Of a stretch of 64,000 nucleotides of DNA, positions 1-64,000 are shown piece after piece. The notes under the pieces were generated by a model that made no database searches, had not been told where the DNA came from, and saw nothing but the letters and a program-made list of their open reading frames with translations. The stretch is taken from contig JBAIZL010000001.1 in NCBI GenBank assembly GCA_036971475.1, positions 76,248,771 to 76,312,770 of the forward strand, in the 5' to 3' direction. This DNA comes from Prosapia bicincta (lineage: Eukaryota > Arthropoda > Insecta > Hemiptera > Cercopidae). The stretch's first letter is position 1. The number at the start of each line of letters is the position of its first letter. The position numbers and the translations under genes were made by a program.

Positions 1-1204
1 ATGTTATTCCATCATTAGCAGACTTTAAGATTATTTGTAAAATATTTCGTGCCATGAATATTAACAAATTAAAACCCAGAACAAATAAATTAAACAAAGG
101 ACTAACATCTGGTCCTTTGCAACTCAAAAACGCTTCAAAAGAGTCATAAAAAAGAAGTGAAAGGAACTGCGTGTAAATAGAAATAGTTTCTAAGTGATAG
201 AAATGTCCGTGACCAGCCCTGGCGAGTATATAAATCAATAATAAACATAATTTGATAGCGTGCTCGTGTGGGTTTATTTTTAAAAAAATCCTGGTCCTCA
301 AATCATCATATAAGATACAAATATGTGCACTATGATCGTTAACTTGTTATTATCATACAACTTATATTATCACATTTTAAATTATGTTTTCAATATAAAT
401 AGCTTTCTTGAACCAATATAGAATTTTTCTGGTACAAGGTTTTGGATGGCAATCTCAAGTTGGTTGGATTATAAAATTCAGGGGTACTAAATAGTGGGGG
501 CCCAAGAGTTGTGTAAATCCGGTGCTGATTTCCTCCCCTATTAGCAAACCCACTGCAACGTTTATCCGCTTTGAAGATTAAAATTTATTGGAAACATCTT
601 TGAAAATTTATATATCTTTATTTTGTCCAACGCAGTGAATAATATTTGTAAATATTCAATAAGTATAAATATTGGGAGGAGTTTCTTCTTTGAATTGATA
701 AAAGAAATAGATGACAATTGCGTGCCATCCCCAGACAATACACGGGGGAGAGGGTAAATATATTTTCACTTGAACAGTCGCGCTCTCTATTAAAAAATAT
801 ATATTTATTCACAACTTTGTACACCCGACACGGTTTCTTTGTCTCCAAGATTGTTTTTATCTTCGTAACTCTGATAAAGTGCCTTCTTCATTTCAATAAA
901 ATAATACCCCCGTCGGTCAAAACTGCAAAATGAAAATATTGTCAACATAAATTAAATTTTCATGGATGATGTAATTTTTCCAGTGACAAATTCTCTTGTT
1001 TAATATTGCAGTGTATCCAAACAACATTGATACGAGCGGAGAACTTCAGAAAACCTTACCGGAGCTGGATCAAATGAGGGCATAATTTTGTAATCTCGAG
1101 TTATGTAAGTCCCCGTCGCACATCACTTCAGCCCAAGTCTGTTTACATTTTAGTTAGCTCCCCTCTCTGCCATACCCTTTGCATTTTTATTCAAATTATA
1201 AACA
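1..1204. other. AT-rich DNA, no gene recognised
   Basis: Only short open frames occur here (up to 76 codons) and they lack any recognisable motif. I see no tandem repeat, transposon terminus or RNA gene. Confidence 0.6.
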
Positions 1205-2230
1205 TTGCCTATCATCTTCCGCGGAGGATAAGCAGTTTGCCACAGACGATTTACTAGTTGTAAACGAACCTTGTAAAACAACAACGGAAATGTAATTTTT
1301 TTAGATAGGTTATACTGATTTTATATTTTTTGCTATTGTGTTGGTGAACTTGCCTGTTATCATCTTCCGCAGAGGATAAGCAGTTTGCCACCGACAATTT
1401 CCTAGTAGTATACGAGCCGTGCTAAAACAACAACGGAAATGTAATTTTTTAGATAGGTTATACTGATTTGATATTTTTGTTGTTGTGTTGGCAAACTTGC
1501 TATTTATCATCTTCTGCATAGGATACGCAGTTTGCCACAGACGAATTACTAGTAGTATACGAGCCGTGCTAAAACAACAACGGAAATGTAATTTTTTTAG
1601 ATAGGTTATACTGATTTGATATTTTTTGTTGTTGTGTTGGTAGGCTTGCCATTTATCATCTTCCGCATAGGATACGCAGTTTGCCACAGACGATTTACTA
1701 GTAGTATACGAGCCGTGCTAAAACAAAAACGGAAATGTAATTTTTTTAGATAGGTCATACTGATTTGATATTTTTTGTTTTTGTGTTTGTAAGCTTGCCT
1801 TTTATCATCTTCCGCATAGGATACGCAGTTTGGCACAGACGATTTCCTAGTAGTATACGAGCCGTGCTAAAACAACAACGGATATGTACTTTTTTTAGAT
1901 AGGTTATACAGATTTAATATTTTTGCTATTGTGTTTGTAAGCTTGCCATTTATCATCTTCCGCATAGGATACGCAGTTTGGCACAGACGATTTCCTAGTA
2001 GTATACGAGCCATACTAAATCAACAACGGATATGTACTTTTTTTTAGATAGGTTATACTGATTTAATATTTTTTGCCATTGTGTTGGTAAACTTGCCTTT
2101 TATCATCTTCCGCATAGGAAACGCAGTTTGCCACAGACGATTTACTAGTAGTATACGAGCCGTGCTAAAACAACAACGGAAATGTATTTTTTTGATAGGT
2201 CATACTGACTTGATATTTTTTGTTGTTGTG
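1205..2230. repeat. tandem array, about 148-bp period, 7 copies
   Basis: The word CAGTTTG(C/G)CACAGACGA recurs at about 1231, 1381, 1528, 1677, 1826, 1974 and 2122, a spacing of 147-150 bp. Each unit also carries TAGTAGTATACGAGCC and a conserved AACAACGGAAATGTA block. Copies differ by scattered substitutions, so the array is old or only weakly homogenised. Short minus-strand open frames across it are by-products of the repeat, not genes. Confidence 0.93.
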
Positions 2231-2575
2231 TTGGTAAACTTGCCTTTTATATTGTATATTCTGTTAACAACAGTCAGAAACGTTACATATGTTTTAAATG
2301 GTCGGCGATTTGAGTTGATATTTTTGTTGTATCGGTAAACTTGCCTGGTAAAGATTTACACAATATTATCCATACTGGATATTCTATAGTCGACTGTCAG
2401 AAAAGAGACATATTTTTTCCTATGGTGGCCAATTTCAGTTGACCTTTTTTGTTCTTATGTTGGTAAACCTGCCTGGTAAATACATATACATACTGAATAT
2501 TGAACAGTCTGTTGTCAACTGTGAGAAAGGTAACATATGTTTTTGTATGGTTAGCGATTTGTACTCAAAACGGAT
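2228..2575. repeat. diverged 120-130-bp tandem repeat flanking the 148-bp array
   Basis: GGTAAAC(T/C)TGCCT recurs at about 2232, 2333 and 2461, each time followed by a stretch containing a CTGT-GTCA(G/A) word, ACATAT and a gap-rich GATTTG/GTTGA segment. It joins the 148-bp array directly, through the shared GGTAAACTTGCC word. Copies are much more diverged than those next door. Confidence 0.6.
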
Positions 2576-3365
2576 AAGCTAATTTGAATCGCGTTATGCT
2601 GCAAGAATGGCAAAGTACAGAATGGTTTGGAAATGTTGGAAAATGGTCCTTGCTGCTATAAATAAAACAAAGGTATACACGGCGCAGCGTAGGCAATTTA
2701 ACGTCAATGATAACGTAACTATGATAAAGTAACAAAACTAAATTAAAGGTAAAAACGATCTAATTGTCCCTAATCTTAGTAAAAACGTCTAATAAATAAT
2801 CACCTACCTTACTAAACACCTGATAAAATTTTAAAAAATCCAATTTCGCTGCAAATGTACAGATCTTTACAAAACATTATTTCCAACACAACGACAAAAA
2901 ATGAAAAAATTGAACTAAGCTAAATAAATTAACAAAATAACGGCGATAGAGGAGACAGACGAAATTCCCGTTATTTTTTTTTTAAATTTTCTTTTATTTA
3001 TGTTTTTATTTAATCCTGCAAAACGTGATAATTTCTATATTTCTTCTCCTGATAAACTTTCTACCTATGCACTTCAATCCTAAGTCCAATGAAACAAATT
3101 TCCCTTTTGTTTCTCTGCTCAGTAAAACTTTACTGGATAAACTCTGAACTTTTTCAGAAGTTACTGTAAAGTATCATACGTAATTACTATGCAGTTGTAA
3201 CACAACATGTAACACGAAAGTACCAGATAGGGGAAGGTTTGGTTGTTTGCAAATATATTAAAGTTCCCTAATGTAAACTAAACAACTACTAAAGTGAATG
3301 GGGTTTCCTCGTTTGGATGTCAACCCACATCGGATTATGACAAACGTAGATATGGAAATTTTTAT
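2576..3365. other. AT-rich DNA, nothing recognised
   Basis: I see no repeat, RNA or coding signal here beyond AT-rich sequence with oligo-A and oligo-T runs. Confidence 0.5.
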
Positions 3366-3384
3366 TTGTGTGTGTGTGTGTGTG

Positions 3385-3431
<47 letters not shown>

Positions 3432-3437
3432 CGCGCT
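3366..3437. repeat. (TG)n then (CG)n microsatellite
   Basis: Alternating TG dinucleotides are interrupted once by TTG near 3385 and then pass without a break into a run of CG dinucleotides at about 3423-3436. Alternating purine-pyrimidine tracts of this kind, especially CG, favour left-handed DNA; that is known chemistry, not something the sequence proves. Confidence 0.95.
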
Positions 3438-4815
3438 TTGCTGTATGCGTTGATAACGTGAAATTCCATTTTCTACCTACTAAATATCGAACCATCCAGG
3501 ATTATTGTTTATAAAAATAATTTTTTAACGTAAGCTAAGCGGTTGCTGAATCGAGCGTTAGCATATAGTAATGTGGCACCAATCTCACCGCTTCTTCGTT
3601 TACATTACCCATCTCTGTATCGAGCCTTTCTGTTTATATATTTTAAACAGATATACTTTCCTGGCGGGAAGTGTGCCTAACTCAGTACAATGTAATTATT
3701 AAAATCAGCTGTTTGCCAAAACTCAGCTGATTTGAATATTTCTTGGCAGGAGACGGGCGCAGATAAAACAGTTTACTCCAAATTCCATGTTTATCTTTTC
3801 GCCTTTTCCAATCTCATTTTGCATTCATTACTGCTCTTCGCTCCCTTTCTTCCTTATTGGCTCTGTTTCAACCCTTGAAAGTTAATTCCCAACACGCCAC
3901 AAATTGCATCCTGAAGAATTTCCGCCTGTGATTCTGTCAATACTTTCTGTAAAATATGCGAAACAATCTTTTACGTTCTTAGCTTACTTCCATATTTAGG
4001 CTCCTCGGGAAATGAATTTCAATGAAATAATCTTCAAATTTCTTCCATTATTGTGTCCATTAAAGTGTGATTGACAAATAATCTAGGAACAAGTTTGGAT
4101 GGCATGTAGGCCAATCTATGTAGGCCATTTATAAAATTAATTTTATGTGTTTTCTCTTTACATGAATCGTTTTAAATCGATACAAACGAGTCGTATTGTA
4201 GCAGTTAAAGGGGTAAATAGTGTTTTGTAATGGATCCGCGCCCTAAGCCCCCCTCCAGTTTAACAAATTAGTCACTCAAAAGAAGGGCGATTTTAATGAG
4301 AAAGCCTTTGAATTGTCAGTCGAGGGTGAATAATTCGATTTTTTAATCATTTCTGACTAGATTTTTCTAGTATCTAAAGAGTTCCAGGATAGTCTTTGTA
4401 TCGCCATAGTTGCTTTTTTGTATCCCACTTTGCATTTATTATTATTATTATTTAATCTATAACGTATTAATTTAATTTCTTCAAATTAAATATAAAATTA
4501 ACGTAACCTCATAACATTAGAAATCAATAATAATGACAATTCTTGAAATTGTTGACATCACAATAACCGTCAAGTCAAACTAAATACCACGTGAGCTGAT
4601 TTTCCCAACTTCTAGTTCCACCAGACTTTCATGTCTCTAGCTAAATCTTTCATACATTTCTTCATATAACCTTGTAAACATATCTCCATGACTTGAGCAA
4701 GGGAACCAGATTCCAAACCATATCATTGAAGACAATAAAAATCCAGATGAAGGAAACAAGTGAATACGCATAGAGAGGGGTTGAGAAAGCATCTTTACTC
4801 AAGGTCTCGTCTCAG
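3438..4815. other. unannotated DNA with a short ATT microsatellite
   Basis: An ATT run lies near 4437-4452. Otherwise this is unique-looking AT-rich sequence without an ORF, RNA gene or transposon end that I can support. Confidence 0.5.
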
Positions 4816-4818
4816 AAA

Positions 4819-5052
4819 TACTTCCAAAATCGCTGTGTCGGAGTTTCGTCCAGGAAAAGGGCAATGATTGTGTCGGAGAGCACCTTCTCGTTTGCCAGGA
4901 TCTTAGCGTCTGCCTTATCCTGGTTCTGATGGCAACCTCGTCTCCGAATGACTGGATTTCCAAAGTCATGACTCCTATACAAAGAGTCTTTATCCCCTAC
5001 TTTAAGGGTGCAAATATACGCTTGCTCTCTTCTAAGTATAATTCCAGGCTAG
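4819..5052 (-). CDS. possible terminal exon or coding fragment, unidentified
   Basis: On the minus strand a frame stays open for about 77 codons and ends at a stop near 4819. The predicted C-terminal half is rich in charged residues and includes the words NQDKADAKILANEK and FLDETPTQRFWKYF. The stretch at about 4800-4960 is close to 50% GC, clearly above the surrounding 33-35%, which fits an exon or the remnant of a mobile element. A TTAG that could act as a splice acceptor lies at the upstream edge near 5035. I do not recognise the family, and an open frame of this length can occur by chance. Confidence 0.2.
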
Positions 5053-5059
5053 TCTTACG

Positions 5060-6985
5060 ATCAAACGTTAAACTATTATACGCCATTCATTGCACATGCG
5101 TAACTTGCAGTGTTAACCTCGTGTTCTTTCCTGACTGGGCGAAACTAAATCTGTACACAAAACAATACATCTTCAGACCTATAAAAAAAACAAAATCTGA
5201 GTGAATCTAGTGAAAAGAAAAACATTCAGTTAAAATGTTGTAGCGTCGCCTCGAAATAGATGTCTGCCTCGACCAAACATTGCCTACATGTCTGGGCTTC
5301 TAGGATATCTTTAGAACAGTTCTAGTGATAAACATCCGTTCCAGGCAGAATCCGTTTTGTCAGTTCGTTCATTGCTGTCAAGGAAAAGGAATTATTTGGT
5401 AAATTGTTGCTCATGGAAAGTATAAAACTTAAATTAAATGTTTGTGATGAAAGATTATGGGAACCCGAAATAAACAAGGAAAGAAAGGAGTTCCGAGAAT
5501 ACCATAGGCCTACATTGTTTCCGTCACTGTTACATGACGATGATAAAAATTTGAATGCGTGAGAATGTCGAAAAGTGCATTCTATTTAATTTTAACAAAG
5601 TGCATGAAAGATTATAAAAGGGAACCAAACTACCGCGAACCAATTTATAGTGAGAATAGTATTGTGATTATTTTAAGGTGAGAAAATTAAAAATTTGTTA
5701 ACAATAATTTTTAATAATACTTAAATTTTCAAACAAATATACACCAATCAGTAAAAAAACATTGTTTTTCTTTCAGGTATTTAGCAATTGGAATTTCTTT
5801 TCCCGCATCAGCGTTCTCATTTCGCATGATGTTTGTTCACTTATGAATTTGAAGTTACTGTCTAACCGTTTGTGAGACAGTGATGCCAAGTAATTAATTG
5901 GAAAAACATGTATTCAAACAGTTCCTCGTGTATAAGAACATTCGTTGAAAATTAGTTTTAAAAATAAATGTTAAACAAGTCGGTACGACTGATCTTCTGT
6001 TCCTAATTCTCGCCCTAAATCATTCCAAATCTTCTGCACAATATTTCTACCTTGTGGTCTTTGTGAGATGGATCCCGAGAAAGGCGCATAAATACACTTG
6101 AAATAATTACTTCTGCAGATACTTCCATGTTCATTTTGTGCATGCGCGTTTTCGTCTTGCGTCTGAAAATAAAATGTTTTGTATCAAGACGGGAGACGCA
6201 TATGATGGACGTGACGGATAAGACGAGTACGCAATCTGTGTATCCACAATCACACTCTTTCGAAGAATTGTTATAGTCGCAAATGACGCACATGACGTGC
6301 TGCACTGATTGCCGGATATAGCAAAGCGCACACAAGGACGATACGGGACGGACAACCGGTATGGCACGGACGGGATTTTTTAAGGTGGGCAGCTACTAGA
6401 TGCTGCACATTTGATTGCTGGATCTGGCCGGAAAGACAAGACTTGATTACCGACTAAATTTAATAGTTACCGTATCACTCCAACTGCGTTTTAAACCGAT
6501 TACCAATGTCAGATAATAATAAAATTTGGTTTCATAGTAATATATAATACAGGGATTACGGTGGTAAAAGAATTTTCATTTTATAAAATAGTTTTCTTAT
6601 CTTCAAACGACATTACATTAAAACATCCCTAAACAGAATTTTTGTTTCACATAAAAAAAGTCAGTCTGTGAGGTTTTTTTCGGTTACGTTATTTGATGTC
6701 AGCAGGAGGTATAATTTCAAATTTTATTTCTTTAAAAAAAATATTTCTCTACGGTCACCGGTTTGGTTGTGGCCTTGGTGTATTTGAGCGCAAACATTAG
6801 GTGTTATTGTCTGAAAGTATGACCTAACGCAAACGAGGAACCATACTGTGGGATGGGGGGTTAATTATATTTAGTTATTCGTCTAGTCTATTGAATCTGT
6901 ATCAAAATGTTAACTTCATATATTGACAGTTACAATTATTATATATCGAAATATTGTTGTTGTTCATGACGAGCTGGTTGTAAAT
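5060..6985. other. unannotated DNA with a CpG-containing patch
   Basis: Mostly AT-rich and without features. Between about 6125 and 6370 the sequence is richer in CpG and repeats short GACG/CGTC words on both strands. Repeated subterminal words like these are common in hAT-type non-autonomous elements, but I find no convincing terminal inverted repeats or target duplication, so I leave it unclassified. Confidence 0.4.
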
Positions 6986-7061
6986 TACAAATTACACTTT
7001 TGCTATTACTTGCGACCAGACACTTGTTAACTAAAGGTTGTTAATTGTTAACTTACACTTG

Positions 7062-7097
7062 GAGGAAACGTTTTCGTCTTACGACTTCTTCAGCCTC
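7062..7097 (-). ncRNA. hammerhead ribozyme core, intact
   Basis: Read 5' to 3' on the minus strand: stem I GAGG, core CUGAAGA, a stem II hairpin of GUC with GAC and loop GUAA, then GAA, the self-complementary stem III AACGUU, U at the cleavage position, and CCUC closing stem I (four Watson-Crick pairs). Every conserved core position is present. Stem III is only 6 nt and palindromic, so it could form only between two molecules, as described for Penelope-type hammerheads. Stem II is short. Confidence 0.72.
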
Positions 7098-7228
7098 GTA
7101 TTTTTGCCGCTAGGATAATACTTCTTCCCTCGTATTTTCACACATACTTTTTTGATCACATCACTTCTAACTTTCAAAAAAATGGTACCGAGGAAGCATA
7201 ACAGCAGCATTCCTAGCGGCAAAAATAC

Positions 7229-7262
7229 GAGGCTAAGAAGTCGTAAGACGAAAACGTTTCCT
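7229..7262 (+). ncRNA. hammerhead core with a damaged CUGANGA box
   Basis: This is the mirror copy of the core at 7062-7097. Stem I GAGG/CCUC, stem II, GAA and AACGUU are kept, but the box reads CUAAGA, having lost the conserved G5. Activity is not expected. Confidence 0.6.
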
Positions 7263-7341
7263 CCAAGTGTAAGTTAACAATTACCAACTTTTAGTTAACA
7301 AATGTCTGGTCGCAAGTAATAGCAAAAGTGTAATTTACAAT

Positions 7342-7685
7342 TATTATATACGGGGTTTATATTAAACCTAATATTTAGTCATTATTTAGGCCCACAGTCT
7401 AGTAACTTAGTCATTAATATTATATTTTTGTTGTTGATATACTCTGTAAAATTTATTAGTAATTAGAATTTATTGATAGTTACAACTATTATATACGGGG
7501 TTTATATTAGGCCTATCGTTATTATTAGGGTAACCCCGGAAACATTAGATAGTATTATAGAAAAGTTATTTGTATTAGACACTGTGTAACAACATCGATA
7601 ATATGGTTTAGCTGCCAAGTGAGCCTTGTATAAAACCGATTTGACGTTGAATTTATGTTTTATGTTAAATATGTTTTACGATTTA
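7342..7685. repeat. short direct repeats beside the palindrome
   Basis: A block with GATAGTTACAA(C/T)TATTATATA followed by CGGGGTTTATATTA occurs just right of the palindrome (about 7336-7364) and again at about 7472-7512. A related GACAGTTACAATTATTATATA lies left of the palindrome at about 6925. The left and first right copies bracket the palindrome and could mark its insertion site. Confidence 0.4.
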
Positions 7686-7743
7686 TGTTGAATAAAAATA
7701 CGGTTGATTCATGGTTCAAGAATACTTAATTTATTAAACATTT

Positions 7744-7784
7744 GGCAAAGTTTCGACAGCTATATTGTTGCCCTCATTCAGGCG
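7744..7784 (-). ncRNA. hammerhead-like core, degenerate
   Basis: The minus strand reads CUGAAUGA (one base longer than CUGANGA), an imperfect stem II, then GAA, ACUU, U. The mirror copy at 8779-8819 has ACGU here, so the palindromic stem III has been lost by one substitution. Confidence 0.5.
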
Positions 7785-7884
7785 TACAAGTACAATAAAC
7801 AAAATTAACTTTGTCCAAAATATTCTAATATAAAATAAATAATATTACAATATACATTTAAGTTATTAACACCAATAAATTAAC

Positions 7885-7895
7885 ATTACAAATAA
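7885..7895. repeat. left target-site duplication of nested element
   Basis: ATTACAAATAA, identical to 8294-8304. The opposite arm of the host palindrome shows the equivalent unduplicated site. Confidence 0.75.
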
Positions 7896-8014
7896 TATAC
7901 AATATCAAGAGCGCAGTGGTACAATATATTACAAAAATATAGGTGAAAAAACATCAAAACCACAAAAATTAATCCAAAAAAAAAATAACTAAAATAAGTT
8001 ACCTAAGATTAAAT

Positions 8015-8055
8015 CCTTATGTAAATTTCGATGACAAAGTCATCATCTTCAGAGG
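8015..8055 (-). ncRNA. hammerhead ribozyme core, box intact
   Basis: Minus strand: CCU, CUGAAGA, a strong six-pair stem II (GAUGAC/GUCAUC, loop UUU), GAA, AUUUACAU, A, then AGG pairing with CCU. Stem III is one change away from the palindrome AUGUACAU seen in the partner copy at 8182-8222. Confidence 0.65.
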
Positions 8056-8181
8056 TTCCTATTACAAAAGTACAATCTAGAATACAAAAAATTAACAAAC
8101 TAGTTTGTTAAATGACCTTAGTTTGTTGTCAGTCTAGTTTTTTAATTTTTTGTATTCTAGATTGTACTTTTGTAATAGGAA

Positions 8182-8222
8182 CCACTGAAAATGATGACTT
8201 TGTCATCGAAATGTACATAAGG
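8182..8222 (+). ncRNA. hammerhead core with G8 to A change
   Basis: Plus strand: CUGAAAA in place of CUGANGA, the same perfect stem II as its partner, GAA, the self-complementary stem III AUGUACAU, then A. The conserved G8 is replaced by A, so this copy should be inactive. Confidence 0.6.
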
Positions 8223-8293
8223 ATTTAATCTTAGGTAACTTATTCTAGTTATTTTTTGATTAATTTTTGTGGTTTTGGGGTTTTTTCACCTAT

Positions 8294-8304
8294 ATTACAA
8301 ATAA
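8294..8304. repeat. right target-site duplication of nested element
   Basis: ATTACAAATAA, identical to 7885-7895. It overlaps by a base or so with the end of the palindromic arm. Confidence 0.75.
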
Positions 8305-8778
8305 CACAAATAATCATATTATATGTTTAAAAGCACACTATAAAAGTGATAGTCCATTAGAATGAAATCTTTAAAATATTTAGTAAAATAATTAAAATGT
8401 GTCGAAAAAATTTCTAAGCTTCATATCAATTAACGTCAACAACTTTTGAAATTTAGGCATAATCCGACGTTTCAGTTATTTAACATTACAATCTCTTAAT
8501 AAAGTATAAAAGAAGACACAACATGACTAATTTGACAATAGCAATACACAAATACCATAAATGATTTACAAAACCAAAATAGATAAATAGAAAATTCACA
8601 GACTGTTATAGTGTGCTCTTAATAATTTAATTTGATTATTTGTGTTGCTTGTAATGTTAAATTATTAGTATGTATATAATAATTAATGTATATTCTAATT
8701 GTAATAATATTTTTTTAATATTAATTTTGTATTAAAATGTTTTAGACATTACAGTTAATTTTGTCTATTATACTTGTA

Positions 8779-8819
8779 GGCCTGAATGAAGACAACAATA
8801 TAGTTGTCGAAACGTTGCT
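8779..8819 (+). ncRNA. hammerhead-like core with one-base insertion
   Basis: Plus strand: GGC, CUGAAUGA, a perfect six-pair stem II (GACAAC/GUUGUC), GAA, palindromic ACGU, U, then GCU pairing with GGC. Only the extra base in the CUGANGA box departs from the consensus. Confidence 0.55.
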
Positions 8820-8884
8820 GAATTTTTAAAAAAATTAAATATTCTTGACTCATGAATCAACCGTATTTTTATTCAACAAAAAAA

Positions 8885-10547
8885 AGTGTGAGTGTACACA
8901 TTATCATCACAAGTTTTTAGCTCCACATATTCGCTATAAATAGTCTCATTTTACTGAATCAGTTTTTTAGACTTTTTTTTTAATATGCTAAACGTACAAT
9001 TTATTCAGTATAAACATTTTGAAGACCAGACGGGTTTTATATGCCAAATAATGAATAAAGTTTTCCAGGTTTAGCACAATTTTAAAACCTGTATACAAGA
9101 TGAAATAGTAGTAAACATTCATGAGCTGTGAACAAAAATAAATTCGTATGTACCGGTGGGTCATCCGTTCGGAAATGTCCTGATGTTTTTTATCTCCGTC
9201 TTTTTAATAAGGCAGAAGGTTCGCTAACCTTACCCGCCCGGCCGGCCGTACCGGCCAAATGAGCGCATAGATTCAAGATTTGATTCAAGATTATTCATTT
9301 TTTTAAATTGTCCAGTCGGCTACCCGTCCGTACCGTGGCGGCCTAGTGCGCGCTTAGCTTATGACGGATTTTGTCTGGCCGTAGGCTTAGTCACGGTGAT
9401 GGGACGACCGGCTTGTAAACTGCACTACGCTATGCTAAACAACATGAAGATACCACCCCAACAGATGTGCTTTTGCTAATCGCTAACGCGACATCGCAGC
9501 ACGAAAACGATCTGGTAACCAAACGCAGAAGACACATAAAAACATTTTCCAAAATGATGTAGCACCTATGAAGAACAATATATTCCAAAGCAACATTAAT
9601 TTATGTACGTACTGTAATCAATAGAGTTCTATAAACGTATTTTTGCCTTCCTAATTATAGTATTAGTGTTCATTAGAAATATAGTTTTTTTTGTAACGTA
9701 CAGGAACGTAATTCCGTGTAATCCGAGGAGCTCTCGGTCCCATCTACCTCGAATTATCCAGACTCTTCTGTATTTGAATATTTCCCTCATTACTTTAAGT
9801 CATTATCAGAAAATGTATGTAGATTGTAAATTTTAACAACAAAACAAAACCGATTTAAAACTCATCAAAATAGATTAAATTTTGAGCATTTAAAGTAAAA
9901 ACGTATGAAAAAATTCAATAAAATTTGAAACAGATTCATTAAAATGTGGGACTATGTCTTAAAAATACTTATTTTTGGCAATAGATAGATGAACCATGGC
10001 TTGCTGTGTTGTGTTTGTTATCGGAAACGTAACTCGTCCCCTCGTGCAACATAAGCCACGTGCATAAGAACGCGGAGCTATAACTTGACCGCTGCTTTCT
10101 GCACAGTCTAGTACGCGTGGGCGTGAAGAGGAGACTCAGATCTGTTTATTGCGTACAATTAGGGGAGGAAATAACAAGAGGATTGAATGAAGAAAGGAAT
10201 GCATGAGTTTTATTTATACAGGGGAGGGCGAATAAGGGGTGAGTAGATCAGCAGGGAGCCAAATATGCGAATAAGAGCGATAATACAGACTGTGAAGCAT
10301 AGGCCCTATGAATTGGGAGAGTTGACTATGTGGGGCTAGTTTGGGAAGTTAGAAGCCTGACATTGATCACAACCTGTTTGTCGTTACGTACCCAACAGTC
10401 TGAATCTAAAACCGAGAATTCATCGCTTTCAATGCTATTCTGAAGCTGTAAGAGTTTGTCAGAATCTGTTTAAAGAAAAGGGGGGAGATGAATTATCTAA
10501 GGCAATAGACGTCGCGCGTCGCCTACATCATATAGGTATGTTCTTTC
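8885..10547. other. unannotated DNA with GC-rich patch
   Basis: No coding or repeat signal is evident. About 9150-9430 is GC-rich (it includes CCGGCCGGCCG near 9239) in an otherwise AT-rich setting and could be an old mobile element, but I found no termini. Confidence 0.4.
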
Positions 10548-11030
10548 ATGCCGTTCTACGTTGTAGCCGTAGACGTTTCACCCGTAACATATCATCCATT
10601 TTGTACCAAACTACGCTATCTTGTAACCAATCTCCTTATCTTGTACCATAACACCCCATCTTGTAAAATACCAACTAATCTTGTAATATGTCATACTATG
10701 TTCTCATGCTATACCAAAGTACCCTACCTTGTAACAGAACGCCTTATCTTGTGAAATATCATCCTATTTTATACTAGATCAGCTTATCTGTAAAACATCA
10801 CCTAGTTGTGTAATATATCACCCTATCTTGTACAACAGCCTTATCTATTAATATAATACCCTATTTTCTCATTTTATTACAAAGTTCCCTATCTTGCACC
10901 ATGTAATCCTATCTAGTAATATATCCCCTTTACTTGTAACATATCACCACTCCTAGTGCCAAATCACTTGCACCATGTAATTCTATCTAGTAACATATCA
11001 CCTATCTTGTATCATATTGCCATATTTTAC
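10548..11030. repeat. diverged left edge of the 78-bp satellite
   Basis: Words such as ATCTTGTAACATATCACC recur at about 20-30 bp spacing with many substitutions and indels. They correspond to single 26-bp subunits of the neighbouring 78-bp monomer. Diverged margins around a homogeneous core are the usual outcome of unequal exchange. Confidence 0.75.
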
Positions 11031-14000
11031 CATGTAATCGTATTTAGGAATGAAGCACCTTACCTAGTAACATATCACCTATCTTGTGTCATATTGCCAT
11101 ATTTTACCATGTAATCCTAAATAGGAACATACCGCCTTACCTAGTAACACATCCCTCTATCTTGTATCATATTGCCATATTTTACCATGTAATCCTAAAT
11201 AGGAACATACCGTCTTACCTAGTAACACATCCCTCTATCTTGTATCATATTGCCATATTTTACCATGTAATCCTAAATAGGAACATACCGCCTTACCTAG
11301 TAACACATCCCACTATCTTGTATCATATTGGCATATTTTACCATGTAATCGTATTTAGGAATGAAGCAAATTACCTAGAGACATATCACTTATCTTGTAT
11401 CATATTGCCTTATTTTATCATGTAATCCTAAATAGGAACATACCGCCTTACCTAGTAACACATCCCTCTATCTTGTATCATATTGCCATATTTTACCATG
11501 TAATCCTAAATAGGAACATACCGCCTTACCTAGTAACACACCCCTTTATCTTGTGTCACATTGCCTTATTTTACCATGTAATCCTAATTAGGAACATACC
11601 GCCTTACCTAGTAACACATCCCTCTATCTTGTATCATATTACCATATTTTACCATGTTATCGTATTTAGGAATAAAACACCTTACCTAGTAACATATCAC
11701 CTATCTTGTGTCATATTGCCATATTTTACCATGTAATCCTAAATAGGAACATACCGCCTTACCTAGTAACACATCCCTCCATCTAGTATCACATTGGCAT
11801 ATTTTACCATGTAATCGTATTTAGGAATGAAGCACCATACCTAGAAACATATCACTTATCTTTTATCATATTGCCTTATTTTACCATATAATCCTAATTA
11901 GGAAAATACCGCCTTACCTAGTAACACATCCCTCTATCTTGTATCATATTAAAATATTTTACCATGTTTTCGTATTTAGGAATGAAACACCTTACATAGT
12001 AACATATCACCTATCTTGTGTCATATTGCCATATTTTACCATGTAATCCTAAATAGGAACATACCGCCTTACCTAGTAACACATCCCTCTTTCTTGTATC
12101 ATATTGCCATATTTTACCATGTAATCCTAAATAGGAACATACCGTCTTACCTAGTAACACATCCCTCTATCTTGTATCATATTGGCATATTTAACCATGT
12201 AATCGTATTTAGGAATGAAGCACCTTACCTAGAACCATATCACTTATCTTGTATCATATTGCCTTATTTTACCATGTAATCCTAAATAGGAACATACCGC
12301 CTTACCTAGTAACACATTCCTCTATCTTGTATCATATTACCATATATTACCATGTTATCGTATTTAGGAATGAAACACCTTACCTAGTAACATATCACCT
12401 ATCTTGTGTCATATTGCCATATTTTACCATGTAATCCTAAATAGGAACATACCGCCTTACCTAGTAACACATCCCTCTATCTTGTATCATATTGCCATAT
12501 TTTACCATGTAATCCTGAATAGGAACATACCGCCTTACCTAGTAACACATCCCTCTATCTTGTATCATATTACCATATTTTACCATGTAATCGTATTTAG
12601 GAATGAAGCACCTTACCTAGTAACATATCACCTATCTTGTATCATATTGTCATATTTTACCATGTAATCCTAAATAGGAACATACCGCCTTACCTAGTAA
12701 CACATCCCTCTATCTTGTATCATATTACCATATTTTACCATGTAATCGTATTTAGGAATGAAGCACCTTACCTAGTAACATATCATCTATCTTGTATCAT
12801 ATTGCCATATTTTACCATGTAATCTTAAATAGGAACATACCGCCTTACCTAGTAACACATCCCTCTATCTTGTATCATATTGGCATATTTTACCATGTAA
12901 TCGTATTTAGGAATGAAGCACCTTACCTAGAAACATATGACTTATCTTGTATCATATTGCCTTATTTTACCATGTAATCCTAAATAGGAACATACCGCCT
13001 TACCTAGTAACACATCCCTCTATCTTGTATCATATTACCATATTTTACCATGTTATCGTATTTAGGAATGAAACACCTTACCTAGTGACATATCACTTAT
13101 CTTGTCTCATATTGCCATATTTAACCATGTAATCCTAAATAGGAACATACCGCCTTACCTAGTAACACATCCCTCTATCTTGTATCATATTGCCATATTT
13201 TACCATGTAATCCTAAATAGGAACATACCGCCTTACCTAGTAACACATCCCTCTATCTTGTATCATATTGCTATATTTTACCATGTAATCCTAAATAGGA
13301 ACATACCGCCTTACCTAATAACATATCCCACTATCTTGTATCATATTACCATATTTTACCATGTAATCGTATTTAGGAATGAAGCACCTTACCTAGTAAC
13401 ATATCACCTATCTTGTATCATATTGCCATATTTTACCATGTAATCCTAAATAGGGACATACCGCCTTACCTAGTAACACATCCCTCTATCTTGTATCATA
13501 TTACTATATTTTACCATGTTATCGTATTTAGGAATGAAGCACCTTACCTAGTAACACATTCCTCTATCTTGTGTCATATTACCATATTTTACCATGTATT
13601 CGTATTTAGAAATGAAACACCTTACCTAGTAACATATCACTTATCTTGTCTCATATTGCCATATTTTACCATGTAATCCTAAATAGGAACATACCGCCTT
13701 ACCTAGTAACACATCCCTCTATCTTGTATCATATTGCCATATTTTACCATGTAATCCTAAATAGGAACATACCGCCTTACCTAGTAACACATCCCTCTAT
13801 CTTGTATCATATTGCTATATTTTACCATGTAATCCTAAATAGGAACATACCGCCTTACCTAATAACACATCCCACTATCTTGTATCATATTACCATATTT
13901 TACCATGTAATCGTATTTAGGAATGAAGCACCTTACCTAGTAACATATCACCTATCTTGTATCATATTGCCATATTTTACCATGTAATCCTAAATAGGAA

Positions 14001-16130
14001 CATACCGCCTTACCTAGTAACACATCCCTCTATCTTGTATCATATTACCATATTTTACCATGTAATCGTATTTAGGAATGAAGCACCTTACCTAGTAACA
14101 TATCACCTATCTTGTATCATATTGCCATATCTCACCATGTAATCTTAAATAGGAACATACCGCCTTACCTAGTAACACATCCCTCTATCTTGTATCATAT
14201 TGGCATATTTTACCATGTAATCGTATTTAGGAATGAAGCACCTTACCTAGAAACATATCACTTATCTTGTATCATATTGCCTTATTTTACCATGTAATCC
14301 TAAATAGGAACATACCGCCTTACCTAGTAACACATCCCTCTATCTTGTATCATATTACCATATTTTACCATGTTATCGTATTTAGGATTGAAACACCTTA
14401 CCTAGTAACATGTCACCTATCTTGTGTCATATTGCCATATTTTACCATGTAATCCTAAATAGAATCATACCGCCTTACCTAGTAACACATCCCTCTATCT
14501 TGTATCATATTACCATATTTTACCATGTTATCGTATTTAGGATTGAAACACCTTACCTAGTAACATGTCACCTATCTTGTGTCATATTGCCATATTTTAC
14601 CATGTAATCCTAAATAGAAACATACCGCCTTACCTAGTAACACATCCCTCTATCTTGTATCATATTACCATATTTTACCATGTTATCGTATTTAGGAATG
14701 AAACACCTTACCTAGTAACATATCACCTATCTTGTGTCATATTGCCATATTTTATCATGTAATCCTAAATAGGAACATACCGCCTTACCTAGTAACACAT
14801 CCCTTCATCTTGTATCATATTTGCCATATTTTACCATGTAATCCTAAATAGGAACATACCGCCTTACCTAGTAACACATCCCTCTATCTTGTAGCATATT
14901 GCCATATTTTACCATGTAATCCTAAATAGGGACATACCGCCTTACCTAGTAACACATCCCTCTATCTTGTATCATATTACTATATTTTACCATGTTATCG
15001 TATTTAGGAATGAAGCACCTTACCTAGTAACACATTCCTCTATCTTGTGTCATATTACCATATTTTACCATGTATTCGTATTTAGAAATGAAACACCTTA
15101 CCTAGTAATACATCCCTCTATCTTGTATCATATTACCATATTTTACCATGTAATCGTATTTAGGAATGAAGCACCTTACCTAGTAACATATCACCTATCT
15201 TGTATCATATTGCCATATCTTACCATGTAATCTTAAATAGGAACATACCGCCTTACCTAGTAACACATCCCTCTATCTTGTATCATATTGGCATTTTTTA
15301 CCATGTAATCGTATTTAGGAATGAAGCACCTTACCTAGAAACATATCACTTATCTTGTATCATATTGCCTTATTTTACCATGTAATCCTAAATAGGAACA
15401 TACCGCCTTACCTAGTAACACATCCCTCTATCTTGTATCATATTACCATATTTTACCATGTAATCGTATTTAGGAATGAAGCACCTTACCTAGTAACATA
15501 TCACCCATCTTGTATCATATTGCCATATTTTACCATGTAATCCTAAATAGGAACATACCGCCTTACCTAGTAACACATCCCTCTATCTTGTATCATATTG
15601 CCATATTTTACCATGTAATCCTTAATAGGAACATACCGCCTTACCTAGTAACACATCCCACTATCTTGTATCATATTGGCATATCTTACCATGTAATCGT
15701 ATTTAGGAATGAAGCACCTTACCTAGGGACATATCACTTATCTTGTATCATATTGCCTTATTTTATCATGTAATCCTAAATAGGAACATACCGCCTTACC
15801 TAGTAACACATCCCTCTATCTTGTATCATATTGCCATATTTTACCATGTAATCCTAAATAGGAACATACCGCCTTACCTACTAACACATCCCTCTATCTT
15901 GTATCATATTAAAATATTTTACCATGTTATCGTATTTAGGATTGAAACACCTTACCTAGTAACATGTCACCTATCTTGTGTCATATTGCAATATTTTACC
16001 ATGTAATCCTAAATAGGAACATACCGCCTTACCTAGTAACACATCCCTCTATCTTGTATCATATTACCATATTTTACCATGTTATCGTATTTAGGAATGA
16101 AACACCTTACCTAGTAACATATCACCTATC
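11030..16130. repeat. 78-bp satellite, mixed A/B monomer zone
   Basis: Two monomer types alternate. Type A (78 bp) holds CCTAAATAGGAACATACCGCC. Type B (77 bp) holds CGTATTTAGGAATGAAGCACC, and its TATCACCTATC segment is one base shorter than the A counterpart. Common orders are AB (155 bp), AAB (233 bp) and AAAB (311 bp). Because B is 77 bp, each B shifts the reading frame, so open frames here break into pieces of about 61, 87 or 113 codons. Confidence 0.93.
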
Positions 16131-19100
16131 TTGTGTCATATTGCCATATTTTACCATGTAATCCTAAATAGGAACATAAAGCCTTACCTAGTAACACATC
16201 CCTCCATCTTGTATCATATAGCCATATTTTACCATGTAATCCTAAATAGGAACATACCGCCTTACCTAGTAACACATCCCTCTATCTTGTATCATATTAC
16301 CATATTTTACCATGTATTCGTATTTAGAAATGAAACACCTTACCTAGTAATACATCCCTCTATCTTGTATCATATTGCCATTTTTTATCATGTAATCCTA
16401 AATAGGAACATACCGCCTTACCTAGTAACACATCCCTCTATCTTGTATCATATTGCCATATTTTACCATGTAATCCTAAATAGGAACATACCGCCTTACC
16501 TAGTAACACATCCCTCTATCTTGTATCATATTGCCATATTTTACCATGTAATCCTAAATAGGAACATACTGCCTTACCTAGTAACACATCCCTCTATCTT
16601 GTATCATATTGCCATATTTTACCATGTAATCCTAAATAGGAACATACCGCCTTACCTAGTAACACATCCCTCCATCTTGTATCATATTGCCATATTTTAC
16701 CATGTAATCCTAAATAGGAACATACCGCCTTACCTAGTAACACATCCCTCTATCTTGTATCATATTGCCATATTTTACCATGTAATCCTAAATAGGAACA
16801 TACCGCCTTACCTAGTAACACATCCCTCTATCTTGTATCATATTGCCATATTTTACCATGTAATCCTAAATAGGAACATACCGCCTTACCTAGTAACACA
16901 TCCCTCTATCTTGTATCATATTGCCATATTTTACCATGTAATCCTAAATAGGAACATACCGCCTTACCTAGTAACACATCCCACTATCTTGTATCATATT
17001 GGCATATTTTACCATGTAATCGTATTTAGGAATGAAGCACCTTACCTAGGGACATATCACTTATCTTGTATCATATTGCCTTATTTTATCATGTAATCCT
17101 AAATAGGAACATACCGCCTTACCTAGTAACACATCCCTCTATCTTGTATCATATTGCCATATTTTACCATGTAATCCTAAATAGGAACATACCACCTTAC
17201 CTAGTAACACATCCCTCTATCTTGTATCATATTGCCATATTTTACCATGTAATCCTAAATAGGGACATACCGCCTTACCTAGTAACACATCCCTCTATCT
17301 TGTATCATATTACTATATTTTACCATGTTATAGTATTTAGGAATGAAGCACCTTACCTAGTAACACATTCCTCTATCTTGTGTCATATTACCATATTTTA
17401 CCATGTATTCGTATTTAGAAATGAAACACCTTACCTAGTAATACATCCCTCTATCTTGTATCATATTGCCATTTTTTACCATGTAATCCTAAATAGGAAC
17501 ATACCGCCTTACCTAGTAACACATCCCTCTATCTTGTATCATATAGCCATATTTTACCATGTAATCCTAAATGGGAACATACCGCCTTACCTAGTAACAC
17601 ATCCCTCTATCTTGTATCATATTGCCATATTTTACCATGTAATCCTAAATAGGGACATACCGCCTTACCTAGTAACACATCCCTCTATCTTGTATCATAT
17701 TGCCATATTTTACCATGTAATCCTAAATAGAAACTTACCGCCTTACCTAGTAACACATCCCTCTATCTTGTATCATATTGCCATATTTTACCATGTAATC
17801 CTAAATAGGAACATACCGCCTTACCTAGTAACACATCCCTCTATCTTGTATCATATTGCCATATTTTACCATGTAATCCTAAATAGGAACATACCGCCTT
17901 ACCTAGTAACACATCCCTCTATCTTGTATCATATTGCCATATTTTACCATGTAATCCTAAATAGGAACATACCGCCTTACCTAGTAACACATCCCTCTAT
18001 CTTGTATCATATAGCCATATTTTACCATGTAATCCTAAATGGGAACATACCGCCTTACCTAGTAACACATCCCTCTATCTTGTATCATATTGCCATATTT
18101 TACCATGTAATCCTAAATAGGAACATACCGCCTTACCTAGTAACACATCCCTCTATCTTGTATCATATTGCCATATTTTACCATGTAATCCTAAATAGGA
18201 ACATACCGCCTTCCCTAGTGACACATCCCTCTATCTTGTATCATATTACCATATTTTACCATGTATTCGTATTTAGAAATGAAACACCTTACCTAGTAAT
18301 ACATCCCTCTATCTTGTATCATATTGCCATTTTTTATCATGTAATCCTAAATAGGAACATACCGCCTTACCTAGTAACACATCTCTCTATCTTGTACAAT
18401 ATAGCCATATTTTACCATGTAATCCTAAATAGAAACTTACCGCCTTACCTAGTAACACATCCCTCTATCTTGTATAATATTGCCATATTTTACCATGTAA
18501 TCCTAAATAGGAACATACCGCCTTACCTAGTAACACATCCCTCTATCTTGTACAATATAGCCATATTTTACCATGTAATCCTAAATAGGAACATACCGTC
18601 TTACCTAGTAACACATCCCTCTATCTTGTATAATATTGCCATATTTTACCATGTAATCCTAAATAGAAACTTACCGCCTTACCTAGTAACACATCCCTCT
18701 ATCTTGTATCATATTGCCATATTTTACCATGTAATCCTAAATGGGAACATACCGCCTTACCTAGTAACACATCCCTCTATCTTGTATCATATAGCCATAT
18801 TTTACCATGTAATCCTAAATAGGAACATACCGCCTTACCTAGTAACACATCCCTCTATCTTGTATCATATTGCCATATTTTACCATGTAATCCTAAATAG
18901 GAACATACCGCCTTACCTAGTAACACATCCCTCTATCTTGTATCATATAGCCATATTTTACCATGTAATCCTAAATAGGAACATACCGCCTTACCTAGTA
19001 ACACATCCCTCTATCTTGTACAATATAGCCATATTTTACCATGTAATCCTAAATAGGAACATACCGCCTTACCTAGTAACACATCCCTCTATCTTGTACA

Positions 19101-22100
19101 ATATAGCCATATTTTACCATGTAATCCTAAGTAGGAACATACCGCCTTACCTAGTAACACATCCCTCTATCTTGTATCATATAGCCATATTTTACCATGT
19201 AATCCTAAATGGGAACATACCGCCTTACCTAGTAACACATTTCTCTATCTTGTATCATATTGCCATATTTTACCATGTAATCCTAAATAGGAACATACCG
19301 CCTTACCTAGTGTTACATCCCTCTATCTTGTATCATATTACCATATTTTACCATGTATTCGTATTTAGAAATGAAACACCTTACCTAGTAATACATCCCT
19401 CTATCTTGTATCATATTGCCATTTTTTATCATGTAATCCTAAATAGGAACATACCGCCTTACCTAGTAACACATCCCTCTATCTTGTACAATATAGCCAT
19501 ATTTTACCATGTAATCCTAAATAGAAACTTACCGCCTTACCTAGTAACACATCCCTCTATCTTGTATCATATTGCCATATTTTACCATGTAATCCTAAAT
19601 AGGAACATACCGCCTTACCTAGTGACACATCCCTCTATCTTGTATCATATTACCATATTTTACCATGTATTCGTATTTAGAAATGAAACACCTTACCTAG
19701 TAATACATCCCTCTATCTTGTATCATATTGCCATTTTTTATCATGTAATCCTAAATAGGAACATACCGCCTTACCTAGTAACACATCCCTCTATCTTGTA
19801 CAATATAGCCATATTTTACCATGTAATCCTAAATAGAAACTTACCGCCTTACCTAGTAACACATCTCTCTATCTTGTATCATATTGCCATATTTTACCAT
19901 GTAATCCTAAATAGAAACTTACCGCCTTACCTAGTAACACATCTCTCTATCTTGTATCATATTGCCATATTTTACCATGTAATCCTAAATAGGAACTTAC
20001 CGCCTTACCTAGTAACACATCCCTCTATCTTGTACAATATAGCCATATTTTACCATGTAATCCTAAATAGAAACTTACCGCCTTACCTAGTAACACATCT
20101 CTCTATCTTGTATCATATTGCCATATTTTACCATGTAATCCTAAATAGAAACTTACCGCCTTACCTAGTAACACATCCTTCTATCTTGTATGATATTGCC
20201 ATATTTTACCATGTAATCCTAAATAGAAACTTACCGCCTTACCTAGTAACACATCCCTCTATCTTGTACAATATAGCTATATTTTACCATGTAATCCTAA
20301 ATAGAAACTTACCGCCTTACCTAGTAACACATCCCTCTATCTTGTACAATATAGCCATATTTTACCATGTAATCCTAAATAGAAACTTACCGCCTTACCT
20401 AGTAACATATCCTTCTATCTTGTATGATATTGCCATATTTTACCATGTAATCCTAAATAGAAACTTACCGCCTTACCTAGTAACATATCCTTCTATCTTG
20501 TATGATATAGCCATATTTTACCATGTAATCCTAAATAGAAACTTACCGCCTTACCTAGTAACACATCTCTCTATCTTGTACAATATAGCCATATTTTACC
20601 ATGTAATCCTAAATAGAAACTTACCGCCTTACCTAGTAACATATCCTTCTATCTTGTATCATATTGCCATATTTTACCATGTAATCCTAAATAGAAACTT
20701 ACCGCCTTACCTAGTAACACATCCCTCTATCTTGTACAATATAGCCATATTTTACCATGTAATCCTAAATAGAAACTTACCGCCTTACCTAGTAACATAT
20801 CCTTCTATCTTGTATGATATTGCCATATTTTACCATGTAATCCTAAATAGAAACTTACCGCCTTACCTAGTAACACATCCCTCTATCTTGTACAATATAG
20901 CTATATTTTACCATGTAATCCTAAATAGAAACTTACCGCCTTACCTAGTAACACATCCCTCTATCTTGTACAATATAGCCATATTTTACCATGTAATCCT
21001 AAATAGAAACTTACCGCCTTACCTAGTAACACATCCCTCTATCTTGTACAATATAGCCATATTTTACCATGTAATCCTAAATAGAAACTTACCGCCTTAC
21101 CTAGTAACACATCCCTCTATCTTGTACAATATAGCTATATTTTACCATGTAATCCTAAATAGAAACTTACCGCCTTACCTAGTAACACATCCCTCTATCT
21201 TGTACAATATAGCCATATTTTACCATGTAATCCTAAATAGAAACTTACCGCCTTACCTAGTAACACATCCCTCTATCTTGTACAATATAGCCATATTTTA
21301 CCATGTAATCCTAAATAGAAACTTACCGCCTTACCTAGTAACACATCTCTCTATCTTGTATCATATTGCCATATTTTACCATGTAATCCTAAATAGAAAC
21401 TTACCGCCTTACCTAGTAACACATCCCTCTATCTTGTACAATATAGCCATATTTTACCATGTAATCCTAAATAGAAACTTACCGCCTTACCTAGTAACAT
21501 ATCCTTCTATCTTGTATGATATTGCCATATTTTACCATGTAATCCTAAATAGAAACTTACCGCCTTACCTAGTAACATATCCTTCTATCTTGTATGATAT
21601 AGCCATATTTTACCATGTAATCCTAAATAGAAACTTACCGCCTTACCTAGTAACACATCCCTCTATCTTGTACAATATAGTCATATTTTACCATGTAATC
21701 CTAAATAGAAACTTACCGCCTTACCTAGTAACACATCCCTCTATCTTGTACAATATAGCTATATTTTACCATGTAATCCTAAATAGAAACTTACCGCCTT
21801 ACCTAGTAACACATCCCTCTATCTTGTACAATATAGCCATATTTTACCATGTAATCCTAAATAGAAACTTACCGCCTTACCTAGTAACACATCCCTCTAT
21901 CTTGTACAATATAGCCATATTTTACCATGTAATCCTAAATAGAAACTTACCGCCTTACCTAGTAACACATCTCTCTATCTTGTATCATATTGCCATATTT
22001 TACCATGTAATCCTAAATAGAAACTTACCGCCTTACCTAGTAACACATCCCTCTATCTTGTACAATATAGCCATATTTTACCATGTAATCCTAAATAGAA

Positions 22101-23040
22101 ACTTACCGCCTTACCTAGTAACATATCCTTCTATCTTGTATGATATTGCCATATTTTACCATGTAATCCTAAATAGAAACTTACCGCCTTACCTAGTAAC
22201 ATATCCTTCTATCTTGTATGATATAGCCATATTTTACCATGTAATCCTAAATAGAAACTTACCGCCTTACCTAGTAACACATCTCTCTATCTTGTATCAT
22301 ATTGCCATATTTTACCATGTAATCCTAAATAGAAACTTACCGCCTTACCTAGTAACACATCCCTCTATCTTGTACAATATAGCTATATTTTACCATGTAA
22401 TCCTAAATAGAAACTTACCGCCTTACCTAGTAACATATCCTTCTATCTTGTATGATATTGCCATATTTTACCATGTAATCCTAAATAGAAACTTACCGCC
22501 TTACCTAGTAACACATCCCTCTATCTTGTATCATATTGCCATATTTTACCATGTAATCCTAAATAGAAACTTACCGCCTTACCTAGTAACACATCCCTCT
22601 ATCTTGTACAATATAGCTATATTTTACCATGTAATCCTAAATAGAAACTTACCGCCTTACCTAGTAACACATCCCTCTATCTTGTACAATATAGCCATAT
22701 TTTACCATGTAATCCTAAATAGAAACTTACCGCCTTACCTAGTAACATATCCTTCTATCTTGTATGATATTGCCATATTTTACCATGTAATCCTAAATAG
22801 AAACTTACCGCCTTACCTAGTAACACATCCCTCTATCTTGTACAATATAGCCATATTTTACCATGTAATCCTAAATAGAAACTTACCGCCTTACCTAGTA
22901 ACACATCCCTCTATCTTGTACAATATAGCCATATTTTACCATGTAATCCTAAATAGAAACTTACCGCCTTACCTAGTAACACATCCTTCTATCTTGTATG
23001 ATATTGCCTTATTTTACCATGTAATCCTATCTAGTAACAT
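16131..23040. repeat. 78-bp satellite, homogeneous zone
   Basis: Nearly all monomers are 78 bp (3 x 26) with no stop codon in one plus-strand frame, which by itself creates open frames of 321 and 2063 codons (16131-17096 and 17066-23257). From about 18.4 kb, subfamilies appear: TACAATATAGCC, TATGATATTGCC and TATCATATTGCC variants, plus AAATAGAAACTTACC replacing AAATAGGAACATACC. Beyond 20 kb almost every unit has the AAACTTACC form. Marker variants repeat in blocks of 4 or 8 monomers (e.g. 21342 and 21966, 624 bp apart). I do not regard the long open frame as a gene. Confidence 0.95.
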
Positions 23041-23990
23041 ACCACGTTATATAGTGTCATATCACTCTATCTTGTATCATATTGCCATGTTTTACCATGT
23101 AATACTATCTAGTAATGAAGCACCATACCTAGTAACATATCACCCTATCTTCTATCATTTTGTCGTATTTTACCATGTAGTCCTATCTAGAAACATAGTC
23201 CCTTATTTATTAACACATCACCCTATATTGTATCATATTGCCATATTTACCATGTAATCCTATCTAGTAACATATTACCCTATATTGTATCATATTGCCA
23301 TATTTACCATGTAATCCTATCTAGTAACATATTACCCTATATTGTATCATATTGCCATATTTACCATGTAATCCTATCTAGTAACATATTACCCTATCTT
23401 GTAACATATAGCCATATTTACCATGTAATTCTATCTAGTAACATATTACCCTATCCTGTAACATATCTCCTTATCTTGTAAAATATCGTAATACTGTAGC
23501 AGCATGGTACCCTACCTAATACGAAACAACTTTTTTCTTATAACATATTGCTTTATTTAGTATCATAATACCCTATCGTTTAAACAATTGTTTTATCTTG
23601 TAACATATCAATCTATCTTGTATCATATGCCATATTTTATCATGTAATCCTATCTAGTAACATACCACCTTATCTAGTATCACATCACCTATATTGTATC
23701 ATATTGCCATATTTTATCATGTAATACTATCTAGTAATGAAGCACCATACGTAGTAACATATCACCCTATCTTGTATCATATAATATATGATAATGTAAC
23801 AGCATGGTACCCTACCTAATACGACATCACTTTTTTCTTATGACATATTGCTTTATCTAGTAACATAACACCCTAGATTTATTTATCGTTTAAATAATCG
23901 TTTCATCTTATAACATATAACTCTATCTTGTAACATAGCGCCTTATCTAGTAAGATATCACCTTTTATTGAACCAAATTATGTTTTTCTT
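23041..23990. repeat. diverged right edge of the 78-bp satellite
   Basis: Monomers become irregular. A short block of about 57-bp units (CCATATTTACCATGTAATCCTATCTAGTAACATATTACCCTATATTGTATC type) repeats at about 23250-23410, and the remainder shows 20-26-bp subunits. A larger stretch holding TAACAGCATGGTACCCTACCTAATACGA repeats at about 23497 and 23796. Confidence 0.8.
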
Positions 23991-24889
23991 ATTTTAACAG
24001 CATTACCGAAATATATTAACATAGTAGAGTGACGAAGTAATCCTAAAAAAATAATACTTGGTAGATGCTACTTTGGTTCATTCTTGATATAAGTTCGCAT
24101 AAAACTGTCAATTCTTTGCTCGCACTCCTTATAACTTAAACACATCCCACAAGATGCAACAATTGTCCACGATATGTCCTCTATTTTTCGGAACGCCTCT
24201 CTCTAATATTACATTACATTTATCTTTATTTACAAATACCGAACTATAAAAGCGTCCAGGACTGCAGTAATCAGACCCGATGCGGATCATTGTAGGCTTT
24301 ATTAGGCTGGCGTAACCTTGGGGATCCCCGACAATAACGGCCCGCATGGGATGCCACCATTAGAGGGGTCGACGTCCCTCCCCGCGCCACACAACTCGGA
24401 CGTGCACAAGTCACATTCGTTAAACAATTCTAATGTATTTCCTTAAAATATTAAATATACTTAAGCCAATCGCATCGCCACTGTAAGTATTGCGTTATGG
24501 TGGCTTCACTTGGTTCTATTTTTTTTTTTTAATCAAAGAAACAATTATGATTATTACTGCCTAAAATAAATACACGTTACTTCAACTTAAATAGCGAGAA
24601 AAGTTAAATGAAAATAAAATTGTTATGAAAGCAATCGACACAAAAGAATAAAAATAACTTACAATTAAAACAATTAATGAATAACTTACACAGATGATTT
24701 ATAATCGTCTTCATTGTGTCTAGAGATATGTAAAACTAATAATATAGTATTAAGGTTTATTATTAAATAGGTGTTTACGGCGACAACGAAGACTCAGTCA
24801 ATGACCAAACTGTCCCTCAATGCCAAATTTGAACTTAAAAGTTCAAAACTATCACGAAAGTAGTTCAACTTATCAAAATCGAACAGTAA
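23991..24889. other. unique-looking DNA with a small minus-strand ORF
   Basis: A 72-codon minus-strand frame (24129-24347) lies in a GC-richer patch (about 24280-24420). It contains AATAAA on the minus strand near 24297 and again near 24228, which would suit the regulatory part of a mobile element as well as a gene. I recognise no domain in the short product and do not call it a gene. Confidence 0.3.
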
Positions 24890-25745
24890 ATGTATGTTTT
24901 CTCATTAGCTCTATGCACCTGACAATGAGAAATATTTTGTTTTCTCATTAGCTCTATACACCTGACACTGAGAAATATTTTGTTTTCTCATTAGCTCTAT
25001 GCACCTGACACTGAGAAATATTTTGTTTTCTCATTAGCTCTGTGCACCTGACACTGAGAAATATTTTGTTTTGTCATTAGCTCCATGCACCCGACACTGA
25101 GAAATATTTTGTTTTCTCATTAGCTCTATGCACCTGACACTGAGAAATATTTTGTTTTGTCATTAGCTCCATGCACCTGACACTGAGAAATATTTTGTTT
25201 TCTCATTAGCTCTATGCACCTGACAATAAGAAATATTTTTGTCATTAGCTCCATGCCCTTAACAATCAGACTTATTTTGTTTTGTAATTAACCCCATGCA
25301 CCTGACAATGAGAAATATTTTGTTTTGTTATTAGCTCCATCCACCTGACAATGAGAAATATTTTGTTTTGTCATTAGTTCCATTCAGCTGACAATGAGAA
25401 ATATTTTGTTTTGTCATAAGCCAAATGCACTTGACAATGAGAAATATTTTTTGTCATTAGCTTCATGCACCTGGTAGTGAGAAGTATTTTGTTTTCTCAT
25501 TAGCTCTATGCACCTGACAATGAGAATATATTTTATTTTGCCTTTAGCTCCATGCAGCTGACAATGAGAAATATTTTGTATTGTCATTAGCTCCATGCAC
25601 CTGACAATGAGATATATTTTGTATTGTCATTAGATCCATTCAGCTGACAATGAGATATATTTTGTTTCGTCATTAGCTCCTTGCTCCTGACAATGATAAA
25701 TATTTTGTTTTGCCATTAGCTCCATGCACCTCACAATGAAAAATA
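24890..25745. repeat. 43-bp tandem array, about 20 copies
   Basis: CATTAGCTC(T/C)ATGCACCTGAC followed by AATGAGAAATATTTTGTTTT repeats every 43 bp (e.g. starts at 24901 and 24944). The left half is more uniform; copies to the right diverge (ATTAACCCCATG, AGTTCCATTCAG). Confidence 0.93.
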
Positions 25746-26225
25746 TTGAGATATTCCTTCGACATCATAGTCCCGAGTCTCGATATTCATTCGAGATCGA
25801 AGCAAACCCGCGTTACCACTAATAAGGACTCAGACTATACTTGGAACTATCGCGAATTTACATAGAAAGTAAAGCTAAATGTCTGTCATGCCACCTAGGT
25901 TAGACGGCACTCCGTCTGTAACTAGTTGTGTACCTCGAATCACCCCGCAGATTATTGCCACATAACCTCGCAATTTGAGCCTATATTTTGAACACAAAAC
26001 CCCTCCTAAATAAAGACTAGTGCCAACACTTCGTGAACTCTCATTAACTATGTACCAGAGCGCTGGATAACATCAACCAGAAGATGGTTGGGAGAGTTAA
26101 CTCAAAACCAGGTCCAGCTCAAGAAGAGAATTTAAAAAGACAGAATGAGAAGAAAAGCGTTTGACGAGGAGTCCCTGACTCCTGATCTAACCTCATCGCC
26201 GAAAACTCTACATAGTAGACATACA
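25746..26225. other. unannotated DNA
   Basis: Nothing recognisable: no ORF of note, no repeat, no transposon end. Confidence 0.4.
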
Positions 26226-27537
<1,312 letters not shown>

Positions 27538-28125
27538 AAAAATTAGTTGAAAGTCAATTTCTACATAAATCAACAAAGAAAAATTTATTTTAGTTTCTTT
27601 TTATTTTATAATTACAATTAATATAAATATGTATATACATAAGTTATGTCAGAATAACAATATAAAATTCCAAAATAGAGAGCGAATTCTATAAATAGAG
27701 CATTATTTATGACATTGTGTAGTAATCATGGTAACAATTTAAGATTGTGTATTGGAGGTTTCTACTTCTACCATATGGGGCAAAAGAGAAGTTCATATAT
27801 GTACATCTTTAAGAAGTACATTTCTAGCTATGGGAAAGTTAGCTGAGTGCCAAAGTGCTACACATCGAACATAAAGATACTCAGTTCGAATCCGACCTAT
27901 ACCCAGAATTTTTTATAGTTTAAATATTGAATAAATATTTGTAAAAACCGTATTAAAATCAATTGTTAATAACTATAGGTTTATAAAAATTTATTTAAAC
28001 TTGATTGTATGAATAAAAATATAACTATTGAAAATGTGTACAAGATATATATATAACAGGAGAGTGTGAGCTAATGGAAGGAATTGAATAAAGGGTTTTT
28101 TTGTCAAGTTCTAGCATCGCTTGCG
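27538..28125 (+). mobile_element. tRNA-related SINE-like repeat, copy 1
   Basis: This segment aligns along most of its length with the reverse complement of about 39050-40023 and with a shortened copy at 49048-49490. Near the middle it has a tRNA-like promoter pair: TAGCTGAGTGC at 27840-27850 resembles the A box and AGTTCGAATCC at 27883-27893 the B box. A short uninterrupted (AT)n lies at 28047-28058, and homology to the other copies resumes beyond it (GTGAGCTA; CAAGTTCTAGCA). The AT tract is therefore internal to the repeat. No ORF is present. Confidence 0.65.
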
Positions 28126-28429
28126 TAGAATGTTGAGAGCCTTGTGAACATATGATTAAGTGAACGAAATTAAACTTTCTGTTCTGGGTTAAAGGAAAGT
28201 ATTATATAGCTTATATATGGTCAAATATCTGAAGAAGTCCTACTATGAATCGAGACCATAAAGAGTTTTATACCCGTTTCACCGTAATGAAAACTTTACT
28301 TCGCATGTCAAAGAACCTACAATATTGGTAGGATCCACGTAAGCACATAACATTCTGTAATACAGGACATAGGGCCTATATAGTGACCTGTATCTGATTC
28401 CACACAAAGTGCATCTACTCTCTATCGGG
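28126..28429. other. unannotated spacer
   Basis: Nothing recognised between the SINE-like copy and the 160-bp array. Confidence 0.4.
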
Positions 28430-30267
28430 GTATAAAGACGTGTCCACCTCGTACACCCTTTGTAAATAAAAAGGGTTAATTGGAATCAAGTAGGATTAAG
28501 GAAAGTTTATAATGAACCCAGAGAATAGGGGAAAATTATGACATCTAAAGGGCAAGACCGCTTGCCTGAATTAGACATGTCCCAATATAATGGAGAGACG
28601 TGTCTACCTCATACATCCTTTGTAAATAAAAAGGAAAAAATGGAATCAAGTAGGATAAAGGGAAGTTTATATTGAACCCAGAGACTAGAGGAAAAGTATG
28701 ACATCTAATGAGCAAGACCGTTTACCTGAATTAGACATGTCCCAATCGTAATGGAGAGACGTGTCTACCTCATACATCCTTTGTAAATAAAAAGGAAAAA
28801 ATGGAATCAAGTAGGATTAAGGAAGGTTTATATTGAACCCAGAGAATAGGGGAAAAGTATGACATCTAATGGGCAAGACCATTACCTGAAGTAGACATGT
28901 CCCAATCGTAATGGAGAGACGTGTCTACCTCATACATCCTTTGTAAATAAAAAGGAAAAAATGGAATCAAGTAGGATTAAGGAAGGTTTATATTGAACCC
29001 AGAGAATAGGGGAAAAGTATGACATCTAACGGGCAAGACCATTGCCTGAATTAGACATGTTCCAATCGTAATGGAGAGACGTGTCTACCTCATACACCCT
29101 TTGTAAATAAAAAGGAAAAAATGGAATCAAGTAGGATAAAGGGAAGTTTATATTGAACCCAGAGAATAGAGGAAAAGTATGACATCTAATGGGCAAGACC
29201 GTTTACCTGAATTAGACATGTCCCAATCGTAATGGAGAGACGTGTCTACCTCATACATCCTTTGTAAATAAAAAGGAAAAATGGAATCAAGTAGGATTAA
29301 GGAAAGTTTATATTGAACCCAGAGAATAGGGGAAAAGTATGACATCTAATGGGCAAGACCATTACCTGAAGTAGACATGTCCCAATCGTAATGGAGAGAC
29401 GTGTCTACCTCATACACTCTTTGTAAATAAAAAGGGTAAAATGGAGTCAAGTAGGATAAAGGGAAGTTTATATTGAACCCAGAGAATGGGGGAAAAGTAT
29501 GACATCTAATGGGCAAGACCGCTTACCTGAATTAGACATGTCCCAATCGTAATGGAGAGACGTGTCTACCTCATACATCCTTTGTAAATAAAAAGGAAAA
29601 ATGGAATCAAGTAGGATTAAGGAAAGTTTATATTGAACCCAGAGAATAGGGGAAAAGTATGACATCTAATGGGCAAGACCATTACCTGAAGTAGACATGT
29701 CCCAATCGTAATGGAGAGACGTGTCTACCTCATACACCCTTTGTAAATAAAAAAGAAAAAATGGAATCAAGTAGGATAAAGGGAAGTTTATATTGAACCC
29801 AGAGAATAGGGGAAAAGTATGACATCTAATGGGCAAGACCATTACCTGAAGTAGACATGTCCCAATCGTAATGGAGAGACGTGTCTACCTCATACATCCT
29901 TTGTAAATAAAAAGGGAAAAATGGAATCAAGTAGGATTAAGGAAAGTTTATATTGAACCCAGAGAATAGGGGAAAAGTATGACATCTAATGGGCAAGACC
30001 ATTACCTGAAGTAGACATGTCCCAATCGTAATGGAGAGACGTGTCTACCTCATACACCCTTTGTAAATAAAAAGGGTAAAATGGAGTCAAGTAGGATAAA
30101 GGGAAGTTTATATTGAACCCAGAGAATAGGGGAAAAGTATGACATCTAATGGGCAAGACCGCTTACCTGAATTAGACATGTCCCAATCGTAATGGAGAGA
30201 AATGTCTACCTCATACATCCTTTGTAAATAAAAAGGAAAAAATGGAATCAAGTAGGATTAAGGAAAG
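28430..30267. repeat. 160-bp tandem array, about 11.5 copies
   Basis: GGAGAGACGTGTCTACCTCATACA recurs at about 28593, 28753, 28913, 29073, 29234, 29393, 29554, 29713, 29873, 30033 and 30194. The first unit (about 28433) is the most diverged. The last one ends abruptly and is followed by a partial restart of GGAGAGAAATGTCTACC at 30267. Two repeated pairs of units suggest 320-bp double-unit duplication. Confidence 0.95.
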
Positions 30268-30718
30268 GAGAGAAATGTCTACCACTGCCCAAGGTCTTAG
30301 GCTAAATATTGTCATTTTGTGCTGTCTGTAGTAGGCCCTAGCATTAATAAGGTAAACAGTAGAAAATACTGAATCCGAGTAAAAAAACGTATTTTTCTAC
30401 GCTGACATACTATAAGAAATATTCAGAACAGGTGTGAAGTGGCAAAGATTGAACTGTTAAAGAATGTAGAGTTTCCAATGAAGAGCAACCTCTCTTCAGA
30501 AGAACAGGAATCCTGTCTCTAGGACGTCTTCTTTCTAGATGTCAAGTTTACTTATATTTATTGCTAATTTAATTTGTTTTGTTTAAGAACTTAGTTTCTC
30601 AGCTACGACAGAGGGCTTTGTACGTTTAAATTTCCCTTGTGTAGTCAGACCCAAATAGTTGAGACTATGTTTTATGTGACTGAAATCATTTTATTTTCCC
30701 GATATGTGTATACCTTAC

Positions 30719-30779
<61 letters not shown>

Positions 30780-31119
30780 CAAGATATATGTTGTTCAATT
30801 CAAAACCCGAATCAAGTCTATCATTTTAGGATTGCAACATTATAAGTTGGAGGGATAAATATACTTATATATTATATAAATATTTTTATTTAAAGTTAAA
30901 TAAAATTATACTATGTTTAATTAACCCAACCGGTTTCAATTGTATACTTACAATGTAATTCTTAAACAAACATAAATGAAAGGGGGCACGATCTCATGTT
31001 AACGTTATAAAGAGATTCAGAGATCTTGAAAAATTGAACCCTAAGATTAGAGTAACGTAAGCTACTTATAGAGAGATAAGGGACAGGAGGTTATGGAATA
31101 AAGAGGACGGAAGTTATAG
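30268..31119. other. unannotated DNA with (AT)n
   Basis: It contains a pure (AT)n run at about 30721-30776. Nothing else is recognisable. Confidence 0.45.
30721..30776. repeat. (AT)n microsatellite
   Basis: About 28 uninterrupted TA dinucleotides. Unlike several others in the window, it has no palindrome in it. Confidence 0.97.
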
Positions 31120-31997
31120 AGGGGTGAGTAGCGGAAGGTTATGGAGTTAAGAGAGAGGTAAGGTTATATAGATGACTGATGAAATGGTTTATAGTTGAGA
31201 GAAGGAAGGTTATAAGAGGTAAATGAATAACTGTTATGGTTTTAAGAGGAGGATGTTTATAGAGGTGTATGGCGGAAGGTTATGGAGTTAAGAGAGAGGT
31301 AAGGTTGTATATGTGAATGATGACAAATTTCTAGATTTTAGAGGAGGAAGGCTATAAGAGGTAAATGAATAATAGTTGTGGTTTTAAGAGGAGGATGTTT
31401 ATAGAGGTGTATGACGGAATGTTATGGAGTTAGGAGAGAGGTAATGTTGTATAGGTGAGTGATGAAAAGGTTCTTGAGTTGAGAGAAGGAAGGTTATAAG
31501 GGGTAAATGAATAACTGTTATGGTTTTAAGAGGAGGAATTTTATAGAGGTGTATGACGGAAGGTTATGGAGTTAGGAGAGAGGTAAGGTTGTATAGGTGA
31601 GTGTTGAAAAATTTTCTTGAGTTGAGAGATGGAAGGTTATAAGGGGTAAATGAATAACTGTTATGGTTTTAAGAGGAGGATGTTTATAGAGGTGTATGAC
31701 GGAAGGTTATGGAGTTAGGAGTGAGGTAAGGTTTTATAGGTGAGTGATGAAAAGGTTCTTGAGTTGAGAGAAGGAAGGTTATAAGGGGTAAATGAATAAC
31801 TGTTATGGTTTTAAGAGGAGGAATTTTATAGGGGTGTATGACGAAAGGTTATGGAGTTAGGAGAGAGGTAAGGTTGTATAGGTGAGTGATGAAAAGGTTC
31901 TTGAGTTGAGAGAAGGAAGGTTATAAGGGGCAAATGAATAACTGTTATGGTTTTAAGAGGAGGAATTTTATAGAGGTGTATGACGGAAGGTTATGGT
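31120..31997. repeat. 142-bp tandem array, about 6 copies
   Basis: AGGAGGA(T/A)(G/T)TTTATAGAGG recurs at about 31248, 31387, 31531, 31674, 31816 and 31957. Units are purine-rich on the plus strand, with GGAAGGTTAT and TTGAGAGAAGGAAGG words. The array ends inside a unit at about 31995. Confidence 0.93.
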
Positions 31998-32778
31998 AGT
32001 AATGCCGCTCGATAAGCAACCCAGAGTTTGTGTTACAAAGGTAAACATATTAGAAACTAATACAATGTTGTATAGAAACCCAAAGTCAGTAGGAAGGACT
32101 GCTGTTGATGTGATCTTTCTGGATTCGAGAATAAATATGCAATAGGTATTTCATCCAACCATAATTAGTTGAGAAATTCAGTCGAAATATAAATAACATG
32201 TTTTAATGAACAAACTCATGAGATTAACGGAAGTGAATTCACTGGAAATAGATTCAGGAACCATTTCAAAGACAATGAAACACACAAGGGAAACATTTTA
32301 TAAAAAAATAATTTTTCGCGCGAACACACGCACAACTTTACTACCTCAATGTATCTTATTTGATTTGACTAAGCTCCGTAAATTTTTTTTTTTTTTTTGT
32401 ATTAGATAGCGCTCTATTTTGTTTTTAAAAAACTTTAATTGTATAGAACAAGCTTTTAGTAACGTGAGAAATTGCAATATAAAACTCTTCTCATTTGTTT
32501 ATTCCTTTTGAATATTATTTAATTTAAACATAAAATAATGACAACAAGGTTGAAATTTGAAGAGGTTGCGATGATCCTATTTTTCTGTTCCTCTGTATTT
32601 TATATCCTTATAATTAAGAGATCTACTCAGATCCACGATTATCCCCGACCGTAGTATTAGGTACGACACTATCCTAACAATCTGTCTTGTCCCTAGCAAG
32701 CGAAATAGGCCTTTATTGTACTAGCAATTAACATAACAAATGTATATAAAAATATACGTTATAAAGATAGCCATGACT
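31998..32778. other. unannotated AT-rich DNA
   Basis: It holds a T-run at about 32382-32397 and no recognisable gene. It is the left flank of the non-LTR retrotransposon. Confidence 0.45.
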
Positions 32779-32790
32779 AAATATCTACAA
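32779..32790. repeat. left target-site duplication of the non-LTR element
   Basis: AAATATCTACAA, repeated exactly right after the poly-A tail at 37320-37331. The A residues shared with the tail make the exact left edge uncertain by two or three bases. Confidence 0.85.
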
Positions 32791-33238
32791 CCCGGCAAGC
32801 TGGCCTGAGCAACCGGGCGGGTCCACAGGTGGCGGATAGTGGGACGGCCTACAGAAATGTAGGTTACCTGTGAATAAGGATTCCGGAAGGTTTCTGAATA
32901 TGCAGGCCTGGACCAAGGCTATGGTTCAAAGGTGAGGAATTATCCCTCCTCGTCAGTCAACCGGTTGGGCTTGGTAGAAATAACCGAGTGCTCTGACCGG
33001 GGAGACTGGGGTAGTTGGGAATTAAGTCCTCACAATGCTACTCTCACCTCCCGGGTGAACCAAGGGCAATGCGACAGTGAAGTAGGGGCGGGAAACTGCC
33101 CAAACGACACAGTTGTAAAAAAGAGAGTAAAGCAGGCTGTTCATCTGAGCAGTTAATAATGTCCTGAACTTGGGGTGTGCTTCAAGGTCAGTGACTGAAT
33201 ACCCAATCCAAGGTGGAAGGCATCGTGCCGAAGGATGA

Positions 33239-33601
33239 ATGGCTGCAGGGTATAAAATGCAGTCCCAAACGATCCCCTTGAGGAACCAGACAAAACCTCA
33301 TTGTATGTTGTCTTGCCAGGGCAGTGGGGGCTCTGCTCTGGTCGACCGTTATTTCCCCCATACTCGTGGGACTTTAATGGACCAAGTAAGTATAAGAATT
33401 AATTTCGAGACTGCACAGACAGTGGGAGCCAATGAGACGGCAAACCGTGAGTCTGTAGCAGATGTGTCAACGGCAACCATCACTGGGGGTGCGGGGGCGG
33501 CTGTCAAGCTGCCGACTGCAGAAACCGGTGAAGTGGCTGTAGAGTTGAGCTCAATGTCTAGTCCTGGGGCTGCTCTGCGGACCCAGGCGACTGCAAATTA
33601 A
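33239..33601 (+). pseudogene. short ORF1-like remnant of the non-LTR element
   Basis: A 120-codon frame ends eight bases before the ORF2 start, the place expected for ORF1. The product is Ala/Thr/Ser-rich and lacks the CCHC zinc knuckles of ORF1 proteins in this superfamily. Either the gag-like part was deleted or the family never had a full ORF1. A further 74-codon frame lies upstream (32932-33156) in another frame and has no motif. Function cannot be assigned. Confidence 0.4.
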
Positions 33602-33609
33602 GCAGAACA

Positions 33610-36600
33610 ATGATCAAGATCCTCCAAGTGAACCTACAGCATAGCAGGGCGGCGAGTGCTGTCGTGTGTAGGATGCTGGACAGGGGAGAGGTGGACTTGG
33701 TGCTCATCCAGGAACCATGGATTTCTGGAGGAAAAATATGCGGGCTGGCGACATCTGGAGGTAAGTTGTTGTATGATAAGGACTCCGGTGTTCCCAGGAC
33801 GTGTATCCTGGTTAGGAGGGGGTTGTGTGCTTTTGTACTAACGAACTTCTGTTGCAGGGATTTGTTAGCAGTGACGGTGGAGCTGCGGGCGGAGGGGGGG
33901 ATGAAGAGGCTGAACCTGGCCACGGCATATCTCCCCTTTGACTGCGCGGGGGCTCTGCCAACACAAGAGCTGAGGAGCCTGGTCGAGCACTGCGAGGCTG
34001 TGGATGAGGAGCTGCTGGTGGGTATGGATGCTAACTCCCATCACACTTCGTGGGGTAGTACAGGTACAAACACTAGAGGTGAGGAACTTTTAGCTTATCT
34101 TAGCTCTAAGAATCTACTAGTCCTAAATCAGGGGGAAGAGCCGACGTTTGTCACTAGGGCCAGACAGGAGGTCCTGGACATTACGGTGGCATCGAACCAG
34201 ATGGCTAGGTATGTACTAAATTGGCATGTGTCGGATGAACCATCTTCTTCTGATCACAGACATATTAGGTATGATATCTCTCTAAATCCAGCCATGCTTC
34301 GTCCAACCAGGGATCCAAGAAGAACAGACTGGGACTCCTACAGGAGGGACCTGGGTGTTCGGATTGAGGAGGCTGGATTGGAGTATGGTGGGAGGAGAGA
34401 GCTAGAAGACTCTGCCACATTGGTTGGCGAGGCTATAATAGAATCCTTTACCGATAACTGCCCTCTCAGTGAGGGGAGGAAAGTAGGGGATCCGTCATGG
34501 TGGAACAAGAAGCTAGCCAAACTTCGGAAGACCACCAGGAGACTCTTTAATAGAGCAAAAAAGAACGGGGAGTGGGACCTGTATAGGAAAACACTAACCG
34601 AATACAACAGGGCAATTAGAGAAGCGCGCAGGAAGTCCTGGAAGGAGTTTTGTCATGAGATTGATAAAACTCGGGAAGGGGCACGACTGTATAAAGTGCT
34701 CTCTAAGGACCCAGTGAACCCGGTGGGGATGCTAAGAACTCCACTGGGAAATATAACAAAAACAGCAGGGGAAACTGTGGAAGAATTAATCAGGACACAT
34801 TTCCCTTCCAGTACCCTGAGGAAACTTGGGGGAGCAGACACTGAACCGGTTACCAAACTCTCCACAAGACGTGGTAAGAGGGAGGACTGGGAAGTGGCAA
34901 GGAGGATAGTAACTCCACAAAGGGTAAGATGGGCTATTGGCACTTTTAAACCCTACAAATCTCCAGGTCCAGATGGGATCTATCCTGTGCTGCTGCAGCA
35001 GGGAATGGATATGCTGGTGCTGGTACTTACTAAATTATACAGGCTAAGCATTGCTCTAGGGCATGTGCCGGCAGCCTGGAAATCTAGTAAGGTGGTCTTT
35101 ATACCTAAGCCCACCGGTAACCAATCGGAAGGGAAAGGATACAGACCTATCACACTCATGTCCTTTGTTCTCAAGGGACTTGAAAAACTGGTTGATAGGC
35201 ATATTAGGGGGGGGTGCTTTGGCTATCAAACCACTGCATTGGAACCAGTATGCTTACCAACCGGGGAAATCTTGCGAGGGAGCTCTCCATCAAGTGGTTG
35301 GTAGGATTGAGCAAATGATCGCTAAGAAAGGTTGTGCCATAGGTGCCTTCCTCGACATTGAAGGGGCTTTCAATAACCCCTCAGTGGAGACGATGGTAAG
35401 TGGTGCAAGACGTCATGGAGTGGATGCGACCACGTGTGGTTGGATAAGTTCCATGTTAACAAACAGAAGCATTTCTGTAGAGGTGGCAGGGGAGGTCAGA
35501 AGGGCGGAGACAAGTCTGGGCTGTGCACAGGGGGGGGTTCTCTCTCCTCTGTTGTGGTGCCTAGTGGTTGACAACCTTATTGAACTCCTGAATGAACAGG
35601 GGTACTTCTGTCTAGGATATGCGGACGACATAGTTGTCCTGATCCTGGGCAGATTCCCTGATACAGTCCTTGAGGTAATCAGAAATCCTCTACGACTGAT
35701 TGAAGAGTGGTGTAAAAAGGAGAACCTTAGGGTAAATCCAAAAAAGACTGCTCTCATTAACTTCACCAGACAGCGAAAAGATCTGACGACCAGGATGCCC
35801 CGCTTGTTTGGTGAATACCTTGAGTTTGTGGGGGAGGTGAAGTACCTGGGAGTTACTCTGGACAGGAAACTCACCTGGAATCCACATCTTGAGAGGACAG
35901 TTAACAGGGCCAAAAGGGCACTGATGACTGTGAGAAGAATGGTGGGTAAGAAATGGGGACTGAAGCCATCAATGATGCACTGGATGTATCTGAGGGTGAT
36001 AAGACCTATGATTACCTATGGAGCTCTGGTGTGGTGGACAAAGGCCAACCAGGCACAGACAAGAGCTAAACTGAGCTCTATCCAGAGATTGGCCTGTCTG
36101 TGCACACTGGGAGCGATGTCAACTACACCAGGTGCAGCAATGGAAGTAATGCTTAACCTCCCTCCCCTTGAGCTTGTCCTTAGGGGAGAGGCGAGGCTAG
36201 CGGCATGGAGATTGCGCAACTCGAGCAACTGGGCTAACCTCCCAGATGTCTCGGGACATATGAGTATCGAGTGCGTGGTCAAAGAACCCGTCTTGGAAAT
36301 GGGCAGCGACCACATTACTCGAATGTTTGCACCTGACCAGGTCCACCAAACTGTGATGGAATGGTCAGGGACATTAACATCGGGAGCTCAGATCTGGTAC
36401 ACAGATGGCTCCAAGATGGACTTCGGCACTGGAGCGGGGGTGTATTGTAAAAACCCAAGGGTAGAACTAGTTTTTTCCTTGGGGAGGCATACCTCTGTCT
36501 TTCAGGCCGAAGTATATGCTATAAATGCCTGTCTGGGAGAGATAGCGAGAAGGGAAACACATGGGGCCCGGATTGCTATTTTCTCCGACAGTCAGGCAGC

Positions 36601-37225
36601 AATTAAGGCACTAAACGGACACGTGGTCACCTCGGCCATAGTCAGGGAGTGCCTAATTAACCTACAAGCTCTGGCAAGGCACAATCAAGTCAAGATTGGT
36701 TGGGTGCCAGGGCATAGGGGAATACTTGGAAATGAAGCCGCAGATGCGCTGGCCAGGGAGGGGTCCTCGACTCCCCTGATTGGACCGGAACCTGCGGTGG
36801 GTATTTCCAAATCCATGGTCAGGATGACAGTGCGAAGGTGGATGGCTGAAAGACACTGTGAGCACTGGATCAGGGCCGAAGGGATGAGGCACAGTAAGCT
36901 AACCCTTAGGAGACCTTCCTTGGGGCTGCAGAAGAGTCTCATCTATCTGTCTAGGCAGGAATTAAGGATAGCCACAGGACTACTCACGGGACACTGTGGA
37001 CTAAGGAAACATTTGCATAAAATGGGTATCTACAAGGATGAACCAGTGTGCAGATTGTGCGGGCAGGAACAGGAGACTGCCACACACATTATTTACAGAT
37101 GTGGAGTACTTGCTGAGAGGCGCTTCAACCTCTTTGGTGATGGAACGGCTTTGGTGGATGCTGAAGGTAAAACTCTAGTCAGGAAACTCCTAAACCTGGT
37201 AAGAGGGAAGGGGTTATTTGACTAG
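33610..37225 (+). pseudogene. non-LTR retrotransposon ORF2: EN-RT-RNase H, one frameshift
   Basis: About 1200 residues in two overlapping frames, the switch falling in a run of eight G at 35207-35214. The start at 33610 begins directly with the apurinic-type endonuclease (MIKILQVNLQHSR; later GMDANSHHTSWGS and SDHRHI), residues about 1-220. Reverse transcriptase follows: SPGPDG near 34960, FLDIEGAFNN near 35350, and catalytic YADD at 35618-35629, all after or around the frameshift. RNase H has TDGS (Asp at 36404), the Glu in FQAE, SDSQA and WVPGHRG-GNEAAD, so its acidic residues are present. The tail has CRLC...HIIYRC, a Cys/His cluster typical of this group. Apart from the G-run the frame is intact, which suggests a recent insertion; sequencing error is the main alternative. 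Confidence 0.9.
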
Positions 37226-37291
37226 ATCAGGGAGGTAAGTACAATATACCTTAAGGTAGCAGTGCTTCGGGCAATTCAAACCCGCTCCCAA

Positions 37292-37294
<3 letters not shown>

Positions 37295-37322
<28 letters not shown>
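37295..37322 (+). other. poly-A tail of the non-LTR element
   Basis: About 25-28 uninterrupted A residues directly before the right target-site duplication. The 3' UTR is short, about 70 bp from the ORF2 stop. Confidence 0.93.
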
Positions 37323-37325
<3 letters not shown>

Positions 37326-37331
37326 CTACAA
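37320..37331. repeat. right target-site duplication of the non-LTR element
   Basis: AAATATCTACAA, matching 32779-32790. The first As merge with the tail. Confidence 0.85.
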
Positions 37332-37461
37332 AGCGAAAGTTATGAAGAGAAATTATATTAAAATCGTCCTAAACTTTGAATATTGACTACTATTAGTTTT
37401 TCATACATGTAACCACAATTTGCTCTTTAAATATGAGAAATGTCGCACCTACCATATTACA

Positions 37462-37765
37462 GGAGTGGCCTCCATTTGTGATTGCCTAAGTAAAGTAAGG
37501 AATAGCTAAATTAAACGATTGAATTCCATTTGAGGTTTCCTATATAAATTAAGCAATAAATACAGCAAATGAGTGGCCTCCATTTGAGATATCCTACGTA
37601 AAGTTAGCACCTGCTAAATTAAACGAGTGGCCTTCATTTGATGTCTTCTACTTAAATTAAGCAATAACTATAGCAAACGAGTGGCCTCCATTTGAGATTT
37701 CCTATGTAAAGTAAGCAATAGCTAAATTAAACGTGTGTGCTCCATTTGATGTTTCCTTTGTACAA
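37462..37765. repeat. 54-bp tandem repeat, 5-6 copies
   Basis: GAGTGGCCT(C/T)CATTTGA recurs at about 37462, 37571, 37625 and 37679, with degenerate forms near 37518 and 37734. Alternate units end in TAAATTAAAC or in AGCAAAC, hinting at a 108-bp double unit. Confidence 0.85.
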
Positions 37766-37853
37766 ATATCTTTGAGCTTAGCTTGTGAGGCTATGTTAAA
37801 AACAAATAAAAAAATTAAAACATACACAATACTCACAAATTAAACATTTATTT

Positions 37854-37896
37854 ACTCATACGCGTTTCAGTGACAAAGTCATCATCATCAGTAAGT
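37854..37896 (-). ncRNA. hammerhead ribozyme core, intact
   Basis: Minus strand: stem I ACUUA, core CUGAUGA, stem II (GAUGAC with GUCACU, one mismatch and one wobble), GAA, the palindromic stem III ACGCGU, A at the cleavage position, and UGAGU closing stem I with five pairs. Its stem II matches the cores at 8.0-8.2 kb but its stem III differs. There is no obvious mirror copy within the next kilobase. Confidence 0.7.
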
Positions 37897-37919
37897 GTTA
37901 CTACTACAAACTCTAACTT

Positions 37920-39049
37920 ACAACTATGGTTTGCTTCATTTGAAAAACAATTCCCCTTGTTTGCAAAAATGTTTTAAGTAACTCATGTGAAACTGAAAAA
38001 ATTACAAATAATTCAATGTGTTTCAAGTATTATCAAGAAATGTGTTTGAAATTTTCTCAAAAACACTTTTATTTTTATGGCCACCGGTATTTCGTAAAAC
38101 TCTACAATAACTGAGACAATCGCATTGATATCGAGAGCAATATTTCTGGTTCTAATAGCTGTCACGAGATGGCGCTAGTAAAGGGAGAACGTCTCGTCTC
38201 CATCACTTACCTTGCAGTAGGTAGGCACAAACAAAGTGAAGTGAACGCAGGAGAATGGCACGTGGGTACATACTAGGCACGCCGCATCGCACACCCTCAC
38301 GCACCGCTCTCGCACAACCAACTGCTACCGGGCTTTACAATGCGCCGCCTCCACGCTGGCGCGCATGACTGCTTCCCTATGTCCGTCCGGCAGGAAGCTC
38401 CCGATAGTTTTACCAGACAATATAAATGTTAATAACGTTGCTAATATTTCTGCGACACATCTTGTGACGTTTGACCCCAAAGAAAGAAGGGCTAAAAGGT
38501 TTTTTATTACACTGTGTGCGAAACGTTGCTGAAGCCTATATATCGCGCTATATGTCTGCGACATACTGACCAACTGTCCGTGAATTTGTTGCTTACGCTC
38601 TACAGAATAATATAAACAGCTGTTTGATAAAAAAAGCGAATCGATCGATTAGTAGATATGTTATAAGTAAAGGAAATCGCTCCTCAATCAAATAATCAGC
38701 TGGCGTTGTTCTTTTTTCATTATGAAAATGTCAATTAAAAATAAACATAACCAAATGCAATTAAATTTAAATGACAAATAATTTAATTATTGTAATTTCT
38801 TACTATAAATTAAAATCTGTTTCCCTTTTAATAAAACATTTAAAAGTGTTGTATTGGCGTCCTTTTAACTCTCATAAAAGTCACATGACCTGGAAAAACT
38901 ATTTATTTAGAGAAACGTTTATGTCGCCATTTTAAACATTTCTAGCAAACCCCAATTCATAGTGGCATTACGTTATTGAGACATAAATAACATCTGCATT
39001 AAATCCTAATTTCAATTTTTTTTAAATCTGAATCTCAACTCTGAGATCA
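37920..39049. other. unannotated DNA, GC-richer centre
   Basis: An 82-codon minus-strand frame (38325-38573) lies in a GC-richer patch at about 38150-38520. The product has a hydrophobic middle but no motif I recognise. It could be a fragment of a mobile element. No repeat partner is visible in the window. Confidence 0.3.
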
Positions 39050-39128
39050 ATAGAACTTTTGAGTCGAATATCCTTTCATTTTTGAGTCAAAACCTGTCTG
39101 CTTTTGCTGTGGTTAGTTTTAGCTCACA

Positions 39129-39178
<50 letters not shown>
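39129..39178. repeat. (AT)n, left half of a split tract
   Basis: About 24 AT dinucleotides left of a palindrome, matching the tract on its right. Confidence 0.95.
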
Positions 39179-39183
<5 letters not shown>

Positions 39184-39363
39184 TTAAATACGTTTTCTTG
39201 TTTAATAATTTAAAACAACACAGGTTATTCAAATACAAGAATATTTATTATTTTAAATCCAAAGCTTTTCGTTGGCAAACAGTACCAACATCATCAGGAA
39301 TGAAAATTACAATCTTCAGGATTTAAAATAATAAATATTCTTGTATTTGAATAACCTGTGTTG

Positions 39364-39368
<5 letters not shown>
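39179..39368. mobile_element. hammerhead palindrome inserted in (AT)n
   Basis: The arms at 39212-39260 and 39319-39367 are perfect reverse complements over about 48 bp. A single hammerhead core lies between them. The left segment AATATTAAATACGTTTTC-TGTT is shared with the start of the palindrome at 41.6 kb, so both belong to one family. Both sides abut (AT)n. Confidence 0.75.
39257..39301 (-). ncRNA. hammerhead ribozyme core, intact
   Basis: Minus strand: stem I AUUC, core CUGAUGA, stem II (GUUGG with CCAAC, 9-10-nt loop), GAA, palindromic stem III AAGCUU, U, then GGAU closing stem I with one wobble pair. All core positions match the consensus. Confidence 0.72.

Positions 39369-39438
<70 letters not shown>
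39369..39438. repeat. (AT)n then short (GT)n
   Basis: The right half of the AT tract split by the palindrome, ending in a short GT run. Confidence 0.95.
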
Positions 39439-40148
39439 ACAATGTTTCAATCGTTAATAAAATACGTTTTGATTGACCAATCAAGTTCAAATAAATTTTT
39501 TCAAACCTGTTGTAATTGACAATTGATGTTAACAGAGTTTTTTCAAATATTTATTCATTAATTTAAATTTTAAAAAACTGATGTCACGGGTCGGATTCGA
39601 AATGAGTGACTATATTTTTGAAATGCTGCACATTGGCACTGAAGCTAATTTCCAATAGCTAGAAACCTATTACTTATGGAAGTATATGCTATAAGAGAAA
39701 TGTTCCTTGCAATAGTGAAGCAAGGCCATTGCTAGAGGTGGATAGAATGAGAGGTTATAGACCACCACCAGCTTCGTAAATTAGAAACAAAAAAAGAAGG
39801 CGATAAATATTAACAAATAAAAATAATAGTCCAACACCATATATTTTACAAAGAGGAAAATGGAAAATTGCAAGGAAATTCGTTTTCTATTTTACTACTT
39901 TATATTGTGATTCTGTCATATGTATATAGATATTTATAGTAATTTTAATTACGAAATAAAAAGAAACTAAAATAAAATTTTCGTTGTCTACCTCAGTAGT
40001 AATTGACTTTAAAAATTATTTTTTACATTACTTGTTACTTAGTGAATAGTTCAAAAAGACTAATGCTTGACAGGTATTTAAACTTGAAAATACGAGTATA
40101 ACCTGAACGTAGAAAACGTATGAACTGATAACTTTTTATAAAACTGGG

Positions 40149-40150
<2 letters not shown>

Positions 40151-40208
<58 letters not shown>
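40151..40208. repeat. (AT)n microsatellite, left of palindrome
   Basis: A pure AT run directly abutting an inverted repeat. Confidence 0.95.
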
Positions 40209-40212
<4 letters not shown>

Positions 40213-40434
40213 TGATTTGAGTTATTTTGCATTCGAGGCATACATTTTTATTTTTTGTAACAAAATACATCCTAACCGATACTTTTAAAATATACAAAAT
40301 TTTTAAAAAAATTACTATCACTATGTTAAACTTCTTAATTTAGTATCTACTTTAAAATTATCGATTAGGATGTATTTTGTTACAAAAAATAAAAAGTTAT
40401 GGCTTAAACGCAAAATACCTCAAATCACACTATA
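40209..40434. mobile_element. palindromic element between AT tracts, no ribozyme seen
   Basis: The left arm, starting AGTATGATTTGAG(T)TATTTTGC, and the right arm, ending GCAAAATACCTCAAATCACACT, are reverse complements. The best-matched part (TTTGTAACAAAATACATCCTAA) is identical and the match extends to a centre near 40321. (AT)n lies on the left and an AT-rich GT/AT microsatellite on the right. No CUGANGA-GAAA pair is present. Confidence 0.75.
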
Positions 40435-40436
40435 TA

Positions 40437-40815
<379 letters not shown>

Positions 40816-40831
40816 TCTATATATATCACGT

Positions 40832-40848
40832 ACACTTTAATGTACTTA
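40832..40848. repeat. 17-bp inverted repeat, left of GIY-YIG pseudogene
   Basis: ACACTTTAATGTACTTA, the perfect reverse complement of 41401-41417. Confidence 0.7.
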
Positions 40849-40929
40849 AACAAGAATATTAATCGGTGTATATTCAAGTCTACTTTCGAGGACTTTAATT
40901 ATGTGTCCTCATTTCGAGCATCATATGAG

Positions 40930-41400
40930 ACTAAGGGCTTCTTGTAGTTGCCAGGTGTGTGGGGTTTTCATTGTCATGAGGAATACCAGCACTGATCTAT
41001 TTTCGGTTTCACTGCACTGTGGGAAAGTTTTAGTTTGTCTTGGGATTAATTTTATCTAATTTTTTATCATTTTTATTAAATAATTTATATATTCATATTT
41101 TATTTGTATTTGTTCGTTACCATATTATCTTTGTGTTTATAAATTTGTAGTGCTTCCCTGATTGTCATTTTGAGGCCTTTTGGTACTTTTTTTATTAAAT
41201 GTATTTTTTCTAATGTGGAGAACGTATGGTTAATTTTGATGACGTGATGGCTAAGTTTAAATTGTATGTGTTTGGTTTGATATATGCTTGAGGTGCTCTT
41301 TATATCTTTCTTGATTTTTTTTTTTTTTGGTCAATGTATAATTTGTTACAGTCTAAGCATTCGGTTTTATATATTACGTACGGTATATTAGATTCTTCTG
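40930..41400 (-). pseudogene. decayed GIY-YIG endonuclease domain (Penelope-like)
   Basis: On the minus strand, starting near 41400, a readable stretch runs PYVIYKTECLDCNKLYIDQ, then an A-rich homopolymer (plus-strand T-run at about 41319-41330), then RYKEHLKHI and NQTHTI. After two stops and a frame disturbance it continues with a segment ending in an EALQIYKHK-like word, resembling the EKFYIYK tail of this family. The Y...C..C..LYIGQT layout and the R-(Y/F)-KEH motif are typical of GIY-YIG domains in Penelope-like elements; here G of YIGQ is D. Stops and a frameshift make it non-functional. A 17-bp perfect inverted repeat brackets it (40832-40848, 41401-41417). Confidence 0.7.
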
Positions 41401-41417
41401 TAAGTACATTAAAGTGT
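41401..41417. repeat. 17-bp inverted repeat, right of GIY-YIG pseudogene
   Basis: TAAGTACATTAAAGTGT, partner of 40832-40848. Confidence 0.7.
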
Positions 41418-41454
41418 AAGGGGCGAGTGAATGAAAGAAAATAGTATTGCAAAG

Positions 41455-41627
<173 letters not shown>

Positions 41628-41710
41628 ATATCAAATATGTTTTCCTGTTAGAATTATTTTTAAGATTAAATAATATACACTAATTACAGTAATAATTTAT
41701 TGAATAATAC

Positions 41711-41755
41711 ACTCAAAGCTTTTCGTTGGTTGAGATAACCAACATCCTCAGGAAT
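41711..41755 (-). ncRNA. hammerhead ribozyme core, intact
   Basis: Minus strand: AUUC, CUGAGGA, a seven-pair stem II (GUUGGUU/AACCAAC, loop AUCUC), GAA, palindromic AAGCUU, U, GAGU closing stem I (four pairs including one wobble). This is the best-formed stem II in the window. Confidence 0.75.
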
Positions 41756-41888
41756 TACAATATTAATGACAAAAGAACTGTCTAACAAATATGAAGCTAC
41801 TAGATAAAGCATTACAATGCTAAAGCTAATGCTTTATCTAGTAGCTTCATATTTGTTAGACAGTTCTTTTATCATTCTTAGTATTGTA

Positions 41889-41933
41889 ATTCCTGAGGAT
41901 GTTGGTAAAGTCAACCAACGAAAAGCTTTGAGT
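41889..41933 (+). ncRNA. hammerhead ribozyme core, intact
   Basis: Mirror copy: AUUC, CUGAGGA, stem II (GUUGG/CCAAC with an extended loop), GAA, AAGCUU, U, GAGU. It differs from its partner mainly in the stem II loop. Confidence 0.75.
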
Positions 41934-41979
41934 GTATTATTCAATAAATTATTCCTGTAATTAGTGTATATTATTTAAT

Positions 41980-41982
<3 letters not shown>

Positions 41983-42020
<38 letters not shown>

Positions 42021-42131
42021 CATATATATATCGCATATATATATATATATATATATCGCAATATGTATTCTTGTGTATTAATAAAGAACTAGGTCAAACA
42101 AGAACTTTTGACTTAGTTCTTTATATATATA

Positions 42132-42206
<75 letters not shown>
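41983..42206. repeat. (AT)n tract interrupted by CGC units and a hairpin
   Basis: AT repeats carry TCGC interruptions at about 42018-42060, then a 60-bp non-repeat segment, then more AT to 42206. Within the interruption, AAAGAACTA-GTCAAA and TTTGAC-TAGTTCTTT (about 42082-42123) form a short hairpin. Confidence 0.9.
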
Positions 42207-42209
<3 letters not shown>

Positions 42210-42952
42210 GGACACATTCAATTCAATAATTCTTAAGTTGACGTTAGTAAACTTAATTTTATTTTTTAACCTATCCTAACTGCATACTTTATACCTAGCC
42301 TATATTTGATTACACTTTTTTAATTTTATTTAAATAGTGCGTCATATAGTCTACTGAAGCATTGCTTGCTAAAGTAGGCCTATCGTGCTCCTAATATCAG
42401 ATTATGTGTATATACGATGATTAATGTACGCTTTAAACGTTATTTATAATTTCCTATATTTAAAATGTACACACCTTATTTCTAAAACTGTATAAAACAA
42501 CTGTGGCGTAATATTTTACATAAATAAATGCTATACCACAAATAACTTTTTTTTCTTTTATTTAAAACATTAGAGGTTTTTAATATAAGAAAAACGTTAT
42601 ATGTGGCACAGAAGTTACCTTATTTCTGTTAAAAATGTATTTTTTAGAGGAACATCTAAAACGGAAAATACTGATATTTTTAATAGTTGTCTGTCCAATA
42701 TTTATCAAGTAATTTCAATAAACTATAATTCCATACCAGACGAGGGAAACCTTTAACAGATGACTAAATCAGATGTTTATAAACTGAAATGCACCTGAGT
42801 CGATTATTTGAGCACGTTATAAGTAATGTCGATCTTTGCCATTACAACAAGGTTAGGTTGGATATAGCATTGTTTATAAATCTCTTGTGGGAAAGTTAGG
42901 TATTGTTTTGCAACTTAATTCCTTATAAGTTTGATATGAACGCATTATGCAC

Positions 42953-42996
<44 letters not shown>

Positions 42997-43690
42997 GAAA
43001 GCAACAAAGTCAAACAAAACATGCAGCGTCCGATACAATGTTGCTTAGGGGTAACAAATCCGCGATTTCCTGTTTTCATATTTCAACACAAGAACCAGGT
43101 CACGCGACAGACGTTGTTTATTTCGTTTCCATGACAACCGGCGATAACTATCTATTCTTGTTTTGAAATATACTCCCAGATATTTGTCAGATAGCTTCAG
43201 CGTAAAGAATGAGTCTTTGCCATTATTCACTTGTGACAAAAACGAGAGATTTAATAGAAAGAAACAATACAGCACTACTATACATTGTAAATTATATGAC
43301 ATAAAAAACTTGCGCCTTTATTAAAGGGAAGGTTGCACGCAACCCGTCAAGTTACAGCCGTGAAGCGCCAAAATTATGTTGGGCTCAATATTCACAAAAC
43401 TAGTAAGGTAGCGCTACAGGCGATGAATTTGCCAACTATCTGCCTATCTCACATTCACTACCACCCATGTAAGCTACTTAACAGACTCTATTTTTTCCTT
43501 GAACTTGTTTTCCTATCCCAGTAATACTGGATTAAACATATAACTAGTATCATATTTTTACCAACTTAGGTGTTCTGAAAGGAAGACACTGTAATAAGTT
43601 CACCTAATTTCCTCTTTTTTTAGTTTAAAGGCGGTCAGCCAGTGCGAATATTGTAGCCTAGAAGGGCAAAGGCAGTACTTTACGATTATC
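42207..43690. other. unannotated DNA with a (CA)n tract
   Basis: A (CA)n run lies at about 42956-42993. Short ORFs near 42903-43166 (plus) and 43045-43302 (minus) overlap each other and have no motif. Confidence 0.45.
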
Positions 43691-46620
43691 AATATTAATG
43701 TAACAGTATGGAACTTTTTCTAGAGGATTTATGGGAGATATTGTGAGTTCGCGTAGTCAGGGCTACGTACTTTAAATTAGAAGATTGTATGTAGCCCACG
43801 AGGTATAGGGCAGTGATGGCATATAAGGATTTTTGTAGCGGTATGGAACCTTTAGTGAAGGATGTAGGGGAGATATTGTGAGATCGCTTAGTCATGGCCA
43901 CGCACCTTAAGTAGACGATTGTAGCCTTCGAGGTATAGGGCAGTGATGTTGACATATAAGAATTTATGTTGCGGTATGGAAACGTTGGAGAGGATATAGG
44001 GGAGATATTGTGACATCGCGTAGTCAGAACCACGCACCTAAAATATAAGATAGTAGCCTATGATGTATAGGGCAGTGATGTTGACATATAAGGATTTATG
44101 TTGCGGTATGGAAACGTTGGAGAGGATATAGGGGAGATATTGTGACATCGCGTAGTCAGAACCACGCACCTAAAATATAAGATAGTAGCCTATGATGTAC
44201 AGGGCAGTGATGTTGGCATATAAGAATATATGTTACGGTATGGAATCTTTAGTGGAGGATGTAGGGGAGGTATTGTGAGATCGCGTAGTCAGAACCACGC
44301 ACCTAAAATATAAGATAGTAGCCTATGATGTACAGGGCAGTGATCTTGGCATATAAGAATATATGTTACGGAATGGAATCTTTAGTGGAGGATGTAGGGG
44401 AGGTATTGTGAGATCGCGTAGTCAGAACCACGCACCTAAAATATAAGAAAGTAGCCTATGATGTACAGGGCAGTGATGTTGGCATATAAGAATATATGTT
44501 ACGGTATGGAATCTTTAGTGGAGGATGTAGGGGAGGTATTGTGAGATCGCGTAGTCATGGCAACGCACCTTAAGTAGAAGGTAGTAGCCTTCGAGGTATA
44601 AGTCAGTGATGTTGGCATATAAGGATTTATGTAGCGGTTTGGAACCTTTAGTGGGGGATGTAGGGGAGGTATTGTGACATCGCGTAGTCATGGCAACGCA
44701 CCTTAAGTAGAAGGTAGTAGCCTTCGAAGTATAAGTCAGTGATGTTGGCATATAAGGATTTATGTAGCGGTTTGGAACCTTTAGTGGAGGATGTAGGGGA
44801 GGTATTGTGACATCGCGTAGTCATGGTAACGCACCTTAAGTAGAAGGTAGTAGCCTTCGAGGTATAAGTCAGTGATGTTGGCATATAAGGATTTATGTAG
44901 CGGTTTGGAACCTTTAGTGGAGGATGTAGGGGAGGTATTTTTACATCGCCTAGTCAGGACCACGCACCTTAAGTAGAAGATTATTATTGCCTAGGAGGTA
45001 TAGGCTAGTATTGTTGGCATATAAAGATTTATGTAGCGGTATGGAACCTTTGGTACAGGCTATAGGGGTGATATTGTGACATCGCGTAGTCATGGCAACG
45101 CACCTTAAGTAGAAGGTAGTAGCCTTCGAGGTATAAGTCAGTGATGTTGGCATATAAGGATTTATGTAGCGGTTTGGAACCTTTAGTGGAGGATGTAGGG
45201 GAGGTATTTTTACATCGCCTAGTCAGGACCACGCACCTTAAGTAGAAGATTATTATTGCCTGGGAGAATATAGGCCAGTATTGTTGGCATATAAAGATTT
45301 ATGTAGCGGTATGGAACCTTTGGTACAGGCTATAGGGGTGATATTGTGACATCGCGTAGTCATGGCAACGCACCTTAAGTAGAAGGTAGTAGCCTTCGAG
45401 GTATAAGTCAGTGATGTTGGCATATAAGGATTTATGTAGCGGTTTGGAACCTTTAGTGGAGGATGTAGGGGAGGTATTGTGACATCGCGTAGTCATGGTA
45501 ACGCACCTTAAGTAGAAGGTAGTAGCCTTCGAGGTATAAGTCAGTGATGTTGGCATATAAGGATTTATGTAGCGGTTTGGAACCTTTAGTGGAGGATGTA
45601 GGGGAGGTATTTTTACATCGCCTAGTCAGGACCACGCACCTTAAGTAGAAGATTATTATTGCCTAGGAGGTATAGGCTAGTATTGTTGGCATATAAAGAT
45701 TTATGTAGCGGTATGGAACCTTTGGTACAGGCTATAGGGGTGATATTGTGACATCGCGTAGTCATGGCAACGCACCTTAAGTAGAAGGTAGTAGCCTTCG
45801 AGGTATAAGTCAGTGATGTTGGCATATAAGGATTTATGTAGCGGTTTGGAACCTTTAGTGGAGGATGTAGGGGAGGTATTTTTACATCGCCTAGTCAGGA
45901 CCACGCACCTTAAGTAGAAGATTATTATTGCCTAGGAGGTATAGGCTAGTATTGTTGGCATATAAAGATTTATGTAGCGGTATGGAACCTTTGGTACAGG
46001 CTATAGGGGTGATATTGTGGCATCGCGTAGTCATGGCAACGCACCTTAAGTAGAAGGTAGTAGCCTTCGAGGTTTAAGTCAGTGATGTTGGCATATAAGG
46101 ATTTATGTAGCGGTTTGGAACCTTTAATGGAGGATGTAGAGGAGGTATTTTGACATCGCCTAGTCAGGGCCACGCACCTTAAGTAGAAGATTATTATTGC
46201 CTAGGAGGTATAGGCTAGTATTGTTGGCATATAAGGATTTATGTAGCGGTTTGGAACCTTTAGTGGAGGATGTAGAGGAGGTATTTTGACATCGCCTAGT
46301 CAGGACCACGCACCTTAAGTAGAAGATTATTATTGCCTAGGAGGTATAGGCTAGTATTGTTGGCATATAAAGATTTATGTAGCGGTATGGAACCTTTGGT
46401 ACAGGCTATAGGGGTGATATTGTCTCATCGCGTAGTCATGGCAACGCACCTTAAGTAGAAGGTAGTAGCCTTCGAGGTTTAAGTCAGTGATGTTGGCATA
46501 TAAGGATTTATGTAGCGGTTTGGAACCTTTAGTGGAGGATGTAGAGGAGGTATTTTGACATCGCCTAGTCAGGGCCACGCACCTTAAGTAGAAGATTATT
46601 ATTGCCTGGGAGAATATAGG
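43690..46620. repeat. 133-bp satellite, diverse zone
   Basis: The word CATCGC(G/C)TAGTCA recurs every 131-140 bp from about 43750. Units share GGCATATAA(G/A)GATTTATGTAGCGG and ACGCACCTTAAGTAGAAG. At least three unit classes alternate: those with GTAGCCTTCGAGGTATAAGTCA, those with TTATTATTGCCTAGGAGGTATAGGC, and an older class with CTAAAATATAAGATAGTAGCC on the left. Minus-strand frames of 60-114 codons are repeat by-products. Confidence 0.94.
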
Positions 46621-48412
46621 CCAGTATTGTTGGCATATAAGGATACATGTAGCGGTATGAAACCTTTGGAAGATGATATAGGGGAGGTATTGTGACATCG
46701 CGTAGTCAGGGCAACGCATCTAAAGTAGAAGATTATTATTGCCTGGGAGAATATAGGCCAGTATTGTTGGCATATAAGGATACATGTAGCGGTATGAAAC
46801 CTTTGGAAGATGATATAGGGGAGGTATTGTGACATCGCGTAGTCAGGGCAACGCATCTAAAGTAGAAGATTATTATTGCCTGGGAGAATATAGGCCAGTA
46901 TTGTTGGCATATAAGGATACATGTAGCGGTATGAAACCTTTGGAAGATGATATAGGGGACAATACTTATTGTGACATCGCGTAGTCAGGGCAACGCATCT
47001 AAAGTAGAAGATTATTATTGCCTGGGAGAATATAGGCCAGTATTGTTGGCATATAAGGATACATGTAGCGGTATGAAACCTTTGGAAGATGATATAGGGG
47101 AGGTATTGTGACATCGCGTAGTCAGGGCAACGCATCTAAAGTAGAAGATTATTATTGCCTGGGAGAATATAGGCCAGTATTGTTGGCATATAAGGATACA
47201 TGTAGCGGTATGAAACCTTTGGAAGATGATATAGGGGACAATACTTATTGTGACATCGCGTAGTCAGGGCAACGCATCTAAAGTAGAAGATTATTATTGC
47301 CTGGGAGAATATAGGCCAGTATTGTTGGCATATAAGGATACATGTAGCGGTATGAAACCTTTGGAAGATGATATAGGGGAGGTATTGTGACATCGCGTAG
47401 TCAGGGCAACGCATCTAAAGTAGAAGATTATTATTGCCTGGGAGAATATAGGCCAGTATTGTTGGCATATAAGGATACATGTAGCGGTATGAAACCTTTG
47501 GAAGATGATATAGGGGACAATACTTATTGTGACATCGCGTAGTCAGGGCAACGCATCTAAAGTAGAAGATTATTATTGCCTGGGAGAATATAGGCCAGTA
47601 TTGTTGGCATATAAGGATACATGTAGCGGTATGAAACCTTTGGAAGATGATATAGGGGACAATACTTATTGTGACATCGCGTAGTCAGGGCAACGCATCT
47701 AAAGTAGAAGATTATTATTGCCTGGGAGAATATAGGCCAGTATTGTTGGCATATAAGGATACATGTAGCGGTATGAAACCTTTGGAAGATGATATAGGGG
47801 AGGTATTGTGACATCGCGTAGTCAGGGCAACGCATCTAAAGTAGAAGATTATTATTGCCTGGGAGAATATAGGCCAGTATTGTTGGCATATAAGGATACA
47901 TGTAGCGGTATGAAACCTTTGGAAGATGATATAGGGGACAATACTTATTGTGACATCGCGTAGTCAGGGCAACGCATCTAAAGTAGAAGATTATTATTGC
48001 CTGGGAGAATATAGGCCAGTATTGTTGGCATATAAGGATACATGTAGCGGTATGAAACCTTTGGAAGATGATATAGGGGAGGTATTGTGACATCGCGTAG
48101 TCAGGGCAACGCATCTAAAGTAGAAGATTATTATTGCCTGGGAGAATATAGGCCAGTATTGTTGGCATATAAGGATACATGTAGCGGTATGAAACCTTTG
48201 GAAGATGATATAGGGGACAATACTTATTGTGACATCGCGTAGTCAGGGCAACGCATCTAAAGTAGAAGATTATTATTGCCTGGGAGAATATAGGCCAGTA
48301 TTGTTGGCATATAAGGATACATGTAGCGGTATGAAACCTTTGGAAGATGATATAGGGGACAATACTTATTGTGACATCGCGTAGTCAGGGCAACGCATCT
48401 AAAGTAGAAGAT
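46620..48412. repeat. same satellite, homogenised zone with 279-bp double units
   Basis: Units of two lengths mostly alternate: one with GGGGAGGTATTGTGAC and one with GGGGACAATACTTATTGTGAC, giving a near-identical 279-bp pair (46857-47135, 47136-47414, 47557-47835, 47836-48114 are equivalent). Occasionally two long units are adjacent (near 47515-47660). Near identity across about 1.8 kb implies recent amplification; the array stops abruptly at 48412. Confidence 0.94.
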
Positions 48413-49047
48413 TGTATTCTGTTTAGCGGTTGTGTTTGTGTTGTTATGATTGCTTTTACGTATTCTCGTTAACATGTGTAGAATTTTCTGACAGCGTGTA
48501 AAAGCACGAAATGATGGGACTAAGTCGATAGTCTTTCGAAATGTCCGTCCTTATTTAGACAAGAAGTAAGTGCTAGAAAATGCAGGTGTTTCATATTGAT
48601 AGCAAAATTCCTGTATAACATTAACTCATTCTTGTGAGTCGATAGTTGATGTGTTTTTCAAACCGTCAGTTATGATTGCGATAAAAAGTAGTTGCTGTTA
48701 CAGTTTCTACTAAGTGGTATTATATGCAAGTGTTTCTATACTGATGTATGTTAAAGTGCTTTTGTTTCCTTTATATTTGCTTCTCGATTTACAACAGCAA
48801 CAGCTGACCGTTCTGATTTGTTGGGCAAATTAGATTCTTATCTAATTTCGGGGGGAGTAAATTGACGTCGAGCTGCAGGAAGCCGACGGGTAGATACAAG
48901 GCTGCCGGAATGCGAGATAAACTTCTAATGACTTTTTTGAGTACAGGCAATTTCACTTTATTGCGAAAAGAGTGGAATTTATTTTGCATTATTGCAATTT
49001 TTCATTCTTTTCGCATCAAGTCTGCTTTTTATCTCAATTTGTCTCAA
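48413..49047. other. unannotated DNA
   Basis: Two overlapping short frames on opposite strands (48789-49056) lack motifs. Nothing else is recognised. Confidence 0.45.
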
Positions 49048-49330
49048 AACAAGTGATATAAAAAAAATTAAAGTCATTACCTACTTTAGTAAAAAAAAAA
49101 TTATTTTAGTTACTATTTATTAAATAATAACAAATAATAAAAATATGTATATACTTTTAGCCATATTAAGTGCCAAAATAGAAAGCCAAATTAGTTATTG
49201 CATTTAAATAAAGATTTAATATTTGTAAAAACTGTATTAACATCAAGTGTCATCCACTAAATGTATTAAAAATGTATTTTAAATTGAGTGGATGAATAAA
49301 AAGTATTTTATTAATGACTAAAGATATACA

Positions 49331-49416
<86 letters not shown>

Positions 49417-49490
49417 ATATGATCTATAAGTAGAAATTGAAAAATAAAAACCAAGAGGAAAACCATGTTTCACAAGTTCTAACAAAATTG
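49048..49490 (+). mobile_element. SINE-like repeat, copy 3, internally deleted
   Basis: It aligns with copy 1 at both ends (AAAGTCATTACCTAC start; AATATTTGTAAAAACTGTATTAACATCAA towards the AT tract) but lacks the tRNA-like middle. Its (AT)n (49335-49411) is uninterrupted and homology to copy 1 continues past it (CACAAGTTCTAACA). It therefore represents an unoccupied site relative to copy 2. Confidence 0.55.
49335..49411. repeat. (AT)n microsatellite, uninterrupted
   Basis: About 38 AT dinucleotides inside SINE-like copy 3. Confidence 0.96.
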
Positions 49491-49499
49491 GATGGCACG

Positions 49500-51760
49500 G
49501 CAGAATTCGTAATGATTCTGTAATATCGCGTTGCGTAATAATACTGTAGCATTGTGCTGTGCATCGAGACTGTACTATCGAGTTACGTAATAAAACTGTA
49601 GTATTGTGTTCCGTAATGATTATGTAGTATCGCGTTGCGTAATAATACTGTAGTATTGGGATGCGTAATGATACTATGGTATTGCGTTGCGTTATGATAC
49701 TGTAGAATCGGGTTGCGTAATAACCCTGTAGTATCGTTTTGCCAAAATATACTATAGTATTGTGTTGCGTAATAATACTGTAGTATTGGGATGCGTAATG
49801 ATATTATAGCATTGCGTTGCGTTATGATACTGTAGAATCGGGTTGCGTAATAACCCTGTAGTATCGTTTTGCCTAAATATACTATAGTATTGTGTTGCGT
49901 AATAATACTGTAGTATTGGGATGCGTAATGATACTATGGTATTGCGTTGCGTTATGATACTGTAGAATCGGGTTGCGTAATAACCCTGTAGTATCGTTTT
50001 GCCAAAATATACTATAGTATTGTGTTGCGTAATAATACTGTAGTATTGGGATGCGTAATGATACTATAGCATTGCGATGCGTTATGATACTGTAGAATCG
50101 GGTTGCGTAATAACCCTGTAGTATCGTTTTGCCTAAATATACTATAGTATTGTGTTGCGTAATAATACTGTAGTATTGGGATGCGTAATGATACTATAGC
50201 ATTGCGTTGCGTTATGATACTGTAGAATCGGGTTGCGTAATAACCCTGTAGTATCGTTTTGCCTAAATATACTATAGTATTGTGTTGCGTAATAATACTG
50301 TAGTATTGGGATGCGTAATGATACTATGGTATTGCGTTGCGTTATGATACTGTAGAATCGGGTTGCGTAATAACCCTGTAGTATCGTTTTGCCAAAATAT
50401 ACTATAGTATTGTGTTGCGTAATAATACTGTAGTATTGGGATGCGTAATGATACTATAGCATTGCGTTGCGTTATGATACTGTAGAATCGGGTTGCGTAA
50501 TAACCCTGTAGTATCGTTTTGCCAAAATATACTATAGTATTGTGTTGCGTAATAATACTGTAGTATTGGGATGCGTAATGATACTATGATATTGCGTTGC
50601 GTTATGATACTGTAGAATCGGGCTGCGTAATGATTCAGTAGTATCGGGTTGCGTAATAACCCTGTAGTATCGTTTTGCCTAAATATACTACAGTATTCTG
50701 TTGCGTAATAATACTGTAGTATTGGGATGCGTAATGATACTATAGCATTGCGTTGCGTTATGATACTGTAGAATCGGGCTGCGTAATGATTCTGTAGTAT
50801 CGGGTTGCGTAATAACCCTGTAGTATCGTTTTGCCTAAATATACTATAGTATTGGGTTGCGTATTAATACTGTAGTATTGGGATGCGTAATGATACTATA
50901 GCATTGCGTTGCGATATGATACTGTAGAATCGGGCTGCGTAATGATTATGTAGTATCGTTTTGCCTAAATATACTATAGTATTGGGTTGCGTATTAATAC
51001 TGTAGTATTGGGATGCGTAATGATACTATAGCATTGCGTTGCGTTATGATACTGTAGAATCGGGCTGCGTAATGATTCTGTAGTATCGGGTTGCGTAATA
51101 ACCCTGTAGTATCGTTTTGCCTAAATATACTATAGTATTGGGTTGCGTATTAATACTGTAGTATTGGGATGCGTAATGATACTATAGATTGCGTTGCGTT
51201 ATGATACTGTAGAATCGGGCTGCGTAATGATTCTGTAGTATCGGGTTGCGTAATAACCCTGTAGTATCGTTTTGCCTAAATATACTATAGTATTGGGTTG
51301 CGTATTAATACTGTAGTATTGGGATGCGTAATGATACTACAGCATTGCGTTGCGTAATAATATTGTAGTATCGGGCTGCGTAATGATTCTGTAGTATCGA
51401 GTTGCGTAAAAGTAATGTAGTATCAACTTGACTAAATATATTGTACTATTGTGTTGCGTAATGATATTGTATTATCGGGTTGAGTAACGACACTGTGGTA
51501 TCGTTTTGAATAAATATACTATAGTACTGCGTTGCGTTATGATACTGTAGAATCGGGCTGCGTAATGATTCTGTAGTATCGGGTTGCGTATTAACCCTGT
51601 AGTATCATTTTGCCTAAATATACTATAGTATTGTGTTGCGTAATAATACTGTAGTATTGTGTTGCATAATGATTCTGTAGTATTGTTTTGCGTAATGATT
51701 CTGTAGTATCGGGTTGCGTAATAAAACTGTATTATCAACTTACCTAAAGATATTTTAGTA
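49500..51760. repeat. 130-bp higher-order satellite on a 26-bp unit
   Basis: The base unit is about 26 bp, of the form GTAGTATCGGGTTGCGTAAT plus GATACT. Five variants make a 130-bp higher-order unit: ATTGCGTTGCG starts at 49681, 49811, 49941, 50071 (as ATTGCGATGCG) and 50201. After about 50600, added TGCGTAATGATT-TGTAGTATCGGG subunits lengthen the period to about 156 bp. Confidence 0.93.
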
Positions 51761-53440
51761 TTGTGTTGCGTAATGATACTGTAGTATCGCGTAGCATATT
51801 AACAATGTAGTATTGTGTTGCGTAATGATGCTGTAGTATCGCGTTGCATATTATCAATGTAGTATTGTGTTGCGTAATGATACTGTAGTATCGCGTTGCA
51901 TATTAACAATGTAGTATTGTGTTGCGTAATGATACTGTAATATCGCGTTGCATATTATCAATGTAGTATTGTGTTGCGTAATGATACTGTAGTATCGCGT
52001 AGCATATTAACAATGTAGTATTGTGTTGCGTAATGATAATAATATAGTATCGCGTTGCGTATTATCAATGTAGTATTGTGTTGTGTAATGATACTGCAGT
52101 ATCGCGTTGCATAATAACAACGTAGTATTGTGTTGCGTAATGATAATAATATAGTATCGTGTTGCGTATTATCAATGTAGTATTGTGTTGCGTAATGATA
52201 CTGTAGTATCGCGTTGCATATTAACAATGTGATATTGTATTGCGTAATGATGCTGTAATAACGAGTTGCGTATTAATAATGCAGTATTGTGTTGCGTAAT
52301 GATACTGTAGTATCACGTTGCATATTAACAATGTAGTATTGTGTTGCGTAATGATACTGTAGTATCGCGTTGCATAATAACAATATAGTATTGTGTTGCG
52401 TAATGATAATAATATAGTATCGCGTTGCGTATTATCAATGTAGTATTGTGTTGCGTAATGATAATGTAGTATCGCGTGGCATATTAACAATGTAGTATTG
52501 TGTTGCGTAATGATAATAATATAGTATCGCGTTGCGTATTATCAATGTAGTATTGTCTTGTGTAATGATACTGCAGTATCGCGTTGCATAATAACAACGT
52601 AGTATTGTGTTGCGTAATGATAATAATATAGTATCGCGTTGCGTATTATCAATGTAGTATTGTGTTGTGTAATGATACTGCAGTATCGCGTTGCATAATA
52701 ACAACGTAGTATTGTGTTGCGTAATGATAATAATATAGTATCGTGTTGCGTATTATCAATGTAGTATTGTGTTGCATAATGATACTGTAGTATCGCGTTG
52801 CATATTAACAATGTGATATTGTATTGCGTAATGATGCTGTAATAACGAATTGCGTATTAATAATGCAGTATTGTGTTGCGTAATGATACTGTAGTATCAC
52901 GTTGCATATTAACAATGTAGTATTGTGTTGCGTAATGATACTGTAGTATCGCGTTACATAATAACAATATAGTATTGTGTTGCGTAATGATAATAATATA
53001 GTATCGCGTTGCGTATTATCAATGTAGTATTGTGTTGCGTAATGATAATGTAGTATCGCGTTGCATATTAACAATGTAGTATTGTGTTGCGTAATGATAA
53101 TAATATAGTATCGCGTTACGTATTATCAATGTAGTATTGTGTTGCGAATTGATACTGTAGTGTCGCATTGCATATTAACAACGTGGTATTGTGTTGCGTA
53201 ATGATAATAATATAGTATCGCATTGCGTATTATCAATGTAGTATTGTGTTGCGTAATGATACTGTAGTATCGCATTGCATATTAATAATGATTATCGGGT
53301 TGTGTATCAATGCTATAGTATTTTGTATATTAATAATACTGTAGTATCGGGTTGCGTAATGATAATCTAGTATAAAGTTTAGTATTAGTTATGTAGTATC
53401 GGGTTGTGTATCAATGCTGTAGTAGTGCAGTACAAACTGG
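51760..53440. repeat. 107-bp higher-order satellite on the same 26-bp unit
   Basis: Same GTAGTATTGTGTTGCGTAATGA base unit, but the higher-order pattern is now about 107 bp (e.g. 52435 to 52542), four subunits with a TAATAATA insertion in one. A 584-bp block (52221 and 52805) is duplicated almost exactly. Both ends of the array diverge. Confidence 0.92.
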
Positions 53441-54530
53441 ATATCAGTTATAACAATTTATTAAATCTGGTTATATAAACAGCCTTTGTGCCTTAAGGTA
53501 TAATATTATCATTTTAAGATATACATTTTTTTAAATAGCAAGGAAATTATTTTTATGATAACTTAATTTATTTATTTTATTGTATAGAAGTTTTATTGCA
53601 GAACATTTCTTTCTTTTGTTCTAATTCCGATTAGAATAATATAAACACATTAATAGAAAAATTATGTCCCACTCTATTTAAGGGCAGTTTTTTTTTAATA
53701 CGATTGTAGTAATTTTATGTTGTTTCAATTTTTACTTACAATTTCTTTCTTCATTTGTAATAACTGAACCATATTGAAAATTGATTTGTGAAGTAATACT
53801 AACCTCGTACTCTGTAAATATACTTGGAAAACTCGTGGGAAATCTTTGAAGCCGGAAAAATCAAAGTAATCACGAAGACTAGAGAATGCGTTATTTCATC
53901 TCCTGGAAAACTAAGAACATTTGGATTTCCCGAGTGTATTAAAATATTACAACATATAAACTTTATTATAAGTCTAATGAAATACTCACTTCAAAAATAT
54001 TACGTAATAAAACGTTCTGCTTTGTTCTAACAATATTTAACAAACAATGTATGGAAGCTCACAAAAACCCCAGAAATCTTGAACAAAATCCGTGTTAAAT
54101 GCAGAAAGTCTAGAAACTAATTTTGCAGGCATTGACAGTGAAAAATACAAACACGCTTGGTCGGGGACAAATACAAATTGTTGAAGGAAATTAAAATGCC
54201 GTCACTCGGCTGGGACCCGCCACGCTGGCATTATTTCGTGTTCACAAGAGGAAGTATGTTTAAAATATAGCAACATGTTCAGGTATGTAGAGGCAAGTTA
54301 ACTTTGCAACCAATTCTGTGACGTCACAAGTGGACTTTATATCTTCGCTTTGTCTTTGTCTATAGAAAAGCACAGTGCCGTAAAATTTACATAGGATTCT
54401 AAAAACTACGAAAATAACTATAATATATTTACTCCTTACAGGAAAATAAAATAACTTATTTAATTCTTTAGTACGACTAAATATGTAAAACAATATAAAT
54501 TATATTATACAGCAAAAAAGTCTTTCATGC
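53441..54530. other. unannotated AT-rich DNA
   Basis: Short frames at 53824-54030 (plus) and 54260-54493 (minus) have no recognisable motif. Confidence 0.45.
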
Positions 54531-54573
54531 TGTAAGACATGTTTCAGCAGCTACGTAGTCATCTTCAGTGACA
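54531..54573 (-). ncRNA. hammerhead ribozyme core
   Basis: Minus strand: UGUCA, CUGAAGA, a weak stem II (GAC-UACGUA-GCU type), GAA, palindromic stem III ACAUGU, C at the cleavage position, and UUACA closing stem I with one mismatch. The core boxes match the consensus but stem II is poor. No mirror copy is visible nearby. Confidence 0.55.
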
Positions 54574-55230
54574 AACACACATTAATGTTGGCAACGTGTG
54601 TATGTGCGTCGATAATTATGGCAAAGTAATAACTGAAACATCTTGACAACATTAAAGACTGTGTTGTTGTAAAATAAGTTTTAGTGTCTTATACTATGCT
54701 ATAATGATCTCAGAAGCCAAGCTGAAAAGCCTGGATTATTACACTGCATGTTGTGACATTTTCTCCCTCCCCCAGCGAGTTACCCGACAGGAGCCTCCTC
54801 GACACTGGATGTTAGCAGTGGGTTCGGAAGCTACTGGCAGCAGATTGACAGCCAAACTTGTATAGCATGCTAATAAGTGCAATTCAAGCCAGGTGTCTCT
54901 GTCTTCTTACCTTTCTTTCCATTTCCCTGCCGTTTTCATAGCTTTGACCACATTGTCAGTTTCTTTTTTTTCCTATTTACTAAGGTAATTTTAAATCAAT
55001 AAAACAGTGACCCACAAAGAACTATTCAGATTTTTTTCGTTTGTTGTTGCTTTAAAGTAATCAGTACATATGACTATTAGGAATCATATAAAACAAAATG
55101 AATGAAATAATCCTACGAAGGTTAGTAAAAACAAATAATAATAAATAGTATTAGGGGAGAGTCATAAGAACAACTTCCTCTTTATTACCAATTTCAAATC
55201 TTATTTATCGTATCACAATCACGTTATTGA
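54574..55230. other. unannotated DNA
   Basis: A GC-richer stretch at about 54765-54840 is not assigned. No other signal. Confidence 0.4.
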
Positions 55231-58200
55231 TGTACAAAAAAAGTATTGATACAGACGAAAGTTATTGAGGTTAAACAAGGTTATTGGTGTACGTGAATGT
55301 TACTGATGACAACACAAAGGTTTTTTTATATAGGCTAATGGCAGATCCCAGACAATTTTGCTTTTTTGTCTGTGATCTATCATTAGCCTATATAAAAAAA
55401 TTAATACTTATTAACAGACATTAAATAAAAATATTAGTTAACACAAAGGTTATTGATGTGTTCGAAGGTTATTGATCTACACGAATGTTATTGAGGTAAA
55501 CAAAGGCTATTGAACCGCGCGAGGATTATTGATGTGGACGAAGGTAATTGATCTACACGACAATGATTGATGTACACGAAGGTTATTAAGGCAAACGAAG
55601 GTTGTGATGTACTCGAAGATTATTAATGTACACGAAAATTATTGATATGAACGAAGATTATTGATGTGATAGAAAATTATTGATATACAGGAAGGTGATT
55701 GATATACATAAAGTTTACTGAGCTAAATGAAGTTTATTGATGTACAAGAAACTTATTAATGTACTCGATGGTTATTGATGCACACAAAAGTAATTGATGA
55801 GCACGAAGGATATTGATGCACACGAAGGTCATTGATGTACAAGAAACGTATATGTACACGAATCTTATTAATGTACAAGAAACATATTGATGTACACGAA
55901 GGTTATTTATGTACAAGGAACGTATATGTACACGAAGGTAATTGAAGTACACGCAGGTTATTGATGCACATGAAGCTTATTCAGGTTAACGAGGGTTATT
56001 GATATACAAGAAGGTTTTTGATTAACACGAAGATTATTGAGGTAAAAAAAGGTTACAATGTACTCGAAAGTACCTGATGTACGCAAAGGTTATCAATGTA
56101 CAAGAAACATATTGATGTACACGAAGGTAATTGATGTACAAGAAACGTATATGTAAACGAAGGTAATTGAAGTACACGCAGGTTATTGATGCACATGAAG
56201 CTTATTCAGGTTAACGAGGGCTATTGATATACAAGAAGGTTTTTGATTAACACGAAGATTATTGAGGTAAAAAAAGGTTACAATTTACTCGAAAGTACCT
56301 GATGTACGCGAAGGTTATCAATGTACAAGAAACATATTGATGTACACGAAGGTTATTTATGTACAAGGAACGTATATGTACACGAAGGTAATTGAAGTAC
56401 ACGCAGGTTATTGATGCACATGAAGCTTATTCAGGTTAACGAGGGTTATTGATATACAAGAAGGTTTACTCGAAGATTATTGAGGTAAAAAAAGGTTACA
56501 ATTTACTCGAAAGTACCTGATGTACGCGAAGGTTATCAATGTACAAGAAACATATTGATGTACACGAAGGTTATTTATGTACAAGGAACGTATATGTACA
56601 CGAAGGTAATTGAAGTACACGCAGGTTATTGATGCACATGAAGCTTATTCAGGTTAACGAGGGTTATTGATATACAAGAAGGTTTACTCGAAGATTATTG
56701 AGGTAAAAAAAGGTTACAATGTACTCGAAAGTACCTGATGTACGCGAAGGTTATCAATGTACAAGAAACATATTGATGTACACGAAGGTTATTTATGTAC
56801 AAGGAACGTATATGTACACGAAGGTAATTGAAGTACACGCAGGTTATTGATGCACATGAAGCTTATTCAGGTTAACGAGGGTTATTGATATACAAGAAGG
56901 TTTACTCGAAGATTATTGAGGTAAAAAAAGGTTACAATGTACTCGAAAGTACCTGATGTACGCGAAGGTTATCAATGTACAAGAAACATATTGATGTACA
57001 CGAAGGTTATTTATGTACAAGGAACGTATATGTACACGAAGGTAATTGAAGTACACGCAGGTTATTGATGCACATGAAGCTTATTCAGGTTAACGAGGGT
57101 TATTGATATACAAGAAGGTTTACTCGAAGATTATTGAGGTAAAACAAGGTTACAATGTACTCGAAAGTACCTGATGTACGCGAAGGTTATCAATGTACAA
57201 GAAACATATTGATGTACACGAAGGTTATTTATGTACAAGGAACGTATATGTACACGAAGGTAATTGAAGTAGGCCTACACGCAGGTAATTGATGCACATG
57301 AAGCTTATTCAGGTTAACGAGGGTTATTGATATACAAGAAGGTTTACTCGAAGATTATTGAGGTAAAAAAAGGTTACAATTTACTCGAAAGTACCTGATG
57401 TACGCGAAGGTTATCAATGTACAAGAAACATATTGATGTACACGAAGGTTATTTATGTACAAGGAACGTATATGTACACGAAGGTAATTGAAGTAGGCCT
57501 ACACGCAGGTAATTGATGCACATGAAGCTTATTCAGGTTAACGAGGGTTATTGATATACAAGAAGGTTTACTCGAAGATTATTGAGGTAAAAAAAGGTTA
57601 CAATTTACTCGAAAGTACCTGATGTACGCGAAGGTTATCAATGTACAAGAAACATATTGATGTACACGAAGGTTATTTATGTACAAGGAACGTATATGTA
57701 CACGAAGGTAATTGAAGTAGGCCTACACGCAGGTAATTGATGCACATGAAGCTTATTCAGGTTAACGAGGGTTATTGATATACAAGAAGGTTTACTCGAA
57801 GATTATTGAGGTAAAAAAAGGTTACAATTTACTCGAAAGTACCTGATGTACGCGAAGGTTATCAATGTACAAGAAACATATTGATGTACACGAAGGTTAT
57901 TTATGTACAAGGAACGTATATGTACACGAAGGTAATTGAAGTAGGCCTACACGCAGGTAATTGATGCACATGAAGCTTATTCAGGTTAACGAGGGTTATT
58001 GATATACAAGAAGGTTTACTCGAAGATTATTGAGGTAAAAAAAGGTTACAATTTACTCGAAAGTACCTGATGTACGCGAAGGTTATCAATGTACAAGAAA
58101 CATATTGATGACCACGAAGGTTATTTATGTACAAGGAACGTATATGTACACGAAGGTAATTGAAGTAGGCCTACACGCAGGTAATTGATGCACATGAAGC

Positions 58201-60340
58201 TTATTCAGGTTAACGAGGGTTATTGATATACAAGAAGGTTTACTCGAAGATTATTGAGGTAAAAAAAGGTTACAATTTACTCGAAAGTACCTGATGTACG
58301 CGAAGGTTATCAATGTACAAGAAACATATTGATGACCACGAAGGTTATTTATGTACAAGGAACGTATATGTACACGAAGGTAATTGAAGTACACGCAGGT
58401 TATTGATGCACATGAAGCTTATTCAGGTTAACGAGGGTTATTGATATACAAGAAGGTTTACTCGAAGATTATTGAGGTAAAAAAAGGTTACAATTTACTC
58501 GAAAGTACCTGATGTACGCGAAGGTTATCAATGTACAAGAAACATATTGATGACCACGAAGGTTATTTATGTACAAGGAACGTATATGTACACGAAGGTA
58601 ATTGAAGTACACGCAGGTTATTGATGCACATGAAGCTTATTCAGGTTAACGAGGGTTATTGATATACAAGAAGGTTTACTCGAAGATTATTGAGGTAAAA
58701 AAAGGTTACAATGTACTCGAAAGTACCTGATGTACGCGAAGGTTATCAATGTACAAGAAACATATTGATGTACACGAAGGTTATTTATGTACAAGGAACG
58801 TATATGTACACGAAGATAATTGAAGTACACGCAGGTTATTGATGCACATGAAGCTTATTCAGGTTAACGAGGGTTATTGATATACAAGAAGGTTTACTCG
58901 AAGATTATTGAGGTAAAAAAAGGTTACAATGTACTCGAAAGTACCTGATGTACGCGAAGGTTATCAATGTACAAGAAACATATTGATGACCACGAAGGTT
59001 ATTTATGTACAAGGAACGTATATGTACACGAAGGTAATTGAAGTACACGCAGGTTATTGATGCACATGAAGCTTATTCAGGTTAACGAGGGTTATTGATA
59101 TACAAGAAGGTTTACTCGAAGATTATTGAGGTAAAAAAAGGTTACAATGTACTCGAAAGTACCTGATGTACGCGAAGGTTATCAATGTACAAGAAACATA
59201 TTGATGTACACGAAGGTTATTTATGTACAAGGAACGTATATGTACACGAAGATAATTGAAGTACACGCAGGTTATTGATGCACATAAAGCTTATTCATGT
59301 TAACGAGGGTTATTGATATACAAGAAGGTTTTTGATTAACACGAAGATTATTGAGGTAAAATAAGGTTACAATTTACTCAAAAGTACCTGATGTACGCGA
59401 AGGTTATCAATGTACAAGAAACATATTGATGTACACGAAGGTTATTTATGTACAAGGAACGTATATGTACACGAAGGTAATTGAAGTACACGCAGGTTAT
59501 TGATGCACATGAAGCTTATTCAGGTTAACGAGGGCTATTGATATACAAGAAGGTTTTTGATTAACACGAAGATTATTGAGGTAAAACAAGGTTACAATGT
59601 ACTCGAAAGTACCTGATGTACGCGAAGGTTATCAATGTACAAGAAACATATTGATGTACATGAAGCTTATTCAGGTTAACGAGGGTTATTGATATACAAG
59701 AAGGTTTTTGATTAACACGAAGATTATTGAGGTAAAACAAGGTTACAATGTACTCGAAAGTACCTGATGTACGCGAAGGTTATCAATGTACAAGAAACAT
59801 ATTGATGCACATGAAGCTTATTCAGGTTAACGAGGGTTATTGATATACAAGAAGGTTTTTGATTAACACGAAGATTATTGAGGTAAAACAAGGTTACAAT
59901 TTACTCAAAAGTACCTGATGTACGCGAAGGTTATCAATGTACAAGAAACATATTGATGTACACGAAGGTTATTTATGTACAAGGAACGTATATGTACACG
60001 AAGGTAATTGAAGTACACGCTGGTTATTGATGCACATGAAGCTTATTCAGGTTAACGAGGGTTATTGATATACAAGAAGGTTTTTGATTAACACGAAGAT
60101 TATTGAGGTAAAACAAGGTTACAATGTACTCGAAAGTACCTGATGTACGCGAAGGTTATCAATGTACAAGAAACATATTGATGTACATGAAGGTTATTGA
60201 TGTACTAGGAATGTGTTGATGTACATTATGGTTTATTTACGAAGGTTATTTTATGTACACGAAGGTTATCAATGAAGGCTATTGATGTACAGAAGAAACT
60301 AATGAGGTAAACAAAGGTTATTGCTGTTTACGGTAATTTT
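55231..60340. repeat. 20-bp-based satellite with about 218-bp higher-order unit
   Basis: The base unit resembles TTATTGATGTACACGAAGG. A higher-order unit of about 218 bp is marked by GCTTATTCAGGTTAACGAG at about 55975, 56208, 56425, 56643, 56860, 57079, 57301 and onwards to 60045, about 20 copies. Five neighbouring copies (about 57250-58190) carry an inserted AGGCCT giving GTAGGCCTACACG. Copies at 58100-59000 alternate GATGTACACG and GATGACCACG. Near both ends the units are shorter and more diverged. Confidence 0.93.
55323..55439. mobile_element. small hairpin element inserted in the satellite
   Basis: The arms at about 55324-55360 and 55364-55402 are complementary over some 36 bp with about three mismatches (TTTTTTATATAGGCTAATG). 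AACACAAAGGTT flanks the 117-bp block at 55311-55322 and 55440-55451. The enclosed sequence does not resemble the satellite. The flanking words are themselves satellite-like, so the duplication is suggestive rather than proven. Confidence 0.55.
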
Positions 60341-60977
60341 TGTAGATGAATATATAATAAAAAGTAATAAATAGGTAGATAAACCTTACTTTGCTCTTCA
60401 ACATTGTGAAATTAAAAACTGTTTTTAAATTAAAATAAAAGTATTTATTTTTCTTTTATTTTATGAAACTTTTATTAATTAAATTGTAAAATGTAGTTAA
60501 AATAGTACATCGATATTAATGTTCACAATAAATCGAATCGACTAACGAGTACTGTAGAGAGTACTCACACACTACAAACACTGTGTAAATTTAGCTCATT
60601 GCATTTGCTAATCCTACTGTTAGTTCTCTACTACAGTGATAGAGAACAGGGCATCTCCAAATCGAGGGTTATATGTACTTTGACCAACTTGAATGAGACC
60701 GTCTGTCTAATCGTATAGGTCGAAGTAGTAAGACATGCCCCCTCTATAGCCGATTCTCTGTCCGTAGTCGTATGCGTAAGGTGATTTTACACTATCTCGT
60801 TAGGTAATACCTTTACGAACTCTGAAGGAATTCATCCCTCGACTAGGAGTGGCCTGTACTCAATTCTCCAATCTCCAGCCCAATACAATTGAAGGCATTG
60901 TAAACTTGCTCTACTCTATTTAAGGAGAGTTTAGCTTATAATTCTTTAGTTAACAATTGTCCAGTCATGTTTTAGAC
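60341..60977. other. unannotated DNA with a possible coding remnant
   Basis: On the minus strand from about 60805 down to 60645, a frame reads through SPYAYDYGQRIGYRGGMSYYF and, after a single TAG stop near 60705, continues with TDGLIQVGQSTYNPRFGDALF. The amino-acid make-up looks coding-like, but I recognise no family. Confidence 0.2.
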
Positions 60978-60993
60978 CAGGGGTTCTCAAACT
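60978..60993 (+). mobile_element. hAT-type terminal inverted repeat, single end
   Basis: CAGGGGTTCTCAAACT matches the usual terminus of hAT-superfamily transposons (CAG-GGTTCTCAAACT). TTTTAGAC before it would be the 8-bp target copy. I find no matching opposite end within the window, so this is a lone end or a truncated copy. Confidence 0.5.
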
Positions 60994-61283
60994 GAGGGGG
61001 GCCAGTATAATCCCTGGTTCGGATTATAGAGTTTCTAGTAGGGGCATGGATATCTGCCTACAGACGAGAGATGTGCGTACTCAATTAGATGTACCAGCGA
61101 GTAGATTGATTTGACACGTGCGTATTGAACTAAGGCATTATATTTATAGAATTTTTAACTTTTATAGTGCCTTTATATTTTTAGGTATGGTGAGCTCAAG
61201 AAAAGTGCCTCTGGAGTAGCCTAAAGGTAAAAGTCTTAATTTATTATATAGTCCTTTTCACAATTTTATTGTGGAAACTGTGA

Positions 61284-61287
<4 letters not shown>
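60994..61287. other. sequence following the hAT-like end
   Basis: Possibly the body of a truncated hAT-derived element; no second terminus and no ORF. Confidence 0.3.
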
Positions 61288-61348
<61 letters not shown>

Positions 61349-61359
61349 ATGATGATGAA
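61288..61359. repeat. (AT)n then (GAT)n microsatellite
   Basis: About 28 AT units followed by five GAT units, immediately left of the Penelope-like element. Confidence 0.96.
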
Positions 61360-61405
61360 AGTACATTCGTTCATGCTGCAGTGCATAAAATCGCAGTTCC
61401 GACGT

Positions 61406-61424
61406 TTCGCTAGAATCTCATCTA
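61406..61424 (-). ncRNA. degenerate hammerhead core in Penelope terminal repeat
   Basis: Minus strand: UAGAUGA in place of CUGANGA, a weak stem II, GAA, then palindromic ACGU and C (to about 61401). The first two positions of the box are changed, so it should be inactive. The right terminal copy keeps only GAA-ACGU-C (62545-62552). Confidence 0.45.
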
Positions 61425-61597
61425 CGAGATAAACCCAACAACAGTTGAAGAGCGAGTGAAGAGCGAAGACAACTCTGCTCCTATATATAGAGGAATAAAG
61501 CCACGCCCATTGACGTCAATCCACACACACCTGAGCCAAACAATTACTCACATTCCTTTCTTTTTGTTCACCTTTCTGGTAGGTGAAAATAAATCTA

Positions 61598-62514
61598 TCA
61601 ATGACACATTTCCACACACAGTTTGTTAAGACTCCCTTGCTTCTCTATTTCGATAGCCTCACGAATAATTCTAGTCCTGTAGTTTTCCACTTGAGCAATC
61701 TGTCGGCAAGACTGGAAATCAATGGTGTGCCCTGTGTCGCAGTGGTGCTTGTACAGAGCCGACTTTTTCTGCTTGTTTTTAAGGCCACGTTTGTGCTCCT
61801 TAAGCCTAGCTGGGATACGTCTGTTCGTTTGGCCAATGTACGATTTCTTACAAACTCCACAAGAAACGCTGTAAACGTCATGGTTTTCCAAGGAGATCGT
61901 ATCTTTGGCTTTACCAAGAACCTTGTCGATGGTGATGTTAGGTTTGTAAACAGAACGTATACCATACCTCCTAAAGAGTCTGCCAACCCTATCAGTGGTC
62001 CCTCTAATAAAAGGCAGGAAAACAGTACCAGTTTTCTCAGTCTGTTTCTCGTCCACGTCAACTGGAAGGACACTTTGTCGGTGTAACGCTTTATTAATGG
62101 CATATTCTTTATAGCCATTGCTTCTAATCACCTCTTTTATAGTAATAAGTTCATGGTCCCCCGAATGGATATCTGTTAACTTGTAAGACCGAGAGAAAAG
62201 CGTATCAGCGACAGCCTGGATCTGAGATGGGTTGTGATGTGACTCAGCGTTAAGATATCTATTGGCGTGAGTCGATTTTCTGTAGACCGAATTGTGAACA
62301 CAACCATTCTGACCCTTCCTAACCATGACGTTCAGAAACGGCAAGCAGCCATCACTCTCTAGTTCCAAAGTGAAAATTATCCTGGAGTGGTGAGAGTTGA
62401 GGTATTTAAGGAACTTGTCAAGTTCTTTGCCACCATGTTGCCAAATCATAAAGACGTAATCCACATAGCGAAACCAAGCTTTAGGCCTGAGAAAAGCATC
62501 ATTCAGGGTGTCTT
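61598..62514 (-). pseudogene. Penelope-like reverse transcriptase C-terminus plus GIY-YIG endonuclease
   Basis: A frame of about 305 codons, open from a stop near 62515 to 61598. The first part (RPKAWFRYVDYVFMIW) is the reverse-transcriptase catalytic motif, with YVDD changed to YVDY (Tyr codon at 62456-62458), removing one metal-binding Asp. Next come FLPFLNVMV-like and SVYRKSTHANRYLN segments, conserved in the thumb region of Penelope proteins. The last 110 residues form the GIY-YIG domain: DVYSVSC-C-SYIGQTNRRIPARLKEH, with the Arg and a later Glu (IEIEKQ) present. The endonuclease half looks intact; the polymerase is dead and truncated. No initiator Met matches the family start, so this is the open remnant of a longer protein. 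Confidence 0.88.
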
Positions 62515-62596
62515 GCTAATAGAACGTCATAAAAATATTCTAGCGAAACGTCGAAGAAACTGCGATTTTATGCGCTGCAGAATGAACTAATGTACT

Positions 62597-62652
62597 CTCC
62601 AGATAATAACTATTCATCATATTTTTCCATCCGTGAAGAAATACGTATCAAC

Positions 62653-62656
<4 letters not shown>
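62597..62656. other. spacer between Penelope end and (AT)n
   Basis: A short AT-rich stretch with no feature. Confidence 0.4.

Positions 62657-62724
<68 letters not shown>
62657..62724. repeat. (AT)n microsatellite
   Basis: About 34 AT units, 60 bp right of the Penelope-like element. Confidence 0.96.
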
Positions 62725-62727
<3 letters not shown>

Positions 62728-63597
62728 TATATATATTATAACGAAATTCATTAAGTTAAGAAAACTGTTGGTTAAATATTTGAACTTGTGAGATCGTAGT
62801 ACACGGTCGCTATCTAGCAAGGGCTGGTTTATATCTTTCGGCCAAAAACGGTTACTGCACGCATCTGGTGAGCCGTAAATATTAATAAACGTCGAAAAGT
62901 TTAATTGTAAGTAAACCAAGACGTGCCTCGTTCATGGGAGAGAAGCTTTACCTCGGACATCCACGGACCAGGGAGATTTATGACTAGGAATCCCTGAGAA
63001 TACAGAAAAACACATGCACCTGTGGGAAAGTTCAACAAATTTCCACGAAGCCCAAAAGAAAGTGAGGGAAGCGTCAAAAATGTCATAGGCTAGCCAGAGT
63101 TTGAGCGCCATAAAGGAGCCAATCGAAGAGGGGATGAAACCCATACGGATACCAACCAAGGGAAACAGGAGGAAGGCAGTCAATTTTAGTACTCGAAAGG
63201 GTCAAGCTGTAGGACTCGAGGGAGACGTAATGTTCAGTTTTAGTAAGAAATATCAAATTCAAACAAAGTAAGGGAGATTAATAGAGGGAGATTAAAGGGT
63301 AGCCAGGGAGATTATTAAATAGAAAGTGAAGTATAAAGAGGGAGATTAAAGGGTAACAAGTGAGATTAAAATAAGGGAGTGATTAATAAAGTCAGTTACG
63401 GCATAGAAGCATTTCGAGAAATTAAGAAAAGTGAAATTGATAGGAAAATATTAATAAGTGAATTTGTGTCAAGTGAAGCGAAACAAGGAACCACGCAAGT
63501 AATAAGTAATACATTTATTTTAACTTGAAGCCATCTCTCTAAAGTAACAAACATTAAGAGTAGGAATTGTGGTAGTTTGGCGCGGACCCACCCCTAA
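62725..63597. other. unannotated DNA, possible LTR-like sequence
   Basis: Purine-rich with repeated GGGAGATTAAAGGGTA words (about 63301 and 63351), a TATAAAG near 63331 and AATAAAG near 63389. TTTGGCGCGGACCC at 63577 looks like a primer-binding-site type word after an LTR. I see no confirmed TG...CA boundaries and no gag or pol, so an LTR is only a possibility. Confidence 0.25.
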
Positions 63598-63601
63598 CTC
63601 G

Positions 63602-64000
63602 GCCGCTACGTAACCTAGGACTATAGGGGTAGTTTTGGATGATGCTCAAGGTCATCCCGACCCTGACCCCAGACCCGGGGGTGGTTTTGACCACGTTCAG
63701 GGGGGTAGGGGGTAGTTTTTTCGAAAAAAAAAACAAAATCAGCCGCTACGTAACCTAGGACAATAGGGGTAGTTTCGGATGATGCGGGCCGACGTCCTGA
63801 CCCTGACCGTAGCTTTGGGGGTGGTTTCGACCACGTCTAGAGGGGTAGGGGGTGGTTTTTCGAAAAAATTTAACTCCAAGCCACTAACCTAAGCAAGTCA
63901 AATTGTATCCAACCTAACCCAACCTAAGTGTTGGGGGACATCTCAGCTACGTTTAGGACCATCCTCGGGGGGTTGTCATTGACGAAGGCAGCCCTGAAAG
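63602..64000. repeat. GC-rich 140-bp direct repeat at window edge
   Basis: GCCGCTACGTAACCTAGGAC begins at 63602 and again at 63742, and both copies run on through GGGGTAGTTT-GGATGATG, GGGGGTGGTTT-GACCACGT and TTTTTCGAAAAAA. A third, degenerate copy may start near 63940 (CAGCTACGTTTAGGACCATC). The array continues past the window. Confidence 0.85.

Follow-up and report, generated by a model that had tools for sequence, protein, structure and literature searches.

Hammerhead-like units with self-complementary stem III in head-to-head inverted, probably Penelope-like insertions of Prosapia bicincta

A stretch of 64,000 nt from Prosapia bicincta (GCA_036971475.1, JBAIZL010000001.1, positions 76,248,771-76,312,770 of the forward strand; hereafter the window) raises the question of what kind of element has dispersed hammerhead-like motifs across it, most of them with a short palindrome in the place of stem III. 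Penelope-like elements carry minimal type I hammerheads, reportedly described by Cervera and de la Pena (2014) and by Luense, Weinberg and Breaker (2017). The role of these minimal Penelope hammerheads is given as unknown in the published passages at hand, and a purified Penelope element inserted in vitro without ribozyme function.

Hammerhead-like units do lie where a preliminary description of this DNA had placed them, most on the minus strand, and we count 11 (Table 1, in which units are named by C3 position and strand), seven with an exact CTGANGA and four mutated, with the degenerate site at 61406 counted apart. The window contains 19 exact CTGANGA sites, 7 of them within units, and the nine or more cores originally claimed prove too many. 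Of two sites set aside there as degenerate, 61406 is indeed so and lies in a Penelope-like flank, and that at 7229 is unit 7233, from which one core base is missing. In E2 both copies are damaged, in core or palindrome.

The intact cores are not canonical, as had been supposed, because each has one extra nucleotide – U or A in all cases – between A9 and stem II; the degenerate unit 7781 carries a G at this position. Scanning both strands for CTGANGA and GAAA with a stem II of 3 bp or more, stem III being ignored, gave five cores with exactly one extra nucleotide and no canonical core lacking it, compared with means of 0.14 (maximum 2) and 0.115 (maximum 2), respectively, in 200 order-2 Markov shuffles of the window; a palindromic stem III is present in four of the five. 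With the full descriptor, which requires both a palindromic stem III and stem I, there are four exact cores against none in 60 shuffles, and with one core mismatch allowed five units against a shuffle mean of 0.083 (maximum 1; 60 shuffles), noting that units 41751, 41893 and 39297 form a single family, which limits independence. Shuffled controls therefore fall short of the window, in keeping with the earlier account. The sole match of a looser scan without the extra nucleotide, at 32956 on the minus strand, has GAACC and no palindrome and was taken as chance.

Nine of the 11 units have a self-complementary stem III, the exceptions being 8052, one mismatch off a palindrome, and 7781, and the base following it is never G in any of the 11 units checked. 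A15.1-U16.1 and a non-G H17 are retained in the 10 units of the covariation set. Across six families – chosen in part with the palindromes of the preliminary description as a guide, although the core-count scan disregards stem III – the inner pairs of stem III form at 1.00 within a family and 0.45 across families (p = 0.003), stem I at 0.83 and 0.32 (permutation p = 0.0014), and stem II, more weakly, at 0.83 and 0.65 (p = 0.028). Because stems I and III pair within families and much less between them, this comparison supports a genuine RNA fold. Unit 54568 has a broken stem II and 37891 a partly broken one. When the units are aligned with MAFFT, E1 and the GAA of long-loop copies end up out of place. 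In four of six families A9, the extra U and G10.1 together read ATG, 24-28 nt ahead of the predicted cut.

A search of the window with Rfam, suggested earlier as a check, returned no hammerhead match at gathering or at E up to 10, nor did one of 101 nt around 41893. As we read them, the Rfam hammerhead models are built for a stem III that is closed and a core without an additional base. Low-E Rfam miRNA matches sit on (TA)n or long inverted arms and score below gathering. Minimum-energy monomers of E5L and E5R place stems I and II as expected. When two copies are co-folded at minimum energy, no more than 4 of the 11 units pair their palindromes across the two strands, and free-energy co-folding is uninformative as a dimer test.

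Ten of the 11 units lie within palindromic insertions whose arms face outward. All unit pairs found in the window are inverted, on opposite strands, and there are no tandem sense copies; this arrangement is absent from the preliminary description. The solo unit S37 has no inverted partner in the inverted-repeat search of the window. The clearest insertion is E1, whose joined flanks align across the junction with an empty-site paralogue (score 84; maximum 49 in 300 shuffled controls). E2 is bounded by an 11-bp direct repeat, ATTACAAATAA, at 7885-7895 and 8294-8304, and a longer duplication is possible. Measured 3′ of A9, short arms end at 77-103 nt and long arms at 107-150 nt, and E1 and E4 have unequal arms with a tail. 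Targets are AT-rich: E4 and E7 are each flanked on both sides by (TA)n, and E5 adjoins such a run. In E4 the right arm begins at 39319, the base immediately after the predicted cut (one case), and in E5 three of six arm mismatches are no more than 4 nt from loop II (P = 0.015).

Table 1. Insertions, hammerhead-like units and the RT/GIY-YIG element in the window
Feature	Unit	Position	Strand	Remarks
E1 palindromic insertion		6946..7334		389 bp; inverted repeat 82%; arm alignment; left arm longer by 3′ tail
E1 target-site duplication, left copy		6930..6945		16 bp
E1 target-site duplication, right copy		7335..7350		16 bp
E1 empty-site paralogue of target		7468..7515		joined flanks align across junction
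E1L core	7093-	7066..7093	-	C3 to base before cut; extra A; stem III AACGTT; stem I 4/5 pairs
E1R partner	7233+	7233..7259	+	one core base missing; stem III AACGTT
E2 palindromic insertion		7896..8293		nested in E3; edges approximate
E2L core	8052-	8018..8052	-	extra U; stem II 6 bp; stem III ATTTACAT
E2R core	8185+	8185..8219	+	CTGAAAA (G8 changed); extra U; stem III ATGTACAT
E3 outer inverted pair		7682..8882		7682-7908 vs 8632-8882; split by E2
E3R	8782+	8782..8816	+	core CTGAATGA; extra A; stem II 6 bp; stem III ACGT
E3L degenerate partner	7781-	7747..7781	-	core CTGAATGA; stem III ACTT
S37 solo unit	37891-	37859..37891	-	extra U; stem III ACGCGT; stem I 5/5 pairs; stem II weakened
E4 palindromic insertion		39185..39368		between (TA)n runs
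E4L core	39297-	39261..39297	-	extra U; stem II 7 bp; stem III AAGCTT
E5 palindromic insertion		41655..41989		arms ~91% identical; (TA)n at right edge
E5L core	41751-	41715..41751	-	extra U; stem III AAGCTT
E5R core	41893+	41893..41929	+	extra U; stem III AAGCTT
E6 palindromic insertion		54486..54691		old; arms 67% alike
E6L core	54568-	54536..54568	-	extra U; stem III ACATGT; stem II not formed
E7 RT/GIY-YIG (Penelope-like) element		61357..62599	-	5′-truncated; (TA)n beyond both flanks
E7 inverted flanks		61357-61416 and 62537-62599
E7 hammerhead-like remnant		near 61406		degenerate; within flank

An inverted structure is not diagnostic by itself, because three further palindromes in the window (40210-40430, 42525-42617 and 55321-55400) have no hammerhead-like core. 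E1 to E6 combine the features of Penelope-like anatomy – inverted pLTRs, a 3′ tail and an AT-rich target – with a clean target duplication in E1 only. Rotifer Penelope elements have inverted pLTRs arranged head to head, one of which may carry a 31-bp tail, together with target duplications that vary and junction palindromes; unlike the insertions here they mostly keep their ORF, and the word ribozyme has no occurrences in the available part of that text (PMC3846280). In the Anolis element PAc the ORF starts at stem II, with the cut 26 bp downstream, reverse transcription starts 111-118 nt into the ORF with an optional tail of 30-40 nt, and AT-rich DNA is preferred, both strands being cut and extended; ribozyme cleavage required protein, and mutating the ribozyme had no effect on insertion in vitro. 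The arm ends, 3′ tails, AT-rich targets and core ATG of E1 to E6 match this published Penelope-element geometry.

A probable Penelope-like coding element is also present in the window. Alignments of the E7 product to RT/GIY-YIG proteins reach 52%, but its GIY-YIG match in Pfam scores 19.3, short of the 22.6 cut-off, and most of the RT is truncated. No RT/GIY-YIG ORF occurs in E1 to E6, the 24 relatives compared with the window matching only 61622-62620, and no protein relatives were confirmed in viral and genome contig collections. The assignment of E1 to E6 to Penelope-like elements is one of anatomy, because they have no sequence in common with E7.

The DNA as it stands shows covarying motifs, an inverted arrangement, the duplication and empty site of E1 and an RT/GIY-YIG element nearby, and we consider it likely that E1 to E6 are dispersed, ORF-less, head-to-head inverted pLTR copies of several Penelope-like families, encoding minimal type I hammerheads. 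That such elements are transcribed, that their RNAs cleave as dimers and that a Penelope protein mobilises them are inferences. Source copies would be transcribed into template RNA, and a Penelope-type RT/GIY-YIG protein would cut both strands of AT-rich DNA and prime reverse transcription on each, approximately 80-140 nt 3′ of the ribozyme core; the two cDNAs would then join head to head, leaving a short terminal unit (pseudo-LTR) copied in inverted orientation. Each unit's hammerhead, consisting of CUGANGA, a U or A, stem II and GAA, with a palindrome of 4-8 nt replacing the stem III hairpin, would cut immediately 3′ of the palindrome once this has joined two RNAs, either in trans or in tandem transcripts.

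Such hammerheads would belong to a known kind, that of Penelope elements, for which cleavage in dimeric form has been proposed. Less to be expected is that all intact cores carry an additional U or A and that the head-to-head insertions have no ORF. As far as the published passages go, the units are like Penelope hammerheads in being type I and lying in terminal repeats, with no real stem III, a short self-complementary one instead and proposed dimers, and unlike them in facing outward on opposite strands rather than lying in tandem. The extra nucleotide may be a further difference, although PAc start-codon geometry would fit its presence in Penelope cores too. A repeat-type hammerhead of Aedes aegypti similarly has a palindromic stem III and loop III and a proposed dimeric conformation, although its loop III belongs to a longer stem, and the supplementary legend on it mentions no inverted insertions (PMC3088659). 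The extra nucleotide is shared with the plus-strand hammerhead of chrysanthemum chlorotic mottle viroid, which has one between A9 and G10.1 but is monomeric with a normal stem III; trans-cleavage was faster with U and moderately slower with A at this position, and C and G were harmful (PMC3705267). The extra nucleotide of the intact cores here is thus one of the two reported as tolerated in the viroid. The dimer of Penelope kind originally proposed is favoured by covariation, insertion anatomy and the RT/GIY-YIG neighbour, and not by the opposite strands or by the co-folds. Because the paired ribozymes at each locus occupy opposite strands, any transcript of a locus has a single sense copy, and its predicted fold is one long hairpin (two elements folded); dimers could thus arise only in trans or from source copies outside the window.

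Inverted termini are also typical of MITE-like or foldback DNA transposons, whose TIRs may hold nested hairpins and palindromes, making the hammerhead likeness a by-product. The core-less palindrome in (TA)n at 40210-40430 and the nearly symmetric arms of E5 would suit such elements, but neither the unequal, tailed arm ends of E1 and E4, nor the 16-bp target duplication of E1, nor covariation of stem I across families exactly at the hammerhead position is expected of transposase ends, and we regard this origin as unlikely. Metazoan retrozymes – non-autonomous elements with type I hammerheads that yield small circular RNAs – resemble the insertions in being short, AT-rich and ORF-less and in a unit size within the range given in the descriptions at hand; those described there are tandem, with canonical helices and loop contacts, whereas the units here are inverted and minimal and have no stem III hairpin, which makes a retrozyme identity very improbable.

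Chance matches in AT-rich, repeat-rich DNA are strongly disfavoured, to the point of being scarcely credible, by the four exact full matches against none in 60 shuffled windows and by the covariation. The degenerate units 7781, 54568 and 61406 would admittedly not stand alone, and core patterns do arise at large scale: in 2.9 million viral contigs the extra-nucleotide pattern found 31 stretches and the canonical one 60 (64 matches), nearly all without stem I pairing, at least three pairs being present in 2 and 1 matches, respectively, and neither pattern yielded useful relatives.

If E1 to E6 are Penelope-like copies as we favour, a more speculative extension, to which we give a small chance, is that the palindromic stem III acts as a dimer linkage pairing two template RNAs, and that the head-to-head insertion records the RNA dimer. 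Two RNAs would be held in one Penelope complex, each being reverse-transcribed from one cut DNA strand. The second arm of E4 would then start at the predicted cut as if one template had already been cleaved (a single case), and the mismatches near loop II in E5 would appear as if two RNAs with small differences had given rise to the arms. A further role of the extra U would be as the middle base of an AUG inside the core, such that ribozyme and start codon may constrain each other.

Where dimer-type ribozymes coincide with two-template head-to-head insertions, a template-pairing role of the palindrome becomes testable. The extra core nucleotide, if general, would couple the ribozyme to the start codon and explain why standard models miss these copies. 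For the LINE and RT/GIY-YIG proteins of the window, the nearest records are from insects, at approximately 50%.

Hammerhead-like units had been listed by eye in the window, and the units are present, 11 in total once mutated partners are added, together with a remnant near 61406, although the exact CTGANGA lies within only seven of them (of 19 sites on both strands of the whole window). Most units are on the minus strand. A count of cores that ignored stem III and required CTGANGA, at least 3 bp of stem II and GAAA found five in the window in which a single additional nucleotide separates A9 from stem II and none without it; in 200 shuffled controls the means were 0.14 and 0.115, respectively (maximum two for each). 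In four of the five, stem III is a palindrome and the base after it is not G; the fifth (8052) differs from such a palindrome by one base. The shuffled-sequence control proposed in the preliminary description gave no exact core with every part in 60 shuffles, versus four in the window, the copies being non-independent (41751, 41893 and 39297 are a single family). The Rfam hammerhead models, also proposed there, did not detect the units.

Covariation, judged from the sequences, provides the chief evidence for retention of a hammerhead fold despite sequence change. Each family's 5′ strand was paired with its own and other families' 3′ strands, using one representative of each of six families, at sites partly selected by palindromes and with a damaged core in the E2 representative. 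Pairing was 0.83 within versus 0.32 across families for stem I (permutation p 0.0014), 1.00 versus 0.45 for the inner pairs of stem III (p 0.003), and 0.83 versus 0.65 for stem II (p 0.028).

The extra nucleotide is U in palindromic insertions E2, E4, E5 and E6 and in the unit at 37891, A in E1 and the right arm of E3, and G in the degenerate left arm of E3. E3 has a second insertion after A6, a change reported to reduce activity elsewhere. According to a review, the corresponding extra position in a viroid hammerhead is occupied by A; a U there speeds trans-cleavage 3-4-fold, and C or G is detrimental (PMC3705267). In four of six families the extra U lies between A9 and G10.1 to give an ATG 24 to 28 nt upstream of the predicted cut; in the Anolis Penelope element PAc the ORF begins at the start of stem II, preceded by C3 and G8, with the cut 26 bp downstream. 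The extra U may be there to create a start codon, and PAc, from its ORF and cut geometry, may share it. Reading frames from the core ATG in the window stop inside 12 codons, and therefore no protein is encoded from it in these families.

Features of the window (units named by C3 position and strand)
Feature	Position	Units
E1	6946-7334	7093-, 7233+
Empty E1 target paralogue	7468-7515	
E2		8052-, 8185+
E3		7781- (left), 8782+ (right)
Solitary unit		37891-
E4		39297-
E5		41751-, 41893+
E6		54568-
E7, RT/GIY-YIG element	61357-62599 (-)	
Palindromes without hammerhead core	40210-40430; 42525-42617; 55321-55400	
Possible degraded unit	5176 (-)	
LINE	33610-37225	
78-bp satellite	10987-23274	
Dispersed repeat	27528-28019; 39451-40036; 49048-49317	
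Further large tandem arrays	43694-48413; 49508-53373; 55441-60269	

Palindromic insertions house 10 of the 11 units, with the ribozyme-like units facing outward; the solitary unit lies outside any of them. E1 is the clearest case, 389 bp with TTACAATTATTATATA on each side, and its joined flanks align across the junction with a paralogue of the target that has no insert (score 84; the best of 300 shuffles reached 49). E2 is nested in E3 between 11-bp direct repeats, the duplication possibly being longer. Runs of (TA)n flank E4 and E7 on both sides and adjoin E5. One arm has an extra 3′ tail in E1 (about 45 nt), E4 (25-30 nt) and perhaps E2, and arms end 77-103 nt (short) or 107-150 nt (long) 3′ of A9.

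In published work on Penelope elements, reverse transcription starts 111-118 nt into the ORF with an optional 30-40 nt tail, and the targets are AT-rich, both strands being cut and extended; rotifer Penelope elements have inverted pseudo-LTRs, one with a 31-bp tail (PMC3846280). The inverted arms, their ends and tails, and the (TA)n surroundings in the window agree with these features. E7 is 5′-truncated, with inverted flanks 87% alike across 63 bp, and its own GIY-YIG score is under the Pfam cut-off. Dimer-type Penelope hammerheads and inverted pseudo-LTRs are already known; an extra core nucleotide combined with head-to-head units was not found in open-licence papers.

The suggestion that two ribozymes pair through stem III is compatible with the within-family pairing of that stem, but not with these loci acting in cis: paired units are on opposite strands, and folding predictions turn an E5 or E1 transcript into a single long hairpin with its lone sense copy locked inside, so a two-ribozyme dimer is impossible in cis from these copies. 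When two copies were co-folded, the palindromes paired between strands in only four of 11 units. The palindrome would have to work in trans or at source copies, possibly within a complex bringing two templates to the target, which would explain the head-to-head products. For rotifer palindromes of this type, self-priming was proposed as the origin (PMC3846280). The sequence common to both E4 arms (39260 and 39319) begins at the base right after the predicted cut, in one case of seven inverted pairs, and is possibly the footprint of a cleaved template. Of the six mismatches between the aligned E5 arms (41805-41900), three cluster no more than 4 nt from loop II (P 0.015). These two small observations lean toward two templates.

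A hammerhead core is absent from three of the window's palindromes; the one at 40210-40430, between (TA)n runs and with symmetric ends, looks like a MITE. The minus-strand sequence at 5176, CTGAAGATGTA...TAC then AGATTTAG, for which no inverted partner was found, resembles a degraded hammerhead-like unit. The LINE encodes endonuclease, reverse transcriptase and RNase H over two overlapping frames, and its closest proteins among the matches listed are about 52% identical, one being from a psyllid. The satellite forms a 12-kb array that reads as a 2063-aa frame, probably not a gene because 78 is a multiple of 3. By eye, tandem repeats, including three further arrays of differing units, make up about half of the window. 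Two of three dispersed repeat copies adjoin (TA)n runs that also border E4.
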